A stretch of DNA of 64,000 bases from an uncultured Agathobaculum sp. (GTDB taxonomy: Bacteria > Bacillota > Clostridia > Oscillospirales > Butyricicoccaceae): the NCBI RefSeq assembly GCF_944380975.1, contig NZ_CALWJK010000004.1:1-64000 (forward strand). Direction: 5' to 3'. Made by a program: the position numbers and the translations under genes. Positions 1 through 64,000 of this stretch are shown piece by piece (position 1 is the first letter of the stretch; each line of letters starts with the position of its first letter). The notes beneath the pieces are model-generated. The model searched no databases. It had not been told where the DNA came from and saw only the letters and a list, made by a program, of their open reading frames with translations.

Positions 1-86
1 AAATTGCGGCCGTAGCCCTCGCTGACCTCGATCAGGTCGCCCTTCTTGCCCTTGCCCTTGACATCGGCTTTGAGAATCACTTTCAT
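1..86 (-). CDS. rplI: Ribosomal protein bL9, N-terminal part (runs off the window)
   Basis: Reading leftward from the ATG at 84-86 gives a 28-residue N-terminus beginning MKVILKADVKGKGKKGD and continuing into VSEGYGRN, the conserved start of 50S subunit protein bL9, which binds 23S rRNA. The rest lies outside the window. It follows gdpP by about 50 bp on the same strand, the usual Firmicutes order gdpP-rplI(-dnaB), so the two are probably cotranscribed. The identification rests on a short but characteristic segment. Confidence 0.88.
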   Translation of the reverse strand, partial: MKVILKADVKGKGKKGDLIEVSEGYGRN

Positions 87-137
87 AATGTATTAACTCC
101 TTTTCTGACTTTCTGTATCTGATAGAAGCCGGCCAGC

Positions 138-2135
138 TTATTGCTCTGCCGGTTTATCGGTTTGCTGATCGGCAAAATAGCCGTTGATCGCCTCGGTAAT
201 CATGCGGTCCGCCTCTTCCGGGGTGGTGTTGCGCAATTGCGCACCTGCCGCGGAATGATTGCCGCCGCCGCCCAGCCGCTCCATGAGCAGCTGCACATTG
301 ACCTGCCCGGATGCGCGCGCGGACACCGCCATGTCGTTGCCGCTGCGGAACGCCACCACGCTTGCGCGGGTGCCGATGATGCTCAGCAGCTCGTCTGCCG
401 CCTGCGCCGCCGCTATGCGGTCCACTTCCTCATCGGTGATGGCAAAAATGACACCCTGCCCGCAGTCGCGCGCGGAAGAAATCAGCTTCTGCCGCTCCAT
501 ATACTGCGTGAAGCTGGACTGGAACAAATGCTTGACGTCACTTGCCTCCGCACCTGCACGGCGCAGGTAGGCGGCTGCCTCAAAGGTACGCACGCCGGTG
601 CGCATCGAGAAGCCCTTGGTATCCAGATAGATGCCCGCCAGCATTGCTTCCGCTTCACCCGTCAAAATGCCGCTGGTCGGCACCAGATATTGCAGCAGCT
701 CACTGACCAGCTCGGATGCGGACGACGCATACGGCTCATGCAGCGAAACGACCGCGTTTTCGATATAGTCCGCTGCACGGCGGTGATGGTCGATGACCGC
801 CACCTTATTGATGGATTGCAGCAGCGCCTCGTTTTCCACATACCCCGGGCGGTTAACATCCACGACGATCAAAAGGGTGTTGAAATCACACAGGATCATC
901 GCGTCCTCTGCGCTGATAAACACATCCTTATACTCGGGCAGCGTCTCTAGGCGTTCGATCAGGTCGCTCGCCATGGTGTGCTCCCGATCCACCACGATAT
1001 GCACCGGCTTGCCCTTGACACGGGCCGCGCACACCATACCGGCTGCAGCGCCGATGGCGTCCATATCGCTGTTCCGGTGACCCATAATCAGCACCTGCGA
1101 AGAATCGCGGATGAGCTGGGAAAGCGCGTTTGCCACCACGCGGCTTTTGACCTTGGTGCGCTTCTCCACCTCCTCGGTCAGACCACCGAAGAACTCAAAG
1201 GTATAGCGATTCTTGATGACCGCCTGATCGCCGCCGCGCGACAACGCCATGTCAATTGCCAGACCAGCATATTGATAGCATTCTGCCAGCGTTTCTCCAT
1301 CCTTGCCGATGCCGATGGACAGCGTCGCAATGACGCCTTCATGGTTCTGAATATCGCGCACATCCTGCAAAACCGCAAATTTGCGTGCGCTGAGTTTATC
1401 CAGCTCGGCATTTTCAATGATGAAAATGTATTTGTCGCGATCGTACTTGCGCAGCACCGCATTGCAGTCCTTGATCCAGGCAAACAGCCGCTTGTCGATG
1501 CCCGCCAAAATGGTCGATTTTTCTGAATCGGTCGCATTTTTGGTCAGTTCCTCATAGTTGTCGATTGCGATGACCGCAATCGCCGGACGGCGGGTCTCCG
1601 CCGCATCGCGCAGCTGCACATATTCTGTGCAGTCCAGAAAATGCAGCATCATCATCTGTCCCGCATCGCTCTGCACCAAGCTGCCGAACACATGATAGGC
1701 ATTCCGCCCCATCCGCAACTCACCCGGGAACTCGTTTTTCCCTTCGATCAGCCAGCGGGTCTCAAAGGTCGGCGCAAGCTCAGTCAAACGCATATGCCGC
1801 GCGCCGGCAAACTGACCGCTGATGTCCGCAAACGCACTGTTTGCCCAGACGATCTCGCCCGTTGTCGCCAGCGCCACCACAGTCGGCAGCGGAGAGTGGG
1901 TCACTGCGGGATGGATTTCTCCTGCGTCTACCACAATGTTATCCATTAACGCCTGCATCTGACGGCTGCACTCCTGCTCTCCATGCAGCGCAATCATGCG
2001 CAGAAGCACACCTAAAATCAGACCGATCAGGCCATATATCACGGAAAAATACATGCTGCCGAGCGCAAACAGAAGAAACAAAACAAAAAATATCCTGCTG
2101 CCCGACCGCAGTGCTTTTCGAGATGGCTTATTCAA
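138..2135 (-). CDS. gdpP: Cyclic-di-AMP phosphodiesterase GdpP (PAS, degenerate GGDEF, DHH/DHHA1)
   Basis: Membrane-bound phosphodiesterase that hydrolyses c-di-AMP to pApA. The order of parts is two hydrophobic helices near the N-terminus, a PAS-like segment, a degenerate GGDEF domain, then a DHH domain ([14 protein letters not shown], later VIDHHRR) and a C-terminal DHHA1 domain with [11 protein letters not shown]. Length about 665 aa fits the family. I chose the TTG at 2133-2135 because AAAGGGGG lies 8 nt upstream. The longer ATG at 2168 sits at the predicted transcription start of the promoter at 2173-2201 and so has no leader. Downstream on the same strand is rplI. Function is confident; the exact start is inferred. 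Confidence 0.93.
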
Positions 2136-2172
2136 CTTCTCGTCCCCCTTTCGGACGCAAAAATTCATGTTA

Positions 2173-2201
2173 ATTATACCATCGCTCCGCTATAATGTAA
2201 A
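2173..2201 (-). promoter_or_regulatory. SigA-type promoter of gdpP
   Basis: On the minus strand TTTACA (2196-2201) and TATAAT (2173-2178) are separated by 17 bp, with an extended -10 TG. The predicted start near 2166 leaves a leader of about 30 nt to the TTG at 2135. Confidence 0.65.
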
Positions 2202-2212
2202 CAAAAATCGTA

Positions 2213-2249
2213 TAAAGCCCCCTGCGCCCTGCGTAAAGCCCCCTGCGCC
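2213..2249. repeat. 16-bp direct repeat upstream of glpK
   Basis: TAAAGCCCCCTGCGCC occurs at 2213-2228 and again at 2234-2249, a period of 21 bp (two helical turns). It lies between the gdpP promoter and the glpK -35. It may be a regulator site or a chance duplication; no known operator is recognised. Confidence 0.5.
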
Positions 2250-2260
2250 GTGCTGCCATA

Positions 2261-2289
2261 TTGACAGGTGCATCCCCTCAGGGTATGAT
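2261..2289 (+). promoter_or_regulatory. SigA-type promoter of glpK
   Basis: TTGACA (2261-2266), 17-bp spacer, TATGAT (2284-2289). The predicted start near 2296 leaves a leader of about 20 nt before the glpK ATG. Confidence 0.7.
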
Positions 2290-2316
2290 TGTTTTACGAA
2301 AGCGAGGCGACAAACC

Positions 2317-3807
2317 ATGGCGCAGTATATTTTGGCTTTGGATCAAGGCACCACCAGCTCGCGCGCGATCCTGTTTGACCGCGAGCAGAACATTCTGGCT
2401 ATCCGCCAACATGAGCTGACACAGCACTATCCACATGAGGGTTGGGTCGAGCAAGACCCGATGGATATCTGGTCGACGCAATACGCCGCGATGCTTGAAG
2501 TGCTGGCAGCGTCCGATGTATCGCCGCAGGACATTGCCGGCATTGGCATCACCAACCAGCGCGAAACTACCATCCTCTGGGATCGGAAAACCGGCCGCCC
2601 GATTTATAACGCCATCGTTTGGCAATGCCGCCGCACGGCTGATATTGTGGACGAGCTGGTGGCGGAAGGCCTCTCCGAACACATTCGGCAAACGACGGGT
2701 TTGATCCCGGATGCCTACTTTTCCGGCACGAAAATCAAATGGATACTAGACCATGTCGATGGAGCACGCGAAAAAGCTGCGCGGGGCGATATCCTGTTCG
2801 GCACGGTGGACTCCTGGCTGGTCTGGAAGCTGACCGGCGGCAAGGTACATATCACGGACGCGACCAACGCCGCACGCACCATGATTTTTAATATCCACAC
2901 ACTGGACTGGGATGATACCCTGCTCAACGCGCTCGACATTCCGCGCGCCATGCTGCCGCGCGTGTGTTCGTCCAGCGAAGTATACGGCACGGTCGCCATG
3001 CCGGGCGGCGACATCCCGATCGCAGGCATTGCAGGCGACCAGCAGGCCGCCCTGTTCGGACAGACCTGCTTTGCGCCGGGCGACGCAAAAAACACCTACG
3101 GCACGGGCTGCTTCCTGCTGATGAACACCGGCACACAGGCCTGTGAAAGCAAAAACGGACTGCTTACTACCATCGGCATCCGCATTGGTGACGAAACGCA
3201 GTATGCGCTGGAGGGCAGCGTCTTTGTCGGCGGCGCGGTCATCCAGTGGCTGCGGGATGAAATGCGCTTTTTCGCGGAAAGCCGCGATGCGGAATACTAT
3301 GCGAAAAAGGTGCCGGATACAGGCGGCGTATATCTTGTACCCGCGTTCACCGGCCTTGGCGCACCGCACTGGGACATGTATGCGCGTGGCTGCCTCATCG
3401 GACTGACGCGCGGCACCTCCCGCGAGCATATCATCCGTGCCGCACAGGAATCCATCGTCTATCAGGTCAACGACCTGCTGGATACCATGGCACGCGATAC
3501 CGGCGTGCCGTTGTCCTCTCTCTCGGTGGACGGCGGCGCGAGCCGCGACAGCTTCTTGATGCAATTTCAGGCGGACATCTCACAGTGCACCATCCGCCGT
3601 CCGGTCATCCGCGAAACAACCGCGCTGGGCGCCTGCTATCTGGCGGGTCTTGCCACCGGCGTGTGGCGCAGCCGGGAGGAACTGACGCAGCTTTGGCGTT
3701 GTGATACATTCTATGAACCTGCCATGGAAGCGGATACCCGTCGGCGGTTGCTGACAGGCTGGGCAAAGGCGGTCGGTCGCAGCCTGGACTGGGCAGAACA
3801 CAGCTAA
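2317..3807 (+). CDS. glpK: Glycerol kinase
   Basis: FGGY-family kinase making sn-glycerol-3-phosphate from glycerol and ATP in the cytoplasm. The 496-aa product has the N-terminal phosphate-binding [13 protein letters not shown], the GITNQRET segment, and the C-terminal [17 protein letters not shown] region; length matches the family. The reading frame is open upstream, but the promoter at 2261-2289 rules out those starts and the ATG at 2317 begins the conserved [11 protein letters not shown]. It is transcribed alone, diverging from gdpP and ending at a bidirectional terminator. No glpF or glpD is adjacent. Confidence 0.97.
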
Positions 3808-3811
3808 AAGA

Positions 3812-3840
3812 AAAGAACGGCCTTACGAAGGCCGTTCTTT
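3812..3840. terminator. Bidirectional terminator between glpK and the U32 peptidase gene
   Basis: A 13-bp perfect stem (AAAGAACGGCCTT / AAGGCCGTTCTTT) with a 3-nt loop is followed by a T-run on the plus strand and by TTTTC on the minus strand. The stop codon of the leftward gene (3823-3825) lies inside the hairpin, so one element serves both convergent genes. Confidence 0.85.
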
Positions 3841-5058
3841 TTTCTTTCGTAAAATCGCGTATTCATCCACTGCAAACGGGAAAGAGAAATGCACCCGCAT
3901 CTGCGGTACATTGAACAGGTCGAGCGCCTCGCCCTCGTCGTTGACCACGCCATCCGCGCGGAAACGATACGGAGATTGCCCCGGCTGGATGAGCTCCAGT
4001 TCCTCGCCCTTGAAAATACGGTTTTTCAAAGCAAACACCGCGTGCCCGTCCGCACCGCAGTCAACCGGCATGCCCACCACTTCGTATTCCCGGATGTACT
4101 GGCTGTCACCATAATGCTGCCCGTTTTCCTCCGAACCGAAGTAAAATCCGGTGTAATATTCGCGGTGGCTGACCTTGTTCACTTCCTCGCGGCAGAACTG
4201 CGGCAGCACAAAGCCCGCCGGATCGGCGGCATAGGCGTCGATCGCCGCGCGGTATGCGCCGGTCACGCAAGCGGTGTAATACGCCGTTTTGTTGCGTCCC
4301 TCGATCTTGAAGGAATCCACACCGGCGCGCACCAACTCCGGAATATGCTCGATCATGCACATATCCTTAGAATTATATAGATAGGTGCCGCGGGCATCCT
4401 CCTCAACCGGGAAAAACTCGCCCGGCCGCTTTTCCTCCATCAGCGCGTAATTCCAGCGGCAAGGCTGGGCGCACGCACCGTGATTGGCATCCCGTCCGGT
4501 CATATACTGCGAGATCAGGCAGCGCCCGGAATAGGAAATGCACATCGCGCCGTGCACAAACGCTTCGATTTCCAGCGTTTTCGGCGTTTTCGCGCGAATT
4601 GCTGCAATCTCTTCCAGCGACAACTCACGCGCAAGCACAACGCGCTCCGCGCCCAGATCCGCCCAAAAGTTCGCTGCCTCGTGATTGAGGATACTGGTTT
4701 GGGTCGAAATGTGCAGCGGCACCTTGGGCGCATAGCGCTGCGCCATGCGGATCACGCCCACATCTGCCACGATCAAAGCATCCGCCCCCGCGTCTGCCAG
4801 CAGTTCCAGATAGGCGGGCAGTGCGGGCAAATCGCATTCGGACGGCATGATATTGACCGTAATATAGCATTTGACGCCGTGTGCATGCGCATAGGCAATG
4901 CCCGCGCGCAGCTCCTGATCGTCAAAGTTTGCGGCAGCGGCCCGCATACCGAACCGCTGTCCTGCAAAATACACTGCATTTGCGCCATATGCAATGGCAA
5001 AACGCATTTTTTCCATATCGCCCGCAGGCGAAAGCAACTCCGGCGTCTGATTATTCAC
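3823..5058 (-). CDS. U32 family peptidase / collagenase-like protein
   Basis: A 411-aa member of peptidase family U32, which includes collagenase-like PrtC and tRNA/ubiquinone hydroxylation factors such as TrhP. It starts NNQTPELLSPAGDMEKM and carries the U32 signature around EAFVHGAMCISYSGRC, with further cysteines that could ligate an Fe-S cluster. The GTG at 5058 is chosen because GGAGGG lies 6 nt upstream; upstream open frame is only shadow of mltG. It overlaps the mltG stop by 8 bp, so translation is probably coupled. In Clostridia this mltG-U32 pairing is common. A tRNA 5-hydroxyuridine role is more likely than proteolysis, but that is inference. Confidence 0.9.
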   Translation of the reverse strand: MNNQTPELLSPAGDMEKMRFAIAYGANAVYFAGQRFGMRAAAANFDDQELRAGIAYAHAHGVKCYITVNIMPSECDLPALPAYLELLADAGADALIVADVGVIRMAQRYAPKVPLHISTQTSILNHEAANFWADLGAERVVLARELSLEEIAAIRAKTPKTLEIEAFVHGAMCISYSGRCLISQYMTGRDANHGACAQPCRWNYALMEEKRPGEFFPVEEDARGTYLYNSKDMCMIEHIPELVRAGVDSFKIEGRNKTAYYTACVTGAYRAAIDAYAADPAGFVLPQFCREEVNKVSHREYYTGFYFGSEENGQHYGDSQYIREYEVVGMPVDCGADGHAVFALKNRIFKGEELELIQPGQSPYRFRADGVVNDEGEALDLFNVPQMRVHFSFPFAVDEYAILRKKKERPS

Positions 5059-6208
5059 CGCTGCCCTCCGTGTTTGCAGCCGCCGCGGCAGCCTGCGCCG
5101 CATTGGATTTCGCAATGTTCGCCTCATGCTCCGCATAGCTGTTGGCAAACAGATGCGTGCCATCCGGCATAGCGACATAGTAGTAATAGTTATGCTGCTC
5201 CGGATGCGAAGCCGCGTACAGGGAAGCATAACCCGGATTGCAGATCGGTCCGGGCGGCAGGCCCTGCTTGGTGTACAGGTTATACGGGGTATCGGACGCC
5301 AAATCCTCTTCGCTCAGCGTGCCGCTTGTCCGGCCAAGGCCGTACAGGACGGATGCGTCAACCTGTAAATACGGGAACTCGCTGGAATTATTCAAACGGT
5401 TGTAGATAACGCCGGCAATCGTCGCACGTTCGCTGTCCGCCTGCGCCTCACGCTCAACCAGAGACGCGATCGTCACAATATCATGCATGGACCGGCCAAG
5501 GCTTTCCGCACCGGCCTGAATATCCGCATCATATTTGGTCTCAAAGTTGTTGAGCATCTTATTGATGGTGTCGACCACCGTCGCGTTGCCCTTATAGATC
5601 TCATAGGTATCCGGGAACAGATACCCCTCCAGCCAGCCTTCGGTTGCCGGCAGCTCATCCTGCAGGAACGTATGCTTGAACGGATATTCGTTCAGCGCTT
5701 CGTTGAGCGCATCCTCCGTGCAAACATGCTCATCGAGCAGCAGCTGCTTGATCTGTGCGACCGAGTAACCCTCCGGAACCGTGATTTTCATGGTTTCCTT
5801 GCTCGATGCGTTGACCAGCGTATCGATGATCTGACCGTAGTCCATATTGGGGTTGAGCGAGTACGAACCTGCCAGTACGCCCTCATTATCGCCCTTAATG
5901 CGGACATACAGCTTGAAGATAGTGCCGTAATTGATGACACCTTCATCATCCAACTGCTTTGCCAGCGAAATCAGGTCGGTATTTTCCGAAACCGTGATTT
6001 CCTTGACCGCATTCTCCTTGACAAACGCAAATACATCATTGGCAACAAAAATCGCCGCCAGCGACAGAATAATCGAAATACCCAGCACGGCAATCACATA
6101 AACCACTGTCCCCGCGCATCCGCCGTTGATCTGGCGGCGGCTGCGGCGGCGATGCTGCTGCGGCGGCTGCGGGATACGCTGTGTTTCCTGATTGAAATTA
6201 TTATCCAT
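5051..6208 (-). CDS. mltG: Endolytic murein transglycosylase MltG (YceG-like)
   Basis: Cleaves nascent peptidoglycan glycan strands at the membrane. The 385-aa protein has a short basic, Gln-rich cytoplasmic tail, one transmembrane helix around residues 35-57, a LysM-like segment, and the YceG domain with the catalytic glutamate in ASLVEREAQ. The ATG at 6208 is preceded by a GAGG-type ribosome-binding site. The C-terminus is Ala-rich. It overlaps the U32 gene by 8 bp and follows the CPBP gene by 30 bp in the same leftward run. Confidence 0.94.
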   Translation of the reverse strand: MDNNFNQETQRIPQPPQQHRRRSRRQINGGCAGTVVYVIAVLGISIILSLAAIFVANDVFAFVKENAVKEITVSENTDLISLAKQLDDEGVINYGTIFKLYVRIKGDNEGVLAGSYSLNPNMDYGQIIDTLVNASSKETMKITVPEGYSVAQIKQLLLDEHVCTEDALNEALNEYPFKHTFLQDELPATEGWLEGYLFPDTYEIYKGNATVVDTINKMLNNFETKYDADIQAGAESLGRSMHDIVTIASLVEREAQADSERATIAGVIYNRLNNSSEFPYLQVDASVLYGLGRTSGTLSEEDLASDTPYNLYTKQGLPPGPICNPGYASLYAASHPEQHNYYYYVAMPDGTHLFANSYAEHEANIAKSNAAQAAAAAANTEGSGE

Positions 6209-6238
6209 TGTCTCACCTCAATATTTTTCTGTATTTCG

Positions 6239-7129
6239 TTAAAACACCCGGTTTAGAATCAGCTTTGCGATGAAAGCAAGGAAAAAAGCCAGCATACCGG
6301 GATTGCGCACCAGCAACCACAGGTCATACAAACCGGCGCTTTTTTCAAAATGAGGAATGCAGCCTCTGGTCAGCAGCGTTTCCAGTTCACGCAGTGTCAA
6401 ATAAAGGAAAAGCAGCAGCACAAGTGCATTGATCGCTGCGAAATAGCTCCATATGCCAAAAGCCGCATAAGTATCCGTGATCCAAAGCACAAACACATAA
6501 TACAGGTTGTTCACGCCGTGGGCCAAAACCGCAGGCCAAACGCTGCCAGACACATAGGTCAAATACGCATAAGCGATACCAGCCAAAAACGGACCTGCAA
6601 AGTTCATTATGCTGCCGTGCAGCATGGCAAATGCCAAACCGCTGAAAATCAGGCAGGCTGAAGTGCCGACGCTTTCCTCATGCACGGTAAACAAAGTACC
6701 GCGCAAATATACCTCTTCCATCACAGACGAAAGGACAACAATGATGAAAAAGCGGGCGGTCATGCTCAGCCCTGACTGCGGCGCATCGAGCGGAGTTGCT
6801 GATAAGTCCGCGCCAACCAGACCCGCCAAGTGATAAACCAGCAAATTCAGGAACAGCGAAAGCACCGCTACGGTGACACCCAATCGAACCGTCAGTCCCA
6901 GTATCCCTTTGCGCATGCGGCGCGGCTGCAACCGTTTGCGCAGCTTCTTCTGATCCCGCACGGAGAACACCAGCAGAACCAGCGGCAGCGCGAACGAAAC
7001 AAATTCCGCAAGTGCGACGAGCGGCGCACTGCCGCCGAAGCGGCCCGCCAGCTTTCCAGTGCCTGTCAGCAGACAAAAGCACAAAAACAGGGAAAGGCCC
7101 GGCAGCAGCGCGATTTTGTTATTCTTCAT
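6239..7129 (-). CDS. CPBP family intramembrane glutamic endopeptidase
   Basis: A 296-aa polytopic membrane protein of the CPBP (CAAX protease and bacteriocin-processing) family. Motif 1 is SSVMEEVYLRG with the paired glutamates, motif 2 is the FAMLHG histidine segment, and motif 3 is LAHGVNN. About seven to eight hydrophobic segments are visible. Substrate is unknown; family members act in prenyl-protein processing or bacteriocin immunity. It overlaps the 3' end of the cyclo-ligase gene by 11 bp, so the two are in one transcript. Confidence 0.88.
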   Translation of the reverse strand: MKNNKIALLPGLSLFLCFCLLTGTGKLAGRFGGSAPLVALAEFVSFALPLVLLVFSVRDQKKLRKRLQPRRMRKGILGLTVRLGVTVAVLSLFLNLLVYHLAGLVGADLSATPLDAPQSGLSMTARFFIIVVLSSVMEEVYLRGTLFTVHEESVGTSACLIFSGLAFAMLHGSIMNFAGPFLAGIAYAYLTYVSGSVWPAVLAHGVNNLYYVFVLWITDTYAAFGIWSYFAAINALVLLLFLYLTLRELETLLTRGCIPHFEKSAGLYDLWLLVRNPGMLAFFLAFIAKLILNRVF

Positions 7130-7688
7130 CCGTGCGCAGCACCTGCCTTTCCGTTATGATCCAATGGCACCTTTGATCGAGCGCAGTATGCGGCAGGCTT
7201 TCCACCAAACGCTTTTCAGCGCAGAGCGCCACGCGGACGGCTCCTGTCCGGCAAAGAAAGCGGTCATAATACCCGCCGCCATAGCCCAAGCGGTAGCCCT
7301 GCTTATCGCAGGCAAGCGCCGGAACCAGCACCAGATCAATCTCCTCCGGTGGAACCTCCGGTGCCGCGGCAGACGGCTCGTCAATCCCGTGCACGCCAGG
7401 CCGCAACTCATCGAGCGAGGTGATTTGCCGCGCGGTCATTTCGCCTGCCGCGCCGCAAAGCGGAACACAGACGGTTTTCCCCGCCGAGAGCGCAGCGCGC
7501 AGCAATGCACGGGTGTCGATCTCCTGCGGGGTGGACACATAGGCAAAAATGCAATCCGCCCGACGGTAGCTTTCATGCTCGAGCACATGGGCAGCAATCC
7601 GCCCGTCGGCAGACTGCTTGTCCGCCGCATCCTGCGCGGCACGTTCGGAAAGAAATTTGCGACGCAGTGTCTTTTTATCGTTCGACAT
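7119..7688 (-). CDS. 5-formyltetrahydrofolate cyclo-ligase
   Basis: Converts 5-formyl-THF to 5,10-methenyl-THF using ATP. The 189-aa product begins MSNDKKTLRRKFLSER and has the family hallmarks VLVPALACDKQGYRLGYGGG followed by YYDRFL, which bind ATP and folate. The ATG at 7688 is chosen because it opens the conserved N-terminus, although its ribosome-binding site is weak and it overlaps the upstream DJ-1 gene by 14 bp, suggesting coupled translation. The open frame extending to 7754 is overlap only. Confidence 0.93.
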   Translation of the reverse strand: MSNDKKTLRRKFLSERAAQDAADKQSADGRIAAHVLEHESYRRADCIFAYVSTPQEIDTRALLRAALSAGKTVCVPLCGAAGEMTARQITSLDELRPGVHGIDEPSAAAPEVPPEEIDLVLVPALACDKQGYRLGYGGGYYDRFLCRTGAVRVALCAEKRLVESLPHTALDQRCHWIITERQVLRTDEE

Positions 7689-8226
7689 GGTGCACAACTT
7701 CGGCAGCGATCCGGCGCGCCTGCTCCTCGCCGCGCAGCGCGGACACCAGCGCACAGCCGAAATCCAGTGCGCCGCCTACGCCGCAGGCGGTGATAATGCG
7801 GCCATCTACCACGCAGGTGCGCTTGAGCGGAGTCGCCCCCGTCATGCCGTCCTCCATGCCCGGATAGCAGGTTGCCTTACGGCCCTTGAGCAGACCCATG
7901 CCGCCCAAAATAATGGACGGTGCAGCGCAGATCGCAGCAACGTATTTGCCTTCGTCATAGCACTTGCGCACCGCGTTTGTCACGCGCTCGTCCGCATACA
8001 GGTTCTTCGTGCCCGGCATACCGCCCGGCAGAACCACCATATCCGCGTTATCCCAATCTGCCTGATCCATGGGCAGATCGGTCTGGATGCCGATGCCGTG
8101 CGAGCCGTGCACCAGCTCGCCCGTCACACCCACCAGCTTGACCTCCACGCCCGCGCGGCGCAGCAGATCCGCCGGGGTAATGGCTTCCGTTTCTTCAAAC
8201 CCCTCTGCTAACAGTACATATACCAT
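7675..8226 (-). CDS. DJ-1/PfpI family protein (YajL/ThiJ-like)
   Basis: A 183-aa class I glutamine-amidotransferase-like protein of the DJ-1 family, linked to glyoxal/protein repair. It starts MVYVLLAEGFEETEAITPAD, with the conserved Glu of the active site, and has the nucleophile elbow AAICAAPSII containing the reactive cysteine. Length is typical. It lies between the GNAT gene (15 bp upstream) and the cyclo-ligase gene (overlapping), so it is part of the leftward operon. The exact biochemical activity cannot be read from the sequence. Confidence 0.92.
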   Translation of the reverse strand: MVYVLLAEGFEETEAITPADLLRRAGVEVKLVGVTGELVHGSHGIGIQTDLPMDQADWDNADMVVLPGGMPGTKNLYADERVTNAVRKCYDEGKYVAAICAAPSIILGGMGLLKGRKATCYPGMEDGMTGATPLKRTCVVDGRIITACGVGGALDFGCALVSALRGEEQARRIAAEVVHHVER

Positions 8227-8241
8227 CTCTTGTCACACCTT

Positions 8242-9039
8242 TCAGTTCAGCATTAAGTTCATATATCCACGGGAATCCTCCCGTTCTTCATACCATTTGA
8301 TACAACCGAGCGCACCCTGCGTGCCGCAGCCTGTCACCGTGCATCGCTCCAGCCCGAGCGCCGCGAGCAGCCCCTGCTCCCGCACGGCAGTCAAACCAAG
8401 CGCCTCCTGCACAGTATCCGTCCAGCAAAAAGCATAAGCCGCAAGGGTATCCCCTGCAAACCAGCCGAATACGCCTGCGCCCAGTGCGTCAAACATATCG
8501 ATCTGTGCACACCAGTACGCTTCATCGCGTACAATACGGCAGTCAGGCACCAAACGGTCATACAGCGCCGCCATCTGCGGTACATCGTCTCGCGTCAGCC
8601 GCCGCGGCGCTTCACCGTCCTCTGCTCGCACGATTTCACGCTTTTCCGTATAGAAAAACGGCTCATAGCCAAACGGACGGTAAAAATCAAACAGCCACGG
8701 CTCGGCAGGGATGAGCGTCGAAGCGGCCCTGCCCTGCTCTCGGTCGATCACAAAGGATGCTTCGAGCAGACGTGCCATATGGCCTTTGCGGCGATGCGCC
8801 GGGTCGGTACACGCGCCGTAAATATAGGTGATTTCCTGCTCGATGCCGCCGGTCCGCAGCCGGTACGGCAGCATCTGCACCATTGCACACAGCGTGCCCT
8901 GCTCCTCACTGAGCAGCACCGTGCCACAGTCGAAGAAGTGCGCAAAAAAATAATCGTTAAAACCGCCCTCATCGGGAAAGCAGGCTTCCCACAGCTGCCG
9001 GACGTCCGGTATATCCTTCGGTTGCGCCCACCGGATCAT
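8242..9039 (-). CDS. GNAT family N-acetyltransferase (Eis-like)
   Basis: A 265-aa acetyltransferase. The GNAT fold is visible in the first 130 residues: MIRWAQPKDIPDVRQLWEAC, then a TDPAHRRKGHMARLLEA segment that matches the acetyl-CoA pyrophosphate-binding motif A (Q/R-x-x-G-x-A). The C-terminal half resembles the second lobe of Eis-type enzymes. The substrate is not identifiable. Its ATG overlaps the stop of the next upstream gene by 4 bp (ATGA), indicating translational coupling with the aminoacyltransferase-like gene. Confidence 0.87.
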   Translation of the reverse strand: MIRWAQPKDIPDVRQLWEACFPDEGGFNDYFFAHFFDCGTVLLSEEQGTLCAMVQMLPYRLRTGGIEQEITYIYGACTDPAHRRKGHMARLLEASFVIDREQGRAASTLIPAEPWLFDFYRPFGYEPFFYTEKREIVRAEDGEAPRRLTRDDVPQMAALYDRLVPDCRIVRDEAYWCAQIDMFDALGAGVFGWFAGDTLAAYAFCWTDTVQEALGLTAVREQGLLAALGLERCTVTGCGTQGALGCIKWYEEREDSRGYMNLMLN

Positions 9040-9950
9040 GCCTGCGTCTCCTTCGGCACGGCAGTGTATTTCACGCCGCGCATGACCGGATAATACGACT
9101 TTTTCGCCTTGCGCAAGCCTTCCAGACCAAGATCTTCCTCTCTATTGACGTACTGTACGTCATCGCAGTTCCGCAAAACGAACTGCTGGTTAATCATCTG
9201 ATAGGCACCGGGGATGGTGTGATCGGCTTTTTCGATCTGCACCACATACATGTCCGGCTCGGCCTTACAGCCGAAGGTGAAGGCGATCACCTCGCCGTCC
9301 AGCCGTAGCAGACCGCCCCGCAGTTCGAGTGCGTCAAAGTTGTGCAGTGCCTGTACAATCGCACAGGTCTCGCCCTGAAAATCGCGGCTCTGCGCACATC
9401 CATTCTGGTTGCACCAACGGATGTGATAGCCGAATGCATCCTTGATGTTGTCGCGCGTCATATCCTCATAGCTCCAGCGACCCTCGTATGCCGCCTGGAA
9501 CCGATTGACCAGATTGCGTTTGCTTTGCAGCTTTTTGCCCGACAGCGTGCGCAGCTTTTCCGCCAGATAAATATAATCGTCGCCGTCCTCATTATCATGT
9601 GAAAAGACAAATTTGCCCGGCCGCACCGCCTCGATGCGTTCGATCATCGGCTCCGCCACCGACACCACCACAAACGGAATGCCGCGCTCCGCGGCATCCT
9701 GTTCGAGTGCATCCAGTGCATCGCCCAAATCGCCCTCACCTACGGGAGCAAGATAACAGTCATGGCCGCCGTCCAGCGGTGTCATTTTGACCAGAAGGAA
9801 GCCGTCCCGAAAGCAAATTTGCGTGTTATAATGGCTGCGCCACATAAACAAATCCACAAAACAGCGCTCGCACAGATGATAATAATAGTGCGAACCGCAT
9901 GCCTCTACTTGTTGCTTGTCCTCCAATGTGATTTCTCGAAATGGTAACAT
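9036..9950 (-). CDS. Phosphatidylglycerol lysyltransferase-like (DUF2156) protein
   Basis: A 304-aa protein of the LPG-synthetase C-terminal (DUF2156) family, built of two GNAT-like halves. Recognisable segments are MLPFREITLEDKQQVE, ERCFVDLFMWRSHY, LSGKKLQSKRNLVNRF and the C-terminal YVNREEDLGLEGLRKAKKSY, typical of soluble members found in Clostridia. It lacks the membrane flippase half of MprF. The ATG at 9950 is preceded by AAGGA. The function in Clostridia is not established; tRNA-dependent aminoacyl transfer is a family-level inference. It is coupled to the downstream GNAT gene. Confidence 0.85.
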   Translation of the reverse strand: MLPFREITLEDKQQVEACGSHYYYHLCERCFVDLFMWRSHYNTQICFRDGFLLVKMTPLDGGHDCYLAPVGEGDLGDALDALEQDAAERGIPFVVVSVAEPMIERIEAVRPGKFVFSHDNEDGDDYIYLAEKLRTLSGKKLQSKRNLVNRFQAAYEGRWSYEDMTRDNIKDAFGYHIRWCNQNGCAQSRDFQGETCAIVQALHNFDALELRGGLLRLDGEVIAFTFGCKAEPDMYVVQIEKADHTIPGAYQMINQQFVLRNCDDVQYVNREEDLGLEGLRKAKKSYYPVMRGVKYTAVPKETQA

Positions 9951-10105
9951 AAACAATCCTTTTCCTTTATTTTCGCGGCGATCCCCCGTCGCCCGCATCC
10001 GGTTTCCCGTGTCGCTTGGAATTTTCTTTCTGTCCTACAGACCCATTTTCCCCATATTTTTCGGGTTTTATCGCAAAGCTTTATCGGCTTGGCACAACCC
10101 CCGTC

Positions 10106-10843
10106 TTATTTTCGTTTGCCGCCGAACAGCCGCTCCCGGATGACGATCAGCAGAAATTTGGGCAGCTTCATCATACGTCCGATACGGCTGGGTTGACAAA
10201 GCAGCCGGTAAAACCATTCCAGCCCCAGCTTGATAAAGATTTTCGGCGCACGCTTGGCAACACCTGCAAACACATCCAGCGAGCCGCCCAATCCGCAGAA
10301 CAGCGTCGCATGAATTTCATCCATATAGTTTGCCATAAACCGTTCCTGCTTGGGTGCGCCAAGGCAAACAAACACGACGTCCGCCCCGCCGCAGGCGTTG
10401 ATTGCATCCACCGCCGTTTGCGGGTCGGTGAAATAGCCGTCCTGTGTGCCGGCAAGCACTAGCCCCGGATATTTCTTGCACAGATTTTCCCCGGCTTTTT
10501 CGGCAACGCCCGGCTTCGCCCCGAGCAAGAACAGCCGCATATTCTCTTTCGCCATGGCAGCGACCAGATTTTCGGCAAACTCAATGCCTGCGACTTTGCC
10601 GCAAAGCTCTTCTCCGAGGATTTTCGCTGCATAAATAATGCCGATACCGTCCGGCAGAACAAGTGCTGCACGGTTGACGGTGCCCATATATTCTCTGTCC
10701 CTACAGCAGAGATCAACGATTTCGGGATTTGGCGTTACCACATAGCCCTTCTGCCTTGCGCGGATGCGGCTCATCGCCACATCCACAGCCTGCTGCATTG
10801 TTACTGCATGGAAATGCACGCCCAAAATAGAAGCGGTTTTCAT
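10106..10843 (-). CDS. WecG/TagA/CpsF family glycosyltransferase
   Basis: A 245-aa GT26 enzyme, most like TagA, which adds N-acetylmannosamine to undecaprenyl-PP-GlcNAc in teichoic-acid linkage units. Diagnostic parts are VTPNPEIVDLCCRD (motif with the catalytic Asp region), the LPDGIGIIYAAKI segment and GADVVFVCLGAPKQERFM near the C-terminus. The ATG at 10843 follows GCAGGAGATAGAAA, a good ribosome-binding site. It heads the leftward gene run and has its own promoter at 10904-10932. No other teichoic-acid genes are in the window; the acceptor is therefore unproven. Confidence 0.93.
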   Translation of the reverse strand: MKTASILGVHFHAVTMQQAVDVAMSRIRARQKGYVVTPNPEIVDLCCRDREYMGTVNRAALVLPDGIGIIYAAKILGEELCGKVAGIEFAENLVAAMAKENMRLFLLGAKPGVAEKAGENLCKKYPGLVLAGTQDGYFTDPQTAVDAINACGGADVVFVCLGAPKQERFMANYMDEIHATLFCGLGGSLDVFAGVAKRAPKIFIKLGLEWFYRLLCQPSRIGRMMKLPKFLLIVIRERLFGGKRK

Positions 10844-10903
10844 TTTCTATCTCCTGCATTCTTTATTGTCATAATAGAACAGTGGGTGCTCAAAATCTAT
10901 CTT

Positions 10904-10932
10904 ATTATACAGCAGTCTCTGCAAAATCTCAA
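10904..10932 (-). promoter_or_regulatory. SigA-type promoter for the leftward run starting at the TagA-like gene
   Basis: On the minus strand TTGAGA (10927-10932), 17-bp spacer, TATAAT (10904-10909). A 9-bp inverted repeat (10972-10980 / 10994-11002) lies upstream, with no T-run, so its role is unclear. Confidence 0.65.
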
Positions 10933-11077
10933 GTCTATGCATACCAAATCTCTTTTTGGCACAAATGCAGACAAGAAGTCCTGTGTTTCGCCTGACTTCT
11001 TGCACATTTTCCCTATTTTCTTCTTGTCTTTGCAGCAGCCGCACTATCAGCTTTTCTGCTGAGCAAAAGACGAAAAG

Positions 11078-11106
11078 GGGGGACGCAGCCGCTCGCTGCG
11101 TCCCCC
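11078..11106 (-). terminator. Terminator of the leu operon
   Basis: A 12-bp perfect stem (GGGGGACGCAGC / GCTGCGTCCCCC) with a 5-nt loop lies just after the leuB stop and is followed on the minus strand by TTTTCGTCTTTT. Confidence 0.85.
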
Positions 11107-11116
11107 TATACACTTA

Positions 11117-12193
11117 TTAGATCTGTGCGCGGATGAGTTCGCCCATCTCGCTGGTGGAAAGCACCTTTTCACCCTTTGCGGCGATATCCGCCGTGCGGTG
11201 ACCCGCGTCGAGCACAGCCTCGACCGCGTTTTCAATTGCGTCTGCCTCCGCCATCAGACCGAAGGAATAGCGCAGCATCATCGCGCAAGACAGGATGGTC
11301 GCGATCGGATTAGCGATCCCCTTGCCCGCGATATCGGGCGCAGAGCCGTGGATCGGTTCGTACATGCCCTTGCCGGTCTCATTCATCGAAGCCGAAGGCA
11401 GCATGCCGATCGAGCCGGTAATCATAGACGCTTCATCCGACAGGATGTCGCCGAACAGGTTGCCCGTCACGATCACGTCGAACTGACCCGGATTGCGCAC
11501 GAGCTGCATCGCGCAGTTGTCCACGTACATATCCGAATATTCCACCTCGGGATATTCATCCTTAATACGGTGCATGGTCTCGCGCCAAACGCGGCTGGTT
11601 TCCAGCACATTCGCCTTATCGACCGAGCAAACCTTCTTATTACGCTTCATCGCCATTTCAAACGCGCGGCGGCCGATGCGCTCAATCTCATAAACTGAAT
11701 AGTTCATGTCGTCCGCGCCAACTTCGCCCCAGCCCTTTTCGCTTTCGCGGCGGTAATGCTTGCCGAAGTACACGTCGCCGGTCAGCTCGCGGCAGACGAG
11801 GATATCAAAGCCGTCCCCGATGATCTCAGGCTTGATCGGGCATGCATCTGACAGCGCCTTGTGCATCTGCGCGGGGCGCAGATTGACAAACAGGCCGAGC
11901 GCCGAACGCAGACCGAGCAGCGCCTTCTCCGGACGCTTTTCCGAGGGGACTTCGTCCCACTTCGGGCCGCCGACTGCGCCGAGCAGCACAGAATCCGCGT
12001 TTTTGCAGATTTCAATAGTTTCCTCGGTCAGCGGAATGCCATTTGCGTCAATGGAACAGCCGCCTGCAAGCACCTCGGTATAGTTGAACTGGTGGCCAAA
12101 CTTCTCACCGACCTTGTCAAGCACCTTCATTGCCTCGGTGACGATTTCCGGGCCAATGCCGTCGCCCTTGACGACCGCAATATTGTACTGCAT
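11117..12193 (-). CDS. leuB: 3-isopropylmalate dehydrogenase
   Basis: Oxidatively decarboxylates 3-isopropylmalate to 2-ketoisocaproate with NAD+, the third step of leucine synthesis. The 358-aa protein has the N-terminal GDGIGPEIV, the NLRPAQ loop, the metal-binding YSDMYVDNCAMQLVRNPGQFDVI region and the C-terminal EPIHGSAPDIAGKGIANP that binds NAD. It is the last gene of leuA-leuC-leuD-leuB, 3 bp after leuD, and is followed by the operon terminator at 11078-11106. Confidence 0.97.
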   Translation of the reverse strand: MQYNIAVVKGDGIGPEIVTEAMKVLDKVGEKFGHQFNYTEVLAGGCSIDANGIPLTEETIEICKNADSVLLGAVGGPKWDEVPSEKRPEKALLGLRSALGLFVNLRPAQMHKALSDACPIKPEIIGDGFDILVCRELTGDVYFGKHYRRESEKGWGEVGADDMNYSVYEIERIGRRAFEMAMKRNKKVCSVDKANVLETSRVWRETMHRIKDEYPEVEYSDMYVDNCAMQLVRNPGQFDVIVTGNLFGDILSDEASMITGSIGMLPSASMNETGKGMYEPIHGSAPDIAGKGIANPIATILSCAMMLRYSFGLMAEADAIENAVEAVLDAGHRTADIAAKGEKVLSTSEMGELIRAQI

Positions 12194-12196
12194 GGC

Positions 12197-12688
12197 TTAT
12201 TCCCCTCTTTCCTTGAGCGACTTGAGCAAACCGCCCGCCTGAATAATGCTCTGGATGAACGGCGGGAACGCAGCCGCCTGATAGGTCTCACCCTTAGTCT
12301 CGTTGGTGATAACGCCAGTGTCAAAGTTGACCGAAACCGTGTCGCCGTCCTCAATGCCGTTTGCCGCCGCTTCGCACTCCAAAATCGGCAAACCGATGTT
12401 GATGGCGTTGCGGTAGAAAATGCGCGCAAACGACGCCGCAATCACGCAGGAAACGCCGTTTTCTTTGAGCACCAGCGGCGCATGCTCGCGCGAAGAGCCG
12501 CAGCCGAAGTTGCGGGTTGCCACAACAATATCGCCCGGCTGCATCTTTTTCACAAACTCCGCGTCGATGTCCTCCATCGCGTGGGTTGCCAGTTCCTTGG
12601 GATCTGCAATATTTAAGTAACGTGCGGGAATAATAACGTCGGTATCAACGTTGTCCCCGTATTTGAAAACTCTGCCTTTTGCATTCAT
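12197..12688 (-). CDS. leuD: 3-isopropylmalate dehydratase small subunit
   Basis: Small subunit of isopropylmalate isomerase. At 163 aa it is of the short archaeal/clostridial type rather than the ~200-aa E. coli type. It begins [25 protein letters not shown] and has the substrate-loop motif [11 protein letters not shown]. It pairs with LeuC, encoded 16 bp upstream, and precedes leuB by 3 bp. The ATG at 12688 has an upstream GGAGG. Confidence 0.96.
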
Positions 12689-12704
12689 GGTACTGTTTCC
12701 TCCC

Positions 12705-13967
12705 TTATTTCAGCTCGTCCGGCGCGCAAATATAGCCCGCAACCGCGCTTGCCGCAGCTACCGCCGGGCTGGCCAGATAGATTTCCGAGGAAATGTGACC
12801 CATACGGCCGACAAAGTTACGGTTGGTCGTCGAGATCGACTTTTCTCCGTGCGCCAGAATACCCATGTGACCGCCCAAGCACGGTCCACAGGTCGGGGTG
12901 GAAACAATCGCGCCCGCCTGAATGAAGATTTTGGTCAGACCCTCCTCGATGCACTGGAGATACACCTCCTGCGTAGCAGGAATGACGATGGTACGCACGT
13001 TCGGGTTCACCTTGCGGCCCTTGAGAATCTCAGCCGCGGCGCGCATATCGTCGATGCGGCCGTTGGTGCACGAACCGATGACCGACTGCTGGATCTCGAT
13101 ATGGCCCAGTTCGTCGATCGTCTTGGTGTTTTCCGGCAGGTGCGGGCAAGCAACGGTCAGCCCCAGCGTGGACAGGTCGATCTCAATCGTCTGCTCATAC
13201 TCTGCGTCCGCGTCCGCCTCGAACACCGTAACTTCACGGTTAACACGATCCTTGATGTACGCCATGGTCTTGTCGTCGACCGGGAAAATGCCGTTTTTCG
13301 CACCCGCTTCAATCGCCATGTTGCAGATGGTGAAGCGGTCATCCATCGACAGAGAGGAAACGCCTTCACCAACAAACTCCATCGACTTGTACAGCGCGCC
13401 GTCCACGCCGATCTTGCCGATGATGTGCAGGATCACGTCCTTGCCGGACACCCACGGACGGAGCTTGCCCTTCAGCTCAAACTTGATTGCGCTGGGCACC
13501 TTGAACCACGCCTTACCCGTCGCCATACCGGCGGCAAGGTCGGTCGAACCGACGCCGGTCGAGAACGCACCGAGCGCGCCGTAGGTGCAGGTATGGCTGT
13601 CCGCGCCGATAATCAGCTCACCGGGGGCGGTCAGGCCTTTTTCCGGCAGCAGCGCATGCTCGATGCCCATCGTGCCGACATCGTAAAAATTAACGATGCC
13701 GTGCTTTTTGGCAAATTCGCGGCATTCGAGGCATTGCTCCGCCGATTTAATATCCTTATTCGGTGCAAAATGATCCATCACCAGCGCGATTTTGGTGTTA
13801 TCAAACACCTTGTCAAAACCAGCCTTCTCCATCTCACGGATGGCGACCGGCCCGGTGATATCGTTGGCGAGCGTCAGATCGACGTTCGCCTCGATCAGCT
13901 GCCCCGCGCAAACGCTGTCCAGCCCCGCATGCTTTGCGAGGATTTTTTGCGTCATTGTCATACCCAT
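12705..13967 (-). CDS. leuC: 3-isopropylmalate dehydratase large subunit
   Basis: Large, Fe-S-containing subunit of isopropylmalate isomerase, aconitase superfamily. The 420-aa length is that of the short HacA/LeuC type paired with a ~160-aa LeuD. Visible are [25 protein letters not shown] and the cluster-binding [13 protein letters not shown]; together they give the three cysteine ligands of the [4Fe-4S] cluster. AGGAGG lies 11 nt before the ATG at 13967; an ATG two codons later is possible. It lies between leuA (21 bp) and leuD (16 bp). Confidence 0.96.
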
Positions 13968-13988
13968 AGCGGTTGTTTCCTCCTGCCC

Positions 13989-15497
13989 TCAGTCGATGAA
14001 ATACTTGTTGATGCCGTTGATATAGGCCTTGATGGATGCCTCGATTACGTCGGTCGATACGCCGCGGCCGGTGACGATCTCGCTGCCGTCAATGCTGATC
14101 TTGGCGATCGCCTCAGCCTGCGCGTCCTCGCCGTCGGTCATAGAACGCAGCGTGTAATCCTCCAGTACAACGTCCTTGTCGACGATCTTGTTGATTGCAC
14201 GGAATGCCGCGTTGATCGGGCCGTCGGAAACCGCGGCACGCTCGAACATCTCGTCGCCCTTCTTGACGCGGATGACTGCGGTCGAGGTGATGGTATTGCC
14301 GGAGTTGATAACAAAGCGGTCGAGCGTGTAACGCTCCTCGCCGGAAACCGGCACCGCGCCAACCAACGCTTCCAGGTCGCGATCCTTGATGACCTTTTTC
14401 TTGTCCGCCAGTACTTTGAACTTCTCGAAGGTCTTGTCGAGCTTCTCCTTATCCAGCGAGTAGCCCAGTTCGCGCAAACGATCCTCGAACGCATGACGGC
14501 CGGAATGCTTGCCCAGCACGATCGCATTCTTCGGAATGCCGACCGACTCGGGTGTCATGATCTCATAGGTTTCCTTGTTCGCCATGACGCCATGCTGGTG
14601 AATGCCCGCTTCGTGTGCGAACGCATTCGCGCCAACGATCGGCTTGGTCGGGGCGACCGAAACACCAGTGATCGTCTGGATCATGCGGCTGGCACGATAA
14701 ATCTGATGGGTGTCAATGTTGCACTGTACGCCGAACAGATCCTTGCGCGTGTTGAGCGCCATGACGCACTCTTCCATCGAGGCGTTGCCCGCGCGCTCAC
14801 CGATGCCGTTGATCGTGCACTCGATCTGGTCGATACCGGCTTCCACACCGGCCAGAGAGTTGGCGACCGCCATGCCGAGGTCGTTGTGCATATGGCAGGA
14901 CAGGATGACATTTTCAATGCCCTCGGTGTGCTCACGCAGATAGCGGATACGAGCAGCGTATTCCTCGGGAACCATGTAACCGACCGTGTCCGGGATGTTG
15001 AGCGTGGTCGCGCCGGCCTTGATGGCGGTTTCAAACACACGGCACAGGAAATCCAGATCGGAACGGCAAGCGTCTTCCGCCGAAAACTCGATATCTTCGC
15101 AGTACTTTTTGGCGTAGGCTACATTATGCGCCACGGATTCGATAACCTCATCCGGCGTCATCTTGAGCTTATATTCCATATGCACCGGAGACGTTGCGAG
15201 GAAGGTATGGATGCGGGCCGAGTCCGCACGGCGGATAGCGTTCCATGCAGCGTCAATATCCTTTTCCACGCAGCGCGCCAGCGAGCAGATGGTAGAGCCG
15301 TGCACATTGTCCGCAATCGCCGCGATCGCTGCGGCATCGCCGGGCGAAGAAGCGGCAAAGCCCGCTTCAATAATATCTACTTTCAGCGCTTCCAGCTGCT
15401 TGGCAACCTCGATTTTTTCGTTCAGGTTCATGCTGCAGCCGGGAGACTGCTCACCGTCACGCAGGGTCGTGTCAAAAATTCGGATGGTTCTTGCCAT
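13989..15497 (-). CDS. leuA: 2-isopropylmalate synthase
   Basis: Condenses acetyl-CoA with 2-ketoisovalerate, the committed step of leucine synthesis. The 502-aa protein has the DTTLRDGEQSPG signature with catalytic Arg-Asp, the metal-binding HMHNDLGMAVANSLAG, a linker, and the C-terminal LeuA allosteric domain (about residues 370-502) that gives leucine feedback inhibition. The ATG at 15497 begins the conserved MARTIRIFDTT and follows GAGAGGACAAGAAC. It is the first gene of leuACDB and is controlled by the T-box leader upstream. Confidence 0.97.
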   Translation of the reverse strand: MARTIRIFDTTLRDGEQSPGCSMNLNEKIEVAKQLEALKVDIIEAGFAASSPGDAAAIAAIADNVHGSTICSLARCVEKDIDAAWNAIRRADSARIHTFLATSPVHMEYKLKMTPDEVIESVAHNVAYAKKYCEDIEFSAEDACRSDLDFLCRVFETAIKAGATTLNIPDTVGYMVPEEYAARIRYLREHTEGIENVILSCHMHNDLGMAVANSLAGVEAGIDQIECTINGIGERAGNASMEECVMALNTRKDLFGVQCNIDTHQIYRASRMIQTITGVSVAPTKPIVGANAFAHEAGIHQHGVMANKETYEIMTPESVGIPKNAIVLGKHSGRHAFEDRLRELGYSLDKEKLDKTFEKFKVLADKKKVIKDRDLEALVGAVPVSGEERYTLDRFVINSGNTITSTAVIRVKKGDEMFERAAVSDGPINAAFRAINKIVDKDVVLEDYTLRSMTDGEDAQAEAIAKISIDGSEIVTGRGVSTDVIEASIKAYINGINKYFID

Positions 15498-15544
15498 GTT
15501 CTTGTCCTCTCTTTCTTGTCTTGGGGTGTACAGGGACAAAAAAA

Positions 15545-15578
15545 GCTTCGTCCCTTAATCAAAATTAAGAGACGAAGC
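15545..15578 (-). terminator. T-box intrinsic terminator
   Basis: On the minus strand a long stem (GCTTCGTC... / ...GACGAAGC, 14 bp with one mismatch) is followed by a run of seven T. It is the terminator alternative of the T-box antiterminator at 15581-15600. Confidence 0.9.
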
Positions 15579-15810
15579 ATAAACTCCGCGGTACCACTCT
15601 TGTTGCCGCATAAAATACGGCCCCTCATCGCGCATCTAACAATGCGCCGCCCTTGTAACGGTGGGCATCCGTTCCCTCCTACCGGCCAGACGGCTTTCAG
15701 CGGACCGCTCCCGGGCGAGTTTCACCGTTTCCTGACGCTGCCTTACACCAACCGGCAGCTCTCTGCGGACAGGGATGCGATTACTTTACCCGTTCATCAC
15801 CTTTTGCAAT
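15545..15810 (-). ncRNA. Leucine T-box riboswitch upstream of leuACDB
   Basis: Read leftward the leader holds the T-box landmarks: an AGTA element near 15783, the distal-loop AGAGAG-type sequence and GGTTGGTGTAAGGC near 15740-15760, a specifier region GTGAAACTCGCCC near 15714-15726, and the 14-nt T-box core AGTGGTACCGCGGA at 15585-15598, followed by the terminator at 15545-15578. The CTC codon followed by G after the S-turn GAA fits a leucine specifier, matching the downstream leu genes. Uncharged tRNA-Leu(GAG) would stabilise the antiterminator and allow leuACDB transcription. The 5' limit is approximate. Confidence 0.93.
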
Positions 15811-15818
15811 ATGTTATT

Positions 15819-15847
15819 ATATTAGCCTCTGCCCTCGCGGTTGTCAA
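15819..15847 (-). promoter_or_regulatory. SigA-type promoter of the leu operon
   Basis: On the minus strand TTGACA (15842-15847), 17-bp spacer, TAATAT (15819-15824). It lies directly upstream of the T-box leader. Confidence 0.75.
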
Positions 15848-15883
15848 GGGGTATTTTAATTTTTTCCCAGCAGACGCCCCGAC

Positions 15884-15912
15884 TTGCGAATAGGGCAGCA
15901 ATCTGGTATAGT
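15884..15912 (+). promoter_or_regulatory. SigA-type promoter of the symporter gene
   Basis: TTGCGA (15884-15889), 17-bp spacer, TATAGT (15907-15912), about 30 bp before the ribosome-binding site. It diverges from the leu promoter. Confidence 0.6.
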
Positions 15913-15947
15913 AATAGTGATACTGTAAAAAAGAGGAGAAAATTGAC

Positions 15948-17144
15948 GTGAAACAACTCGGATTGCTTATTCGCCTGATTATCGGCATCATTGCCGGTAC
16001 GCTGATCGGCCTTTGCGGCGGCTGGTTCGGCATTGCGGATTCCACCGCATTTATCGCCGTCGTGCGCCTGTTCGCCACGTTTACCTCTCTGTTTTCCACC
16101 TTCCTGTCCTTCATGATGCCGCTGATCATCCTCTCGTTTATCACAGTGGGCATGGCGGAGCTGGGCAAGAAGGCCAACCGTCTGTTCGGCATCACTTTGC
16201 TGCTGGCTTACGGCACCACGGTTCTTTCCGGTTTTCTGACCTTCCTGATCGGCAAGGTGGTGCTGCCTTCGCTCATCCAGCCCATTACAGGCGATGTGCT
16301 GGAAAGCAACGCTTTTCAGCCGTTCTTTACCATTGAGGTCGAGCCGATCTTCAGCGTCATGACTGCGCTGGTGCTTTCGTTTGTGCTCGGCATCGGCATG
16401 GCTAATCTGCGTGGCTCCTCCCTGCTGGATGTGTGCCGCGATCTGCAGCGCATCGTGTCCGGTGTGCTCAAGCACATCATCATTCCGCTCATCCCGGTGC
16501 ATATTGCGGGTCTGTTCTGCAACATTGCCGCAGAAGGCCGCCTGTTTGCAACGATCAAGATGTTCGCTTCTCTGTACGGCATCATTATTGTGCTGCAGCT
16601 GCTGTATATCCTCTCTCAGTTCGGACTGGCCAGCGTTGTCTGCCGCAAGAACCACTTTAAGAGCATCAAAAATGTTGCGCCCGCCTATTTTACCGCACTG
16701 GGCACCCAGTCCTCCGCTTCCACCATTCCGGTTGCACTGAACTGTGCGTATAATAATGATGTCAATGAGGACGTAGCCGACTTTGTCGTTCCGCTGTGCG
16801 CCACCATCAACCTCAACGGCGACACGATTTGTCTGGTGCTTGGCTCGATGGGCATTATGATCGCCAGCGGTCTGACGCCCACGCTCGCCATGTTTGCGCC
16901 TTTTATCATGATGCTCGGCGTGACCATGGTGGCAGCTCCCGGCGTTCCCGGCGGCGGCGTCATGGCGGCGCTTGGCCTGATCACCTCTATGCTCGGCTTT
17001 ACCGATCCCATGCAGCAGCTGATTATCGCGCTGCATTTCTCGCAGGACAGCTTCGGCACCGCGACCAACGTGACCGGCGATCAGGCGATTGCACTGATCG
17101 TCGACCGGATTGATCGCGCAAGCAGCGAAAAAAACGCTTACTGA
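15948..17144 (+). CDS. Dicarboxylate/amino acid:cation symporter (DAACS, SLC1-like)
   Basis: A 398-aa polytopic membrane transporter that couples uptake of acidic amino acids or dicarboxylates (possibly serine/threonine) to Na+ or H+. The serine-rich reentrant loop GTQSSASTIPVAL (HP1) and the INLNGDT motif of TM7, plus the PGVPGGGVMAAL HP2 loop, define the family. GTG at 15948 follows AAGAGGAGAAAATTGAC. It starts a plus-strand run with the PAP2 and flippase genes. The substrate cannot be read from the sequence. Confidence 0.93.
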   Translation: MKQLGLLIRLIIGIIAGTLIGLCGGWFGIADSTAFIAVVRLFATFTSLFSTFLSFMMPLIILSFITVGMAELGKKANRLFGITLLLAYGTTVLSGFLTFLIGKVVLPSLIQPITGDVLESNAFQPFFTIEVEPIFSVMTALVLSFVLGIGMANLRGSSLLDVCRDLQRIVSGVLKHIIIPLIPVHIAGLFCNIAAEGRLFATIKMFASLYGIIIVLQLLYILSQFGLASVVCRKNHFKSIKNVAPAYFTALGTQSSASTIPVALNCAYNNDVNEDVADFVVPLCATINLNGDTICLVLGSMGIMIASGLTPTLAMFAPFIMMLGVTMVAAPGVPGGGVMAALGLITSMLGFTDPMQQLIIALHFSQDSFGTATNVTGDQAIALIVDRIDRASSEKNAY

Positions 17145-17166
17145 TTGACAGAAAGGAGCACCTGCT

Positions 17167-17739
17167 TTGGAGGTACTGCTTGACATCATCCGGTCATTTG
17201 ACTTTGATATTCTATATGAAATTTCCACCCACCTGCGCGGCGGCGCATCCGATCTGTTCTGGAAATTCTTTTCGTTGATTGGAAACGCCGGCGCCGTTTG
17301 GATTGTTCTGGCCATCGTTTTGCTGTTCTTTCGGAAAACGCGGCGCGCGGGCGCCGCGATGCTGGTGGCATTGCTCATCGGCGTGCTCATCGGCAACGTA
17401 TGGCTGAAGGAATGGATCATGCGTCCCCGTCCTTTTGTGACGCATCCGGAGCTGACCGCCTTGCTCGATCCGGGCGATCAATGGTCCTTCCCCTCCGGTC
17501 ACACGCTGTCCTCCTTTGCGGCGGCAACCGCCTTGTGCTTTTTCCACCGCAAATCAGGGGCGCTTGCCTATGTGCTGGCCGCGCTGATCGCTTTTTCCCG
17601 CCTGTATGCCAGCGTGCATTATCCGACCGATGTGCTGGCCGGTCTGCTGATCGGCATTGGCTGTGGTCTGGTTGCCGCATGGCTGACCGACCGCGTCACC
17701 GACCGCATCCATACCATCCGACTGAGAAAGGGTGCTTAA
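17167..17739 (+). CDS. PAP2 family phosphatase (undecaprenyl-PP phosphatase-like)
   Basis: A 190-aa membrane acid phosphatase of the PAP2/BcrC type. All three motifs are present: KEWIMRPRPF, SFPSGHTLSSFA with the catalytic His, and RLYASVHYPTDVLAG. Five to six hydrophobic segments fit lipid-pyrophosphate phosphatases that recycle undecaprenyl-PP outside the membrane. The start is TTG at 17167, 9 nt after AAAGGAG. Its stop codon abuts the flippase ATG, so the pair is probably coupled and may act on the same lipid carrier. Confidence 0.92.
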   Translation: MEVLLDIIRSFDFDILYEISTHLRGGASDLFWKFFSLIGNAGAVWIVLAIVLLFFRKTRRAGAAMLVALLIGVLIGNVWLKEWIMRPRPFVTHPELTALLDPGDQWSFPSGHTLSSFAAATALCFFHRKSGALAYVLAALIAFSRLYASVHYPTDVLAGLLIGIGCGLVAAWLTDRVTDRIHTIRLRKGA

Positions 17740-19158
17740 ATGAATCAATATAAGCGTCTTTTAAGCAACACCTTTATTTTTGCCATCGGCACGTTCAGCT
17801 CCAAGATCCTCGTCATCCTCATGCTGCGCTTCTATACCGGCGTGATGACGACGGACGAGATGGGTGTTGCCGATCTGATTGTGAAAACGACGAGCATTCT
17901 CTATCCGGTCGTTTCGCTCTCTATCGGACAGGCGATCATCCGGTACGGTCTGGAACGCCGCCGCCGCAAAAGCGATGTATTCACCATCGGCCTTGCAACC
18001 ATTCTGTGCGGTTTTCTCATCGCACTGCCGTTCCACCCGCTGCTCGGTCTGATCCACTATAACACATCGACCGGCGCGACCGGCTCGCTGCTGGAATACC
18101 AGTGGCTGATTTATCTGTATGTGCTGACTTCCTGCACGCAAAACGCCTGCAGTCAGTTCATCCGCGCGCTGGGTTATGTGCGCCTGTATGCCATCGACGG
18201 CATCTTCCGCACCTTTGTCACCATCCTACTGAATATCCTGTATCTGACGGTATTCAAATGGAACATCTTCGGTTATGTGTTCTCGATCATCTGCGCAGAT
18301 GCACTTTCGACCATCTGCCTTTTCCTGATCGCAAGCCTGTGGAAGTATATCCGTCTGCATAAGCCAAACTTTTATTTGTGGCGCAGCATGCTGGCCTATT
18401 CGTTGCCGCTCGTACCGGACGCCATTCTGGTCTATATCATCGGCTTTTCCGATCAGGCGTTCCTCGCCGCCATGCAGGATACCTCGGTCAGCGCGATTTA
18501 CTCCATTGCCTATCGCGTGCCGACACTGATTGCACTGGTTGCTTCGATTTTTGTCGATGCATGGCAGATCTCCATTGTTAACAACAACTCGCGCGAAGAG
18601 CAAATCCAGTTCTTCTCCAATGTCGGCAACACCTACAGCTCGATCGTATTCATCATTGCATCGGGCGGCATCATGTGCGCTAAGCTCGCCATCACGGTAC
18701 TGGCCGTGCCCAGCTATTACATCGGCTGGACGTTCATCCCGGTGCTGGCGGTGGGCGCGGGCTTCAACTGCCTGTCGAGCTTTCAGAAAAGCGTCTATCT
18801 GCTGGAAAAACGCACCATCCCATCGTTCCTGTCCACCGCGTTTTCTGCGGTTGTCAACATCACCCTCAATGCGCTGCTCATTCCGCGCTACGGCGGCATG
18901 GGTGCGGCAACTGCAACGCTCATCAGCTATGTTGTCCTGTTCCTGTACCGTGCCGTAGACAGCCGCCGCTTTATGCCGGTGCACTGGAACAAAAAGCGGC
19001 TGGGCTGCACAGTATTTCTGCTGTGCGTGCAGGGTGCTTTGATGCTGCTGGAGCCGCCGCTCTGGCTGCTGTGGCAGCTGCTTCTGTTCTCTATGGTATT
19101 TCTTCTCAACTGCCGCGAGCTGCTGGTTGGCGTCAAAAAACTGCTGCACCGCGCATGA
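17740..19158 (+). CDS. Polysaccharide/lipid-linked oligosaccharide flippase (PST/Wzx-like, MOP superfamily)
   Basis: A 472-aa protein with about 14 hydrophobic segments. The N-terminus NQYKRLLSNTFIFAIGTFSSK and the central PLVPDAILVYIIGFSDQAFL match oligosaccharide flippases that move undecaprenyl-linked glycans outward. Its ATG follows the PAP2 stop codon directly (TAAATG). A strong terminator follows at 19178. No glycan biosynthesis cluster is adjacent, so the substrate is unknown; peptidoglycan lipid II or a minor surface glycan are both possible. Confidence 0.88.
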   Translation: MNQYKRLLSNTFIFAIGTFSSKILVILMLRFYTGVMTTDEMGVADLIVKTTSILYPVVSLSIGQAIIRYGLERRRRKSDVFTIGLATILCGFLIALPFHPLLGLIHYNTSTGATGSLLEYQWLIYLYVLTSCTQNACSQFIRALGYVRLYAIDGIFRTFVTILLNILYLTVFKWNIFGYVFSIICADALSTICLFLIASLWKYIRLHKPNFYLWRSMLAYSLPLVPDAILVYIIGFSDQAFLAAMQDTSVSAIYSIAYRVPTLIALVASIFVDAWQISIVNNNSREEQIQFFSNVGNTYSSIVFIIASGGIMCAKLAITVLAVPSYYIGWTFIPVLAVGAGFNCLSSFQKSVYLLEKRTIPSFLSTAFSAVVNITLNALLIPRYGGMGAATATLISYVVLFLYRAVDSRRFMPVHWNKKRLGCTVFLLCVQGALMLLEPPLWLLWQLLLFSMVFLLNCRELLVGVKKLLHRA

Positions 19159-19177
19159 GCAACCCTTTTTCAAAAAG

Positions 19178-19206
19178 AAAACGCCGGACTTTCGTCCGGC
19201 GTTTTT
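19178..19206. terminator. Bidirectional terminator between the flippase and rrf2 genes
   Basis: A perfect stem of about 10 bp (AACGCCGGAC / GTCCGGCGTT) with loop TTTC is flanked by AAAAAGAAA and TTTTTGTTTTC, so it can end transcripts from both sides. Confidence 0.85.
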
Positions 19207-19210
19207 GTTT

Positions 19211-19639
19211 TCAAATTGAAAAATCCAGCGCTTGGCCGCGGTTGACCAGTTCCTCCAGTGTGACCGAATCCACATACTGATTGACCACATCGTACAACCC
19301 GCGCCAAAAGTCCAGCGTAATGCAGTCCTGTGCACGGGCGCACTCCACCGGATCGTGTTCCAGACACGCCACCGGCACCAAAGCGCCTTCCGTAATGCGC
19401 AAAATATCTCCCACGGTATATTCCGACGGGTGCCGCGCCAATTGGTATCCGCCCTGTGCGCCGCGCGTAGATGTCACAAAACCTGCACGAGACAGCTGAA
19501 CGACAATCTGTTCCAGATATTTGGCTGATATCTCCTGCCTTTTGGAAATATCCCGCAACGGGATATAGCCGGCAGCATCATGCTGTGCCAGATCGATCAT
19601 CAGGCGAAGCGCATATCTTCCCTTTGTCGAAATCTTCAT
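19211..19639 (-). CDS. Rrf2 family transcriptional regulator (IscR-like, three cysteines)
   Basis: A 142-aa DNA-binding regulator. The N-terminal winged helix is MKISTKGRYALRLMIDLA followed by the recognition helix SAKYLEQIVVQLSRAG and the wing STRGAQGGYQLAR. The C-terminal part holds three cysteines in the pattern C-x7-C-x5-C (ACLEHDPVECARAQDC), as in IscR and other Fe-S-binding Rrf2 proteins. The ATG at 19639 follows AAAGGTG by 7 nt. In many Firmicutes such a gene precedes iscS/nifU, but here it is alone between the flippase and the GTPase-nuclease gene. Targets are unknown. Confidence 0.92.
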   Translation of the reverse strand: MKISTKGRYALRLMIDLAQHDAAGYIPLRDISKRQEISAKYLEQIVVQLSRAGFVTSTRGAQGGYQLARHPSEYTVGDILRITEGALVPVACLEHDPVECARAQDCITLDFWRGLYDVVNQYVDSVTLEELVNRGQALDFSI

Positions 19640-19698
19640 ATACATACACCTTTGCAACATTTATTTCTCAAAAGCCGCCACGTTTTCACATCCGCCGT

Positions 19699-22269
19699 CT
19701 AGGATTGCTGCTGCAAACGCGCAATCACATCTGCAATATGACGGCTGGCCTGCTCCACTTCCCATTTCAGTTCCGTGGCAGAAATTCGCTCCGCACCGTG
19801 CCCCAGAATAATCATCTGCTCCATACCATCCGAGGTTGCAACGCGTACACGATGCTTGCGAGACAGGTCATAGGATGCCTGTTCAATATACATGTCTGCC
19901 GTTTCCGCCTCCTTGGTGTAAACGATATGCAGACCATGCCGTTTTTCGATCGACCCCATTCCCCCTTTGACCTTGTATGCGTCAAACACCACGATCAAAT
20001 GGCACTTGCGCACACTTTGATAATTACTCAGCACATTGATAAGCGCTTCCCGTGCTGCATTGATATCCGCAGCCGCCATGCTGCGCAGCTCGTCCCACGC
20101 AAAAATGATATTGTATCCATCGACCAGCAAATAATCATCTGCGCGAATGCGGGTAACATATAATTGCTCGATCGTTTCCGCTTTTTTGCGGCTCTGCTGA
20201 AAGGCTTCAAATCCGCGGTCTCGAATCGGACCATACGTACGCTCAAACAGCGCGCGCAGTTCCTTATCGTCATCCAAACCGGAGGATGCTGCCGCGCGGC
20301 GCACCGGCTGTGGTGTTGGTTCCTCTTCCTCCGACTGCAAGCAGATGCCCGCGTCCATGTGCGCATGCGCACGCACCTCGTCCCACTTGACAACATAGCC
20401 CGCGCCGTGCGAACAAAACACAGAATCCGGAGAATTCTCGGTATCGTGCTCGGGCTGATAACCACACTGCTCGATCACCTGCGCGGCATTATGGCAGGGC
20501 GCGTATCCATCCGGCGTGCACACCAGCCGTCCACGCCCCTTGGTATAGGCTGCCACCTCAGTCCAGTAGTTACGCATCGTGGAAACCGGTGCTGTGCCGG
20601 TCAGCAGTACGCCGTCCTCCTGCGGTTCTGGCGGCTCAAAGGTGCCTTCCATGCGCTGAATATCATTCATCGCACGGCCCACGCATTCCTCAGGCAGCAT
20701 CAGCTCAAAGGCGTAATACGGTTCGAGCAGCACGCTTTCCGCCTGCATCAGACCGTTACGCACCGCGCGGTAGGTTGCTTCGCGGAAATCACCGCCTTCG
20801 GTATGCTTGACATGCGCGCGGCCGGTCAGCAACGTGATCTGCATATCGGTGATCGGCGCACCGATGAGCACGCCAACATGCGTTTTTTCCGCAAGATGCG
20901 TCAAAATCAGGCGCTGCCAGTTGAGATCGAGCGTATCCGTCGGACAAGCGGTTGCAAACTGCAAACCGCTGCCCCGCTCGCCCGGCTCCAGCAACAGATG
21001 CGCCTCTGCATAATGACGCAGCGGCTCAAAGTGACCGATGCCGACCGCAGGCGTAGTGATGGTTTCTTTATAAACGATATTGCCTTCGTCAAACGTGACC
21101 GGAACGCCAAATCGTTCCGCGATCACGCGGGTCAGGATTTCCAGCTGCACCTCACCCATCAGCTGCAAATGGATCTCGCCCAAGCGCTCATTCCAAACCA
21201 CGCGCAGCTGGGGATCTTCCTCTTCCAGCTGACGCAGATTTTTCAGCATGGTATGCGCGTCATACTTGTCCGGAAACTTTACCCGATATCCCAAAACCGG
21301 CTCCAGTACCGGCGGCAGCGCACCCGCCGCACTGCCAAGCCCCATACCGGGAGTGGTATGCGTCAGGCCGGTGACGGCACAGACCATGCCGCTTTCCGCC
21401 TGTTCGATTGACTGAAATTTTTCACCCGAGTACACTCGGATCTGGTTGACTTTTTCCTGCCAGCCGCCGTCCTCTTCGCCGGACAGCAGCGCGCGCACAG
21501 CAAGCGTTCCGCCCATGATTTTGAGGTGGGACAGACGGTTGCCCTGTCCGTCGCGCGTAATTTTGAACACCTGCGCACCGAATGCATCGTTATACTGCGG
21601 CTGCTGTGTATAATGCTCCAATCCGTCCAGTAATGCTTGTACGCCTTCCAGCCGCAGCGCAGAACCGAAATAACACGGAAACACCTTGCGGGCGCGAATC
21701 AGGGAAACAATGTCCTCCGTTTGCACGCATCCCGTTTCCAGATACCGTTCGAGCAACGCTTCGTCGCACATGGCGATTTCTTCTGCCATGGTATCCGGCT
21801 GGTCAAACGCGATACAGCCATCCCCCAGACGCTTTTTCAGCTCGGCCATACGCGCCGCCCGCGCGTCCGGGTGGATGTCCATTTTATTGATAAAAAGAAA
21901 GGTCGGCACATGATGGCGTTTCAGTAACCGCCACAGCGTCTGCGTATGCGCCTGCACGCCGTCCGTTCCGCTGATTACCAGAACCGCATAGTCCAGCACT
22001 TGCAGCGTGCGCTCCATCTCCGCGGAAAAATCCACGTGTCCCGGCGTGTCCAGCAGCGTCACCGCAGCGGTCGGCAGCGACAGCTCCGCTTGTTTGGAAA
22101 AAACCGTAATGCCCCGTTCCCGCTCGATTGCAAACGTGTCCAAAAAGGCATTTTGATGGTCTACCCGTCCCAGTTTTTTCAGCGCGCCCGTCAAATACAG
22201 CAACGCTTCCGACAGCGTTGTTTTCCCCGCATCCACATGCGCCAGAATACCGATGACTAATCGTTTCAT
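19699..22269 (-). CDS. TetM/EF-G-like ribosomal GTPase fused to a C-terminal NYN (Rae1/YacP-type) nuclease domain
   Basis: An 856-aa fusion. Residues 1-~650 form a translation GTPase like ribosome-protection proteins TetM/TetO: P-loop AHVDAGKT (10-17), DTPGHVDFS (G3), NKMD (G4), EF-G domains III-V. A variable linker follows. Residues ~705-856 are a NYN/PIN-like nuclease beginning LLVDGYNIIFAWDEL, with acidic residue D717, then VVFDAYK and VRVATSDGMEQ, as in Rae1/YacP, an A-site mRNA endonuclease. TetM family members are normally about 640 aa, so the nuclease is an added module. Tetracycline resistance cannot be assumed. It has its own promoter at 22300-22328. Confidence 0.9.
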   Translation of the reverse strand: MKRLVIGILAHVDAGKTTLSEALLYLTGALKKLGRVDHQNAFLDTFAIERERGITVFSKQAELSLPTAAVTLLDTPGHVDFSAEMERTLQVLDYAVLVISGTDGVQAHTQTLWRLLKRHHVPTFLFINKMDIHPDARAARMAELKKRLGDGCIAFDQPDTMAEEIAMCDEALLERYLETGCVQTEDIVSLIRARKVFPCYFGSALRLEGVQALLDGLEHYTQQPQYNDAFGAQVFKITRDGQGNRLSHLKIMGGTLAVRALLSGEEDGGWQEKVNQIRVYSGEKFQSIEQAESGMVCAVTGLTHTTPGMGLGSAAGALPPVLEPVLGYRVKFPDKYDAHTMLKNLRQLEEEDPQLRVVWNERLGEIHLQLMGEVQLEILTRVIAERFGVPVTFDEGNIVYKETITTPAVGIGHFEPLRHYAEAHLLLEPGERGSGLQFATACPTDTLDLNWQRLILTHLAEKTHVGVLIGAPITDMQITLLTGRAHVKHTEGGDFREATYRAVRNGLMQAESVLLEPYYAFELMLPEECVGRAMNDIQRMEGTFEPPEPQEDGVLLTGTAPVSTMRNYWTEVAAYTKGRGRLVCTPDGYAPCHNAAQVIEQCGYQPEHDTENSPDSVFCSHGAGYVVKWDEVRAHAHMDAGICLQSEEEEPTPQPVRRAAASSGLDDDKELRALFERTYGPIRDRGFEAFQQSRKKAETIEQLYVTRIRADDYLLVDGYNIIFAWDELRSMAAADINAAREALINVLSNYQSVRKCHLIVVFDAYKVKGGMGSIEKRHGLHIVYTKEAETADMYIEQASYDLSRKHRVRVATSDGMEQMIILGHGAERISATELKWEVEQASRHIADVIARLQQQS

Positions 22270-22299
22270 AATTTCCTTCTCATTGATTGGTTTATTGAT

Positions 22300-22328
22300 A
22301 TTATATCAAAAAAGTAGTTAAAGCACAA
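22300..22328 (-). promoter_or_regulatory. SigA-type promoter of the GTPase-nuclease gene
   Basis: On the minus strand TTGTGC (22323-22328), 17-bp spacer, TATAAT (22300-22305), then GAGAAGGAAATT as ribosome-binding site before the ATG at 22269. Confidence 0.65.
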
Positions 22329-22516
22329 GACATTCCAACCTCTACCCGTGCATAACATTTTTTCCTGTTAAACCGCCAAAATTGAAATTTCTGCACATAA
22401 TTCGCGCATCTTTTTCCATGAAGAGCAGCAATTTCATCTCATATTGCGGTTTTTTGCGCACAAAATACTATCAGCAAATCCCCAAAACACAAATCAAACA
22501 AAAGGAGAGAAAAAAC

Positions 22517-22630
22517 ATGACTAACACGAAGAATGGTTCTAATCAGGGTATGGTTCCGGAAGCACGCGCTGCAATGGATCGCTTTAAGATGGAGGCGGCA
22601 GCCGAGGTTGCTGTCGCTTCTCCATCTTAA
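22517..22630 (+). pseudogene. N-terminal half of a split alpha/beta-type small acid-soluble spore protein gene
   Basis: ATG at 22517 follows AAAGGAGAGAAAAAAC. The first 31 codons (through GAG GTT at 22604-22609) encode TNTKNGSNQGMVPEARAAMD and RFKMEAAAEV, the conserved start of alpha/beta SASPs, which coat DNA in the spore core. The frame then continues only six more codons (AVASPS) to a stop. The missing 40 codons, including the GDLTSRQAGSIGGQMVKK motif, lie in the same frame and orientation at 45736-45858. Joining at the shared GAGGTTG gives a normal 71-aa SASP. The weak upstream match AATACTA at 22464-22470 may be a SigG -10, but this is uncertain. Confidence 0.9.
22586..22628 (+). other. 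Left attachment site (attL) of the serine-recombinase element
   Basis: Contains the host half-site with AAGATGG (22586-22592), the 7-bp core GAGGTTG (22604-22610) shared with attR, and the element's arm ending in CCATCTT (22622-22628), the inverse of AAGATGG. Everything right of the core is element DNA. Confidence 0.85.
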
Positions 22631-22672
22631 CAAGCCTCATCCCAACCATACTACATACCGGCTCACAACGCA

Positions 22673-22712
22673 AACGACCGCCCTTCACCCCAGTGAAAGG
22701 CGGCCGTTTTCT
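22673..22712 (+). terminator. Terminator just inside the left end of the element
   Basis: Stem arms 22673-22688 and 22693-22708 (14 of 16 pairs) with loop CCCA, followed by TTTTCTGTT on the plus strand. In the integrated state it would stop transcripts from the SASP promoter; in a circular form it would follow the recombinase gene. Confidence 0.75.
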
Positions 22713-22741
22713 GTTACTATGCTTTTTATGGAACGAAATGC

Positions 22742-24982
22742 TCACTCATCTGCGCGCACGCGCACGGTATAGCTTTCGCCATTCTCCAAATCAATGCCCC
22801 TATAGCTATACCCCGGCTCAATGAAGAAACTTCCGTCATCCTCAATGTCCCAGCTGGATGCATAGGTCGTGCCGCTGCCCACGACCTCGCCGGACGAATC
22901 CAGCAATTCCCACACAAACTTTGGTGTCGAGTAATCGCCGCAATCGGCCGTGCCGCGGAAGGAGATATCCAGCTCATAGCAATCGCCATAGGTGGAATAG
23001 CTGAGCTCTGTGCCAATCTCCTCGATCGTAGCCGTGCCGTTTTTGTCCGTCACGGTCAGCGGAACACCTTCAACCCGTACTTCCGGCGCTGCCGCCTGCA
23101 CCTCTCCGGCATCCTTACCGCTGTCATTGCGGAAGGAAACGGTATACGAACCCTCCAGATCCACATCATTCAGATAGATCGAAGCGGAGAACGAATCGCC
23201 CACGCTGTTCGGTGTGCCATGCGTATCGACAACACCGCTGTAAATGACTTTTCCGCTCTCATCCTTCACTTGGCATTTGAGATACGACTGGAACGCAAAA
23301 CGGAAATCCTCATTCAGGCTGGTCAGCGTACCATCGACCTCAATGACGGCCAGATTGTCACTTGTCCAGGTGGACGGCTCAACATCAGTCACCTGAAGCG
23401 TGCCGGCGATGATGGGATCGGACGGGACAAAGTCATAGTCCTGATCCTCCCAATCCTCATCCTTAAGATACAGGCAGTTGAGCGTTACCGGCAGCCGCTC
23501 CGCCTGCACGTCGAACTGATACGCCGGCAGGACAGTAATCGTGCAGCTGCCCGTCGCGCCGTCGGGAGAAACCGCCGTTATGGTAACTTCACCACGGCGT
23601 TTGCCGGTTACCACACCGCCATTTACCGTCGCAATCATGGAGTCGGACGTCTTCCATTCCTTGATCGTGCGGTTGGTTGTGTTTTCCGGATAGACTTTCA
23701 CATCCACCGAGCAGGTTGTACCCTCACGGATGGATTCTTCGCTCGGCGTCAGCTCCAGACGCTCGCCTTTGACAACGGAAATCTGACGCATGCGCATGAT
23801 CGTTACGATGCTCTGCTCCCGGGTATACGAGCCCTGCGGATCGAACTTGCCGCCTTCAATGCCGTTCATAATACCCGCAGCCTGCACCTGCCCGACCTGC
23901 GCGTTGGCCCAAGAAGAGATCGCGCTGCTATCCGTAAATGCAGGTGATGCTGCCTTCAGCTCGGTTCCAAGCTTGCTACTGAGGTTCGACAGGATGACTG
24001 CTGCCTGCTCACGGGTCAGCAGTTCATTCGGCGCAAACTTACCATCACCAACGCCCTGAATCACGCCCAAACTGCCCATTTTCCGTACATTGATATCCTT
24101 TGTGTCTGAAAACTCCACCTTGGCACCGATGGTCCTCCCCGTGCTGTTCTCATGCAGGCTGACCGCCAGTGCGCAGAAATCCGCGCGAGTGATGGGCGTA
24201 TTGAACTTATATTGCAGCTGCCTCGGGACAATACCCGCCGCGATGCCGTTTTCCACATCGGCTGCCGCCCAAGCAGACGGTGTACGGTAATGCGCCACAT
24301 AATCCGGATCCACCCGCGTGGCCAGCGTATTCAGTGTGGATTGCACGGTGTTGCGCAGGTCATACGTCTTTTCCCCGCCGCTGGTCAGCTGCTGCAAGCG
24401 TGCATACCATGTTGCGTGCGGCATTTCCACCGAACTGTTGTCATCTACATAATAATAATGCATTTCACCGGTGGAAGAGAACACATCCTGACTGATGTAA
24501 ACATCGGTCGAATATACCGCATATTTGCGCCTGTCGCTTCCGGTGCTGACCTTCATTTCATACTCATAATTATCACCACCCAAATAACTCCGATCCACCG
24601 GGATGCCTCCGGTCAGACGCACCATTTTTCCATTTTGATAGGTATATACGCAGTCAATCAGAGCGGACGCTACACTATCCCCTTTGTCCCCCACATTCTT
24701 TCCGAACACCAGTTCCGGAATGCCGTTCTGATCAAAATCGATCAGCTGGGCATAGCACACCTTTTGATTGACCCAGTTGACATAAAAGTCATACCCGGTC
24801 AACTCGGATGACGGCACGTCGGTCGGCGGCAGACCGATGCTGTCCAGCTCTGTCTGCACAAAATCGTAATACGCGCGGTACGCGTCATCCACTGCGGATG
24901 CCTCGGCAGTCACGGGGCAAAACACTGCCACCGTAAGCGCCAGCGCCGCAAACAATCCCATAGAACACAGTCGCTTTTTCAT
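22742..24982 (-). CDS. Secreted SLH-domain protein with a Big-2 Ig-like domain
   Basis: A 746-aa exported protein. A signal peptide (KKRL, hydrophobic core, cleavage after AEASA) is followed by a unique domain with DFDQNGIPELVFG, a calcium-loop-like segment. About residues 235-400 hold S-layer homology repeats (for example SLGVIQGVGDGKFAPNELLT and GIMNGIEGGKFDPQGSYT, each followed by R-E-Q). A Big-2 domain (about 405-490, with WKTSDSMIATVNGGVVTGKR) and a beta-rich C-terminus follow. SLH repeats bind secondary cell-wall polymer. It is the leftmost cargo gene of the element. GAGGAGAGGATCAT precedes the ATG. The ligand is unknown. Confidence 0.88.
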   Translation of the reverse strand: MKKRLCSMGLFAALALTVAVFCPVTAEASAVDDAYRAYYDFVQTELDSIGLPPTDVPSSELTGYDFYVNWVNQKVCYAQLIDFDQNGIPELVFGKNVGDKGDSVASALIDCVYTYQNGKMVRLTGGIPVDRSYLGGDNYEYEMKVSTGSDRRKYAVYSTDVYISQDVFSSTGEMHYYYVDDNSSVEMPHATWYARLQQLTSGGEKTYDLRNTVQSTLNTLATRVDPDYVAHYRTPSAWAAADVENGIAAGIVPRQLQYKFNTPITRADFCALAVSLHENSTGRTIGAKVEFSDTKDINVRKMGSLGVIQGVGDGKFAPNELLTREQAAVILSNLSSKLGTELKAASPAFTDSSAISSWANAQVGQVQAAGIMNGIEGGKFDPQGSYTREQSIVTIMRMRQISVVKGERLELTPSEESIREGTTCSVDVKVYPENTTNRTIKEWKTSDSMIATVNGGVVTGKRRGEVTITAVSPDGATGSCTITVLPAYQFDVQAERLPVTLNCLYLKDEDWEDQDYDFVPSDPIIAGTLQVTDVEPSTWTSDNLAVIEVDGTLTSLNEDFRFAFQSYLKCQVKDESGKVIYSGVVDTHGTPNSVGDSFSASIYLNDVDLEGSYTVSFRNDSGKDAGEVQAAAPEVRVEGVPLTVTDKNGTATIEEIGTELSYSTYGDCYELDISFRGTADCGDYSTPKFVWELLDSSGEVVGSGTTYASSWDIEDDGSFFIEPGYSYRGIDLENGESYTVRVRADE

Positions 24983-25102
24983 ATGATCCTCTCCTCAACC
25001 TTTCTTGCATTTCTTTCCACGAAAATCTCTATGCTACCTCCCCCCATTTTATATTTTGCATAGAAATAAATTATTTTTTTATATTTTTTTGGTATATATG
25101 CT

Positions 25103-25131
25103 ATTGAAGCATTTCCTCCCTTTTCTGTCAA
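25103..25131 (-). promoter_or_regulatory. Probable promoter of the SLH protein gene
   Basis: On the minus strand TTGACA (25126-25131), 17-bp spacer, TTCAAT (25103-25108). The 325-bp gap 24983-25307 holds this promoter, a very AT-rich leader (25030-25100) and the divergent yesN-like promoter; no gene is seen in it. Confidence 0.5.
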
Positions 25132-25224
25132 ATTCTTTGGGTTTGCAGCGCGGCCCCGATGCTCTTTCCTTCTGCTCACACACCCGCCGCAGCCGCTAGA
25201 TTGGCTTTTGGTGTTAGAATTGCT

Positions 25225-25253
25225 TTGCGGAATGGGGAGAAATTTGGTATAAT
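25225..25253 (+). promoter_or_regulatory. SigA-type promoter of the response regulator operon
   Basis: TTGCGG (25225-25230), 17-bp spacer, extended -10 TGG-TATAAT (25248-25253). Confidence 0.65.
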
Positions 25254-25307
25254 ACTGCACAGCAGAACCCTAAATACCGCCTTGGCGAGGAAAGGACGGG
25301 TGCCTCG

Positions 25308-26585
25308 ATGGCCACTAAATCATTATATACCGTGATTGTCGCAGACGATGAGGATGAATTGAGGGAAGCTGTATGCACCATGATTCCTTGGGAGGAATAT
25401 GGCTTCCGTCTGGTTGGTAGTGCCAGTAACGGATTGGACGCGCTGCAAATGGTAGAGGAATGCGAGCCTGATCTTCTGCTCACCGATATCCGAATGCCGT
25501 TTATTTCCGGCATCGAGCTTGCCAGGCAGGTTCGTGAGGTTCGGCCTGCCACCAACATCGCTTTTCTCAGCGGTTACGACGATTTTGAATACGCCAAGCA
25601 GGCGATTCAATATAATATCATCAGCTATATGCTCAAACCCTTAACTATGGAAGGCTTGAGCAAAGAGCTGCAAAATATCCGCCAGAAGATCGACACCCAG
25701 TTCGCCATGTTCCGTCAGGCAACCCCCAATCCCAGCGGCATGGATCTGCAGACGGCGATGCTGATGCCGCTGGTGCTGGATGATTACGCCGAACCGGACG
25801 GAGAACCGCGGGCAAAGGCCTATGCCCGCCAGTGCGGCCTGCTGCGGGATATGGAGGACAGGCCCCATTTTGTTGTGATGGTATCCACCCTTCTGGAAGC
25901 GGACGGCGGCAACTGCACCGCGCCCTCCTTTGTTTCTTCCGTCAACCGACTGGCAACCAAATATCTGCGCGGTGCCCATTTTTTCGCCTCCGGCAAGGTC
26001 ATTTCTGTACTGCTGGGCAACCCCTCCGACTTTGACAAATATCTTCATATTCTGGCAGATGAAATCCCCCAAATGGCCGACCGCGTGCTGGGCAAATGCT
26101 GCCGCATCGGCATCAGCCGCGCAACGCGCAATTTGACCTCTCTGCACGATGCGTATCGCGAAGCGATGGAAGCCCTGCGTCAGGGCGACGGCATGGAAAG
26201 CGGCGCACAGTTCATCAGCGATTTGTCGCCTGCCGTCAAGGGGGGCGAGCTTCTGTGCAAAAAGGCCATGGAGGCACTCAACCAACATTATATGGATGCC
26301 AATCTCTCGCTGGTATCACTCAGCGGCATGCTGACCGTCAGCCCCAATCACCTTTCTGCCTGCATCAAAAAATATGCTGGCGAAACCTTCATCAACATCC
26401 TGATCCGCAAGCGAATGGAAGCGGCCCGCGAACTGCTGGTGTCTTCCCCGCTAAAAATTCAGGAGATCGCCCAGCGATGCGGTTATACCGACCAGCATTA
26501 TTTCAGCTATTGCTTTAAAAAATATTGCGGTGAATCCCCCAGCACCATGCGCCGCAGGCTGGATCGGGAAAAGGCGGGTGATTGA
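25308..26585 (+). CDS. YesN-type response regulator (receiver plus AraC DNA-binding domain)
   Basis: A 425-aa regulator. The N-terminal receiver has the acidic pair ADDEDE (residues 12-17), phosphoacceptor D60 in LLLTDIRMP, and the lysine in YMLKPL. A central region of about 180 residues without clear motif follows. The C-terminal AraC/XylS domain (about 320-420) has two helix-turn-helix units, the second in EIAQRCGYTDQHYFSYCFKK. It overlaps the kinase gene by 4 bp or sits 2 bp from it. Context suggests that it controls the adjacent mgl-gal genes, probably activating mglB; this is inference. Confidence 0.93.
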   Translation: MATKSLYTVIVADDEDELREAVCTMIPWEEYGFRLVGSASNGLDALQMVEECEPDLLLTDIRMPFISGIELARQVREVRPATNIAFLSGYDDFEYAKQAIQYNIISYMLKPLTMEGLSKELQNIRQKIDTQFAMFRQATPNPSGMDLQTAMLMPLVLDDYAEPDGEPRAKAYARQCGLLRDMEDRPHFVVMVSTLLEADGGNCTAPSFVSSVNRLATKYLRGAHFFASGKVISVLLGNPSDFDKYLHILADEIPQMADRVLGKCCRIGISRATRNLTSLHDAYREAMEALRQGDGMESGAQFISDLSPAVKGGELLCKKAMEALNQHYMDANLSLVSLSGMLTVSPNHLSACIKKYAGETFINILIRKRMEAARELLVSSPLKIQEIAQRCGYTDQHYFSYCFKKYCGESPSTMRRRLDREKAGD

Positions 26586-28306
26586 CTGTGAAGGATGGCG
26601 TCTCCCGCACAGGGCTGCGCATCACCACCATTCTTGTCTCTATGGTGGTGAGTGTAGTCGCGGTCATCCTGTGCTGCTGCATTCTTCTCTTTCTCAACCG
26701 ATACCGCAGCGCTATGGTACAAAGCGCCCTGACCAACAGCGATCAGGCAGTCTCGCAGGTATCGAATACCGTTGGCAACTATCTGCAAAGCATGGAGCAG
26801 GCTATGTCACTGGTCGAGTGGTCCATGCTGGAAAGCGCCGATAACCGCAACCAGCTTCTGGACGCTTTCCTGACCTTCCGTCCGGATGTGGTGGCGGTGA
26901 CCAGCTATTCCCCCTCCGGCAAGATGCTGGACTGCTGGTGTCTGGATCGGGAGCCACGCGAGAACATTTATCAAAACCTTTCCTTCAATCTGGATCGGGC
27001 TCGCGCCTCCGGCGGCGCCTATATGACCGCCCCCCATGTAGAGAGCATTTTTGAGGGCTATTACCCTTGGGTCGTGACCATGACCGTTCCGCTCGAATCC
27101 GGCAATCAGACGGCATGGGTATCGCTCGATCTGAGCTTTTCCAGCATCTCCACTTACATCAACAACGTCAGCATTGGCCAGCGTGGATACTGCTTTCTGA
27201 TGGACAAGGAAGGCAACATCGTTTATCATCCACAGCAGCAGCTGCTGTACGCCGGCCTGAAATCCGAGGACACCTCCTCGCTGGCATCATTGGCAGACGG
27301 CTCTTATGTCGACGACACGGTGATCTATTCCGTCACCAGTGTGGCGGACAGCGACTGGCGAATCGTGGGCGTCAGCTATGTGGATGAAATGGTCAACCGC
27401 AGCTTCCGGGAAATGATCCGTCTTTCCCTTGTACTGGGTGCAGTGCTGCTTGCCGCCGCGGTGTTGACCAGTTTTCTTCTCTCCCGCCTGCTGGCGCGCC
27501 CGCTCCGCGGTTTAGAAGCTGCTATGGAAAGCTTCGAAACCGATGCCGACCACTTCACCTATGTGCCTGTGGGCGGTACCCGCGAAGTGCAGGAGTTATC
27601 CAGTTCATTCGAGCACATGGTGCTGCGCATCCAGCGTCTGATGTCCACCGTGCGCGAGGAAGAGGTCAACCTGCGCAAAACCGAGCTGAAAGCGCTTCAA
27701 GCGCAGATCAATCCGCATTTTTTATACAACACGCTGGATTCGATCGCATGGATGTGCGAGCAAGGCCGCAATGACGACGCGGTAAAGATGATCCATGCGC
27801 TGGCTCGCTTGTTCCGCATCAGCATCAGCAAGGGTCACGAGCTTATCCCCATCGCCAAGGAGATCGAACACGCAGAAAGCTATCTGCAAATCCAGAAATA
27901 CCGCTATAAAAACCAGTTCACCTATGAATTCGATGTCGACCCTGCATGTCTCAACTACTACTGCAACAAGATCACTCTACAGCCTATCATCGAAAATGCC
28001 ATCAACCATGGTCTTGACCTGCTGGTGGATGAGGGCCGCATCACCGTGCAGGTGCGGCAGGACGGCGAGGACATTGTCTTTGATGTCCGGGATAATGGCG
28101 TAGGGATGAGCGACGAGCTGATCCAATCCATCCTGGCGCACGCGCCGGAAGACCGTACCGGTATCGGCATTCGAAACGTAAACGACCGTCTGCAAATCTA
28201 TTTCGGCAAGCAGTACGGCCTGCACATCACCAGTGAACCGGATGTGGGCACTTGTGTGGAGCTGCGCATGCCAAAGATACAGGAGGGGGATTATGAGACG
28301 AAATAG
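26582..28306 (+). CDS. YesM-type sensor histidine kinase
   Basis: A 574-aa membrane kinase. A transmembrane helix (about residues 15-40), a Cache-like extracellular sensor (about 45-275), a second transmembrane helix (about 280-303), a HAMP linker, the His_kinase domain with H379 in INPHFLYNTLDSI, and an ATPase domain with DNGVGMS and GIGIRNVNDRL. The start could be TTG at 26582 or GTG at 26588; both share the AAGGCGGG site. It overlaps the following sugar-binding lipoprotein gene by 14 bp. Signal input probably comes from that lipoprotein, as in XylFII-LytS-YesN xylose sensing. Confidence 0.93.
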   Translation: MTVKDGVSRTGLRITTILVSMVVSVVAVILCCCILLFLNRYRSAMVQSALTNSDQAVSQVSNTVGNYLQSMEQAMSLVEWSMLESADNRNQLLDAFLTFRPDVVAVTSYSPSGKMLDCWCLDREPRENIYQNLSFNLDRARASGGAYMTAPHVESIFEGYYPWVVTMTVPLESGNQTAWVSLDLSFSSISTYINNVSIGQRGYCFLMDKEGNIVYHPQQQLLYAGLKSEDTSSLASLADGSYVDDTVIYSVTSVADSDWRIVGVSYVDEMVNRSFREMIRLSLVLGAVLLAAAVLTSFLLSRLLARPLRGLEAAMESFETDADHFTYVPVGGTREVQELSSSFEHMVLRIQRLMSTVREEEVNLRKTELKALQAQINPHFLYNTLDSIAWMCEQGRNDDAVKMIHALARLFRISISKGHELIPIAKEIEHAESYLQIQKYRYKNQFTYEFDVDPACLNYYCNKITLQPIIENAINHGLDLLVDEGRITVQVRQDGEDIVFDVRDNGVGMSDELIQSILAHAPEDRTGIGIRNVNDRLQIYFGKQYGLHITSEPDVGTCVELRMPKIQEGDYETK

Positions 28307-29264
28307 ATGGCGCTCTGTATGGGCCGCTGTGCTGTGCATCCTGCTTTGTGGCTGCTCGACCGGCACCAACTACTCCCGACAGCATACGGTGGCGCTGGTA
28401 GTCAAATCCACACAGACAGAATTTTGGCTGTCCGTCTTTGCCGGGGCGGAAGCTGCCGCCACGGAGTACAATCTGAAGCTCAATATCATTGGTCCGGATA
28501 CGGAAGAGGATTATGAAGCCCAAAACCAAATGGTGGCCGACGCGGTCAGTGAAGGCGCGGAAGCAATTGTTTTTTCCGCCATCGACTACGAAAACAACGC
28601 CGCTGCCATCGACGATGCCGCAAAGCAAGGCGCCAAAATTGTAGCCATCGACAGCAACGTAGACTCCGAAGCGGTCAGCACCTACATCGGCACCGACAAC
28701 TATGCTGCCGGGCAGATGGCAGCGCAGGCAGCACTTGATCGGGTCAATACGCCGCTCAAGGTCGGCATCGTCAACTATGATATCAGCAGCGCCAACGGTC
28801 AGGAGCGTGAACAGGGCGCGGTGGATACCTTTGCTGACAGCGGCAGGGCGGAGGTCATCAGCGTCATCAACACGCTGGCCGATGCCGGTCACGCCAAACG
28901 GGATACCACTGCCCTGCTTACATCCCACCCGGAAATCAATGTGCTGCTGGCCTTTAACGAGCCGACCAGCGTGGGCGCTGCGCAGGCAATCGAGGAAATG
29001 GGCCTGTCCGACACGGTTTTTCTGGTGGGATTTGACTCCAACGTTGCCACCGTGGACGGACTGCAGGAAGGCTCGGTCGATGCCCTCATTGTGCAGAATC
29101 CCTATGCCATGGGCTATCTGGGTGTGGAAAGCGCTTACAAGCTGCTCGCCGGACAGGCCGGCGGGATGGAACGCATCGTGGACACTTCGACCCAAATCGT
29201 CGACAGGGACAACCTTTTTGAAGTGGACAGCCAAAAGGCTCTGTTCGCGTTTGACTCCCGTTGA
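28293..29264 (+). CDS. Sugar-binding lipoprotein (RbsB/Peripla_BP_4), likely sensor partner of the kinase
   Basis: A 323-aa lipoprotein with a lipobox-like LLCGC and a periplasmic-binding-protein fold in the normal order: HTVALVVKSTQTEFWLSVFAG at the N-terminus, IGTDNYAAGQMAAQAAL in the middle, and the LLAFNEPTSVGAAQAI and VGFDSN ligand segments. The ATG at 28293 follows AGGAGGGGGATT; a longer frame upstream is overlap with the kinase gene. It is translationally coupled to the kinase and separate from the mglBAC transport operon. That placement suggests a sensing role rather than transport. The ligand is unknown, galactose or another hexose being likely. Confidence 0.88.
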   Translation: MRRNRWRSVWAAVLCILLCGCSTGTNYSRQHTVALVVKSTQTEFWLSVFAGAEAAATEYNLKLNIIGPDTEEDYEAQNQMVADAVSEGAEAIVFSAIDYENNAAAIDDAAKQGAKIVAIDSNVDSEAVSTYIGTDNYAAGQMAAQAALDRVNTPLKVGIVNYDISSANGQEREQGAVDTFADSGRAEVISVINTLADAGHAKRDTTALLTSHPEINVLLAFNEPTSVGAAQAIEEMGLSDTVFLVGFDSNVATVDGLQEGSVDALIVQNPYAMGYLGVESAYKLLAGQAGGMERIVDTSTQIVDRDNLFEVDSQKALFAFDSR

Positions 29265-29354
29265 TTTGTGTAATATGCACAGTTTTTATGTTTTATAATT
29301 TCGCTTTATGATAGTTTTCAATGAAATTTACCCCTTTTGCGGTGATTTTTTACC

Positions 29355-29383
29355 TTGTTTTTCCGGTTCACTTCGCCTACAAT
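29355..29383 (+). promoter_or_regulatory. Probable promoter of mglBAC
   Basis: TTGTTT (29355-29360), 17-bp spacer, TACAAT (29378-29383). A GGGAGG/CCTCCC inverted repeat (29395-29400 / 29418-29423) lies in the leader, before the ribosome-binding site AAAGGAGAGAAGGAG. Any YesN binding site upstream is not recognisable by eye. Confidence 0.55.
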
Positions 29384-29450
29384 AAAAGCAAGCAGGGAGG
29401 AACCCCGGTTGGACGTCCCTCCCAATTCAAAGGAGAGAAGGAGAATCATT

Positions 29451-30734
29451 ATGAAGAAGAAGGTACTCGCGCTTACCCTGACTGCAGCAATGATGCTCAG
29501 TATGGCAGCTTGCTCCTCCGGCGGCAACACTTCGGATGCCTCGCAGGACAACGGCGGTACGGAGGCGGCGGAGGTTGCCAACAAGGATAAGCCCTTAGTA
29601 TGGTTTAACCGTCAGCCCTCCAACAGCTCCACCGGCGAGCTGGACATGACCGCTCTGAACTTCAACGACAACACTTACTACGTAGGCTTTGACGCCAACC
29701 AGGGCGCTGAGCTCCAGGGCACCATGATTCTGGACTACGTAAAGGCTAACATCGACACCATCGACCGCAACGGCGACGGCATCATCGGTTATGTACTGGC
29801 CATCGGCGATATCGGCCACAACGACTCCATCGCTCGTACCCGCGGCGTTCGCGCAGCGCTCGGCACGGCGGTTGAGAAGGACGGCGCGATCGTCAGCGAT
29901 CCGGTCGGCAGCAACGCAGACGGCTCCGCTACCGCTGTTAAGGACGGCTCTCTGGAAGTCAACGGCAAGACCTACATTGTCCGCGAGCTGGCTTCTCAGG
30001 AAATGAAGAACTCCGCCGGTGCAACTTGGGATGCTGCTACCGCTGGTAACGCGATCGGCACCTGGGCTTCCTCTTTCGGTGATCAGATCGACATCGTCGC
30101 TTCCAACAACGACGGCATGGGCATGTCCATGTTCAACGCTTGGTCCAAGGCGAACAAGGTTCCGACCTTCGGCTACGACGCAAACGCTGACGCTGTTGCA
30201 GCAATCGCAGAAGGCTACGGCGGCACCATCAGCCAGCACGCTGACGTTCAGGCTTACCTGACCCTGCGCGTACTGCGCAACGCACTCGACGGCGTTGACA
30301 TCGACACCGGTATCGGCACGGAAGACGACGCTGGCAACGTGCTGAGCGACGACGTTTACTACTACGACGAAGCGGCTCGCTCCTACTACGCTCTGAACGT
30401 AGCAGTTACCGCTGACAACTACACTGAGTTCACCGACTCCACCAAGGTTTATGAGCCTGTCAGCAATCAGCTGGATGCATCCGCTCATCCGGAAAAGAGC
30501 GTATGGCTGAACATCTACAACGCTGCTGATAACTTCCTGAGCGCTACTTATCAGCCGCTGCTGCAGAACTACGACGATCTGCTCAACCTGAAGGTCGAGT
30601 ACATCGGCGGCGACGGCCAGACCGAGGCCAACATCACCAACCGTCTGAGCAACCCGAGCGCATATGACGCCTTTGCCATCAACATGGTTAAGACCGACAA
30701 CGCTGCTTCCTACACTGCTCTGCTGAGCCAGTGA
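29451..30734 (+). CDS. mglB: Galactose/glucose-binding lipoprotein MglB, circularly permuted
   Basis: A 427-aa lipoprotein (lipobox AAC, C21) capturing galactose for the MglAC transporter. Residues 47-~333 match the part of E. coli MglB that starts at its residue ~85: PLVWFNRQPS, YYVGFDANQGAELQG, the calcium loop DRNGDGIIG, IGHNDSIARTR, ASNNDGMGM, GYDANAD. The canonical N-terminal ~80 residues are instead at 349-427: SVWLNIYNAADNFLSATY and DAFAINMVKTDN. All known sugar contacts are kept (N53, H123, D125, R129, W193, N219/N220, D243, D360, F362). A linker (about 334-348) joins the old termini. The ATG follows AAAGGAGAGAAGGAG. Codon use is strongly biased, fitting high expression. Confidence 0.93.
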   Translation: MKKKVLALTLTAAMMLSMAACSSGGNTSDASQDNGGTEAAEVANKDKPLVWFNRQPSNSSTGELDMTALNFNDNTYYVGFDANQGAELQGTMILDYVKANIDTIDRNGDGIIGYVLAIGDIGHNDSIARTRGVRAALGTAVEKDGAIVSDPVGSNADGSATAVKDGSLEVNGKTYIVRELASQEMKNSAGATWDAATAGNAIGTWASSFGDQIDIVASNNDGMGMSMFNAWSKANKVPTFGYDANADAVAAIAEGYGGTISQHADVQAYLTLRVLRNALDGVDIDTGIGTEDDAGNVLSDDVYYYDEAARSYYALNVAVTADNYTEFTDSTKVYEPVSNQLDASAHPEKSVWLNIYNAADNFLSATYQPLLQNYDDLLNLKVEYIGGDGQTEANITNRLSNPSAYDAFAINMVKTDNAASYTALLSQ

Positions 30735-30783
30735 TTCGGGCTCGGACCCTTTTCAAGCCAAATAATAAGTAACAAGCCAATGT

Positions 30784-30854
30784 GATTGGGGAGAAGGAAT
30801 TCTCCGTCTTAGGGGAAGCGATTCTCCATACGGAAGAAGGCCTTCTCCCCAATC
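30784..30854 (+). promoter_or_regulatory. Long stem-loop between mglB and mglA
   Basis: Outer arms GATTGGGGAGAAGG (30784-30797) and CCTTCTCCCCAATC (30841-30854) pair perfectly over 14 bp, with further pairing inside, followed by CTGTTTTT. Such structures after a binding-protein gene usually stabilise its mRNA and partly terminate, giving more MglB than MglAC. Confidence 0.75.
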
Positions 30855-30931
30855 CTGTTTTTCCAAGGAAAACGGGCGGATCACTCGGATCTGTCCAATC
30901 TGGCAATATTGCATAAACGGGAGTAACGAGA

Positions 30932-32440
30932 ATGGCAGATGCAAAAAATGATGTTGTCCTGTCAATCCGCGGCATGAGCAAATCCTTTGGCCGTAACCGA
31001 GTGCTCGATCACATCAATCTGGATGTCAAGCGCGGAACGGTCATGGGGCTGATGGGCGAAAACGGCGCCGGCAAGTCCACGATGATGAAGTGCCTGTTCG
31101 GTACCTATCAGAAGGACGAAGGCAAAATCTTTTTGAACGGCAAAGAGATCAGCTTCTCCGGCCCGAAGGATGCTCTGGAAAACGGAATTGCCATGGTGCA
31201 CCAGGAACTCAACCAGTGCCTGGAACGCAACGTGATCGACAATCTGTTCCTGGGCCGGTACCCCACCAATTCCGTGGGCATGGTCGACGAAGGCAGGATG
31301 AAAAAGAAGGCTTCGGAACTGTTCCGCAAGCTGGGCATGACGGTAAACCTCACCCAGCCCATGCGCAACATGTCCGTTTCGCAACGACAGATGTGCGAAA
31401 TTGCAAAGGCAATTTCCTACAACTCTCAGGTTATTGTTCTGGACGAACCCACCTCCTCCCTTACCGTGCAGGAGGTAGATAAGCTCTTTGAAATGATGCG
31501 GATGCTCAAGGAACAGGGCATTGCTCTGATCTACATCTCGCATAAAATGGATGAAATCTTTGAGATCTGCGATGAGATCTCTGTGCTCCGCGACGGTAAT
31601 CTGGTCATGACCAAGCCCTCGCAGGAGACCAATATGAACGAACTGATCTCCGCCATGGTAGGCCGCTCTCTGGAGAGTCGCTTCCCGCCGGTAGACAACA
31701 CGCCGGGCGATACCATTTTGTCCGTACAGCACCTTTCCACCAAGTATGCGCCTCATCTCCAGGACATCTCTTTTGATGTGAAGGAAGGCGAGATCTTTGG
31801 TCTGTATGGCTTGGTCGGCGCCGGACGTACCGAACTGCTGGAAACCATTTTTGGCGTGCGCACGCGTGCGGCGGGACGTGTTTACTTCAAAAACCGTCTG
31901 ATGAACTTCAACAGCGCCCGCGAGGCGATCGAGCATGGCTTTGCCTTGATCACCGAGGAACGCAAGGCCAACGGCTTGTTCCTCAAATGCGACTTGACTT
32001 TCAACACAACCATTGCAAATCTGAATCAGTACAAGAGCGGCATTGCCCTGTCTGATTCTCAGATGATCAAAGCCACCAACAAAGAAATCAAGATCATGCA
32101 CACCAAGTGCATGGGACCGGATGATATGATCTCCAGCCTGTCCGGCGGCAACCAGCAAAAGGTTATTTTCGGCAAATGGCTGGAACGCGAACCCCAAATC
32201 TTCATGATGGACGAACCCACGCGCGGCATTGACGTGGGCGCCAAATATGAGATTTATGAGTTGATTATCAATATGGCCAAGCGCGGCAAGACCATCATCG
32301 TTGTCTCTTCTGAAATGCCCGAGATCCTCGGTATCACCAACCGCATCGGTGTCATGTCCAACGGACATCTCTCCGGCATTGTCAACACCAAAGAGACCGA
32401 TCAGGAAGAGCTTTTGCGGCTTAGCGCAAAATACCTGTAG
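30932..32440 (+). CDS. mglA: Galactose/methyl-galactoside ABC transporter ATP-binding protein
   Basis: A 502-aa duplicated ATPase of the carbohydrate-uptake-2 type that drives MglC. The N-terminal cassette has Walker A GENGAGKST and Walker B VIVLDEPTSSL. The C-terminal cassette has a degenerate GLVGAGRTE loop and the signature LSGGNQQKV followed by DEPTRGIDVG. Length matches E. coli MglA (506 aa). The ATG at 30932 is the first in the frame, after a weak ribosome-binding site GGAGTAACGAG. It sits 197 bp after mglB and 15 bp before mglC. Confidence 0.96.
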   Translation: MADAKNDVVLSIRGMSKSFGRNRVLDHINLDVKRGTVMGLMGENGAGKSTMMKCLFGTYQKDEGKIFLNGKEISFSGPKDALENGIAMVHQELNQCLERNVIDNLFLGRYPTNSVGMVDEGRMKKKASELFRKLGMTVNLTQPMRNMSVSQRQMCEIAKAISYNSQVIVLDEPTSSLTVQEVDKLFEMMRMLKEQGIALIYISHKMDEIFEICDEISVLRDGNLVMTKPSQETNMNELISAMVGRSLESRFPPVDNTPGDTILSVQHLSTKYAPHLQDISFDVKEGEIFGLYGLVGAGRTELLETIFGVRTRAAGRVYFKNRLMNFNSAREAIEHGFALITEERKANGLFLKCDLTFNTTIANLNQYKSGIALSDSQMIKATNKEIKIMHTKCMGPDDMISSLSGGNQQKVIFGKWLEREPQIFMMDEPTRGIDVGAKYEIYELIINMAKRGKTIIVVSSEMPEILGITNRIGVMSNGHLSGIVNTKETDQEELLRLSAKYL

Positions 32441-32455
32441 TAGGAGAAATCGCTT

Positions 32456-34111
32456 ATGGCATCAACAAGTACAAAAATTCTTACGGCTGAGCAGGAAGCG
32501 AAGCTTCGCCAGCCTATCGACGAATATGTCGGCAAAATTCAGGATCAGATCAACGATCTGCGCGAGGACGGCACCGACAAGGTGATCGAAATCCAGAGCG
32601 CGATCGACAGCCTGAAGCGGGATAAAATCTATACCGCTCAGGAGAAGGAAGCCCGCATCCGGGAACTTCAGTCGGAACTGGAGAAGGCTAAAGCGGTCGA
32701 GAACCGGAACAAGGACGCGATCGCCAAGCTGATCAGCGACGCAGAAAACTACTTAAAAGCACACTTCAATGCCGACTACTATCAGGCGGTTATCGCAAGC
32801 TGCCGAGACGAAAAGGTGCTTGCGGAGGAGAAATACCGCGCGACGGTTGCCAAGCTGAATCAGGAGCATCAGAGCACGATTTCCAAGCTCAGCGACGCGC
32901 ACGAAATCAAGGACGAAAAGTACGTTCATAAAAACCGTCTTTTCGATGCCAAGATGCAGCGGGCGCAGAACCTGCAGCAGGTAAAGGATCGCCAGCATGC
33001 CGCCTTTGAGCACAAGTATCATCTCATCGACATGCTGCGCATGTCCAAATTCTCCTTTGGTGAATCGATGGCGCAGCGCTGGGAGAACTACAAGTACACC
33101 TTCAACCGCCGCGACTTCCTGCTGAAAAACGGTCTGTACATCGCCATTATCATCATCTTCATCGCCCTGTGTATCATCACGCCGCTGGTGAAGAACGTGC
33201 AGCTGCTGACGGTAAACAATGTGCTGAACATCCTCCAGCAGGCTTCGCCCAGAATGTTCTTGGCGTTGGGCGTTGCGGGCCTGATCCTGCTCGCCGGCAC
33301 CGACCTGTCCATCGGCCGTATGGTTGGTATGGGCATGACGGCGGCAACCATCGTCATGCATCAGGGCATCAACACCGGCTCTGTGTTCGGTCATATCTTT
33401 GACTTCACCAGCCTGCCGACGATTGCCCGCGTTCTGCTGGCACTGGTCGTTTGTGTCGTTCTTTGCACCGTGTTCACCACGATCGCCGGCTTCTTCACGG
33501 CGAAATTCAAAATGCATCCTTTCATTTCCACCATGGCAAACATGCTGGTCATCTTCGGTCTGGTCACCTATTCCACCAAGGGTGTTTCCTTCGGTGCGAT
33601 CGACCCGAACATCCCCAACATGATCATCCCGCGCATCAACAACTTCCCCACCATCATCCTGTGGGCAGTTGCCGCGGTCGTCATCGTGTGGTTCATCTGG
33701 AACAAGACCACCTTCGGTAAGAACCTGTATGCAGTTGGCGGCAACCCGGAATCCGCTGCTGTATCCGGTATCTCGGTATTCTGGGTCACCGTCGGCGCGT
33801 TCGTGATGGCTGGTATCCTGTATGGCTTCGGTGCTTGGCTGGAATGCATCCGTATGGTAGGTTCCGGCTCTGCAGCATACGGCCAAGGCTGGGAAATGGA
33901 CGCCATCGCGGCCTGCGTAGTAGGCGGCATCTCTTTCACCGGCGGTATCGGCAAGATCTCCGGTGTTGTCGTGGGCGTATTTATTTTCACCGCCCTGACC
34001 TACTCGCTCACCACACTGGGTATTGACACCAACCTGCAGTTCGTATTCTCCGGTATCATCATTCTGGTAGCCGTTATGCTGGACTGCCTGAAGTATGTAC
34101 AGAAGAAGTAA
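32456..34111 (+). CDS. mglC: Galactose/methyl-galactoside ABC transporter permease with a long N-terminal coiled-coil extension
   Basis: A 551-aa permease. The C-terminal ~330 residues are the usual MglC/RbsC-type domain with about eight to ten helices and motifs such as AGTDLSIGRMVGMG, KTTFGKNLYAVGGNPESA and SFTGGIGKISG. Ahead of the first membrane helix (about residue 224) is a charged, Lys/Glu/Gln-rich, predicted coiled-coil region of about 215 residues that E. coli MglC (336 aa) does not have. No known domain is recognised in it. GGAGAAATCGCTT precedes the ATG. It may bind MglA or tether the transporter; this is speculation. Confidence 0.92.
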   Translation: MASTSTKILTAEQEAKLRQPIDEYVGKIQDQINDLREDGTDKVIEIQSAIDSLKRDKIYTAQEKEARIRELQSELEKAKAVENRNKDAIAKLISDAENYLKAHFNADYYQAVIASCRDEKVLAEEKYRATVAKLNQEHQSTISKLSDAHEIKDEKYVHKNRLFDAKMQRAQNLQQVKDRQHAAFEHKYHLIDMLRMSKFSFGESMAQRWENYKYTFNRRDFLLKNGLYIAIIIIFIALCIITPLVKNVQLLTVNNVLNILQQASPRMFLALGVAGLILLAGTDLSIGRMVGMGMTAATIVMHQGINTGSVFGHIFDFTSLPTIARVLLALVVCVVLCTVFTTIAGFFTAKFKMHPFISTMANMLVIFGLVTYSTKGVSFGAIDPNIPNMIIPRINNFPTIILWAVAAVVIVWFIWNKTTFGKNLYAVGGNPESAAVSGISVFWVTVGAFVMAGILYGFGAWLECIRMVGSGSAAYGQGWEMDAIAACVVGGISFTGGIGKISGVVVGVFIFTALTYSLTTLGIDTNLQFVFSGIIILVAVMLDCLKYVQKK

Positions 34112-34133
34112 GCAACCCATTTGTTAAAAGCGA

Positions 34134-34183
34134 AAAGCCGCTGCAAGGCACTTATAAAGGCCCCGCCTGCTTGCAGCGGCTTT
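34134..34183 (+). terminator. Stem-loop between mglC and galK (partial terminator)
   Basis: Arms AAAGCCGCTGCAAG (34134-34147) and CTTGCAGCGGCTTT (34170-34183) pair over 14 bp. Only a short T-run follows (TTTCCATTTA), so it may attenuate rather than stop transcription into the gal genes. A second small hairpin, GCTCCGG/CCGGAGC, lies at 34226-34243 before galK. Confidence 0.6.
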
Positions 34184-34263
34184 CCATTTACACGAATCAA
34201 AATTGTAACTATGTTTGATAACAGCGCTCCGGTCCACCGGAGCAAGAAGGAGTGAATGCAACC

Positions 34264-35550
34264 ATGCAAAAATTGGGCGATGTGCGCCGCGCACTGGATG
34301 CCGGAGAACTGAACGAGGCTCTGTCTCATCTGTTATACGATGATCTTGCTGCCGCCCGTCAGCGGATCGCAAATATACTGGAGCAGTTCCAGCAAAGCTT
34401 TGGAGCGGGAGACGATACCCTTGTCGCCCTGTGCTCTGCCCCCGGCCGCACTGAGATTGGCGGCAACCATACCGACCATCAGCACGGCCGTGTTCTGGCC
34501 GGTGCAGTCGATTTGGACTTTTTGGCCTGTGCCAGTCCGAACGGCACCAATACCATCCGTTTCCAGTCCGAAGGCTGGCCGATGGTAGAGGTCAATCTGG
34601 ACACGCTCGACCCCAAGGATGACGAAAAGGAAAGTACCGCGGCTTTGGTACGCGGCATGGCGGCGCAGGCAGCCCAGAAGGGCTACAGCGTAGCAGGCTT
34701 TGACGTATATGCCACCTCCAGCGTGCTGCCCGGCTCCGGCCTGTCCTCCTCCGCGGCATGCGAAGTGCTGCTCGGCGTCATTGAGAACCACCTGTTCTGC
34801 CGGGATGAGCTTGATCCGGTAACGATTGCGCAGATGGGTCAGAAGGCTGAGAATGTGTATTTTGGCAAGCCCTGCGGCCTGATGGATCAGACCGCGTCCT
34901 CGGTCGGCGGCGCTGTTACGATCGACTTTGCCGATCCTGCCGCTCCGGTTGTCCGTGCGCTGAAGGTAGATTTGGACAGCCTTGGTTATGCCCTGTGCAT
35001 CATCGACTGCGGCGCAGACCACGCTGACCTGACGGATGAATATGCTGCTGTCCCGCGTGAGATGAAGGCCGTTGCCGCTTTCTTCGGAAAAGAAGTGCTG
35101 CGTGAGGTAGATGAGGCAGAAGTGCTCCGCAACCTGCCTGCACTGCGCAAAGAAGTAGGCGACCGTGCTGTACTCCGTGCACTTCACTTCTTTGCCGACA
35201 ATGAACGGGTAGTCAAGCAGGCAGACGCACTGGCCAACGGCGAAATGGACACCTTCCTCACACTGGTCAACGAGTCCGGCCATTCCTCGTGGGAAAAGCT
35301 GCAGGACATCACCCCTGCCGGTGCCGTACAGGAACAGTCCATGGCGGTTGCCCTCGCGGTGGCAGAGCGTGCACTCAAGGGCCGCGGCGCTTGCCGCGTA
35401 CACGGCGGCGGCTTTGCCGGAACCATTCAGGCATTTGTCCCGCTGGACATTCTCACCGCGTTCCGCAGCGAGATCGAGAGCGCGCTGGGCGAAGGCTGCT
35501 GCCACGTGCTGCGAATCCGTCCGGTAGGCGGTACGGTACTCTGGTCTTAA
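34264..35550 (+). CDS. galK: Galactokinase
   Basis: GHMP kinase that phosphorylates alpha-D-galactose at C1, first step of the Leloir pathway. The 428-aa protein has the galactokinase signature GRTEIGGNHTDHQHG, the ATP loop PGSGLSSSAACEVL, and the C-terminal GGGFAGTIQAF. I prefer the ATG at 34264, which is 11 nt after AAGGAG; a GTG at 34252 would sit on the Shine-Dalgarno sequence itself. It starts the galKETM run downstream of mglBAC. Confidence 0.96.
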   Translation: MQKLGDVRRALDAGELNEALSHLLYDDLAAARQRIANILEQFQQSFGAGDDTLVALCSAPGRTEIGGNHTDHQHGRVLAGAVDLDFLACASPNGTNTIRFQSEGWPMVEVNLDTLDPKDDEKESTAALVRGMAAQAAQKGYSVAGFDVYATSSVLPGSGLSSSAACEVLLGVIENHLFCRDELDPVTIAQMGQKAENVYFGKPCGLMDQTASSVGGAVTIDFADPAAPVVRALKVDLDSLGYALCIIDCGADHADLTDEYAAVPREMKAVAAFFGKEVLREVDEAEVLRNLPALRKEVGDRAVLRALHFFADNERVVKQADALANGEMDTFLTLVNESGHSSWEKLQDITPAGAVQEQSMAVALAVAERALKGRGACRVHGGGFAGTIQAFVPLDILTAFRSEIESALGEGCCHVLRIRPVGGTVLWS

Positions 35551-35591
35551 ACGATACGACTGCGATAATGTGAAAGGAGCGCACCTGTAAC

Positions 35592-36584
35592 ATGGCAATT
35601 TTAGTGTTGGGCGGAGCCGGCTATATCGGTTCCCATACGGTATATGAACTGATCGACGCGGGCCGCGAGGTCGTGGTAGCAGACAACCTGCAAACCGGCT
35701 TCCGTGCTGCGGTTCATCCCAAGGCAAAGTTCTATGAGTTGGATATCCGCGACCAGAAAGCGCTGGACGCACTGTTTGAAGCGGAACAGATCGACGGCGT
35801 GATCCATTTCGCCGCTTCCTCTCAGGTTGGAGAATCCATGTCCGACCCGCTCAAGTATTACGACAACAACCTGCACGGCACCATGGTGCTGCTGAAATCC
35901 ATGGTCGCGCACGGTATTGACAAAATCGTCTTCTCCTCCACCGCCGCGACCTATGGCGAGCCGGAACGTGTTCCGATTCTGGAGGGTGACACCACCTGCC
36001 CCACCAACTGCTATGGTCAGACCAAGCTGGACATGGAGCACATGATGAGCTGGGTATCCCGTGCGCACGGGCTGAAATATGTGGCTCTTCGGTATTTCAA
36101 CGCCTGCGGCGCACATGCTTCCGGTCAAATCGGCGAGGCGCACAACCCGGAAACCCACCTCATCCCCCTCATCCTGCAAGTGCCGCTCGGCCAGCGCGAG
36201 CAGATCAGCGTGTTCGGCGAGGACTACCCCACCAAGGACGGCACCTGTGTTCGTGACTACATCCATGTCACCGATCTGGCACAGGCCCATATTCTGGCGC
36301 TGGATTACCTGATGAACGGCGGCGAAAACAACGTATTCAACCTTGGCAACGGTGTCGGCTTCACGGTCAAGGAAGTCATCGACGTAGCCCGTGAGGTCAC
36401 CGGTCATCCGATCCCCGCCCAGATGGCGCCCCGCCGCGCCGGCGATCCGGCGCAGCTCATTGCTTCTTCGGAGAAGGCTGTCAAGGTGCTGGGCTGGAAG
36501 CCCGAATACAACGACCTGTCCACTATCGTGGCCTCCGCTTGGGCTTGGCACAAAAACCATCCCCACGGCTATACGGAGGGTTGA
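35592..36584 (+). CDS. galE: UDP-glucose 4-epimerase
   Basis: Interconverts UDP-galactose and UDP-glucose. The 330-aa extended SDR protein has the NAD-binding GGAGYIGSHTVYEL, the catalytic Ser/Thr in FSSTAATYGE, and the Tyr-x-x-x-Lys pair in NCYGQTKLDME. Ala-rich segments typical of bacterial GalE are present, with length normal. GAAAGGAGCGCACC precedes the ATG at 35592. It lies 41 bp after galK and 2 bp before galT. Confidence 0.96.
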   Translation: MAILVLGGAGYIGSHTVYELIDAGREVVVADNLQTGFRAAVHPKAKFYELDIRDQKALDALFEAEQIDGVIHFAASSQVGESMSDPLKYYDNNLHGTMVLLKSMVAHGIDKIVFSSTAATYGEPERVPILEGDTTCPTNCYGQTKLDMEHMMSWVSRAHGLKYVALRYFNACGAHASGQIGEAHNPETHLIPLILQVPLGQREQISVFGEDYPTKDGTCVRDYIHVTDLAQAHILALDYLMNGGENNVFNLGNGVGFTVKEVIDVAREVTGHPIPAQMAPRRAGDPAQLIASSEKAVKVLGWKPEYNDLSTIVASAWAWHKNHPHGYTEG

Positions 36585-36586
36585 GC

Positions 36587-38083
36587 ATGGAACGCGATCA
36601 AGCCATTGCTATGCTGGTGACCTATGCGCTGCGCAAAGGCCTCATCCATCCCTGTGAAGAAATCTGGGCAGTCAACAGCCTGCTGGGCGTACTCAAGCTG
36701 GACAGCTACACGCCCCCGGAAACGGAAATGCCGGCGGATATCGACCTGCCTGCCGTACTGGACGCTCTCATGGACGACGCGCATGCGCGTGGCGTTCTGG
36801 AAGAGAACTCGATCGTATACCGCGATCTGTTTGATACCGCGCTGATGGGCGCCCTCACGCCCCGTCCCGCGCAGGTGATCGACACCTTCCAGTCCCTGCG
36901 TCAGGAAAACCCGGAAAAGGCCACCGACTGGTATTACCGCTTCAGTCAGGATACCAACTACATCCGCCGCGACCGCATCGCCAAGGATGTACAGTGGAAA
37001 GCGCCGACCGAATACGGGGAACTGGACATCACCATCAACTTGTCCAAGCCGGAAAAAGACCCCAAGGCGATTGCCGCGGCACGCAACATGCCTGCTTCGG
37101 CCTATCCCCGCTGCCTGCTGTGCGCGGAAAACGAGGGGTACGCTGGTCGGGTCAATCATCCCGCCCGTCAGAACCACCGCATCGTCCCTATCACCATCAA
37201 TGATTCACCGTGGTTCTTGCAGTACTCCCCCTATGTGTACTACAACGAGCACTGCATCTGCTTCAATGCCGTCCATACTCCGATGAAGATCGACCGAGCG
37301 TGCTTTGCCAAGCTGCTGGACTTTGTCGGTCAGTTCCCGCATTACTTTGTTGGCTCCAACGCCGACCTCCCCATCGTGGGTGGCTCCATTCTGGCGCACG
37401 ACCACTTCCAAGGCGGACGCTATACCTTCGCCATGGAAAAGGCGCCCATCGAGACGCCCTTCACCTTCCCCGGCTATGAGGATGTGCAGGCGGGTATCGT
37501 CAAGTGGCCGATGTCGGTCATCCGCATCACCGCTGCCGATCCGCAGCGCCTGATTGATCTGGCAGACCGCATCCTGACCTCATGGCGCGGCTACACCGAC
37601 GAGGGTGCTGTTATCCTCGCAGAGACGGATGGCGAGCCGCACAACACCATCACCCCGATCGCCCGCCGTCGCGGCAGCGATTACGAGCTGGATCTGGTGC
37701 TGCGCAACAATCTTACCACGCCGGAGCATCCCTTGGGACTGTATCACCCCCACGCGGAACTGCACCACATCAAAAAAGAGAATATCGGCCTGATCGAGGT
37801 CATGGGTCTGGCAGTCCTGCCTGCCCGTCTTAAGACCGAACTGGCTGCCGTGGCGCAAAAGCTGGCTGCTGGTGAAGATTTGACCACTGACCCGCTCACC
37901 GCTTCCCATGCGGAATGGGCCATGGGCTTCCGGGACAAGTACGAGCTTACCGAAGAAAACGCACTGGATGCGGTCTATAAGGAAACCGGCTTGGTCTTTG
38001 CCAAGGTGCTGGAGCATGCCGGTGTATACGCCCGCACGCCGGAAGGCAAGGAAGCTTTCCTCCGTTTCTTAAGGCAGGTGTAA
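36587..38083 (+). CDS. galT: UDP-glucose-hexose-1-phosphate uridylyltransferase, class II
   Basis: Transfers UMP from UDP-glucose to galactose-1-phosphate. At 498 aa it belongs to the long Firmicutes (GalT2) type, unrelated in length to the ~350-aa E. coli enzyme. Characteristic parts are NYIRRDRIAKDVQW, YPRCLLCAENEGYAGRVNHP, the PIVGGSILAHDHFQGGRY region with HDHFQ, and LGLYHPHAELHHIK. The ATG at 36587 sits 2 bp after galE, inside a GGAGGGTTGAGC site. It directly precedes galM. Confidence 0.96.
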   Translation: MERDQAIAMLVTYALRKGLIHPCEEIWAVNSLLGVLKLDSYTPPETEMPADIDLPAVLDALMDDAHARGVLEENSIVYRDLFDTALMGALTPRPAQVIDTFQSLRQENPEKATDWYYRFSQDTNYIRRDRIAKDVQWKAPTEYGELDITINLSKPEKDPKAIAAARNMPASAYPRCLLCAENEGYAGRVNHPARQNHRIVPITINDSPWFLQYSPYVYYNEHCICFNAVHTPMKIDRACFAKLLDFVGQFPHYFVGSNADLPIVGGSILAHDHFQGGRYTFAMEKAPIETPFTFPGYEDVQAGIVKWPMSVIRITAADPQRLIDLADRILTSWRGYTDEGAVILAETDGEPHNTITPIARRRGSDYELDLVLRNNLTTPEHPLGLYHPHAELHHIKKENIGLIEVMGLAVLPARLKTELAAVAQKLAAGEDLTTDPLTASHAEWAMGFRDKYELTEENALDAVYKETGLVFAKVLEHAGVYARTPEGKEAFLRFLRQV

Positions 38084-38086
38084 AAG

Positions 38087-39124
38087 ATGACAGAATTTAC
38101 GCATCAACCCTTTGGCGTCACGGCTGACGGCCAAGCAGTCGAGCAGTGGACGCTGCGTGCCGGTTCCTATGCCGCTCAGGTACTGACCTATGGCGGTGTC
38201 CTGCGTTCGTTTACCGTCCCCTCTCCTGACGGTAGTCGGGACATTGTGCTGGGGTATGACAGTCTGGCCGAATATGAGGCACAGGATAAGTATCTGGGCG
38301 CATTGGTCGGCCGCGTGGCCAACCGTATTGGCGGCGCGGCTTTCGACCTGAACGGTGTCCATTACTCGCTGGCTGTCAACAACGGCCCCAATTGCCTGCA
38401 TGGCGGCTTGCGCGGTTTTGACCGTGCGGTATGGAAAGCACAGGTTGAAAACGATGCCTTGGTGCTGCGTCATGTCAGTCCGGCTGGGGACGAAAATTTC
38501 CCCGGCACGCTTGAAGTACAGGTAACCTACACCCTCACGGAGGATGGCGCGCTCACACTGGACTATCAGGCGAAGAGCGATGCCGACACCCTGTGCAATC
38601 TGACCAACCACAGCTATTTCAACCTGCTGGGACACGCCCACGGTTCTCTGGAAGGACAGCAGGTACAGATTTTTGCCGATGCTATCACTGAAACCGATGC
38701 CGACAGCACACCGACCGGTGTTCTGCTGCCGGTCGAGGGTACGCCATTCGACCTGCGTACCCCGCGGGATTTCCTGCTGGGTTTGGCCATGGAACATCCG
38801 CAGCTGACGCTGGGCAACGGATACGACCATAACTTTACGCTGCACACGACGCCGGTTTCCCCGCTGGAACCGGCAGCACGTGTCTGCGGCGGTGGTCTGT
38901 GTCTGGAATGCTCCACCACCCAGCCCGGCTTGCAGCTGTACACGGCCAACTATCTGGACGGCAGCCCCGGCAAGGACGGTGCCTGCTATGGTCCGCGGTC
39001 GGCTTTCTGTCTGGAAACACAGGCTTGGCCGGATGCCATCCATCATGCCAATTTCCCCTCCATCGTACTTGCAGCGGGGCAGACCTATCATCACACCACT
39101 TGCTATCGCGTCACGATGATTTGA
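38087..39124 (+). CDS. galM: Aldose 1-epimerase (mutarotase)
   Basis: Converts beta- to alpha-galactose for GalK. The 345-aa protein has the family features: the N-terminal MTEFTHQPFGV region, VGRVANRIGGAAF with substrate arginine, LHGGLRGFDRAVW, LTNHSYFNLLGH with the catalytic His, and the C-terminal SAFCLETQAWPDA with the catalytic Glu region. It starts 3 bp after galT. A stem-loop follows at 39161-39200. It completes the galactose set next to mglBAC. Confidence 0.95.
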   Translation: MTEFTHQPFGVTADGQAVEQWTLRAGSYAAQVLTYGGVLRSFTVPSPDGSRDIVLGYDSLAEYEAQDKYLGALVGRVANRIGGAAFDLNGVHYSLAVNNGPNCLHGGLRGFDRAVWKAQVENDALVLRHVSPAGDENFPGTLEVQVTYTLTEDGALTLDYQAKSDADTLCNLTNHSYFNLLGHAHGSLEGQQVQIFADAITETDADSTPTGVLLPVEGTPFDLRTPRDFLLGLAMEHPQLTLGNGYDHNFTLHTTPVSPLEPAARVCGGGLCLECSTTQPGLQLYTANYLDGSPGKDGACYGPRSAFCLETQAWPDAIHHANFPSIVLAAGQTYHHTTCYRVTMI

Positions 39125-39160
39125 TGGCAAATTAAACAATTTCATCACGGCAAATCACTG

Positions 39161-39200
39161 CAACCGGAACACTGCAAACACCTTTGCACTGTTCCGGTTG
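39161..39200 (+). terminator. Stem-loop terminator after galM
   Basis: Arms CAACCGGAAC (39161-39170) and GTTCCGGTTG (39191-39200), with inner TGCAAA/TTTGCA pairing, followed by TTTGCATATT. The stem is strong and the T-run short. Confidence 0.65.
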
Positions 39201-39306
39201 TTTGCATATTCCCTTTCTTCATCAAAAAGCAACACATTCCTACAACAAAATTCCGTGAATTTGTTATTATTTTGCCGTTTTCTATCGCAAAATAGCGCAT
39301 CATCCC

Positions 39307-39335
39307 TTGACGTATAGCAACTTTTTGTATAAAAT
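39307..39335 (+). promoter_or_regulatory. SigA-type promoter of the OPT transporter operon
   Basis: TTGACG (39307-39312), 17-bp spacer, TAAAAT (39330-39335), giving a leader of about 80 nt to the GTG at 39422. Confidence 0.7.
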
Positions 39336-39421
39336 ATATGAGTTGTCTGCACTGAGCGGCTGCATTTTTGCTTTACCGCTCTACTATGCAGACAAGAAAC
39401 AAAATGAAGGGATCGAATGTT

Positions 39422-41347
39422 GTGGACAAGAAAGAATTCCAACCTTATGTTCCCGCCGACAAAGTCATGCCGGAATTTACCGTGGTATCCATCCTATTGG
39501 GTGCCATTCTGGCAGTCGTCTTTGGCGGTGCGAACGCCTATCTTGGGCTGCGAGTCGGCATGACCGTGTCTGCCTCTATACCCGCTGCTGTTATCTCGAT
39601 GGGCATCATCCGAAAAGTTCTGCGCCGTGACTCCATTCTGGAGAACAACATGGTTCAGACCATCGGCTCTGCGGGTGAATCCGTTGCAGCCGGTGCAATC
39701 TTCACCCTCCCCGCTCTGTTTATGTGGGCAAAGGAAGGCCTGTGCGATGTGCCGTCTCTGGTTGAGATTGGGCTGATCGCACTGTGCGGCGGCGTGCTGG
39801 GCGTACTGATGATGATACCCCTGCGCAGCGCACTGATCGTCAAGGAGCACGGCGTGCTGGCTTATCCGGAAGGACAGGCCTGTGCCGAGGTGCTGATCGC
39901 CGGCGAAGAGGGCGGCTCCAAGGCGTCGACCGTTTTCTCCGGTCTGGGCATTGCCGCGATCTACAAGTTTGTAGCCGACGGCCTCAAAATCTTCCCGAGC
40001 GAAATCACCTATGACATCTCCGCCTACAAGGGCTCCGGCATTGGTATTGATGTTCTGCCCGCGCTGGCTGGTGTTGGTTACATCTGCGGCGCACGGGTGT
40101 CTTCCTATCTGTTTGCCGGCGGTGTGCTGGGCTGGCTGGTCATCATGCCGCTCATGTGCCTGTTCGGCGGCGACGCCATCCTCTTCCCTGTCACCGACAT
40201 GACCATTAGCCAGCAGGTTGCTGAAAACGGCGTCTCCGCGCTGTGGGGCAACTATCTGCGTTACATCGGTGCAGGTGCGGTTGCCTGCGGCGGTGTGCTC
40301 AGCCTTCTGAAATCCCTCCCCATGATTATCCGCACCTTTAAGGATTCCATGGGGGTTTACGGCAAGGGCCGCGAGGCCAGCACCCTGCGCACCCAGCAGG
40401 ATATTTCCATGCGCAGCGTATTGCTTGGCATCCTGATCGTTGCACTGGCGCTGTGGCTGATCCCGGCCATTCCGCTGAACTTCTTCACTGCGCTCATCGT
40501 TATCGTCTTCGGCTTCTTCTTTGCGACGGTATCCTCCCGTATGGTCGGTCTGATCGGCTCTTCGAACAACCCGGTTTCTGGTATGGCCATCGCTACGCTT
40601 CTGATCTCCACCATCCTGCTGAAATCCACCGGCACAGACGGTGCAGAAGGCATGACGGCTTCCATTGTTATCGGCGGCATCATCTGTATCATTGCTGCGA
40701 TCGCTGGCGATACCTCTCAGGACCTCAAGACCGGCTTCCTGGTTGGCGCTACCCCGAAAAAGCAGCAGATCGGTGAGCTGATCGGCGTTGTGGTTTCCGC
40801 CATTGCCATCGGCGGTACGCTTTACCTGCTGTCCATGGCTTGGGGCGGCTACGGTTCGGATGCACTGCCTGCACCGCAGGCAACGCTGATGAAGATGATC
40901 GTTGAAGGCGTTATGGGCGGCAATCTGCCGTGGAACCTCGTCTTTGCCGGTGTCTTCATTGCGCTGGTCATTGAGATTCTTGGCCTCCCTGTTCTGCCGG
41001 TTTCCCTCGGCCTGTATCTGCCCATTTATCTTTCTGTTCCGATTATGCTGGGCGGTATTCTGCGCTGGTTCCTCGAGAAGCGCAAGTATAGCTCTGACAA
41101 GGAAAAGAACACGGTTATCCAGTCCGGTATCCTGTATTCTTCCGGCTTGATCGCTGGCGAAGGCATCGTTGGTATCATTCTGGCTATGCTGGCCGTTATC
41201 CCGATGGGCGCAGGCAGCAATGTCGGCGAGTTCATCGATCTGAGCGGCTCGTTCAGCATCGGCCGCATCGGTGGTCTGATTGTGTTTGCGCTTCTGCTGC
41301 TGACCATGTATCTCTTTGCAACCAAAGAACAGAAGAAGACCAAATAA
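39422..41347 (+). CDS. OPT family oligopeptide transporter
   Basis: A 641-aa polytopic protein of the OPT family, which imports peptides or metal chelates with protons. About 14-16 hydrophobic segments are seen. Recognisable parts are the N-terminal [51 protein letters not shown] and the [15 protein letters not shown] segment. Start choice is uncertain: GTG at 39422 has AAGGGA 9 nt upstream; an ATG at 39404 is also possible but poorly served. It is followed by a stem-loop, a PqqD-like gene, a small membrane protein and pepD, a combination that suggests uptake and breakdown of peptides. Confidence 0.92.
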
Positions 41348-41367
41348 AAAAACACTTGCTTTCTTCC

Positions 41368-41404
41368 GAACAGGGCTGTATCCTACTGGTATACAGCCCT
41401 GTTC
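41368..41404 (+). promoter_or_regulatory. Stem-loop between the OPT and PqqD-like genes
   Basis: Perfect 14-bp arms (GAACAGGGCTGTAT / ATACAGCCCTGTTC) with a 9-nt loop, lacking a T-run. It is more likely an mRNA processing or stability element than a full terminator. Confidence 0.6.
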
Positions 41405-41424
41405 GATCATTATAGGAGGATACT

Positions 41425-41784
41425 ATGGCAAAGAAGCAACAAAACTATCTGGACTTTATCCCTGTGGTCAATCCGCAGAATAGCTGGACACAGGACGAAC
41501 AGGGTATTGTCACGATTGATATGGTCCACCGCGGTTTTTATGCGCGTATTGCGCAAAAATTCTTCCACACGCCGCGCGTCAGCCATATCAAGCTGGATGA
41601 ATACGGCAGCTTTCTTTGGAAGGAAATCGACGGCATACAGACCGTCGGCGACCTTGCAGCCAAAATGAAAGCCCAGTTCGGTGAAAAAGCTGAGCCCTTG
41701 TATGACCGTCTGGTCAAGTATATGCAGATCTTGCACAACAACCGTTTTATCTTGTTTTCTGGAAAGGATAAGGTAAAATCATGA
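41425..41784 (+). CDS. PqqD family (RiPP recognition element-like) protein
   Basis: A 119-aa protein whose central part resembles the PqqD fold: a three-strand wing (VTIDMVHRGFYARIAQKF) then helices with the SHIKLDEYGSFLWKEIDGI segment, and KYMQILHNNRFILF at the end. In peptide-modification systems PqqD domains bind leader peptides. No radical SAM maturase or precursor is next to it here; its neighbours are an OPT peptide transporter and a dipeptidase. AGGAGGATACT precedes the ATG at 41425. It overlaps the next gene by 4 bp. The role in this context is unknown. Confidence 0.8.
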   Translation: MAKKQQNYLDFIPVVNPQNSWTQDEQGIVTIDMVHRGFYARIAQKFFHTPRVSHIKLDEYGSFLWKEIDGIQTVGDLAAKMKAQFGEKAEPLYDRLVKYMQILHNNRFILFSGKDKVKS

Positions 41785-42125
41785 GCACCGGACAAATCAT
41801 TATCGGCATTGTTCTGTTCGCCATCGCGTCCGCCATTCTGTATGTCTGGGGACTGCGCAAAAGCATGACGCAGGCCGCCGATTTGGAGCACATCCTGCTC
41901 AGCAAAAGTGCTACGCGCGTGATGCAATATCTCAAGCACCACCCAACCATTTCCCAAAAAGAAGTGGCACGCCAGATCAAAAACGTCAAAGCGGGTCTGT
42001 TCTGGTCCCGCAAGCAAGTGCAGGTGCAAGACGCAACTGTTTTTGCCAAAAAGCTGACCCGCTATATGCTGGAACAGCAACTGCTTGAACCGGCTGGCAA
42101 CGCCTGCTACAAACGAAAATCATAA
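41781..42125 (+). CDS. Small membrane-anchored protein with a possible winged-helix domain
   Basis: A 114-aa protein of unknown function. One N-terminal transmembrane helix (about residues 5-25) is followed by a basic cytosolic domain: SATRVMQYLKHHPTISQKEV looks like the first two helices of a winged helix, and the C-terminus is KRYMLEQQ-like and Lys/Arg-rich. It overlaps the PqqD-like gene by the ATGA junction, so both are made together. I do not recognise the family. It could be a membrane-tethered partner of the PqqD-like protein. Confidence 0.65.
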   Translation: MSTGQIIIGIVLFAIASAILYVWGLRKSMTQAADLEHILLSKSATRVMQYLKHHPTISQKEVARQIKNVKAGLFWSRKQVQVQDATVFAKKLTRYMLEQQLLEPAGNACYKRKS

Positions 42126-42150
42126 CCATTTCAAAAAGGAGCATCACACA

Positions 42151-43590
42151 ATGAATGTACTGGAACAATTAGATCCCCAAAGCGTATTCCACTTTTTTGA
42201 GCAGATGTGCGCCATCCCGCATGGCTCTGGCAATACCAAGGCAATCAGCGATTGGTGCGCTTCTTTCGCGCAGGAGCGCGGGCTGGAGTACCATCAGGAT
42301 GCCGACAACAATATCATTATCATCAAGGAAGCTACACCCGGCTATGAGCAGGCAGAGCCCATCATCTTACAGGGTCATTTGGACATGGTGTGCGAAAAAG
42401 AGCTGAACTGCACCAAGGACATGGAAACAGAAGGGCTGGATCTGATGATCGACGGGGACTGGGTCCGTGCCAAGGGTACCACGCTCGGCGGTGACGACGG
42501 TATCGCGGTGGCCATGGCGCTGGCTGTGCTCGACGCGAACGATCTTGCGCATCCGCGTGTGGAAGCCGTGTTTACGGTCGATGAAGAAATCGGTCTGCTG
42601 GGCGCGGACTCGCTCGATGTCAGCCCGCTCAAAGGCCGCAGAATGATCAATATGGACTCGGAAGCCGAAGGCATCTTCACTGTCAGCTGCGCGGGCGGCA
42701 ACACCACCACCTGCATTCTGCCGCTGTGCCGCGACGCATTTTCCGGCTGCGCCCTGCGTATCACGGTCGGTGGCCTAACCGGCGGCCACTCCGGCGCTGA
42801 GATCGACAAGGGCCGTGCCAATGCCAACATGCTGATGGGTCGCATTTTGCAAGCCATTGCTTTGCGCACAGAGCTGCGTATCCAAGCTGTCAACGGCGGT
42901 TTGAAAAACAACGCCATCCCGGTCGAGTCGGTTGCCGATGTTTGGGTCGCGGACGAAGCAGCAGCACGCAAAGTCATTGCAGAAATGGCGGATGCCCTGA
43001 AGGAGGAGTACCGCGTCACCGATCCCGCGCTGCATATCAGCACGGAAGCAGCAGAGACGGCGCAGAATCCGCTGGATGCGGCAACCACCGATCAGGTGAT
43101 CTGCCTGCTCACCTGCCTGCCCAACGGCATTCTAGCCATGAGCGCGGATATTCCTGGTCTGGTGCAGACTTCCCTCAATCTCGGCATCCTTACCACGACG
43201 GACGAAGAACTGTGCGCCGTATTCAGCCTGCGCAGCTCGATCGACTCTCAACTCCAGATGCTCAAGCGGCGTCTGACCTGCCTGATGAAGCAGTTGGGCG
43301 GCCGTGTGGAATTTGAAGGCGAGTATACCGGCTGGCAGTATCAGGAGCACTCTCCTCTGCGCGAATTGATGGTCGATGTATTCCAAGAGCAGTACGGCCA
43401 TGCCCCCAAGATCGAAGCCATTCATGCGGGTCTGGAATGCGGCCTGTTCGCCGGAAAAATCCCCGGTCTGGACTGCGTTTCCATCGGTCCGGATATGCCG
43501 GAAATCCATACGCCGCGCGAACGGATGAGCATTTCCTCGGTACAGCGTGTCTGGAAGCTTCTTGTAGAAGTACTCCAGCGCGCCAAATAA
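42151..43590 (+). CDS. pepD: Aminoacyl-histidine dipeptidase PepD (M20C)
   Basis: Cytoplasmic zinc dipeptidase that splits Xaa-His and other dipeptides. The 479-aa protein has the M20 metal motifs: the LQGHLDMVCEK segment, GDDGIAVAMALAVL, VDEEIGLLGADSL with the catalytic Glu pair, and the C-terminal IHAGLECGLFAGKIPGLD. Length fits PepD. The ATG at 42151 follows AAAAAGGAGC. With the upstream OPT transporter it forms a likely peptide-utilisation unit. A terminator follows at 43637. Confidence 0.95.
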   Translation: MNVLEQLDPQSVFHFFEQMCAIPHGSGNTKAISDWCASFAQERGLEYHQDADNNIIIIKEATPGYEQAEPIILQGHLDMVCEKELNCTKDMETEGLDLMIDGDWVRAKGTTLGGDDGIAVAMALAVLDANDLAHPRVEAVFTVDEEIGLLGADSLDVSPLKGRRMINMDSEAEGIFTVSCAGGNTTTCILPLCRDAFSGCALRITVGGLTGGHSGAEIDKGRANANMLMGRILQAIALRTELRIQAVNGGLKNNAIPVESVADVWVADEAAARKVIAEMADALKEEYRVTDPALHISTEAAETAQNPLDAATTDQVICLLTCLPNGILAMSADIPGLVQTSLNLGILTTTDEELCAVFSLRSSIDSQLQMLKRRLTCLMKQLGGRVEFEGEYTGWQYQEHSPLRELMVDVFQEQYGHAPKIEAIHAGLECGLFAGKIPGLDCVSIGPDMPEIHTPRERMSISSVQRVWKLLVEVLQRAK

Positions 43591-43636
43591 GCCACCTCTA
43601 AAAGTCCAGTCTCCCATTTTGGGAAGCAGCAATATC

Positions 43637-43678
43637 AAAACCGCCGATCCTGCATCCTGCAGGGTTGGCGGTTTTTCG
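43637..43678 (+). terminator. Terminator after pepD
   Basis: Stem AAAACCGCC...GGCGGTTTTT with an inner CCTGCA/TGCAGG stem, then TTTTTCGTT. It separates pepD from the recombination genes. Confidence 0.8.
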
Positions 43679-43782
43679 TTCGCATGCGACCGTCCATCTG
43701 TCCGATATCGCTTTTAGAACCGCTGTGCAAGCGCATAATTTTGTTTTGGATGATGCAAGTTATAGGAAAAGGAGGAATTGAT

Positions 43783-43971
43783 ATGCATACTGACCCTCAT
43801 TCCACTCCGCCCGCTATACAAGGAATACAGACACAGATCGGTGCAGGCACCTTTCTGGTCAGGCGGCAATATGTCGGCAGCTGTCCGGTCGGTGAACTGC
43901 TCCAGCAGCGTGTGCAGCAAGCCGCACACACAACATCATCCATTGACGAGGGGATCGGCGCCGCGGTATAA
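43783..43971 (+). CDS. TnpW-like small protein of the recombination module
   Basis: A 62-aa ORF with a strong ribosome-binding site (AAAAGGAGGAATTGAT before ATG at 43783). The middle, QIGAGTFLVRRQYVG followed by CPVGELLQQRV, resembles the short IGxTTYxVxxxF...LxxLI pattern of TnpW-type proteins found beside large serine recombinases in clostridial elements. It is 37 bp upstream of the recombinase and on the same strand. Its function is unknown; a recombination directionality factor is one possibility. Family assignment rests on weak similarity and context. Confidence 0.6.
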   Translation: MHTDPHSTPPAIQGIQTQIGAGTFLVRRQYVGSCPVGELLQQRVQQAAHTTSSIDEGIGAAV

Positions 43972-43983
43972 TCATTGCGTGAG

Positions 43984-44019
43984 CCGGTTCTGAAAGGAGT
44001 TAAACCACATGAGAACCGG
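43984..44019 (+). promoter_or_regulatory. Inverted repeat spanning the recombinase ribosome-binding site and start codon
   Basis: CCGGTTCT (43984-43991) and AGAACCGG (44012-44019) are perfect inverted arms. The loop of 20 nt holds the AAAGGAG site and the ATG (44009-44011) just before the second arm. It could be a translational control element or an operator dyad. Confidence 0.5.
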
Positions 44020-45682
44020 TAACAAGACATTGGCATTCGCTTACTTGCGTCTTTCCAACGAGGAAGCGCACAGCAGTGAATCGTCCAGTATTGCCAACCA
44101 GCGGCAAATGATTCGGGACTACTGCCAGCGGCACAGCATTATGCTGGTACGCGAATTCGTGGACGACGGCTACTCAGGCGGTAACTTTGACCGTCCTGCA
44201 TTTCAGGATATGCTGCGGCAGCTGCACGATAACAAGGCCAATATGGTGCTTACCAAGGATCTGTCCCGCCTCGGGCGCGACATGCGCGAAGCCAGCTATT
44301 ACGCCGAGCAGTTTTTCCCGGAGCACGGCATCCGCTATCTAACCATTGCAGACAATTTTGACACTGCACATGAAAACGTCATGGCGCCGTTCCAGTTTGC
44401 CATGAACGAGGTCTATCTGCGGGACGGTTCACGCAAGGTTAAAGACGTGCTGCGCAGCAAACGGGAAAACGGCCAGTACTGTGCCTGCCCGCCCTATGGC
44501 TATCGTAAGAATCCGGCAGACAAAAGCCGTCTTGCCCCGGACGAGCAGACTGCCCCCATTGTTCAGCGTATTTTCGAGCGGGCAGCAGCCGGGGATTCCT
44601 CGCGTAAGATCGCACTTGACCTGAACGCAGACAGCGTTATCCCCCCGCTCAAATACCGTGTGCTGTTTCGTGATGATTTCAGCCCAGAGGGCGCGGCACG
44701 GGCATCCGACCTGTGGAACTACACTACCGTCAAACGGATTCTCAAAAACCCAGTCTACCTCGGACACACTTTGCTGGGCAAAAGCCGCAAGGTCAGCGTC
44801 AAGTCCAAGAAAAAGGTAGCTGTACCGCAAAGCGACTGGGCCGTGACGCATGACACGCATCCCCCACTCATCACACAGACGCTCTATGAACAGGCGCAGC
44901 GCAATCTGGGACGCGGACAACACGCCAATCGTACCGATAGAGACATCCGCAAGAGCATTTTTGCCGGACTGGTGTTCTGCGCACGCTGCGGACACGCGCT
45001 CTGTTCCTGCGGCACAGTCTACAAAGGAGAACGGGGAAAATACTGGTATTTGTCCTGCACACATCAGCGCGGCGATATCGCCAATCGATGCGATGGCGTG
45101 CGCATCAAATATGCGGATCTGATCGAAGTAGTGCGGCGCGATCTCAACGATCTGCTGACGCTGACCGATACACAGGCCGAAGCGCTTGCACGGGCAACCG
45201 CAGAACGGGAGCAGGGCGCATCCGAACGCACAGCACGGCAAGCCCGCTTACAGCAGGCACAGTCCCGCCTGCTGACCATCGACAAAGTCATTACCAAGCT
45301 GTACACGGACAACGCCGAAGGCCGACTGGACGACGATCGTCTGACGCGCATGGTCGAAGCGCTCGAGCAAGAATCCGCTTCGCATCAAGCCGTTATCGCA
45401 GAGTTATCGCAGACGTTTCCACCGCAGGAGGACACAGAGGAACGCTTTCGACGTTTCTTTGCGCTTACCAAGCAGTACAGCCAGATCGACGTACTCGACC
45501 GCGACACACTGCTCACCTTTGTCGAACGCATTGAAGTCGGGCCCAAGCAATTTGCCGACGGCCGGCGCAAAGCGACCCACCGCAATACCCCCTACCGGCA
45601 GAGCATCCGCATATCGTATCGCTTTATCGGTGAAATTACAACCGACAATGCGCAAGTGCTCGATGCATCCTGCAATTTTTAA
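44009..45682 (+). CDS. Large serine recombinase (TnpX/TndX/SpoIVCA type)
   Basis: A 557-aa site-specific recombinase. The resolvase domain (about 1-155) has catalytic S16 in AYLRLSNEEA, and LTKDLSRLGRDMREA with arginines of the active site. The Recombinase domain (about 165-300) includes CACPPYGYRKNPADK. The zinc ribbon has C324, C327, C350 and C361. A coiled coil (about 390-450) and a C-terminal tail follow. AAAGGAG precedes the ATG by 9 nt. The gene ends 47 bp before the attR core, the expected place next to its own attachment site. It most likely integrated, and can excise, the 23-kb element. Confidence 0.95.
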   Translation: MRTGNKTLAFAYLRLSNEEAHSSESSSIANQRQMIRDYCQRHSIMLVREFVDDGYSGGNFDRPAFQDMLRQLHDNKANMVLTKDLSRLGRDMREASYYAEQFFPEHGIRYLTIADNFDTAHENVMAPFQFAMNEVYLRDGSRKVKDVLRSKRENGQYCACPPYGYRKNPADKSRLAPDEQTAPIVQRIFERAAAGDSSRKIALDLNADSVIPPLKYRVLFRDDFSPEGAARASDLWNYTTVKRILKNPVYLGHTLLGKSRKVSVKSKKKVAVPQSDWAVTHDTHPPLITQTLYEQAQRNLGRGQHANRTDRDIRKSIFAGLVFCARCGHALCSCGTVYKGERGKYWYLSCTHQRGDIANRCDGVRIKYADLIEVVRRDLNDLLTLTDTQAEALARATAEREQGASERTARQARLQQAQSRLLTIDKVITKLYTDNAEGRLDDDRLTRMVEALEQESASHQAVIAELSQTFPPQEDTEERFRRFFALTKQYSQIDVLDRDTLLTFVERIEVGPKQFADGRRKATHRNTPYRQSIRISYRFIGEITTDNAQVLDASCNF

Positions 45683-45706
45683 TAAATTTCTTGTATCTAT
45701 TGCTTT

Positions 45707-45749
45707 AAGATGGTGCAGGAACACCAAGGGAGGTTGGCGTCAACCTGAA
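45707..45749 (+). other. Right attachment site (attR) of the element
   Basis: Element arm AAGATGG (45707-45713), then the core GAGGTTG (45730-45736), then host SASP sequence. Joined with the element arm of attL it makes an imperfect 48-bp palindrome (16 of 24 half-site positions match) centred on the core's first two bases, GA. Confidence 0.85.
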
Positions 45750-45858
45750 GCAGGGCTATAACGGCGATCTGACTTCCCGTCAGGCTGGCTCGATCGGTGG
45801 TCAGATGGTCAAGAAGATGATCGAATCCTACGAGCAGAACCTGGCTGGCCAGGGCTGA
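45730..45858 (+). pseudogene. C-terminal half of the split alpha/beta-type small acid-soluble spore protein gene
   Basis: In the frame of GAG GTT at 45730 the sequence reads EVGVNLKQGYNGDLTSRQAG, then SIGGQMVKKMIESYEQNLAG, QG and stop. This is the conserved C-terminal two-thirds of alpha/beta SASPs, including the GGQMVKKMI DNA-binding motif. It has no start codon, ribosome-binding site or promoter of its own; the codon eight triplets upstream in frame (45706-45708) is a TAA stop. It is therefore silent as it stands. Excision of the element would fuse it in frame to codons 1-31 at 22517-22609. Confidence 0.92.
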
Positions 45859-45871
45859 TCTGAGGCAATAG

Positions 45872-45923
45872 AAAGCGCGCGGCTTCCGGACTGATTCCGG
45901 AAACCGCGCGCTTTTCTTTTTTT
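45872..45923. terminator. Terminator of the SASP gene, shared with convergent ptsI
   Basis: Arms AAAGCGCGCGG (45872-45882) and CCGCGCGCTTT (45904-45914), with inner TTCCGGA/TCCGGAA pairing, are followed by TTTTCTTTTTTT. It lies 14 bp after the SASP stop codon and 31 bp from the ptsI stop. Confidence 0.88.
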
Positions 45924-45953
45924 GTCACAACGTGATTTCTTATTCGATTGGAC

Positions 45954-47666
45954 TCAACCGCGCCACTCGGCAAAAATCTGCTCCGCATCGGTCGCACTTG
46001 CCGCTGCAACCAGCTTATCCGCCAGTTCCTTGCACTCCGCGTAAGAATGCGCCGCCAGATCAGCCTTAGCCGCCAGCATCGCGGAAGCAGACATAGACAG
46101 GTTGGTAACTCCCAGACCGCAGAGCACCGGCGCCATGCCCGGCGTACCAGCCATTTCACCACATACGCCAACCTCGATGCCGTTCTCATTGGCTGCCTTC
46201 GCCGTCATCGCAATCAGACGCAGCACGCCCGGATGCAGCGGACGATACAGATACGAAATCTTCTCATTGATACGGTCGACCGCGCAGGAGTACTGAATCA
46301 AGTCGTTCGTGCCGATCGAGAAGAAGTCAACTTCCTTCGCCAGAATATCCGCGCAAACGGCAGCCACCGGAATTTCGATCATGATACCGACCTTGACATC
46401 CGGATTGTGCTCCACGCCCTCCGCTGCGAGCAGATCCTTCGCCTGCTGCAGAACCTGCTTGGCATTGCGGATTTCCTCGATCGAAGAGATCATCGGGAAC
46501 ATAATACGCAGATCACCGTACTTCGCCGCACGCAGCAGGGCACGCAGCTGGGTCAGGAACAGATCGGTCTTATTCAGGCAGATACGGATCGCACGGTAGC
46601 CCAGGAAGGGATTCTGCTCCTTCTCCAGCTCAAGTGCCGGCACTTCCTTATCGCCGCCGATGTCCAGCGTACGGATGATGACCGGCTTGCCCGCCATGAT
46701 TTCGCACGCCTTCTTATATGCTTCAAACTGCTCTTCCTCGCTCGGCAGATCATCGCGGTCCATAAACAGGAACTCGGAACGGAACAGGCCAACGCCTTCG
46801 CCGCCCAGGTCCGCTACGCGGACTGCGTCATCCGGCGTACCGATATTGCCTTCCACGATGATGCGGCGGCCGTCGCTCGTTGCGCCCTGACGATCCTTGA
46901 ACTTCGCCAGCATCGCACGGCGCTCGTCCTCCGCCTTTTTCTTCTGCTCGAACTGTGCCAGCGTTTCCGCATCCGGATCGACCACGACTTCACCTGCCAC
47001 ACCGTCAAGCAGCAGATCGGAACCGTCTTCAATACCGTCCACCTTGTCGCCTGCGCCTGCAACGGCCGGAATACCGATCGAACGCGCCATGATTGCAGAA
47101 TGGCTGGTACGCCCGCCGATACGGGTGATAAAGCCGACAACCGGCTTGGAGCCGATCTTTGCCGTATCCGACGGTGTCAGGTCATTGGCAATGATGATGC
47201 ACGGCTCGGTGATCGTGTCGATTGCATTATCCGCAATGCCCTTCAGATTTTTGAGCACACGCTTGGAAATATCACCGATATCCGCTGCACGCGCCTGCAT
47301 ATATTCACTATCCATCGCGCGGAACATCGCCTGGAAATTCTCGCAGTTGACAAAGCAAGCATACTCCGCGCATACCTTTTCCTCTTCTACCAGATTGGTC
47401 ATACCCTCAATAAAATCCGGGTCGTCCAGCATGAGCAGATGCGCGTCAAAAATTTCTGCCTCAGAGGCACCAATGTTTTTCTCCGCCTCATCGCGCAATG
47501 TCTGGATCTGTTTTTTGGCATTTTCCACCGCATCGGTCACACGTTTCTGCTCGGCCGCAACATCTGTGATGCTGTCCTTGACGACCGTCAGATCCTCCTC
47601 CTTGATGACCAAAGCTTTGGCATGCGCAAGACCCTCCGAAACGCCAATCGCTTTAAACTTGACCAT
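45954..47666 (-). CDS. ptsI: Phosphoenolpyruvate-protein phosphotransferase (PTS enzyme I)
   Basis: Enzyme I transfers phosphate from PEP to HPr. The 570-aa protein has the phosphohistidine segment GGRTSHSAIMARSIGIPAV, the PEP-binding GLFRSEFLFMDRDDLPSEEEQ, and the C-terminal barrel with VGIMIEIPVAAV, DFFSIGTNDLIQYS and GVCGEMAGTPG. The ATG at 47666 begins MVKFKAIGVSEG and follows AGGAGGATACGGCT; the upstream open frame overlaps the leader. It has its own promoter and no ptsH beside it. Confidence 0.96.
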   Translation of the reverse strand: MVKFKAIGVSEGLAHAKALVIKEEDLTVVKDSITDVAAEQKRVTDAVENAKKQIQTLRDEAEKNIGASEAEIFDAHLLMLDDPDFIEGMTNLVEEEKVCAEYACFVNCENFQAMFRAMDSEYMQARAADIGDISKRVLKNLKGIADNAIDTITEPCIIIANDLTPSDTAKIGSKPVVGFITRIGGRTSHSAIMARSIGIPAVAGAGDKVDGIEDGSDLLLDGVAGEVVVDPDAETLAQFEQKKKAEDERRAMLAKFKDRQGATSDGRRIIVEGNIGTPDDAVRVADLGGEGVGLFRSEFLFMDRDDLPSEEEQFEAYKKACEIMAGKPVIIRTLDIGGDKEVPALELEKEQNPFLGYRAIRICLNKTDLFLTQLRALLRAAKYGDLRIMFPMISSIEEIRNAKQVLQQAKDLLAAEGVEHNPDVKVGIMIEIPVAAVCADILAKEVDFFSIGTNDLIQYSCAVDRINEKISYLYRPLHPGVLRLIAMTAKAANENGIEVGVCGEMAGTPGMAPVLCGLGVTNLSMSASAMLAAKADLAAHSYAECKELADKLVAAASATDAEQIFAEWRG

Positions 47667-47728
47667 AGCCGTATCCTCCTGTTTTCTTGTAGTTCTTATA
47701 CAAAAACTATATTCATTTCCCAAAATAC

Positions 47729-47757
47729 ATTGTATAATATTTCCGCTCTTTCGTCAA
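47729..47757 (-). promoter_or_regulatory. SigA-type promoter of ptsI
   Basis: On the minus strand TTGACG (47752-47757), 17-bp spacer, TACAAT (47729-47734). Confidence 0.7.
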
Positions 47758-47802
47758 GTGTACAGACCATTTTTCAGAAAACTTGCAGGAACTCAAAAAT
47801 TT

Positions 47803-47833
47803 TTGTGCCGATTCGTCGGTTTTCTGCTATACT
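47803..47833 (+). promoter_or_regulatory. Possible extended -10 promoter of the DUF1015 gene
   Basis: TGC-TATACT (-10 at 47828-47833) with an imperfect TTGTGC (47803-47808) 19 bp upstream. It diverges from the ptsI promoter. Confidence 0.45.
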
Positions 47834-47876
47834 TATACCATTCTACATATGAACTTCTACAGGAGGAATGACAACC

Positions 47877-49187
47877 ATGGCAAACCGCTGCACCCATATT
47901 CCTGAAATGATGCTGCCCCGAGAGGACACAGACCTTTCCAAATGGGCGGTCATCGCCTGCGACCAATACACGTCCCAGCCCGAATACTGGGCGGAAACCG
48001 ACCGCACGGTTGGCGACGCTCCCTCTACGCTGCGCCTGACGCTGCCGGAGGTCTATCTGGAAGAGGATGATGTTGCTGAACGCACCGAAAAAATCCACCG
48101 CACCATGCACCAGTATATCGAGGACGGTACACTGCGCACACTGCCCGCAGGCGTTATCCTGACCGAGCGTTGGTCTGGCGGTTCCTGTCCGCGTCGCGGT
48201 ATCGTGATGGCGGTCGATCTGGAGGCCTATGAATACACGCCCGGCTCGGCGTCTCTCATCCGCCCGACCGAAAAGACCGTGGTTGAGCGTATCCCGCCGC
48301 GTCTCAAGGTCCGTCAGGGCGCGTGCATGGAGCTGCCGCACATCATGATCCTGATTGATGATCCCAACCGCGAGATCATCGAGCCGCTGTTTGACCAGAC
48401 CGCAGAGCTGGAAAAGGTCTACGACACCGACCTGATGCAGAACGGCGGCCACATTACCGGCTGGTTCATTCCCAAGGGCACGCAGACCGACAAAATCGAA
48501 GCCGGTCTGGAAGCGCTGTGCGACCGCGAAACCTTCAATCAGAAATATGGTTGCACCGATGCGCAGGCACTGCTGCCCTACGCCGTCGGTGACGGCAACC
48601 ACTCGATGGCGACTGCCAAGGCGTACTGGGAAGAAGTCAAGGCTGGTCTGTCTGCCGAGGAGCAGGCCACCCATCCTGCCCGCTTTGTGCTGGTCGAGAT
48701 CGTCAATATCCATGATGAAAGCCTGATTATCGAACCGATCCACCGTATCCTGTTCAGTGTGGACGCCGATAAGATGCTGCACGATCTGATTGCATTCTAT
48801 GAGGCACAGGGCTGCAAGGCTTATGTTGCAGACGAAGCGCCCGCAGATGCATCGGTGCATTCTTTCCCGTTCTGCACAGCGGAAAAATCCGGCGTGCTGG
48901 TAGTCGAAAACCCCAAGTGGTCTATCCCGGTTGCCACCATGCAGACCGCGCTCGACGCTTGTCTGGAGCAGAACCCCTCCGCGCGCATCGACTACATCCA
49001 CGGCGCGGATGTGGTTGGCGATCTTTCCAAAAAGCCCGGCAATCTGGGCTTCATTCTGCCGGATATCGCCAAGAACGACCTATTCCGCGGTGTTGTCTTT
49101 GACGGCGTTCTGCCGCGCAAGACCTTCTCCATGGGCGAAGCACACGAAAAGCGCTATTATATGGAAGCGAAGACGATCGTTAAGTAA
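47877..49187 (+). CDS. DUF1015 family protein
   Basis: A 436-aa cytoplasmic protein of the DUF1015 family. It opens with WAVIACDQYTSQPEYW and contains the family segments RLTLPEVYLEEDD, LLPYAVGDGNHSMATAKAYW and HGADVVGDLSKKPGN. The family includes SbnI, a ParB-like serine kinase of siderophore synthesis, but most clostridial members are uncharacterised. The ATG at 47877 is 10 nt after AGGAGG; an ATG at 47868 is too close. Its 3' end overlaps the convergent unknown ORF by 8 bp, and its terminator lies inside that ORF. Confidence 0.88.
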   Translation: MANRCTHIPEMMLPREDTDLSKWAVIACDQYTSQPEYWAETDRTVGDAPSTLRLTLPEVYLEEDDVAERTEKIHRTMHQYIEDGTLRTLPAGVILTERWSGGSCPRRGIVMAVDLEAYEYTPGSASLIRPTEKTVVERIPPRLKVRQGACMELPHIMILIDDPNREIIEPLFDQTAELEKVYDTDLMQNGGHITGWFIPKGTQTDKIEAGLEALCDRETFNQKYGCTDAQALLPYAVGDGNHSMATAKAYWEEVKAGLSAEEQATHPARFVLVEIVNIHDESLIIEPIHRILFSVDADKMLHDLIAFYEAQGCKAYVADEAPADASVHSFPFCTAEKSGVLVVENPKWSIPVATMQTALDACLEQNPSARIDYIHGADVVGDLSKKPGNLGFILPDIAKNDLFRGVVFDGVLPRKTFSMGEAHEKRYYMEAKTIVK

Positions 49188-49773
49188 ACTCCTGTTTATC
49201 ATCGGACGCAGCCGTACCGGCTGCGTCCTTTTTTGTCCAGTCGAGGATGGCCTCGTCCCCTTCCACCCGGCACAACACAAACGCTGGCGCGAGCGCGAAT
49301 GGTCGGTCAGATACAAATCGACAATGCAGGCGCAAGCTCTCCTGTCTGCGCTCTGCATGCACTTCCCCACCGTCCAGCAATGCGTCCAGCACAGCATCGC
49401 CTGTCCGCAGCAGTGGCTCTGCGCTGTCCGAATCCTGCGGTGACGCATCATCTTGCGGACATCGCTCCTCCTCCGTGACGGCATCATGTTTTTGCTGCGG
49501 ATGCTCCGCCAGATAAAATGCTTTGGGCGGATCGTCCATGCATCCTGCCGCTTTGAGCGTCTCCTTGGACAGATGCCGCCGCAGCCGCAGCCTGCCGTTT
49601 TCCGGTGCGGGCAAGCCGACCAGCAGCGGTTCGCCACCGGTCTCTCCATAGCAGCGCAGCAGTGGCGCATCGGGCGGCATTGCGCAATCCACCTCAATCT
49701 GCACACCGTATGCATCCGGCTCCCATATCAGCCAGCCTGCCGGCTCGCCCGCATAGTTTACCGATGCCCGCAT
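49180..49773 (-). CDS. Hypothetical protein of unknown family
   Basis: A 197-aa ORF with a strong ribosome-binding site (GAGGAGGTGCGGCA before ATG at 49773). It opens MRASVNYAGEPAGWLIWEP and includes GRLRLRRHLSKETLKAAG, then a Glu/Asp-rich stretch. No signal peptide, membrane helix or known motif was recognised. The gene starts immediately after the mazF terminator, whose T-run touches its ribosome-binding site, and its last 18 or so codons encode the terminator of the opposing DUF1015 gene. That last overlap argues either for a short real C-terminus or for a marginal gene. Confidence is in the ORF, not a function. Confidence 0.6.
   Translation of the reverse strand: MRASVNYAGEPAGWLIWEPDAYGVQIEVDCAMPPDAPLLRCYGETGGEPLLVGLPAPENGRLRLRRHLSKETLKAAGCMDDPPKAFYLAEHPQQKHDAVTEEERCPQDDASPQDSDSAEPLLRTGDAVLDALLDGGEVHAERRQESLRLHCRFVSDRPFALAPAFVLCRVEGDEAILDWTKKDAAGTAASDDKQEFT
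49204..49235 (+). terminator. Terminator of the DUF1015 gene
   Basis: Stem GGACGCAGCCG / CGGCTGCGTCC with a 2-3 nt loop, followed by seven T. It lies within the 3' end of the convergent ORF 49180-49773. Confidence 0.88.
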
Positions 49774-49790
49774 TGCCGCACCTCCTCAAA

Positions 49791-49823
49791 AAAACGCGTA
49801 TCCTATAACAGGATACGCGTTTT
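49791..49823 (-). terminator. Terminator of the alr-mazF operon
   Basis: Arms AAAACGCGTATCCT (49791-49804) and AGGATACGCGTTTT (49810-49823), perfect over 14 bp, followed on the minus strand by a T-run that runs into the GAGGAGG of the next gene. Confidence 0.88.
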
Positions 49824-49840
49824 GCTTTGCGGATATGCCC

Positions 49841-50203
49841 TCAGCCCTGCACCGAGCCAAGACCGAAACTGACTGCCAGCGCTTCGTCCACGTGACGCAT
49901 CGCTTTTTCATCCAGTGATCCCATTTTCTCGCGCAGCCGTCGCTTATCCAGCGTGCGGATTTGCTCGGTCAGAATGATGGAATCTTTGGTCAGGCCGTAA
50001 TTCGGCGCACCGAGCGTAATATGCGTCGGCATTTTGGCCTTGTTGATCTGCGATGTAATGGCGGCGGCGATCACGGTCGGGCTATACCGGTTGCCCACAT
50101 TGTTCTGTACGATCAGCACCGGGCGGATACCGCCCTGCTCGCTGCCGACCACCGGGCTGAGATCGGCATAGTAAATATCTCCCCGTTTGATGCTGGTATC
50201 CAC
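49841..50203 (-). CDS. mazF: MazF/EndoA family endoribonuclease
   Basis: A 120-aa PemK/MazF toxin close to B. subtilis EndoA, a UACAU-type mRNA interferase. It opens [20 protein letters not shown] followed by [18 protein letters not shown], then the catalytic-loop [13 protein letters not shown] and the C-terminal [13 protein letters not shown]. In B. subtilis the order is alr-endoAI-endoA. Here alr is 152 bp upstream and no antitoxin ORF fits between. The gap holds a TTTGCGG/CCGCAAA hairpin at 50223-50245. The cleavage sequence cannot be deduced. Confidence 0.95.
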
Positions 50204-50355
50204 GTTGGTTCACACTCCGATGAAATAGATTTGCGGTTTGTCCGCAAACCTATTTTCCCCGCGCTGCGAAAAAATATAACAGCTGTCTGTCATTTCACGC
50301 AAACATGGGTGGGAATTTCTTCCCGTTTCATCTTATGCAGCATACCGTGCCATCG

Positions 50356-51489
50356 TCAACCCTGATAGAACCGCGGCACACGGCTGCTGGCCGCACAGAT
50401 GACCTCATACGAAATGGTTCCCGCCGCCTCAGCGGTGTCCTCCGCCGTCCATACCTCCGGCCCGAATACGGTTACCTCGTCACCGCGGCGTACTTCCACG
50501 CCGTCCGGCACGCGCACCATGCACATATCCATGCAAATGCGACCAAGCACCGGCGCTTTTTGTCCGCCCAACACCACATGCGCCTTACCTGAACCTGCAC
50601 GCAGAAAACCGTCGGCATAGCCGATCGAGACCACAGCCACGCGGGTCGGCTCGTCCGTTTCATAGGTGCGGCCATAGCTGACCGTAGTATGCGCCGGGAT
50701 ATCGCGCACCTGTACCACCCGCGCCTTAACCGTCATGGCAGGACGCAGATCGAGCACAGGCGCCACGGACGCATCCGGCCGACAGCCGTACAGGATGATA
50801 CCCGCACGCGTCATCGTGCAGTGCATGCGTTCATAGCTTTGGATCGCGCCGCTGTTAGCGCAATGCCGCAGCGGCAATTTCAGACCATGTGCCGCCAAAT
50901 CATTGCACACATCCGCAAAACGCTGATACTGCAATGCGGTATAGGCCTCCCCTTCCGGTACATCCGAGACCGCAAAATGCGTAAAAATACCCTCGGATAC
51001 CAGTCCCGGCAGGGCAGCACATGCTTCGATTTTACGCACAGTCTCCTCCCGCTCCCATGCAGGAAAACCCAGACGGGTCATACCGGTGTCCAGCTTATAA
51101 TGGACAGTCAGTTTTTCTCCGGTGCGCACCGTAGCATCGCTCAGCAGCTGCGCCGTTTCTTCATCGTATACAGGCGCGGTGATGTGCTGCCGTGCGATGG
51201 TATCCATATCTGCCTCATCCACATAGCCCAAAATCAAAATGGGCTTTGTGATGCCGTTTTCGCGCAGCTCCACCGCCTCCGGGACGGTCGCCGCGGCAAA
51301 ATACGGCGCGCCCATTGCCTGCAAGTGCTGCGCGACCGGCACCGCGCCATGTCCGTATGCATCCGCCTTGACCACGCACAGCACAGGCGCTTTTGCCTGC
51401 TGACAGATCACGCGGTAATTGTGTTCGATCGCGCCCAAATCAACCTCGGCCCAGGCGCGGTGTTTACTCGGCTTCATTTCGTTATTCAT
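50356..51489 (-). CDS. alr: Alanine racemase
   Basis: PLP enzyme making D-alanine for the cell wall. The 377-aa protein has the PLP lysine in VVKADAYGHGAV, the RLGFPAW and HCANSGAI segments, and the catalytic tyrosine region VSYGRTYETDEPTRVAVVSI. The ATG at 51489 (MNNEMKPSK) is chosen; a second ATG four codons later is possible. It follows the lipoprotein gene by 8 bp and precedes mazF. The N-terminal open frame beyond 51489 overlaps the upstream gene. Confidence 0.95.
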   Translation of the reverse strand: MNNEMKPSKHRAWAEVDLGAIEHNYRVICQQAKAPVLCVVKADAYGHGAVPVAQHLQAMGAPYFAAATVPEAVELRENGITKPILILGYVDEADMDTIARQHITAPVYDEETAQLLSDATVRTGEKLTVHYKLDTGMTRLGFPAWEREETVRKIEACAALPGLVSEGIFTHFAVSDVPEGEAYTALQYQRFADVCNDLAAHGLKLPLRHCANSGAIQSYERMHCTMTRAGIILYGCRPDASVAPVLDLRPAMTVKARVVQVRDIPAHTTVSYGRTYETDEPTRVAVVSIGYADGFLRAGSGKAHVVLGGQKAPVLGRICMDMCMVRVPDGVEVRRGDEVTVFGPEVWTAEDTAEAAGTISYEVICAASSRVPRFYQG

Positions 51490-51497
51490 CCCCAGAT

Positions 51498-52058
51498 TTA
51501 TGTTTCCCGGTATGATGTCACCTGAATTTGCAGCACCCGCTCGCCGTCCGCATAGAGTTCGGCGCAGACCAGCTGGTATCCCTGTTCGGTGAGCCATACC
51601 TGTTTTTCGACCTTCCCATCGTCGCCGTCCTGCTGGTATCGCAACACCAGCAGGTCAACGCCGCCTGTGCTTTCCGTCCAGACCTGTGCCGGTTCTGCGC
51701 GGCGCAGATCGTCCAGCAGGCAGAACAGCGCATCCGCAGGCGTTAGTCCCGTGCGCTGCGGCATAGCGTCATCCAGCTCAAGACCGTCATACTGCAAAAC
51801 GAAAGACGCACTGTCTGTTCCTGCAATGGTGCCGCCGATACCGGCCAGACTTTCCGGCGCGGTGATGGTGAAAGTGTCGTTATCTTCCTTATTATAGACG
51901 TAATCCACTTCATATTCCAGTACCGATTGCTCCAAATCGGATAAAATTTTCAAATGTGCTTCAAATCCGCCCAGTTCCTCGAAATACGCACGTACTGCCG
52001 ATCCGTCCGCTGCCGCACTGCCGCCGCAGCCGGATAACAGCACCAGCAGCATAACCAT
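51498..52058 (-). CDS. Small lipoprotein of unknown function
   Basis: A 186-aa lipoprotein: hydrophobic leader and lipobox LLSGC, then an acidic, beta-rich domain (LEYEVDYVYNKEDNDTFTIT, VWLTEQGYQLVCAELYADG) reminiscent of outer-surface lipid-interacting folds such as LolA-like proteins in Firmicutes. The ATG at 52058 gives a leader without basic residues. A CTG at 52074-52076 would add KR and has GGGAG at 7 nt, a possible non-standard start. It overlaps the nnrD-type gene tail only if that start is used. Function unknown. Confidence 0.75.
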   Translation of the reverse strand: MVMLLVLLSGCGGSAAADGSAVRAYFEELGGFEAHLKILSDLEQSVLEYEVDYVYNKEDNDTFTITAPESLAGIGGTIAGTDSASFVLQYDGLELDDAMPQRTGLTPADALFCLLDDLRRAEPAQVWTESTGGVDLLVLRYQQDGDDGKVEKQVWLTEQGYQLVCAELYADGERVLQIQVTSYRET

Positions 52059-52077
52059 ACAAAATACCCGTTTCAGG

Positions 52078-52956
52078 TCACCACTCCCTTCTATTATACC
52101 GTTTGAGCAGTCCCGGCAGTTCACACAGCATATCTCCCGGTGTCATACCGTATTCGCTTAGTCGGTTGGCAGCCGCATCTCCCGCGCGCCCGTGCAGCCA
52201 TGCGGCAGCGCAAGCCGCCTGTACCGGCGCGATCCCCTGCCCGCACAGCGATACCAACATGCCAGCTAACACGTCCCCGCTGCCACCCTTGGCCATGCCG
52301 GGATTACCGGAATGGTTACGGTACATCGTGCCATCCGACGCGAAAACACGCGTGCGGTGCCCTTTATAGAGCAAAATGCATCGGTTTTCCTGTGCAAACG
52401 CAGATAACTCCTCTGTTTCCGGCTGTCTGATACCGCTCAGGCGTGCAAACTCGGCTGCATGCGGGGTCAGTATAACCGGCTGCGCCGTCTGCCGTAATAC
52501 ATCTTTATGCGCGGAAAGTGCATTTATGCCGTCTGCATCCAAAACGATCGGGCATGTTATGCTTTGCAGCAAGCGGCAAACAATCTCTGTCACCGCGTCC
52601 GAGCGTCCCAATCCGCAGCCAATCAGCACCGCATCCGCACGAGCAGCCAAATCCGCCAGCACAGGCAGGGCTTCGCGCGACAGCATACCGTCCTCGCTGC
52701 ACGGCATGGGCCGCACGACCGGCTCATTCAACTTGACCGCCAGCACCGGCCATGCTTTTTCCGGCGTCGCCAGCGTCACTACCCCGCTGCCCATGCGCAC
52801 CGCGCCCTGTGCGGCAAAATACGCCGCTCCCGTATAGCCCGCTGAGCCACATACGCACAATACACGCCCAAACGCATTTTTATCTGCATCCGGTTTCCTG
52901 CGCGGCAAAACACTATCCACATACGCCTGATTGATCTCGATAAACGCTTCCGTCAT
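52078..52956 (-). CDS. nnrD: ADP/ATP-dependent NAD(P)H-hydrate dehydratase
   Basis: Repairs hydrated NAD(P)H. The 292-aa protein is the carbohydrate-kinase-like C-terminal domain of the YjeF/Nnr pair without the epimerase domain. Visible are VCGSAGYTGAAYFAAQGAVR near the N-terminus, VLDADGINAL, ILTPHAAEFARLSG and NPGMAKGGSGDVLAGMLVSL. The ATG at 52956 follows AGGAGCGGATGCGAT; the long upstream frame overlaps the opposing amidase gene. In many Firmicutes it neighbours acpS and alr, as here. Confidence 0.93.
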   Translation of the reverse strand: MTEAFIEINQAYVDSVLPRRKPDADKNAFGRVLCVCGSAGYTGAAYFAAQGAVRMGSGVVTLATPEKAWPVLAVKLNEPVVRPMPCSEDGMLSREALPVLADLAARADAVLIGCGLGRSDAVTEIVCRLLQSITCPIVLDADGINALSAHKDVLRQTAQPVILTPHAAEFARLSGIRQPETEELSAFAQENRCILLYKGHRTRVFASDGTMYRNHSGNPGMAKGGSGDVLAGMLVSLCGQGIAPVQAACAAAWLHGRAGDAAANRLSEYGMTPGDMLCELPGLLKRYNRREW

Positions 52957-53103
52957 ATCGCATCCGCTCCTATGTCCGCAATTTTTCTGCATCCAGCATA
53001 GCACTCTGCCGTACCTTGCGTCAAGAAAGGCGGAGTATTTTGCCCGTCCTCCGTGTCCCGTTCTGGAATCTGACGGAATACAATGAACCGAGGAGGTGAT
53101 TTT

Positions 53104-53676
53104 TTGCCCATCCGTATCTTCATTGACCCGGGACACAACCCGACTGGCCCGAACACCGGCGCGGAAGGCAACGGCCTGCGCGAGCAGGACGTCAACTTTG
53201 AGGTCAGCATGTACCTTGCCGACTTGCTGCGCGCCGACCCGCGCTTTGCCGTGCGGCTGAGCCGCAATACCCCGACCGAGATCCTCGGTACGAGCAACGC
53301 GACCAGCCTTGCCATGCGCGTCAACATGGCCAACAGCTGGCCCGCGGATTACTTCATCAGCATCCACTGCAATTCCAACGTCAACCCCGCCATCAACGGC
53401 ACCGAGGTTTACGTCTATCAGCAGAATACGCAGCCCTACTGGCTGGCGCAGCATGTGCTGCAAGGCATTGTCAACCGTGTCGGCACCAAGGACAACGGCG
53501 TGCGGCTCAACCCCAGCCTGTTCGTACTGCGGCGCACCCGCATGCCCGCCATTCTGGTGGAACTGGCCTATCTGAGCAACGAAGCGGATGCCCAAAAGCT
53601 CAAGGATGATTCTTATGGCTTTGCGCAGGGCATCTATAACGGCCTGCTCAGTTATTTCGGATTCAGCCCGATGTAA
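53104..53676 (+). CDS. N-acetylmuramoyl-L-alanine amidase (Amidase_3)
   Basis: Cell-wall amidase of the CwlC/CwlD type, about 190 aa and made of the catalytic domain only. The zinc ligands are visible in IFIDPGHNPTGPNTGAEG (His), LREQDVNFEVSMYLADLL (Glu) and ISIHCNSNVNP (His), and ILVELAYLSNEADA holds the catalytic Glu. No signal peptide is seen. The TTG at 53104 is chosen because AGGAGGTGA precedes it at about 4-6 nt; an ATG at 53083 lies before this site. In sporeformers such short amidases often act in mother-cell lysis or cortex maturation. It is flanked by genes on the other strand. Confidence 0.9.
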   Translation: MPIRIFIDPGHNPTGPNTGAEGNGLREQDVNFEVSMYLADLLRADPRFAVRLSRNTPTEILGTSNATSLAMRVNMANSWPADYFISIHCNSNVNPAINGTEVYVYQQNTQPYWLAQHVLQGIVNRVGTKDNGVRLNPSLFVLRRTRMPAILVELAYLSNEADAQKLKDDSYGFAQGIYNGLLSYFGFSPM

Positions 53677-53680
53677 TCAA

Positions 53681-53710
53681 AAAAGGTCTTGCCCGAAGGC
53701 AAGACCTTTT
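53681..53710. terminator. Bidirectional terminator between the amidase and SDR genes
   Basis: Perfect 13-bp stem (AAAAGGTCTTGCC / GGCAAGACCTTTT) with loop CGAA, with T-runs on both strands. Confidence 0.88.
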
Positions 53711-53734
53711 TCTGTCTTTCCATTGATCCAGCGG

Positions 53735-54448
53735 TCAAAAGCCGCCAGTCACACCGAGCACCTGCCCCGTGATGAACGAAGCGCGCTCTGAGCAGAGATA
53801 CAATACGCTCTGTGCGACCTCATCCGCGGTGCCGATGCGCCCGAGCGGCGTCTCCGCCGCCAGTTCACGCATGGTTTCGCCGCTATGCATGGCATTCATA
53901 TCCGTTTCAATCACACCGGGTGCCACGCAGTTGACCCTGATGCCGCTCGGCCCGAATTCCTGCGCCAGCGACTTGGTGAGTCCAATCAGCGCCGCCTTGC
54001 TCACCGCATAATGGCTTTCGCAGGAGGCGCCCATCTGTCCCCAGATGGACGAAATCGTCACAATGCTGCCATGCTTTCGATGCAGCAGGTCAGGTAATGC
54101 CGCACGAATGGTGCGCACCGCTCCCATCAGATTGATATCCAGCATGCGCTGCCAATCCTCATCCGTGATATCCTGAAACATCTTTTGCTCGGCAATGCCT
54201 GCGTTGCAAACCACGGCATCCGGCGCGCCGAAATGCCCGCGCACCTCGCCAAACGCACGGCTGACCGCTTTATCGTCATGCAGGTCGGCGCACAGCGCCA
54301 AAGCCCCCGTTTGCTCCGCCATCGCACCGGCTGTTTCACGGCTGACCCGATAGGTAAATGCAACCTGCCAGCCCGCCGCAGCGAACGCACGCACACACGC
54401 TGCGCCGATGCCGCGCGAACCGCCGGTGATAAAAACCGTCTGCGCCAT
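53735..54448 (-). CDS. SDR family oxidoreductase (FabG-like)
   Basis: A 237-aa classical short-chain dehydrogenase. Visible are TGGSRGIGAACVRAFAAAG (NAD(P)-binding), VCNAGIAEQK, the catalytic Ser in VTISSIWGQMG and the Tyr-x-x-x-Lys in SHYAVSKAAL. It is most like beta-ketoacyl-ACP reductase, but there are no fatty-acid genes nearby, so it may be a paralogue of another substrate. Its ATG overlaps the pfkA stop by one base (TGATG), so the two are coupled. Confidence 0.9.
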   Translation of the reverse strand: MAQTVFITGGSRGIGAACVRAFAAAGWQVAFTYRVSRETAGAMAEQTGALALCADLHDDKAVSRAFGEVRGHFGAPDAVVCNAGIAEQKMFQDITDEDWQRMLDINLMGAVRTIRAALPDLLHRKHGSIVTISSIWGQMGASCESHYAVSKAALIGLTKSLAQEFGPSGIRVNCVAPGVIETDMNAMHSGETMRELAAETPLGRIGTADEVAQSVLYLCSERASFITGQVLGVTGGF

Positions 54449-55422
54449 CAGATCGCAACCGTCTGCTGCGCTTCAAACAGGCACTGGTTGAGGTCCTTAT
54501 CGCGGGACAAGCCTTCTTCAATATCCAGATCGGTGACCTGATTGTTGTCAAACACCACCACGCGATTGGTCTTTCCTTCCATCAGCGCACGCACCGCAGC
54601 ATAGCCCATGCGGGTCGCCATGACGCGGTCCTGTGCGGTCGGCGCACCGCCGCGCTGGATGTGGCCCAGAATGGTCACGCGGGTATCAATGCCCGTCGCC
54701 TCATGGATATGGTCGGCAACCTCCTGCGCAGAGCCATAGCCCTCTGCCACAATAATGATGTGGTGGTTGCGGCCTTTGATACGGCCAACACGCATTTTTT
54801 CCACGATATCGGTGTCAAAATCCAGCTTGCGCTCGGGCAGGCAGATCGCCGTTGCGCCGACTGCACAGCCGACATGCAGCGCCAAATGGCCTGCACGGCG
54901 TCCCATGACCTCGACAACCGAGCAGCGCTCATGCGACTGCATGGTATCACGCAGCTTGTCAATGCACTCGATCGCAGTGTTGCATGCTGTGTCAAAGCCA
55001 ATGGTATAATCCGTGCACACGATATCGTTATCGATCGTGCCGGGTACGCCGATGCACGGCACGCCCTTGCGGGAAAGCGCCTGCGCACCGCGGAACGTAC
55101 CGTCACCGCCGCAGCAGATCAATCCATCAATACCGAGATATTTGCAGGTGTCTGCCGCCTTTTGCAGACCCTCTTCGGTCATCATTTCCTTGCAGCGTGC
55201 GGTATACAGCATTGTGCCGCCACGGCGAATGATGCCATCCACGCTGCGCGCACCCATCTCAATGATATCGCCATTGATCAGGCCGCTGTAACCGCGGCGA
55301 ATGCCAAGCACGGAAATATCATAAGCGGATGCGGTTCGAACGACCGCACGAATCAATGCGTTCATACCGGGCGCGTCGCCGCCGCTGGTGAGTACGCCAA
55401 TTCTACGAATCTGCTTGTCCAT
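54448..55422 (-). CDS. pfkA: ATP-dependent 6-phosphofructokinase
   Basis: Makes fructose-1,6-bisphosphate. The 324-aa protein has the ATP-binding GVLTSGGDAPGMNALIRAVV, CCGGDGTFRGA, the catalytic GTIDNDIVCTD, and the allosteric/substrate segments MGRRAGHLALHVG and ILGHIQRGGAPTAQDR. GGDGT rather than GGDDT fits ATP- rather than PPi-dependent enzymes. GGGAGGCTC precedes the ATG. It lies 52 bp after dnaE, as in many Firmicutes. Confidence 0.97.
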   Translation of the reverse strand: MDKQIRRIGVLTSGGDAPGMNALIRAVVRTASAYDISVLGIRRGYSGLINGDIIEMGARSVDGIIRRGGTMLYTARCKEMMTEEGLQKAADTCKYLGIDGLICCGGDGTFRGAQALSRKGVPCIGVPGTIDNDIVCTDYTIGFDTACNTAIECIDKLRDTMQSHERCSVVEVMGRRAGHLALHVGCAVGATAICLPERKLDFDTDIVEKMRVGRIKGRNHHIIIVAEGYGSAQEVADHIHEATGIDTRVTILGHIQRGGAPTAQDRVMATRMGYAAVRALMEGKTNRVVVFDNNQVTDLDIEEGLSRDKDLNQCLFEAQQTVAI

Positions 55423-55474
55423 AATGAGCCTCCCTGTATCAAACCATAAAAAAAATTGGCCATAAAAATATGCT

Positions 55475-58400
55475 TTATTTTATTATAACATCCTCTTCGC
55501 CCAATAGGAAGCGTAATTTTTCCAGAAACGGCACATCCGGCTGACACCAGTATCGCCGCGCCGCAAGGGTTTTCTTTTTGGTATCCATCGGATACAGATA
55601 AACCGGCGTATCGCCAGGCTGTTTGACCAAAATCTCTTTGATCTGCGGCCATTCCTCGCTCTGCATGCTGTTGATGCGCAAATAAAGCTTTTGCGGTGCG
55701 ATGCGGGCCGCCTGCGCATCGGTATAAACCGACTGCTGCGGATGCTCACGCGACTGCATGCTGCTGACTGCCGCTTCGGTCAGCGGCTGCGCTTCGTTGA
55801 GCAAAATTTTTGGTGCTTCATCTTCGCGCGCATCGATTTTACCTGTCAGCAGCACCGCGCTGTCCTCGGTCAGATATGCACCGCACTGCTGGAGAGAGCG
55901 CGGGAATACCACCAGTTCGATCGCCGCCGATTCATCCTCCACCGTGACATACGCCATCATAGAGCCGTTTTTGGTGGATTTGAGCCGCACTGCCGTGATA
56001 ACACACGCCAAATGCACAGTCATACCGTCCTTATACTGCGGCTGCGCGCTCTCGCCGGACAAATCGTCAATGATTTGCCGCACCGAAGCCGCCTGCGCCC
56101 GCCGCGCCAAATCGCGGTATTCATCCATCGGATGCCCGGACAGGTACAGCCCAGTCGTTTCCTTTTCCATCGCAAGCAGTTCCCGCTTGGATACCTCCGG
56201 AATATTGGGCAAAGCGATCTGCGTATCCTGCACCTCGTCGTTGCCCATACCAAACAGATCCATCTGCCCTTCGATATTCTTTTTGCGGCTCTGCGCAATC
56301 GCATCCACCACCGCGCCCACGATTTGAATGAGCTGACTGCGGCGGTAGCCCATCGAATCAAATGCACCCGCTTTGATCAGACTTTCAAGTGCGCGGCGGT
56401 TCAGTTCGCGGTCGTACATGCGCTCGCAGAACTCCTGAAACGAGGAAAACAGCCCGCCCGTCTCTCGTTCTGCCACCAGCTGCTTCATAAACGAACGGCC
56501 CACGCCTTTGACTGCGGCAAGACCGAAGCGAATATCGCGCCCGGAAACCGAAAATCCGTCAAACGACTCGTTCACGTCCGGCGGCAGCACGGAAATGCCC
56601 ATTTCGCGCGCGGCCTGAATATATTCCGAGATCTTGTCCGAAGAATCCAGTACGCTGGTCAGCAGCGCCGCCATATATTCGCGCGGATAATGGCATTTGA
56701 GATACGCCGTGCGGAAAGAAACCACCGCATAACACACCGCATGCGCTTTGTTGAAGGCGTAGTTGGCGAAATCCATGATCTCGTCGAACAAACTTGCCGC
56801 AACAGCTTCCGGCACACCGCGTTTCACCGCGCCGTCAATGCCGAGCTCCGCATTGCCGTGGATAAAGTTGACGCGCTCTTTTTCCAGCTCCTTCATCTTC
56901 TTTTTGCTCATTGCACGGCGCACCATGTCCGCCTTGCCGAGCGAATAGCCTGCTAAGCTTTGGAATACCTGCATGACCTGTTCCTGATAAATCATGCAGC
57001 CATAGGTAACGCCAAGAATCGGCTCGAGCAGCGGATGCTTATACGTCACCTTTTCCGGATGATGGCGGCACTCGATATAACGTGGGATGGACTGCATCGG
57101 CCCCGGACGGTAAAGCGCCACGACTGCGGTGATATCCTCAATCGACTCCGGCTGCAGACCGGTGACGACATTGGTGATGCCCGCGCTTTCCAGCTGGAAC
57201 ACGCCCATCGTTGAGCCGCGCCCCAGCATTTCATAGGTGGCCTTGTCATTCATGTCCACCTTTTCGATATTGAAATCCGGCACATGGCGGCGGATCATCT
57301 TTTCCGCGTCCGCAATGACCGTCAGGTTGCGCAGACCGAGAAAATCCATTTTCAGCAGTCCCAGCTCTTCGAGCGTGGTCATGGTAAACTGTGTGACCAT
57401 CTGCTCGTCGTTACGCGCGAGCGGCACATAGGTGTCAACCGGGTCTTTGGTGATGACTACGCCCGCCGCGTGCGTGGAAGCATGGCGCGGCATGCCCTCG
57501 AGCGCGCGCGCCGTGTCGATCAGCTCGCGCACCTGCGGCTTCTCATCATACATTTTTTTCAGTTCCGGGTTGACCGCAAGCGCCTTGTCGATTGTGATGT
57601 GCAGTTCGTTCGGTACCTGCTTGGCAACCACGTCGACTTCGTTATACGGGATATTGAGCGCACGACCGACATCGCGGATCGCACCGCGCGCCGCCATCGT
57701 ACCAAAGGTCACGATCTGCGCCACGCGATCCTTGCCATACTTATTGGTGACGTACTCAATCACTTCCGGGCGGCGCACATAGCAGAAGTCCACGTCGATA
57801 TCCGGCATGGATACGCGCTCCGGATTCAAGAATCGTTCGAAGTAGAGCGAATAGTGGATGGGGTCAAGGTCGGTGATGCCCAGGCAGTACGATACGATCG
57901 AACCGGCTGCCGAACCACGTCCCGGCCCGACCGGAATCCCCTGCCGTTTGGCATAGCCGATAAAGTCGGAAACGATCAGGAAGTAATCAACAAAGCCCAT
58001 CTGGGTAATCATGTCGATTTCATACTGCAAGCGCGCCCGCACCGTGCCGTCGTCCTTCGGATAGCGCACGGCAAAGCCCTCATCACATAGCTTTTGCAGG
58101 TATTGCAGGGCAGTATACCCTTGCGGCACGTCAAATTCCGGCAAGTGATATTTGCCGAACTCAAATTCGACCTGACAACGCTCGGCAATTTTCACCGTAT
58201 TGGCAAGCGCTTCGGGGTGATTCGGGAACAATGCGGCCATCTCGTCCGCATCCTTGATATAGAACTCCTCGGTCTCAAACTTCATGCGCGTGGGGTCGTC
58301 CACCGTCTTTCCCATCTGGATGGACATAAGGACATCCTGAATACGCGCGTCCTTTCGAGTCAGATAATGCGCGTCGTTGGTCGCAACCAGACCGATGTTC

Positions 58401-58990
58401 AGTTCTTCGGCCAGCTGGAACAAGCCTTCGTTGACCTTTTTCTGAATTTCAATTCCGTGATCCTGCACTTCCAGATAAAAATGGTCACGGTCAAAGATTT
58501 CCAGAAACTGCTCGCAAAGTTCATAGGCGCCATCCATATCGCCCTCTGCCAGCGCACGAGGAATCACGCCCGCAAGGCAGGCAGACAGGCAGATCAACCC
58601 CTCGCTATGCTGTCGCAGCAGTTCCATGTCAATGCGTGGCTTCATATAGAATCCTTCGGCAAAGCCCAGCGACACCATGTGAATGAGGTTGCGGTAACCG
58701 GTCATATTTTCGCACAGTAAAATCAGATGGCTGTGCCATTCCCCGTTCACATAGCTGCGGTCGAACCGTGAATGCGGCGCAAGGTACACCTCACATCCAA
58801 TCACCGGATGCACGCCCTTGGCCTTGCATGCCCGGTAAAAGTCGATCACGCCGTACATCACGCCGTGATCGGTCAGTGCGCACGCGGACTGTCCCAGCGC
58901 TGCCACACGGTCGACCAGACCTTCGATGCGGCATGCACCATCCAGCAGACTGTATTCACTATGCACATGCAAATGCGCAAATGGTACCAT
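55475..58990 (-). CDS. dnaE: DNA polymerase III subunit alpha (DnaE)
   Basis: A 1171-aa replicative polymerase subunit of the DnaE1 type. The N-terminal PHP domain begins FAHLHVHSEYSLLDGAC and has HGVMYGVIDFY. The polymerase core has GPGRGSAAGSIVSYCLGIT and the catalytic PDIDVDF. Next are the thumb and fingers regions, a helix-hairpin-helix part, and an OB-fold with MTVHLACVITAVRLKSTKNG. No exonuclease domain is present, as expected. Its ATG abuts the whiA stop codon (TAAATG). Clostridia usually also have PolC, which is not in the window. Confidence 0.97.
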   Translation of the reverse strand: MVPFAHLHVHSEYSLLDGACRIEGLVDRVAALGQSACALTDHGVMYGVIDFYRACKAKGVHPVIGCEVYLAPHSRFDRSYVNGEWHSHLILLCENMTGYRNLIHMVSLGFAEGFYMKPRIDMELLRQHSEGLICLSACLAGVIPRALAEGDMDGAYELCEQFLEIFDRDHFYLEVQDHGIEIQKKVNEGLFQLAEELNIGLVATNDAHYLTRKDARIQDVLMSIQMGKTVDDPTRMKFETEEFYIKDADEMAALFPNHPEALANTVKIAERCQVEFEFGKYHLPEFDVPQGYTALQYLQKLCDEGFAVRYPKDDGTVRARLQYEIDMITQMGFVDYFLIVSDFIGYAKRQGIPVGPGRGSAAGSIVSYCLGITDLDPIHYSLYFERFLNPERVSMPDIDVDFCYVRRPEVIEYVTNKYGKDRVAQIVTFGTMAARGAIRDVGRALNIPYNEVDVVAKQVPNELHITIDKALAVNPELKKMYDEKPQVRELIDTARALEGMPRHASTHAAGVVITKDPVDTYVPLARNDEQMVTQFTMTTLEELGLLKMDFLGLRNLTVIADAEKMIRRHVPDFNIEKVDMNDKATYEMLGRGSTMGVFQLESAGITNVVTGLQPESIEDITAVVALYRPGPMQSIPRYIECRHHPEKVTYKHPLLEPILGVTYGCMIYQEQVMQVFQSLAGYSLGKADMVRRAMSKKKMKELEKERVNFIHGNAELGIDGAVKRGVPEAVAASLFDEIMDFANYAFNKAHAVCYAVVSFRTAYLKCHYPREYMAALLTSVLDSSDKISEYIQAAREMGISVLPPDVNESFDGFSVSGRDIRFGLAAVKGVGRSFMKQLVAERETGGLFSSFQEFCERMYDRELNRRALESLIKAGAFDSMGYRRSQLIQIVGAVVDAIAQSRKKNIEGQMDLFGMGNDEVQDTQIALPNIPEVSKRELLAMEKETTGLYLSGHPMDEYRDLARRAQAASVRQIIDDLSGESAQPQYKDGMTVHLACVITAVRLKSTKNGSMMAYVTVEDESAAIELVVFPRSLQQCGAYLTEDSAVLLTGKIDAREDEAPKILLNEAQPLTEAAVSSMQSREHPQQSVYTDAQAARIAPQKLYLRINSMQSEEWPQIKEILVKQPGDTPVYLYPMDTKKKTLAARRYWCQPDVPFLEKLRFLLGEEDVIIK

Positions 58991-59884
58991 TTAGTCCTCC
59001 TTTGACGCAAATTCAGTGATCTTTTTCAAACGGTGGCTCAGCCCCGGCTTGGAGATCGGCGGATCGAACCGCTGCGCCAGCTCTGCCAGCGTATCGGTCG
59101 GATAGTCGAGCCGGAGACGCACAGTTTCCCGCAGATTCTCCGGAAATGCCTCTTCGCCGCGCGTGTCAAGCACAGCCCGAATCGCTGCGATCTGCCGCGC
59201 TGCCGCGTCCGCTGTCTTGACAAGATTGGCTGTCTCGCAATTGACCTGTCGGTTGATGGTGTTACGCAGATTTTTCTCCACTTTGGCCTCCATCAGCGCC
59301 ATCGCCGCATGCGGCGCGCCGATGCGCGTGAGAAAATCCTCCACACTTGCGCTGTCCTTGAAGTACAGCAAGCAGCTGCCGCTGCGATGCGCAAGCTTCG
59401 GGGACAGCCCCAAGTCCAGCAGCAGGCTGGTTTCCTCTCCGGCAAGGCTCTGGTGACCGCTTTTCAGCTCCAGATGACTTTTCTTGTCCGGCCCTGCCAC
59501 TGTGCCCGCCATCAGGAACGCGCCGCGCAGAAAGGATGCTAAGCAGCAGTCCTCCTCCAGTTCGTTTCGGTTCAGATGGTATGTCACATGGCTTTTCCGG
59601 TCATAGCCCAGCACGTCAAAAATGCGTCCGATCTGTGTAGACTGATCGAGCACGATCTGATACTTTCTGCCCTGATGCTGCGGCTCACACACGACAAAAA
59701 ACGCGCGCTGCAGCAAAGCCTGCAAGCGGCGCGCGACCACAGCGTTTTCTGTGGACAAACGGATTTCCCGATGGGAGAAAACCGTTGCATGGAGCAATGC
59801 GCCGTAAGCCTCCGCCCGCGTGCAGCATGCACGCTGCATCGACACACGGCACAGCTCATTTTTTACCTCGGTTGAAAAGGACAT
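58991..59884 (-). CDS. whiA: DNA-binding protein WhiA
   Basis: A 297-aa sporulation/division regulator. It has an N-terminal LAGLIDADG-like fold (FLRGAFLMAGTVAGPDKKSH replaces the endonuclease motif) and a C-terminal helix-turn-helix (LAELAQRFDPPISKPGLSHR). Length is typical. It follows rapZ by 23 bp and its stop abuts the dnaE start, forming murB-rapZ-whiA-dnaE. In Firmicutes WhiA affects cell division and chromosome segregation. Confidence 0.95.
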   Translation of the reverse strand: MSFSTEVKNELCRVSMQRACCTRAEAYGALLHATVFSHREIRLSTENAVVARRLQALLQRAFFVVCEPQHQGRKYQIVLDQSTQIGRIFDVLGYDRKSHVTYHLNRNELEEDCCLASFLRGAFLMAGTVAGPDKKSHLELKSGHQSLAGEETSLLLDLGLSPKLAHRSGSCLLYFKDSASVEDFLTRIGAPHAAMALMEAKVEKNLRNTINRQVNCETANLVKTADAAARQIAAIRAVLDTRGEEAFPENLRETVRLRLDYPTDTLAELAQRFDPPISKPGLSHRLKKITEFASKED

Positions 59885-59907
59885 CTCTGCTCCCTATTTT
59901 TCTTTGT

Positions 59908-60765
59908 TTATCTCTGATAATCGCGGTGCATGGTGACCACACCATAATCATGTCCACGCAGATGCCCACTGAGCGCTTCTGCAATGGCGACTGAGCGGTG
60001 TTTTCCGCCCGTGCAGCCGATACCGATGATGACATTGGACTTTCCCTCTGCCATATAGCGCGGCAGCAGAAAGTCAATCATGCTGGTCAAATGGCCCATC
60101 AGCGCATCGGCTGTGCCGCCTTGGAACACATAATCCCGCACATCCGGGTCGGTTCCGTTTTTCTCGCGCAGGCTCATTTCATAATACGGGTTGGGCAGGA
60201 AACGCACGTCAAACACCAGATCGGACTCCGGCGGGATACCATACTTAAACCCGAACGACTGCACGATCACCTCGAACGCACCGCTGCCCTCCGCACCGGA
60301 AAACAAGGTCAGCAGGCGCTCACGCAGACCGGCAGCGGACAGACCGGTCGTATCGACCACAAAATCCGCACGGTTGCGCAGCGCTGCCAGCATATTGCGT
60401 TCTCTTTCGATCGCCGCAGTCATGGGCACGCCTTTTTCCATCAGCGGATGCTTGCGGCGCGTCTCTTTGAAGCGCCGGATCAGCGTCGGCGTATCCGTAT
60501 CCAAAAACAGGATGCGATAATCGCAGCCCATGGTTTTGATCGAATCAAGCGAATCAAACAGCTGCTGAAAATCACCGCCTGCACGCACATCGGTCACCAG
60601 TGCGACCCGCTCATATCGTTCGGTTGCCGCAAGGCAGATCTCCGCAAAGCGCGGGATCAGCGCAATCGGCAGATTATCCACGCAGTAGTAGCCCAGATCC
60701 TCAAATGTGGCTACAGCACGGCTCTTGCCCGCGCCCGACATACCCGAAACAATTAAAAAATACAT
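59908..60765 (-). CDS. rapZ: RNase adapter RapZ / nucleotide-binding YvcJ family
   Basis: A 285-aa P-loop protein. The Walker A motif is GMSGAGKSRA at residues 8-17, the family region DVRAGGDFQQLF follows, and the C-terminal domain has FGFKYGIPPESDLVFDVRFL and GIGCTGGKHRSV. In E. coli it guides glmZ RNA decay; in B. subtilis YvcJ is a GTPase/ATPase linked to competence. The ATG at 60765 is 9 nt after AAGGGGG; the ATG at 60774 directly abuts that site. It lies between murB and whiA. Confidence 0.95.
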   Translation of the reverse strand: MYFLIVSGMSGAGKSRAVATFEDLGYYCVDNLPIALIPRFAEICLAATERYERVALVTDVRAGGDFQQLFDSLDSIKTMGCDYRILFLDTDTPTLIRRFKETRRKHPLMEKGVPMTAAIERERNMLAALRNRADFVVDTTGLSAAGLRERLLTLFSGAEGSGAFEVIVQSFGFKYGIPPESDLVFDVRFLPNPYYEMSLREKNGTDPDVRDYVFQGGTADALMGHLTSMIDFLLPRYMAEGKSNVIIGIGCTGGKHRSVAIAEALSGHLRGHDYGVVTMHRDYQR

Positions 60766-60796
60766 TGATGCCATCCCCCTTGTCCGGCAAAGCGCT

Positions 60797-61711
60797 TTAG
60801 CGAACGATGCGAACCTCACATTCCAAATCCACACCGAACCGCTCGCGCACACGCTGCTGCACCAGCTCGATCAGACGCAGCATTTCATCGCAGGTCGCGC
60901 CGCCGCGGTTGATGAGAAAACCGGCGTGCTTTTCCGAAACCTGCGCCGCGCCGACCGAGACTCCTTTCAATCCCGCGTCCTCGATCAGTCTTCCGGCGAA
61001 ATATCCTTCCGGCCGTTTGAAGGTCGAACCAGCAGACGGGAAATTCAGCGGCTGCTTATCCCGCCGGCGCTGTGCAAAGTCATTCATCTTATCCAAAATT
61101 GCCGCCGGATCACCCGGCTGCAACCGCATTGTCGTGCGGACAACCGTCCAATCCGGATGCGCGCGGAATGCGCTGTTGCGGTAGCCGAAGCAATGTTCCT
61201 CGCCTGTCAGCGTGTGCAGGTTACCCTCGCCGTCCAGATACTCGGTCTTTTCCACAATGCCGGCCATCTGACCGTCATACGCACCGGCGTTCATGAACAC
61301 TGCGCCGCCTACGCTGCCCGGAATACCGCCGGAAAACTCCGCACCGGTCAAACCTGCACGCTGTGCGCGCCGCGCCACGCGGGCCAGCAAAGCACCCGCC
61401 TGCGCCACCAACGTGCCATCCTCGCCTGCACGCACATCATCCATCTCGGTCGTGCAGATCACCGCACCGCGATATCCCGCATCCGAAACCAGCATGTTGG
61501 AACCGTTGCCAAGCACCAGCAGCGGTACCCCGCAGTTCCGAAGCACCTTGAGCGCCCCTGCCAACTGCTCCAACGTTTTCGGTATCACAAACAAATCAGC
61601 AGGACCGCCGATGGCAAAGGTTGTATGGCGGCTCATCGGCTCATTTGACACAATTTCTATTTCCGGAACGGCAGTGCGCAGCTCTGCCATGCATGCATTG
61701 CTATTTCCCAT
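60797..61711 (-). CDS. murB: UDP-N-acetylenolpyruvoylglucosamine reductase
   Basis: FAD enzyme making UDP-N-acetylmuramate. The 304-aa protein is of the short type IIb. Visible are NEPMSRHTTFAIGGPADLFV, VLGNGSNMLVSDAGYRGAVI, GIPGSVGGAVFMNAGAYDGQ and the catalytic Ser region FPSAGSTFKRPEGYFAGRLI. The ATG at 61711 is 5 nt after GGAGG. It opens the leftward murB-rapZ-whiA-dnaE run and has a promoter at 61828. Confidence 0.96.
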   Translation of the reverse strand: MGNSNACMAELRTAVPEIEIVSNEPMSRHTTFAIGGPADLFVIPKTLEQLAGALKVLRNCGVPLLVLGNGSNMLVSDAGYRGAVICTTEMDDVRAGEDGTLVAQAGALLARVARRAQRAGLTGAEFSGGIPGSVGGAVFMNAGAYDGQMAGIVEKTEYLDGEGNLHTLTGEEHCFGYRNSAFRAHPDWTVVRTTMRLQPGDPAAILDKMNDFAQRRRDKQPLNFPSAGSTFKRPEGYFAGRLIEDAGLKGVSVGAAQVSEKHAGFLINRGGATCDEMLRLIELVQQRVRERFGVDLECEVRIVR

Positions 61712-61827
61712 GTTATCCTCCATTATTCTGACCAGTATGTCTACACAGTATGATGCCGCAGCGGCTGGCCGATGCTTTCTTTTGCATCCGCGCCGCACAG
61801 CAGCAGTATTGTTTCTTGTTCGCAAGT

Positions 61828-61856
61828 ATTATACCAAATACAGACGCAAAGTGCAA
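61828..61856 (-). promoter_or_regulatory. SigA-type promoter of murB-rapZ-whiA-dnaE
   Basis: On the minus strand TTGCAC (61851-61856), 17-bp spacer, extended -10 TGG-TATAAT (61828-61833). The leader to murB is about 110 nt. Confidence 0.7.
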
Positions 61857-61857
61857 A

Positions 61858-61885
61858 TCAAAGGCACCCCGAAGGGTGCCTTTTT
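61858..61885. terminator. Stem-loop after the lipoprotein gene
   Basis: AAAGGCACCC / GGGTGCCTTTTTT with a short CGAA loop. The T-run is strong on the plus strand and weaker on the minus strand (TTTG), where it would end the lipoprotein transcript just before the murB promoter. Confidence 0.65.
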
Positions 61886-61906
61886 TGATCTGCTATAAAA
61901 TGAATG

Positions 61907-62416
61907 TTACGATGCGCTTGCCGACTGCAGCAGGCTTGCACCTTCCGCCATATCGGTCATAGCCGCTTCCAGCTGCTCACCCATCTGCGTGGTCAACTCG
62001 GACAGCTTGGTCTGATCGGTCTCTTCCGTCATTGCAGCAACGGTATCAATAAACTCGATCAGAGACTGGCAGCCGGACTGGAGTTTTTCATGTGCATCCG
62101 CATAGGCTTCCGGCGGGGTGATGGCAATGAAATCATTCAGAGAGGTCTTCATCGCCTCGAGTGCTTCCTTGGCCGCTTCCGGATCGGTTGCAACCGAGCT
62201 TGCGCTGCTCTGGATCTCGCTCATCTCCGTGCTCAGATCCTCAACCGCCTGCTGGTACTCCTCCTCGGTCAGGGCAGTGGATGCCGCTTCACCAGTTTCG
62301 CCGGTCTCGCCACCGCTGTTAGCCGCATCGTTTCCGCCGCCGCAGGCCGCCAGGGACAATGCCATGGCCGCTGCGAGCAATGCCGCCAACAAACGCTTGG
62401 TCATATTCTTCTTCAT
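61907..62416 (-). CDS. Small lipoprotein of unknown function
   Basis: A 169-aa lipoprotein: basic N-terminus KKNMTKRLL, hydrophobic core, lipobox LAAC, then an acidic Gly/Asn/Glu linker with a GET repeat. The mature part is mainly predicted alpha-helical (EEYQQAVEDLSTEMSEIQSS, EALEAMKTSLNDFIAITPP), like a four-helix bundle. The family is not recognised. It has its own promoter at 62461 and stands alone between gpsA and murB. Confidence 0.75.
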   Translation of the reverse strand: MKKNMTKRLLAALLAAAMALSLAACGGGNDAANSGGETGETGEAASTALTEEEYQQAVEDLSTEMSEIQSSASSVATDPEAAKEALEAMKTSLNDFIAITPPEAYADAHEKLQSGCQSLIEFIDTVAAMTEETDQTKLSELTTQMGEQLEAAMTDMAEGASLLQSASAS

Positions 62417-62460
62417 ACTGTGTCTCTCCTTACCTTATTTTTTCAAGACTGTATAAAGCA

Positions 62461-62489
62461 TTATAGCGGAAAGACACCAAAATGTAAAG
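62461..62489 (-). promoter_or_regulatory. SigA-type promoter of the lipoprotein gene
   Basis: On the minus strand TTTACA (62484-62489), 17-bp spacer, TATAAT (62461-62466), about 45 bp before the ATG. Confidence 0.7.
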
Positions 62490-62552
62490 ACATATCTGAA
62501 CAGTAGAAAACGATCTTACCAGAAATTTCTTATGCAGTTTACCTATTAAGTT

Positions 62553-63566
62553 TTAGCGTACCCAAACTTCCTCATGCTCACCGCGCCGCGGGCGACCCAG
62601 CAGCAAGCGGCTCGCCTCCGTGGCAGGCAGTCCATTATACAGCACCTCATACATCGCCTCAGTGATCGGCATGGAAACGCCCTGCTGCTTTGCCAGATGA
62701 TAGCCCGCCTCGGTCGCATAATAGCCCTCGACCGTTGCGCCAACCTCGTCCATTGCCTCCTGCACACTCTTGCCTTGACCGATCAGGATACCTGCGCGTC
62801 GGTTGCGCGAATGCATGGAGCAGCAGGTCACGATCAGATCACCAACGCCTGATAAGCCCGCAAATGTTTCCTGTCGTGCGCCCAGCTGAACGCCCAGACG
62901 AGCAATCTCGGTCAAACCACGGGTCATAAAGGCAGCCTTAGAGTTATCGCCCATGCCAAGGCCGTCCGCGATGCCCGCGCCCAGCGCAATGATATTCTTA
63001 AACGCGCCACCCAGTTCACAACCGATGATATCCGCAGAGGTATAAACGCGGAAATAGCTTTCGTTCATAAAAGCTGCCTGTGTCAACTCTGCCGCAGCAC
63101 GGCTTTCCGACGCCGCAACGATCGCGGTCGGCACACGGCGCGCAACCTCCTCCGCGTGCGTCGGGCCAGTCAGCGCAACGACAGGGTTATTGCCGTGCAT
63201 GATGCGGTCGATGGTCTGCGAAAAGCGGCAATAGCCGTTTTTTGCGTCCAGTCCCTTACCGACGTTGACGATCACCGTACCGGCCGGCACGATAGCCGCA
63301 AGTTTTTCCGCCGTAGACGCAACCGCAAACGATGGCACCGCCATCACGATCAGGTCCGCCTTTGCCGCGCCCGCCATATCGGTGGTAATAGTAATCCCCT
63401 CTGGAATCTTAACCCCCGGCAGCAGCTTTTCATTGCCGCGCTCACGCAGCAGCAAATCGCACTCTTCCTGCAAATACGTCCACGAGGTCACTTCATGGCC
63501 GTTGTCGTGCAGCAGCATCGCCAGCGCAATGCCCCAGCCGCCGGTTCCCAGTACAAAAACCTTCAT
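62553..63566 (-). CDS. gpsA: NAD(P)-dependent glycerol-3-phosphate dehydrogenase
   Basis: Makes sn-glycerol-3-phosphate for phospholipids. The 337-aa protein has the dinucleotide-binding LGTGGWGIALAMLL, the VNVGKGLD and LTGPTHAEEVARR segments, and the catalytic-lysine region GGAFKNIIALGAGIADGLG. It overlaps plsY by 4 bp, the usual gpsA-plsY arrangement, so both feed phosphatidic acid synthesis. Confidence 0.97.
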   Translation of the reverse strand: MKVFVLGTGGWGIALAMLLHDNGHEVTSWTYLQEECDLLLRERGNEKLLPGVKIPEGITITTDMAGAAKADLIVMAVPSFAVASTAEKLAAIVPAGTVIVNVGKGLDAKNGYCRFSQTIDRIMHGNNPVVALTGPTHAEEVARRVPTAIVAASESRAAAELTQAAFMNESYFRVYTSADIIGCELGGAFKNIIALGAGIADGLGMGDNSKAAFMTRGLTEIARLGVQLGARQETFAGLSGVGDLIVTCCSMHSRNRRAGILIGQGKSVQEAMDEVGATVEGYYATEAGYHLAKQQGVSMPITEAMYEVLYNGLPATEASRLLLGRPRRGEHEEVWVR

Positions 63567-64000
63567 TTTTTGTTCTCCTCTCCGTTACGGTCGGATTGTT
63601 CAATGGTTTTCTTGCTCTTGAAGGAAAACTTGTTTTCTTCACCGCGCAAAATGCGGGCGATATTCGAGCGATGCATGAAAATCACTGCCACCGCCATGCC
63701 AAACGCCATTGCGGTCAATACCGGGTCGTTATAAAACACCAGTGTGGTGATTGGAAAGCTGATTGCACCCAGAATCGAGCCGAGCGAAATCCAACGCGTC
63801 AGCGCCACGGCCACAAAAAACAGCACAAATGCAATCAGGAAAATGCGCCAATCGAATAACAGCAGCATCACCGCGCCAACCAGCACGCCTTTACCGCCGC
63901 GGAAGCCGAAATACAGCGGGAACATATGACCCAAGATGACAAAGATGCCAGCTACCAGCTTGCCGACCGGACCCGCCAGCAGCGCGCCGATCGAGACTGC
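63563..64000 (-). CDS. plsY: Acyl-phosphate glycerol-3-phosphate acyltransferase PlsY (5' part outside window)
   Basis: Membrane acyltransferase that acylates glycerol-3-phosphate using acyl-phosphate. The visible C-terminal ~145 residues read VILGHMFPLYFGFRGGKGV, with the conserved Gly-Gly-Lys-Gly motif, then several membrane helices and a charged tail (SFKSKKTIEQSDRNGEENKK). The frame stays open to the end of the window at 64000, so the start lies beyond it. It is coupled to gpsA by a 4-bp overlap. Confidence 0.95.
   Translation of the reverse strand, partial: AVSIGALLAGPVGKLVAGIFVILGHMFPLYFGFRGGKGVLVGAVMLLLFDWRIFLIAFVLFFVAVALTRWISLGSILGAISFPITTLVFYNDPVLTAMAFGMAVAVIFMHRSNIARILRGEENKFSFKSKKTIEQSDRNGEENKK

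Follow-up and report, generated by a model that had tools for sequence, protein, structure and literature searches.

What is a 23-kb serine-recombinase element doing in the middle of a gene whose product coats and protects DNA in spores? Elements such as skin (in sigK), vfbin and SP-beta (in spsM) interrupt sporulation genes and are excised during sporulation, and the locus described here raises the same question for the only spore DNA-binding protein (SASP) gene that we found in its genome. We lean, with about evenly balanced confidence, toward the answer that the element splitting this gene is likely excised in the forespore and likely reinserts after germination.

The SASP gene and the element inside it

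The window that we analyzed is a stretch of 64,000 nucleotides from an Agathobaculum assembly of 2.34 Mb and 91% completeness (G000). An ATG at 22517 opens an alpha/beta SASP gene whose codons 1–31 close on GAG GTT. The sequence GAGGTTG is present twice, at 22604–22610 and 45730–45736, a spacing of 23,126 bp, and the second copy begins 40 further codons in the same frame that end with TGA at 45856–45858. Joined, the halves would encode a 71-aa SASP. The original prediction of a SASP gene split at 22604 and 45730 by a 23.1-kb island, with a large serine recombinase (LSR) ending 47 bp before the right repeat, is borne out by the sequence and by a profile search of the whole assembly, in which both pieces scored above the PF00269 cut-off. 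That search found no third match in the 2.34-Mb, 91%-complete assembly, which answers the call to count other SASP genes, and the SASP matches of the near-complete G001 are likewise two halves only. The element thus sits inside a sporulation gene with both parts in frame on either side:

22439..22467, +, SASP gene promoter-like motif TCATA-N17-CAAAATA, from an alignment of 22 upstream regions; kept in split and intact relatives
22517..22605, +, left (N-terminal) SASP part, to the probable GA crossover; left unjoined, it encodes 37 aa before a stop whose last base is 22630
22604..22630, +, putative attL: crossover GA and P' arm ending CCATCTTAA
22742..24982, -, cargo: SLH / Big_2 protein (Pfam)
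25308..26585, +, cargo: AraC-type response regulator (Pfam)
26582..28306, +, cargo: sensor histidine kinase (Pfam)
28233..29264, +, cargo: sugar-binding protein (Pfam; below NCBIfam cut-offs)
29355..30734, +, cargo: MglB-like binding protein (Pfam; below NCBIfam cut-off)
30932..32440, +, cargo: MglA-like ABC ATPase (Pfam; below NCBIfam cut-off)
32456..34111, +, cargo: sugar-type ABC permease (Pfam)
34252..35550, +, cargo: galactokinase (Pfam)
35592..36584, +, cargo: NAD-dependent epimerase, GalE-like (Pfam)
36539..38083, +, cargo: galactose-1-phosphate uridylyltransferase (Pfam)
38087..39124, +, cargo: aldose 1-epimerase (Pfam)
39368..41347, +, cargo: OPT oligopeptide transporter (Pfam)
41425..41784, +, cargo: PqqD-like protein (Pfam)
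41781..42125, +, cargo: 114-aa ORF without a family (Pfam, NCBIfam)
42085..43590, +, cargo: M20 peptidase (Pfam)
43733..43762, +, gpr/SASP-like promoter motif GCATA-N18-CAAGTTA, directly 5' of the small ORF's ribosome-binding site
43783..43971, +, small ORF encoding 62 aa, a candidate recombination directionality factor; positional counterpart in 8/8 genus elements
44009..45682, +, LSR (Resolvase, Recombinase, zinc ribbon and DUF4368 by Pfam)
45704..45731, +, putative attR: P arm TTTAAGATGG...ACACCAAGG and crossover GA
45730..45858, +, right (C-terminal) SASP part; from the upstream TAA up to this half the frame has no start codon

By Pfam scan, the element's ORFs include no phage structural or packaging genes and no relaxase or conjugation genes, and we rejected both a prophage and an integrative conjugative element as its identity. 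The G001 element carries an FtsK/SpoIIIE-type ATPase.

Probable crossover site and recombinase operon

The seven-base core of the original prediction survives as a repeat but probably not as the crossover. GA is the center about which the two arms of the element mirror each other (22604–22605 and 45730–45731), with 17–21 of 27 positions matching in seven genomes and at most 11 when the center is shifted by 1–3 bases. Left copies also diverge, reading GAGCTTG in G010 and GACCTTG in G009, where only GA and TTG are shared with the right copy. Judged from these alignments, recombination probably occurs at GA rather than across the 7-bp repeat, and a crossover there would nonetheless include the bases to its right that are conserved.

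Four domains of the recombinase score over cut-off (PF00239, PF07508, PF13408 and PF14287), which places it among the large serine, site-specific recombinases. At the position of the small ORF before it, a script with loose criteria detects a small ORF in 33 of the 48 loci from other genera. Its 62-aa product has no Pfam match, and the 10 homologues found are unnamed. TnpW was considered and discarded as its identity: the window ORF has no PF14202 match, and one relative scored 12.5 bits, below the cut-off of 25.

Both gpr, which encodes the SASP protease, and SASP genes are forespore genes in B. subtilis. We chose a promoter motif by eye from alignments of Agathobaculum gpr and SASP upstream regions, its sole training set, and then fixed it as a pattern, which fits 16/18 gpr regions (20 loci fetched, 2 excluded for not fitting the start pattern) and 21/22 SASP regions. 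A similar motif stands at the same position before the small ORF in all eight genus elements. Outside the genus, it was the best match upstream of the small ORF in 19 of 48 loci, against a mean of 4.8 and a maximum of 12 for scrambled motifs (100 runs); without the position test the signal is weaker (9/48 loci at p<0.05). Six of seven Agathobaculum loci pass the best-match test, the exception being A. massiliense Marseille-P4005 (L062), which has a higher-scoring match elsewhere in its 400 bp and whose SASP halves are separated by 19.7 kb. Judged by this motif, the recombinase operon may lie under a gpr/SASP-like promoter.

Distribution, selection and competing accounts

The same LSR adjoins a SASP right half in 8 of 25 genus genomes, and because this identical junction recurs, the split is not a chance event. 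An intact SASP gene is present in 13 of the 25, and in three of these (G015, G003 and G008) it lies between the same neighbors, giving the intact, island-free allele for which the original prediction had proposed to search. Where both halves lie on one contig, their order permits excision in 6/6 genus genomes. Elsewhere the picture is more varied: G021 has only the right half; G006 and G011 have only the left half, without an LSR, and G006 has no SASP piece beside ptsI in the stretch examined; G016 has its halves on two contigs, with alaS 2.3 kb before the LSR; and the SASP gene of G024 holds a second LSR.

Relatives of the LSR occur mostly in records named Oscillospiraceae, Ruminococcus or other Clostridia, and they border one half of a SASP gene at 58 of 61 loci, a count that includes L108 and L115, added on inspection of the sequence; many loci are related, so that locus counts are not independent. 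Members named Pseudoflavonifractor capillosus An827, Oscillibacter valericigenes An411, Dysosmobacter and Ruminococcus share the same att position in SASP, with LSRs outside the genus 48–69% identical to that of Agathobaculum. Among 47 right halves in forward orientation, 40 were classed as intact and 7, including L084, are interrupted once more at another position. Halves on one contig outside the genus are in excisable order in 7 of 8 cases; in L083 they face each other.

Could the SASP gene simply be a safe landing site for a plain mobile element? This account, which we consider possible but rather unlikely, would have the gene destroyed and the loss tolerated for a while, with ordinary LSR integration, rare loss and splits so young that the halves merely look selected. 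It draws support from the patchy distribution of the split on the PTSI tree and from one clear conflict, the clustering of the G021 and G022 LSRs against that tree, which together mean that some gain or transfer occurred. It is also favored by insertion in both orientations (11 of the 58 loci are reversed) and by cargo that differs among species, from galactose genes to type I restriction-modification and a HipA-like kinase. Against it, four split genomes share the galactose cargo and the same split with host-like divergence (G000–G020 dS: GalT 0.35, PTSI 0.28, EF-G-like 0.48 and LSR 0.37), and their right halves still show 10 synonymous and 2 nonsynonymous changes (P 5.1e-5). A SASP/gpr-like motif on the small ORF–LSR operon would likewise be unexpected. 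Finally, a search of 45 other LSR-bearing genomes detected an intact SASP in one and none in the remaining 44. With the two halves as the only SASP matches in this assembly, this also leads us to reject the suggestion, raised in the original prediction, that a redundant SASP family explains tolerance of the split.

Purifying selection acts on both parts of the SASP gene, even on the right one, which lacks a start codon of its own. Across the eight split genomes the right half has 30 synonymous versus 10 nonsynonymous changes (P 1.1e-10), the left half in seven genomes has 16 versus 0 (P 4.7e-11), and six intact-SASP genomes show a similar pattern. These values count against decaying sporulation, in which lineages that no longer sporulate gather insertions in sporulation genes as dead sequence, and which we regard as improbable. 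That idea gains from the second LSR of G024, from the absence of an evident paper on Agathobaculum spores among the matches listed, and from sigG, which is in two distant pieces in 20/25 genus genomes; in the one-contig G005 these lie on opposite strands, separated by 757 kb. It gains, too, from spoIVA, found in 20/25 genomes and not found in 4/8 split assemblies versus 1/17 others; the four (G009, G010, G016 and G020, 78–90% complete) gave no match even with a full-length query. Yet spoIVA is full length in G000, G001, G021 and G022, all of them split, gpr is present in 25/25 genomes, and split species retain the SASP promoter-like motif. The sigG C-half is itself under strong purifying selection, with 19 synonymous and 0 nonsynonymous changes between G000 and G020 in a test from which 4/8 pairs (with G009 or G022) were dropped for one codon out of register.

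SASPs are established forespore proteins. An account in which excision occurs only in the mother cell, with SASP made there for a role outside the forespore, is very improbable on that ground and on the resemblance of the small-ORF motif to the gpr and SASP motifs, forespore-gene sets that were its only comparison (spoIVA was of no use as a mother-cell control because it appears inside an operon), even though SP-beta and skinCd are excised in the mother cell alone (PMC4191935 and PMC5025042).

Proposed excision in an inherited cell line

Under the excision-and-reinsertion model that we prefer, sigma-F or sigma-G would switch on the small ORF–LSR operon in the forespore, and the small protein, as a directionality factor, would join the LSR in cutting attL x attR at GA; the rejoined gene would then make the 71-aa SASP. 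The excised circle would stay with the spore, and once the small protein was gone, the LSR on its own would reinsert it into attB. This last step is the weakest; such reinsertion would account for the persistence of the element, galactose genes included, in a spore-forming cell line. The proposal that the SASP gene holds an excisable element is strengthened by the empty sites, the SASP-tied LSR family, the selection on both halves and the gpr/SASP-like motif. No circle junction turned up: the attP pattern occurred in 0 of 87 genomes and in no viral contig. A separate search of viral contigs for the LSR gave 10 stretches that fit its pattern, none of them a relative. The patchy split, the rearranged copies, the scattered sigG and the missing spoIVA matches also weigh against it. 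A fully reversible germ-line switch, in which the element, under forespore control, is cut out of the single SASP gene in every forespore, rides in the spore as a circle with its galactose genes and is reinserted by the recombinase at germination, is a more tentative proposition that we consider doubtful.

Several known systems offer partial parallels. Excision of the Listeria comK prophage is reversible. The gerE gene, unlike the SASP gene, belongs to the mother cell, where it is a late regulator. In B. cereus ATCC10987 this gene houses the gin element, which resembles ours in that it is not a phage, brings its own recombination system and occupies a small sporulation gene (PMC5595907), whereas the SASP element family was seen in 58 loci. 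According to PMC5025042, skinCd of C. difficile, which lies in sigK, pairs the LSR CD1231, which alone integrates, with the directionality factor CD1234 under a sporulation promoter. The skin elements of B. subtilis and C. difficile are, like ours, LSR elements inside a sporulation gene, but sigK is a mother-cell gene with excision confined to the terminal mother cell, and the Agathobaculum element lies in a forespore gene and has metabolic cargo in which Pfam detects no phage genes. SP-beta in spsM, vfbin (spoVFB) and vrin (spoVR) also restore a sporulation gene on excision; they differ in occupying mother-cell genes, SP-beta being a phage whose mother-cell-specific excision leaves the element in the spore (PMC4191935). 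The comK prophage, mentioned in PMC5025042, excises in a non-terminal cell, but it is a phage in a competence gene with no link to sporulation.

Our literature searches found no paper in which an LSR targets SASP or sigG, and the published sporulation-gene elements that we found all sit in mother-cell genes. The caution in the original prediction that excision in the forespore would be inherited was well placed and is the novel point. PMC5025042 ties such insertions to terminal cell lines, ensuring transmission; a widespread element in a forespore gene, with no other SASP found, breaks that rule as stated there and raises the testable question of reversible excision in an inherited line. If our reading is true, a DNA switch operates in a cell line that is inherited, and many gut bacterial assemblies show a key spore gene as broken though it works, which matters for predicting sporulation ability. 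If the switch is indeed reversible, whole lineages of gut Clostridia would cut out and reinsert an element in the gene that protects their spore DNA in every spore generation.

Split SASP genes and their recombinase

The split of the alpha/beta SASP gene, a spore DNA-binding protein gene, and the large serine recombinase (LSR) family associated with it are solid. The window lies on contig C4 of a 2.34-Mb assembly in 88 contigs, and the coordinates that the original prediction gave for the split proved exact when checked against the sequence.

22604-22610: GAGGTTG, end of the left SASP part
43783-43971: small ORF, 62 aa, ahead of the LSR
44009-45682: LSR (Pfam PF00239, PF07508, PF13408 and PF14287), ending 47 bp ahead of the right SASP part
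45730-45736: GAGGTTG again, start of the right SASP part
15565-15806, minus strand: T-box leader

Because no in-frame ATG, GTG or TTG occurs from the upstream TAA to the right half, this part is not expected to be translated on its own. Recombinases 84–94% identical occupy the same place in A. massiliense, Candidatus A. pullicola, Ca. A. merdipullorum and uncultured Agathobaculum, relatives that place the window in Agathobaculum. Among 25 Agathobaculum genomes, eight carry the LSR with an adjoining SASP right half (both halves were found in seven), 13 have an intact SASP, two (G006 and G011) lack the LSR and show just a left half, one (G024) has a SASP cut at a different site and one (G013) gave no SASP match. 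As the original prediction suggested looking for, relatives have an intact gene at this locus: in G015, G003 and G008 it is flanked, as in the window, by the EF-G/NYN protein gene and the ptsI-like gene. In the window genome (G000), G001, G009, G010, G020 and G022 a single contig holds the two halves, separated by 4.1 to 23.2 kb and in an order that permits excision.

Cargo varies among these elements. The window element holds a two-component pair, a galactose-type ABC transporter, galK, galE, galT, galM, an OPT transporter, a PqqD-like protein and an M20 peptidase; G020 carries the same set, G009 and G010 its galactose part, and G022 a protein weakly HipA-like (below the Pfam cut-off). Type I restriction–modification genes and an FtsK-type ATPase are carried in G001 and are seen in the A. 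massiliense split (L042, 403-6673; L041, 6421-7989). The galactose genes of G019, whose SASP is intact, lie elsewhere, with no relative of the SASP-associated LSR in the 19 kb read around them.

LSR relatives at 48–94% identity numbered 61 loci, seven of them from Agathobaculum and most named Oscillospiraceae, Ruminococcus or other Clostridia. A scripted count gave 45 in forward orientation, 11 in reverse and five lacking a SASP half; L108 and L115, both in this last group, do have a right half in their sequence, bringing the total to 58 of 61. L099 stops at the LSR, L101 has no SASP and L103 continues into other DNA past the core, where from 5523 the DNA replacing the right half has a frame that by eye resembles a tyrosine integrase. 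Forward right halves numbered 47, of which 40 were classed as intact through the stop and seven as cut again at GGQMV (six by script plus L084, whose sequence is also altered there). The re-cut copies, at GGQMVKKM, are L073, L075, L078, L084, L107, L114 and L115; the same motif is a second SASP insertion site in L158 and L159 (both G024), L152, L162 and L163, and in G024 a different LSR is continuous in frame with the absent SASP end (KKMIESYEQNLASQG). L109, counted among the 40, ends unusually (6472-6810) and is followed 240 bp later by another partial SASP copy.

The outside loci number 54 in all; of 45 outside genomes searched whole, for which completeness figures are not given and some of which yielded just one SASP half, one (that of L066) also has an intact SASP. 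Where both halves share a contig outside the genus, the order is excisable in seven of eight cases, at 4.2 to 120 kb, the exception being L083.

Attachment sites and crossover

In seven genus genomes the element arms, read outward from a GA dinucleotide, are mirror images: the P arm reads TTTAAGATGG-N7-ACACCAAGG, and the P' arm has CCTTG, TGT and CCATCTTAA in mirrored positions. With GA as the centre the arms agree at 17–21 of 27 positions; the six shifted controls never exceed 11. GA occupies 45 of 47 forward junctions (CA the other two) and all 11 reverse junctions. This near-constancy and the mirror symmetry make GA the probable crossover. The seven bases originally proposed as the core are present at both ends; as the crossover core they give way to GA, about which the arms mirror, and the longer GAGGTTG repeat in the window genome is partly chance. 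The left core copy deviates in G009 and G010, where a GA crossover would nonetheless take the conserved right-hand bases.

Selection, age and counter-evidence

Substitutions were counted by parsimony, with 74% nonsynonymous expected without selection. The sequences were chosen by protein pattern, a set that takes in every PF00269-found genus half with an LSR (eight right, seven left) and leaves out G006 and G011. Right halves in the eight split genomes gave 30 synonymous and 10 nonsynonymous changes (P 1.1e-10), and 10 and 2 in the four genomes with a common galactose cargo inside the split (P 5.1e-5); left halves gave 16 and 0 in seven genomes (P 4.7e-11) and 3 and 0 in those four (P 0.012). 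Six intact-SASP genomes gave 45 and 16, and 31 and 7, so no relaxation of selection on the halves is visible. Cargo and host genes have diverged similarly among the four cargo-sharing genomes, where the split therefore looks old; the LSR diverges faster (G000–G009 dS 1.10 versus 0.53–0.60).

Against excision we count the patchy distribution of the split on the ptsI-like host-gene tree, several of whose nodes are weak. The LSR tree pairs G021 with G022, and the host-gene tree pairs it with G006 and G007. An attP pattern search of 87 genomes and of viral contigs found no excised junction. Some element copies look rearranged (G016, G021 and L083): in G016 the LSR is preceded by alaS and by a gene for a transporter, MATE-like as judged by eye, which is either rearrangement or misassembly, and G021 has genes other than ptsI behind the right half. 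In the G016 locus, L049 (G016:C15, 440-2935, reversed reading), alaS sits on the element side, near the LSR and the right half of SASP; in L083 the halves (4895-5029, plus; 11760-12176, minus) face each other around the LSR, as if inverted.

Two further sporulation genes, sigG and spoIVA, weigh on the same side. SigG would be expected to recognise the SASP promoter, and its gene is present as two widely separated pieces, an N-part and a C-part, in 20 of the 25 genus genomes. In G000 these are at:

C27:25486-25764 (L177): sigG N-part
C11:1665-2126 (L176): sigG C-part

In the loci read, the C-part, mostly beginning ATGCCGATG, lies behind a different LSR; in G005, a single contig, the two parts sit on opposite strands with 757 kb between them. 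Given the strong selection on the C-part, the sigma factor may consist of two pieces, or recombination may rejoin sigG. Its match ends near residue 238–243 in G000 (L176, after EIHISQ), G004, G012, G020 and G024, as would follow from a second cut. Searches for spoIVA succeeded in 20 of the 25 genus genomes and recovered it whole from split-SASP G000, G001, G021 and G022; it was not found, even with a full-length query, in split-SASP G009, G010, G016 and G020 (78–90% complete), nor in the incomplete assembly G013. Chance gaps, a shared binning loss or real loss may account for these five.

A possible forespore switch

Each of the eight genus elements has a small ORF ahead of the LSR, and a script with loose criteria located one in this position in 33 of 48 outside loci, mutual likeness being judged by eye. 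The ORF matches no family in Pfam or NCBIfam. A promoter matrix, roughly NYATA-N17-CAAAATA, was built from aligned genus SASP and gpr promoters (the SASP protease gene gpr occurs in all 25 genomes). Its best match lies 6–8 bases before the AGGAGG of the small ORF in all eight genus elements; their mean score was equalled in 0 of 20,000 random draws, AT-matched background included, with individual sites modest (AT-matched tails 0.014–0.155). In 19 of 48 loci outside the genus, which had no part in training, the best match within 400 bp fell directly before the ribosome-binding site of the small ORF, versus a mean of 4.8 and a maximum of 12 in 100 runs with scrambled matrices; some of these loci are near duplicates (for example, L070/L120 and L113/L114); with the position criterion dropped, 9 of 48 reached p<0.05. 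In B. subtilis, gpr and sspA/B are read by sigma-F/sigma-G. From this likeness, which is not proof, we infer that the small ORF–LSR operon may be under forespore control.

Regulated excision is the best reading, at slightly better than even chances in our judgment. A bolder version, forespore excision with reinsertion, is tentative and we think it rather less likely than not. In the likely mechanism, LSR integration at attB in the SASP gene is assumed to be the default reaction, and excision would require the small protein; if made in the forespore, this would join the SASP gene in the compartment that requires it. The spore would then enclose the circle, and once the small protein was gone the LSR alone would reinsert it. 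Counting against this, the halves of two genomes lie 76 kb (G112) and 120 kb (G131) apart, so that much DNA would go if the circle failed to return; the latter span G131:C1:288542-408977 in excisable order in Oscillibacter valericigenes An411, the genome of L120.

Our literature searches found no publication with SASP or sigG as an LSR target. Among known targets, gerE and yabG are mother-cell genes. Genes named as carrying such elements are spoVFB and spoVR (PMC4191935), gerE (PMC5595907) and yabG. PMC5025042 reports that CD1231 integrates by itself and that skinCd excision requires CD1234, protein steps that parallel those proposed here, and its authors link such sporulation-gene insertions to terminal cell lines. 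In SP-beta, by contrast, excision is restricted to the mother cell, which lets the spore retain the phage (PMC4191935), whereas the element described here would be excised in the forespore. The novelty of the proposal is this compartment of excision.
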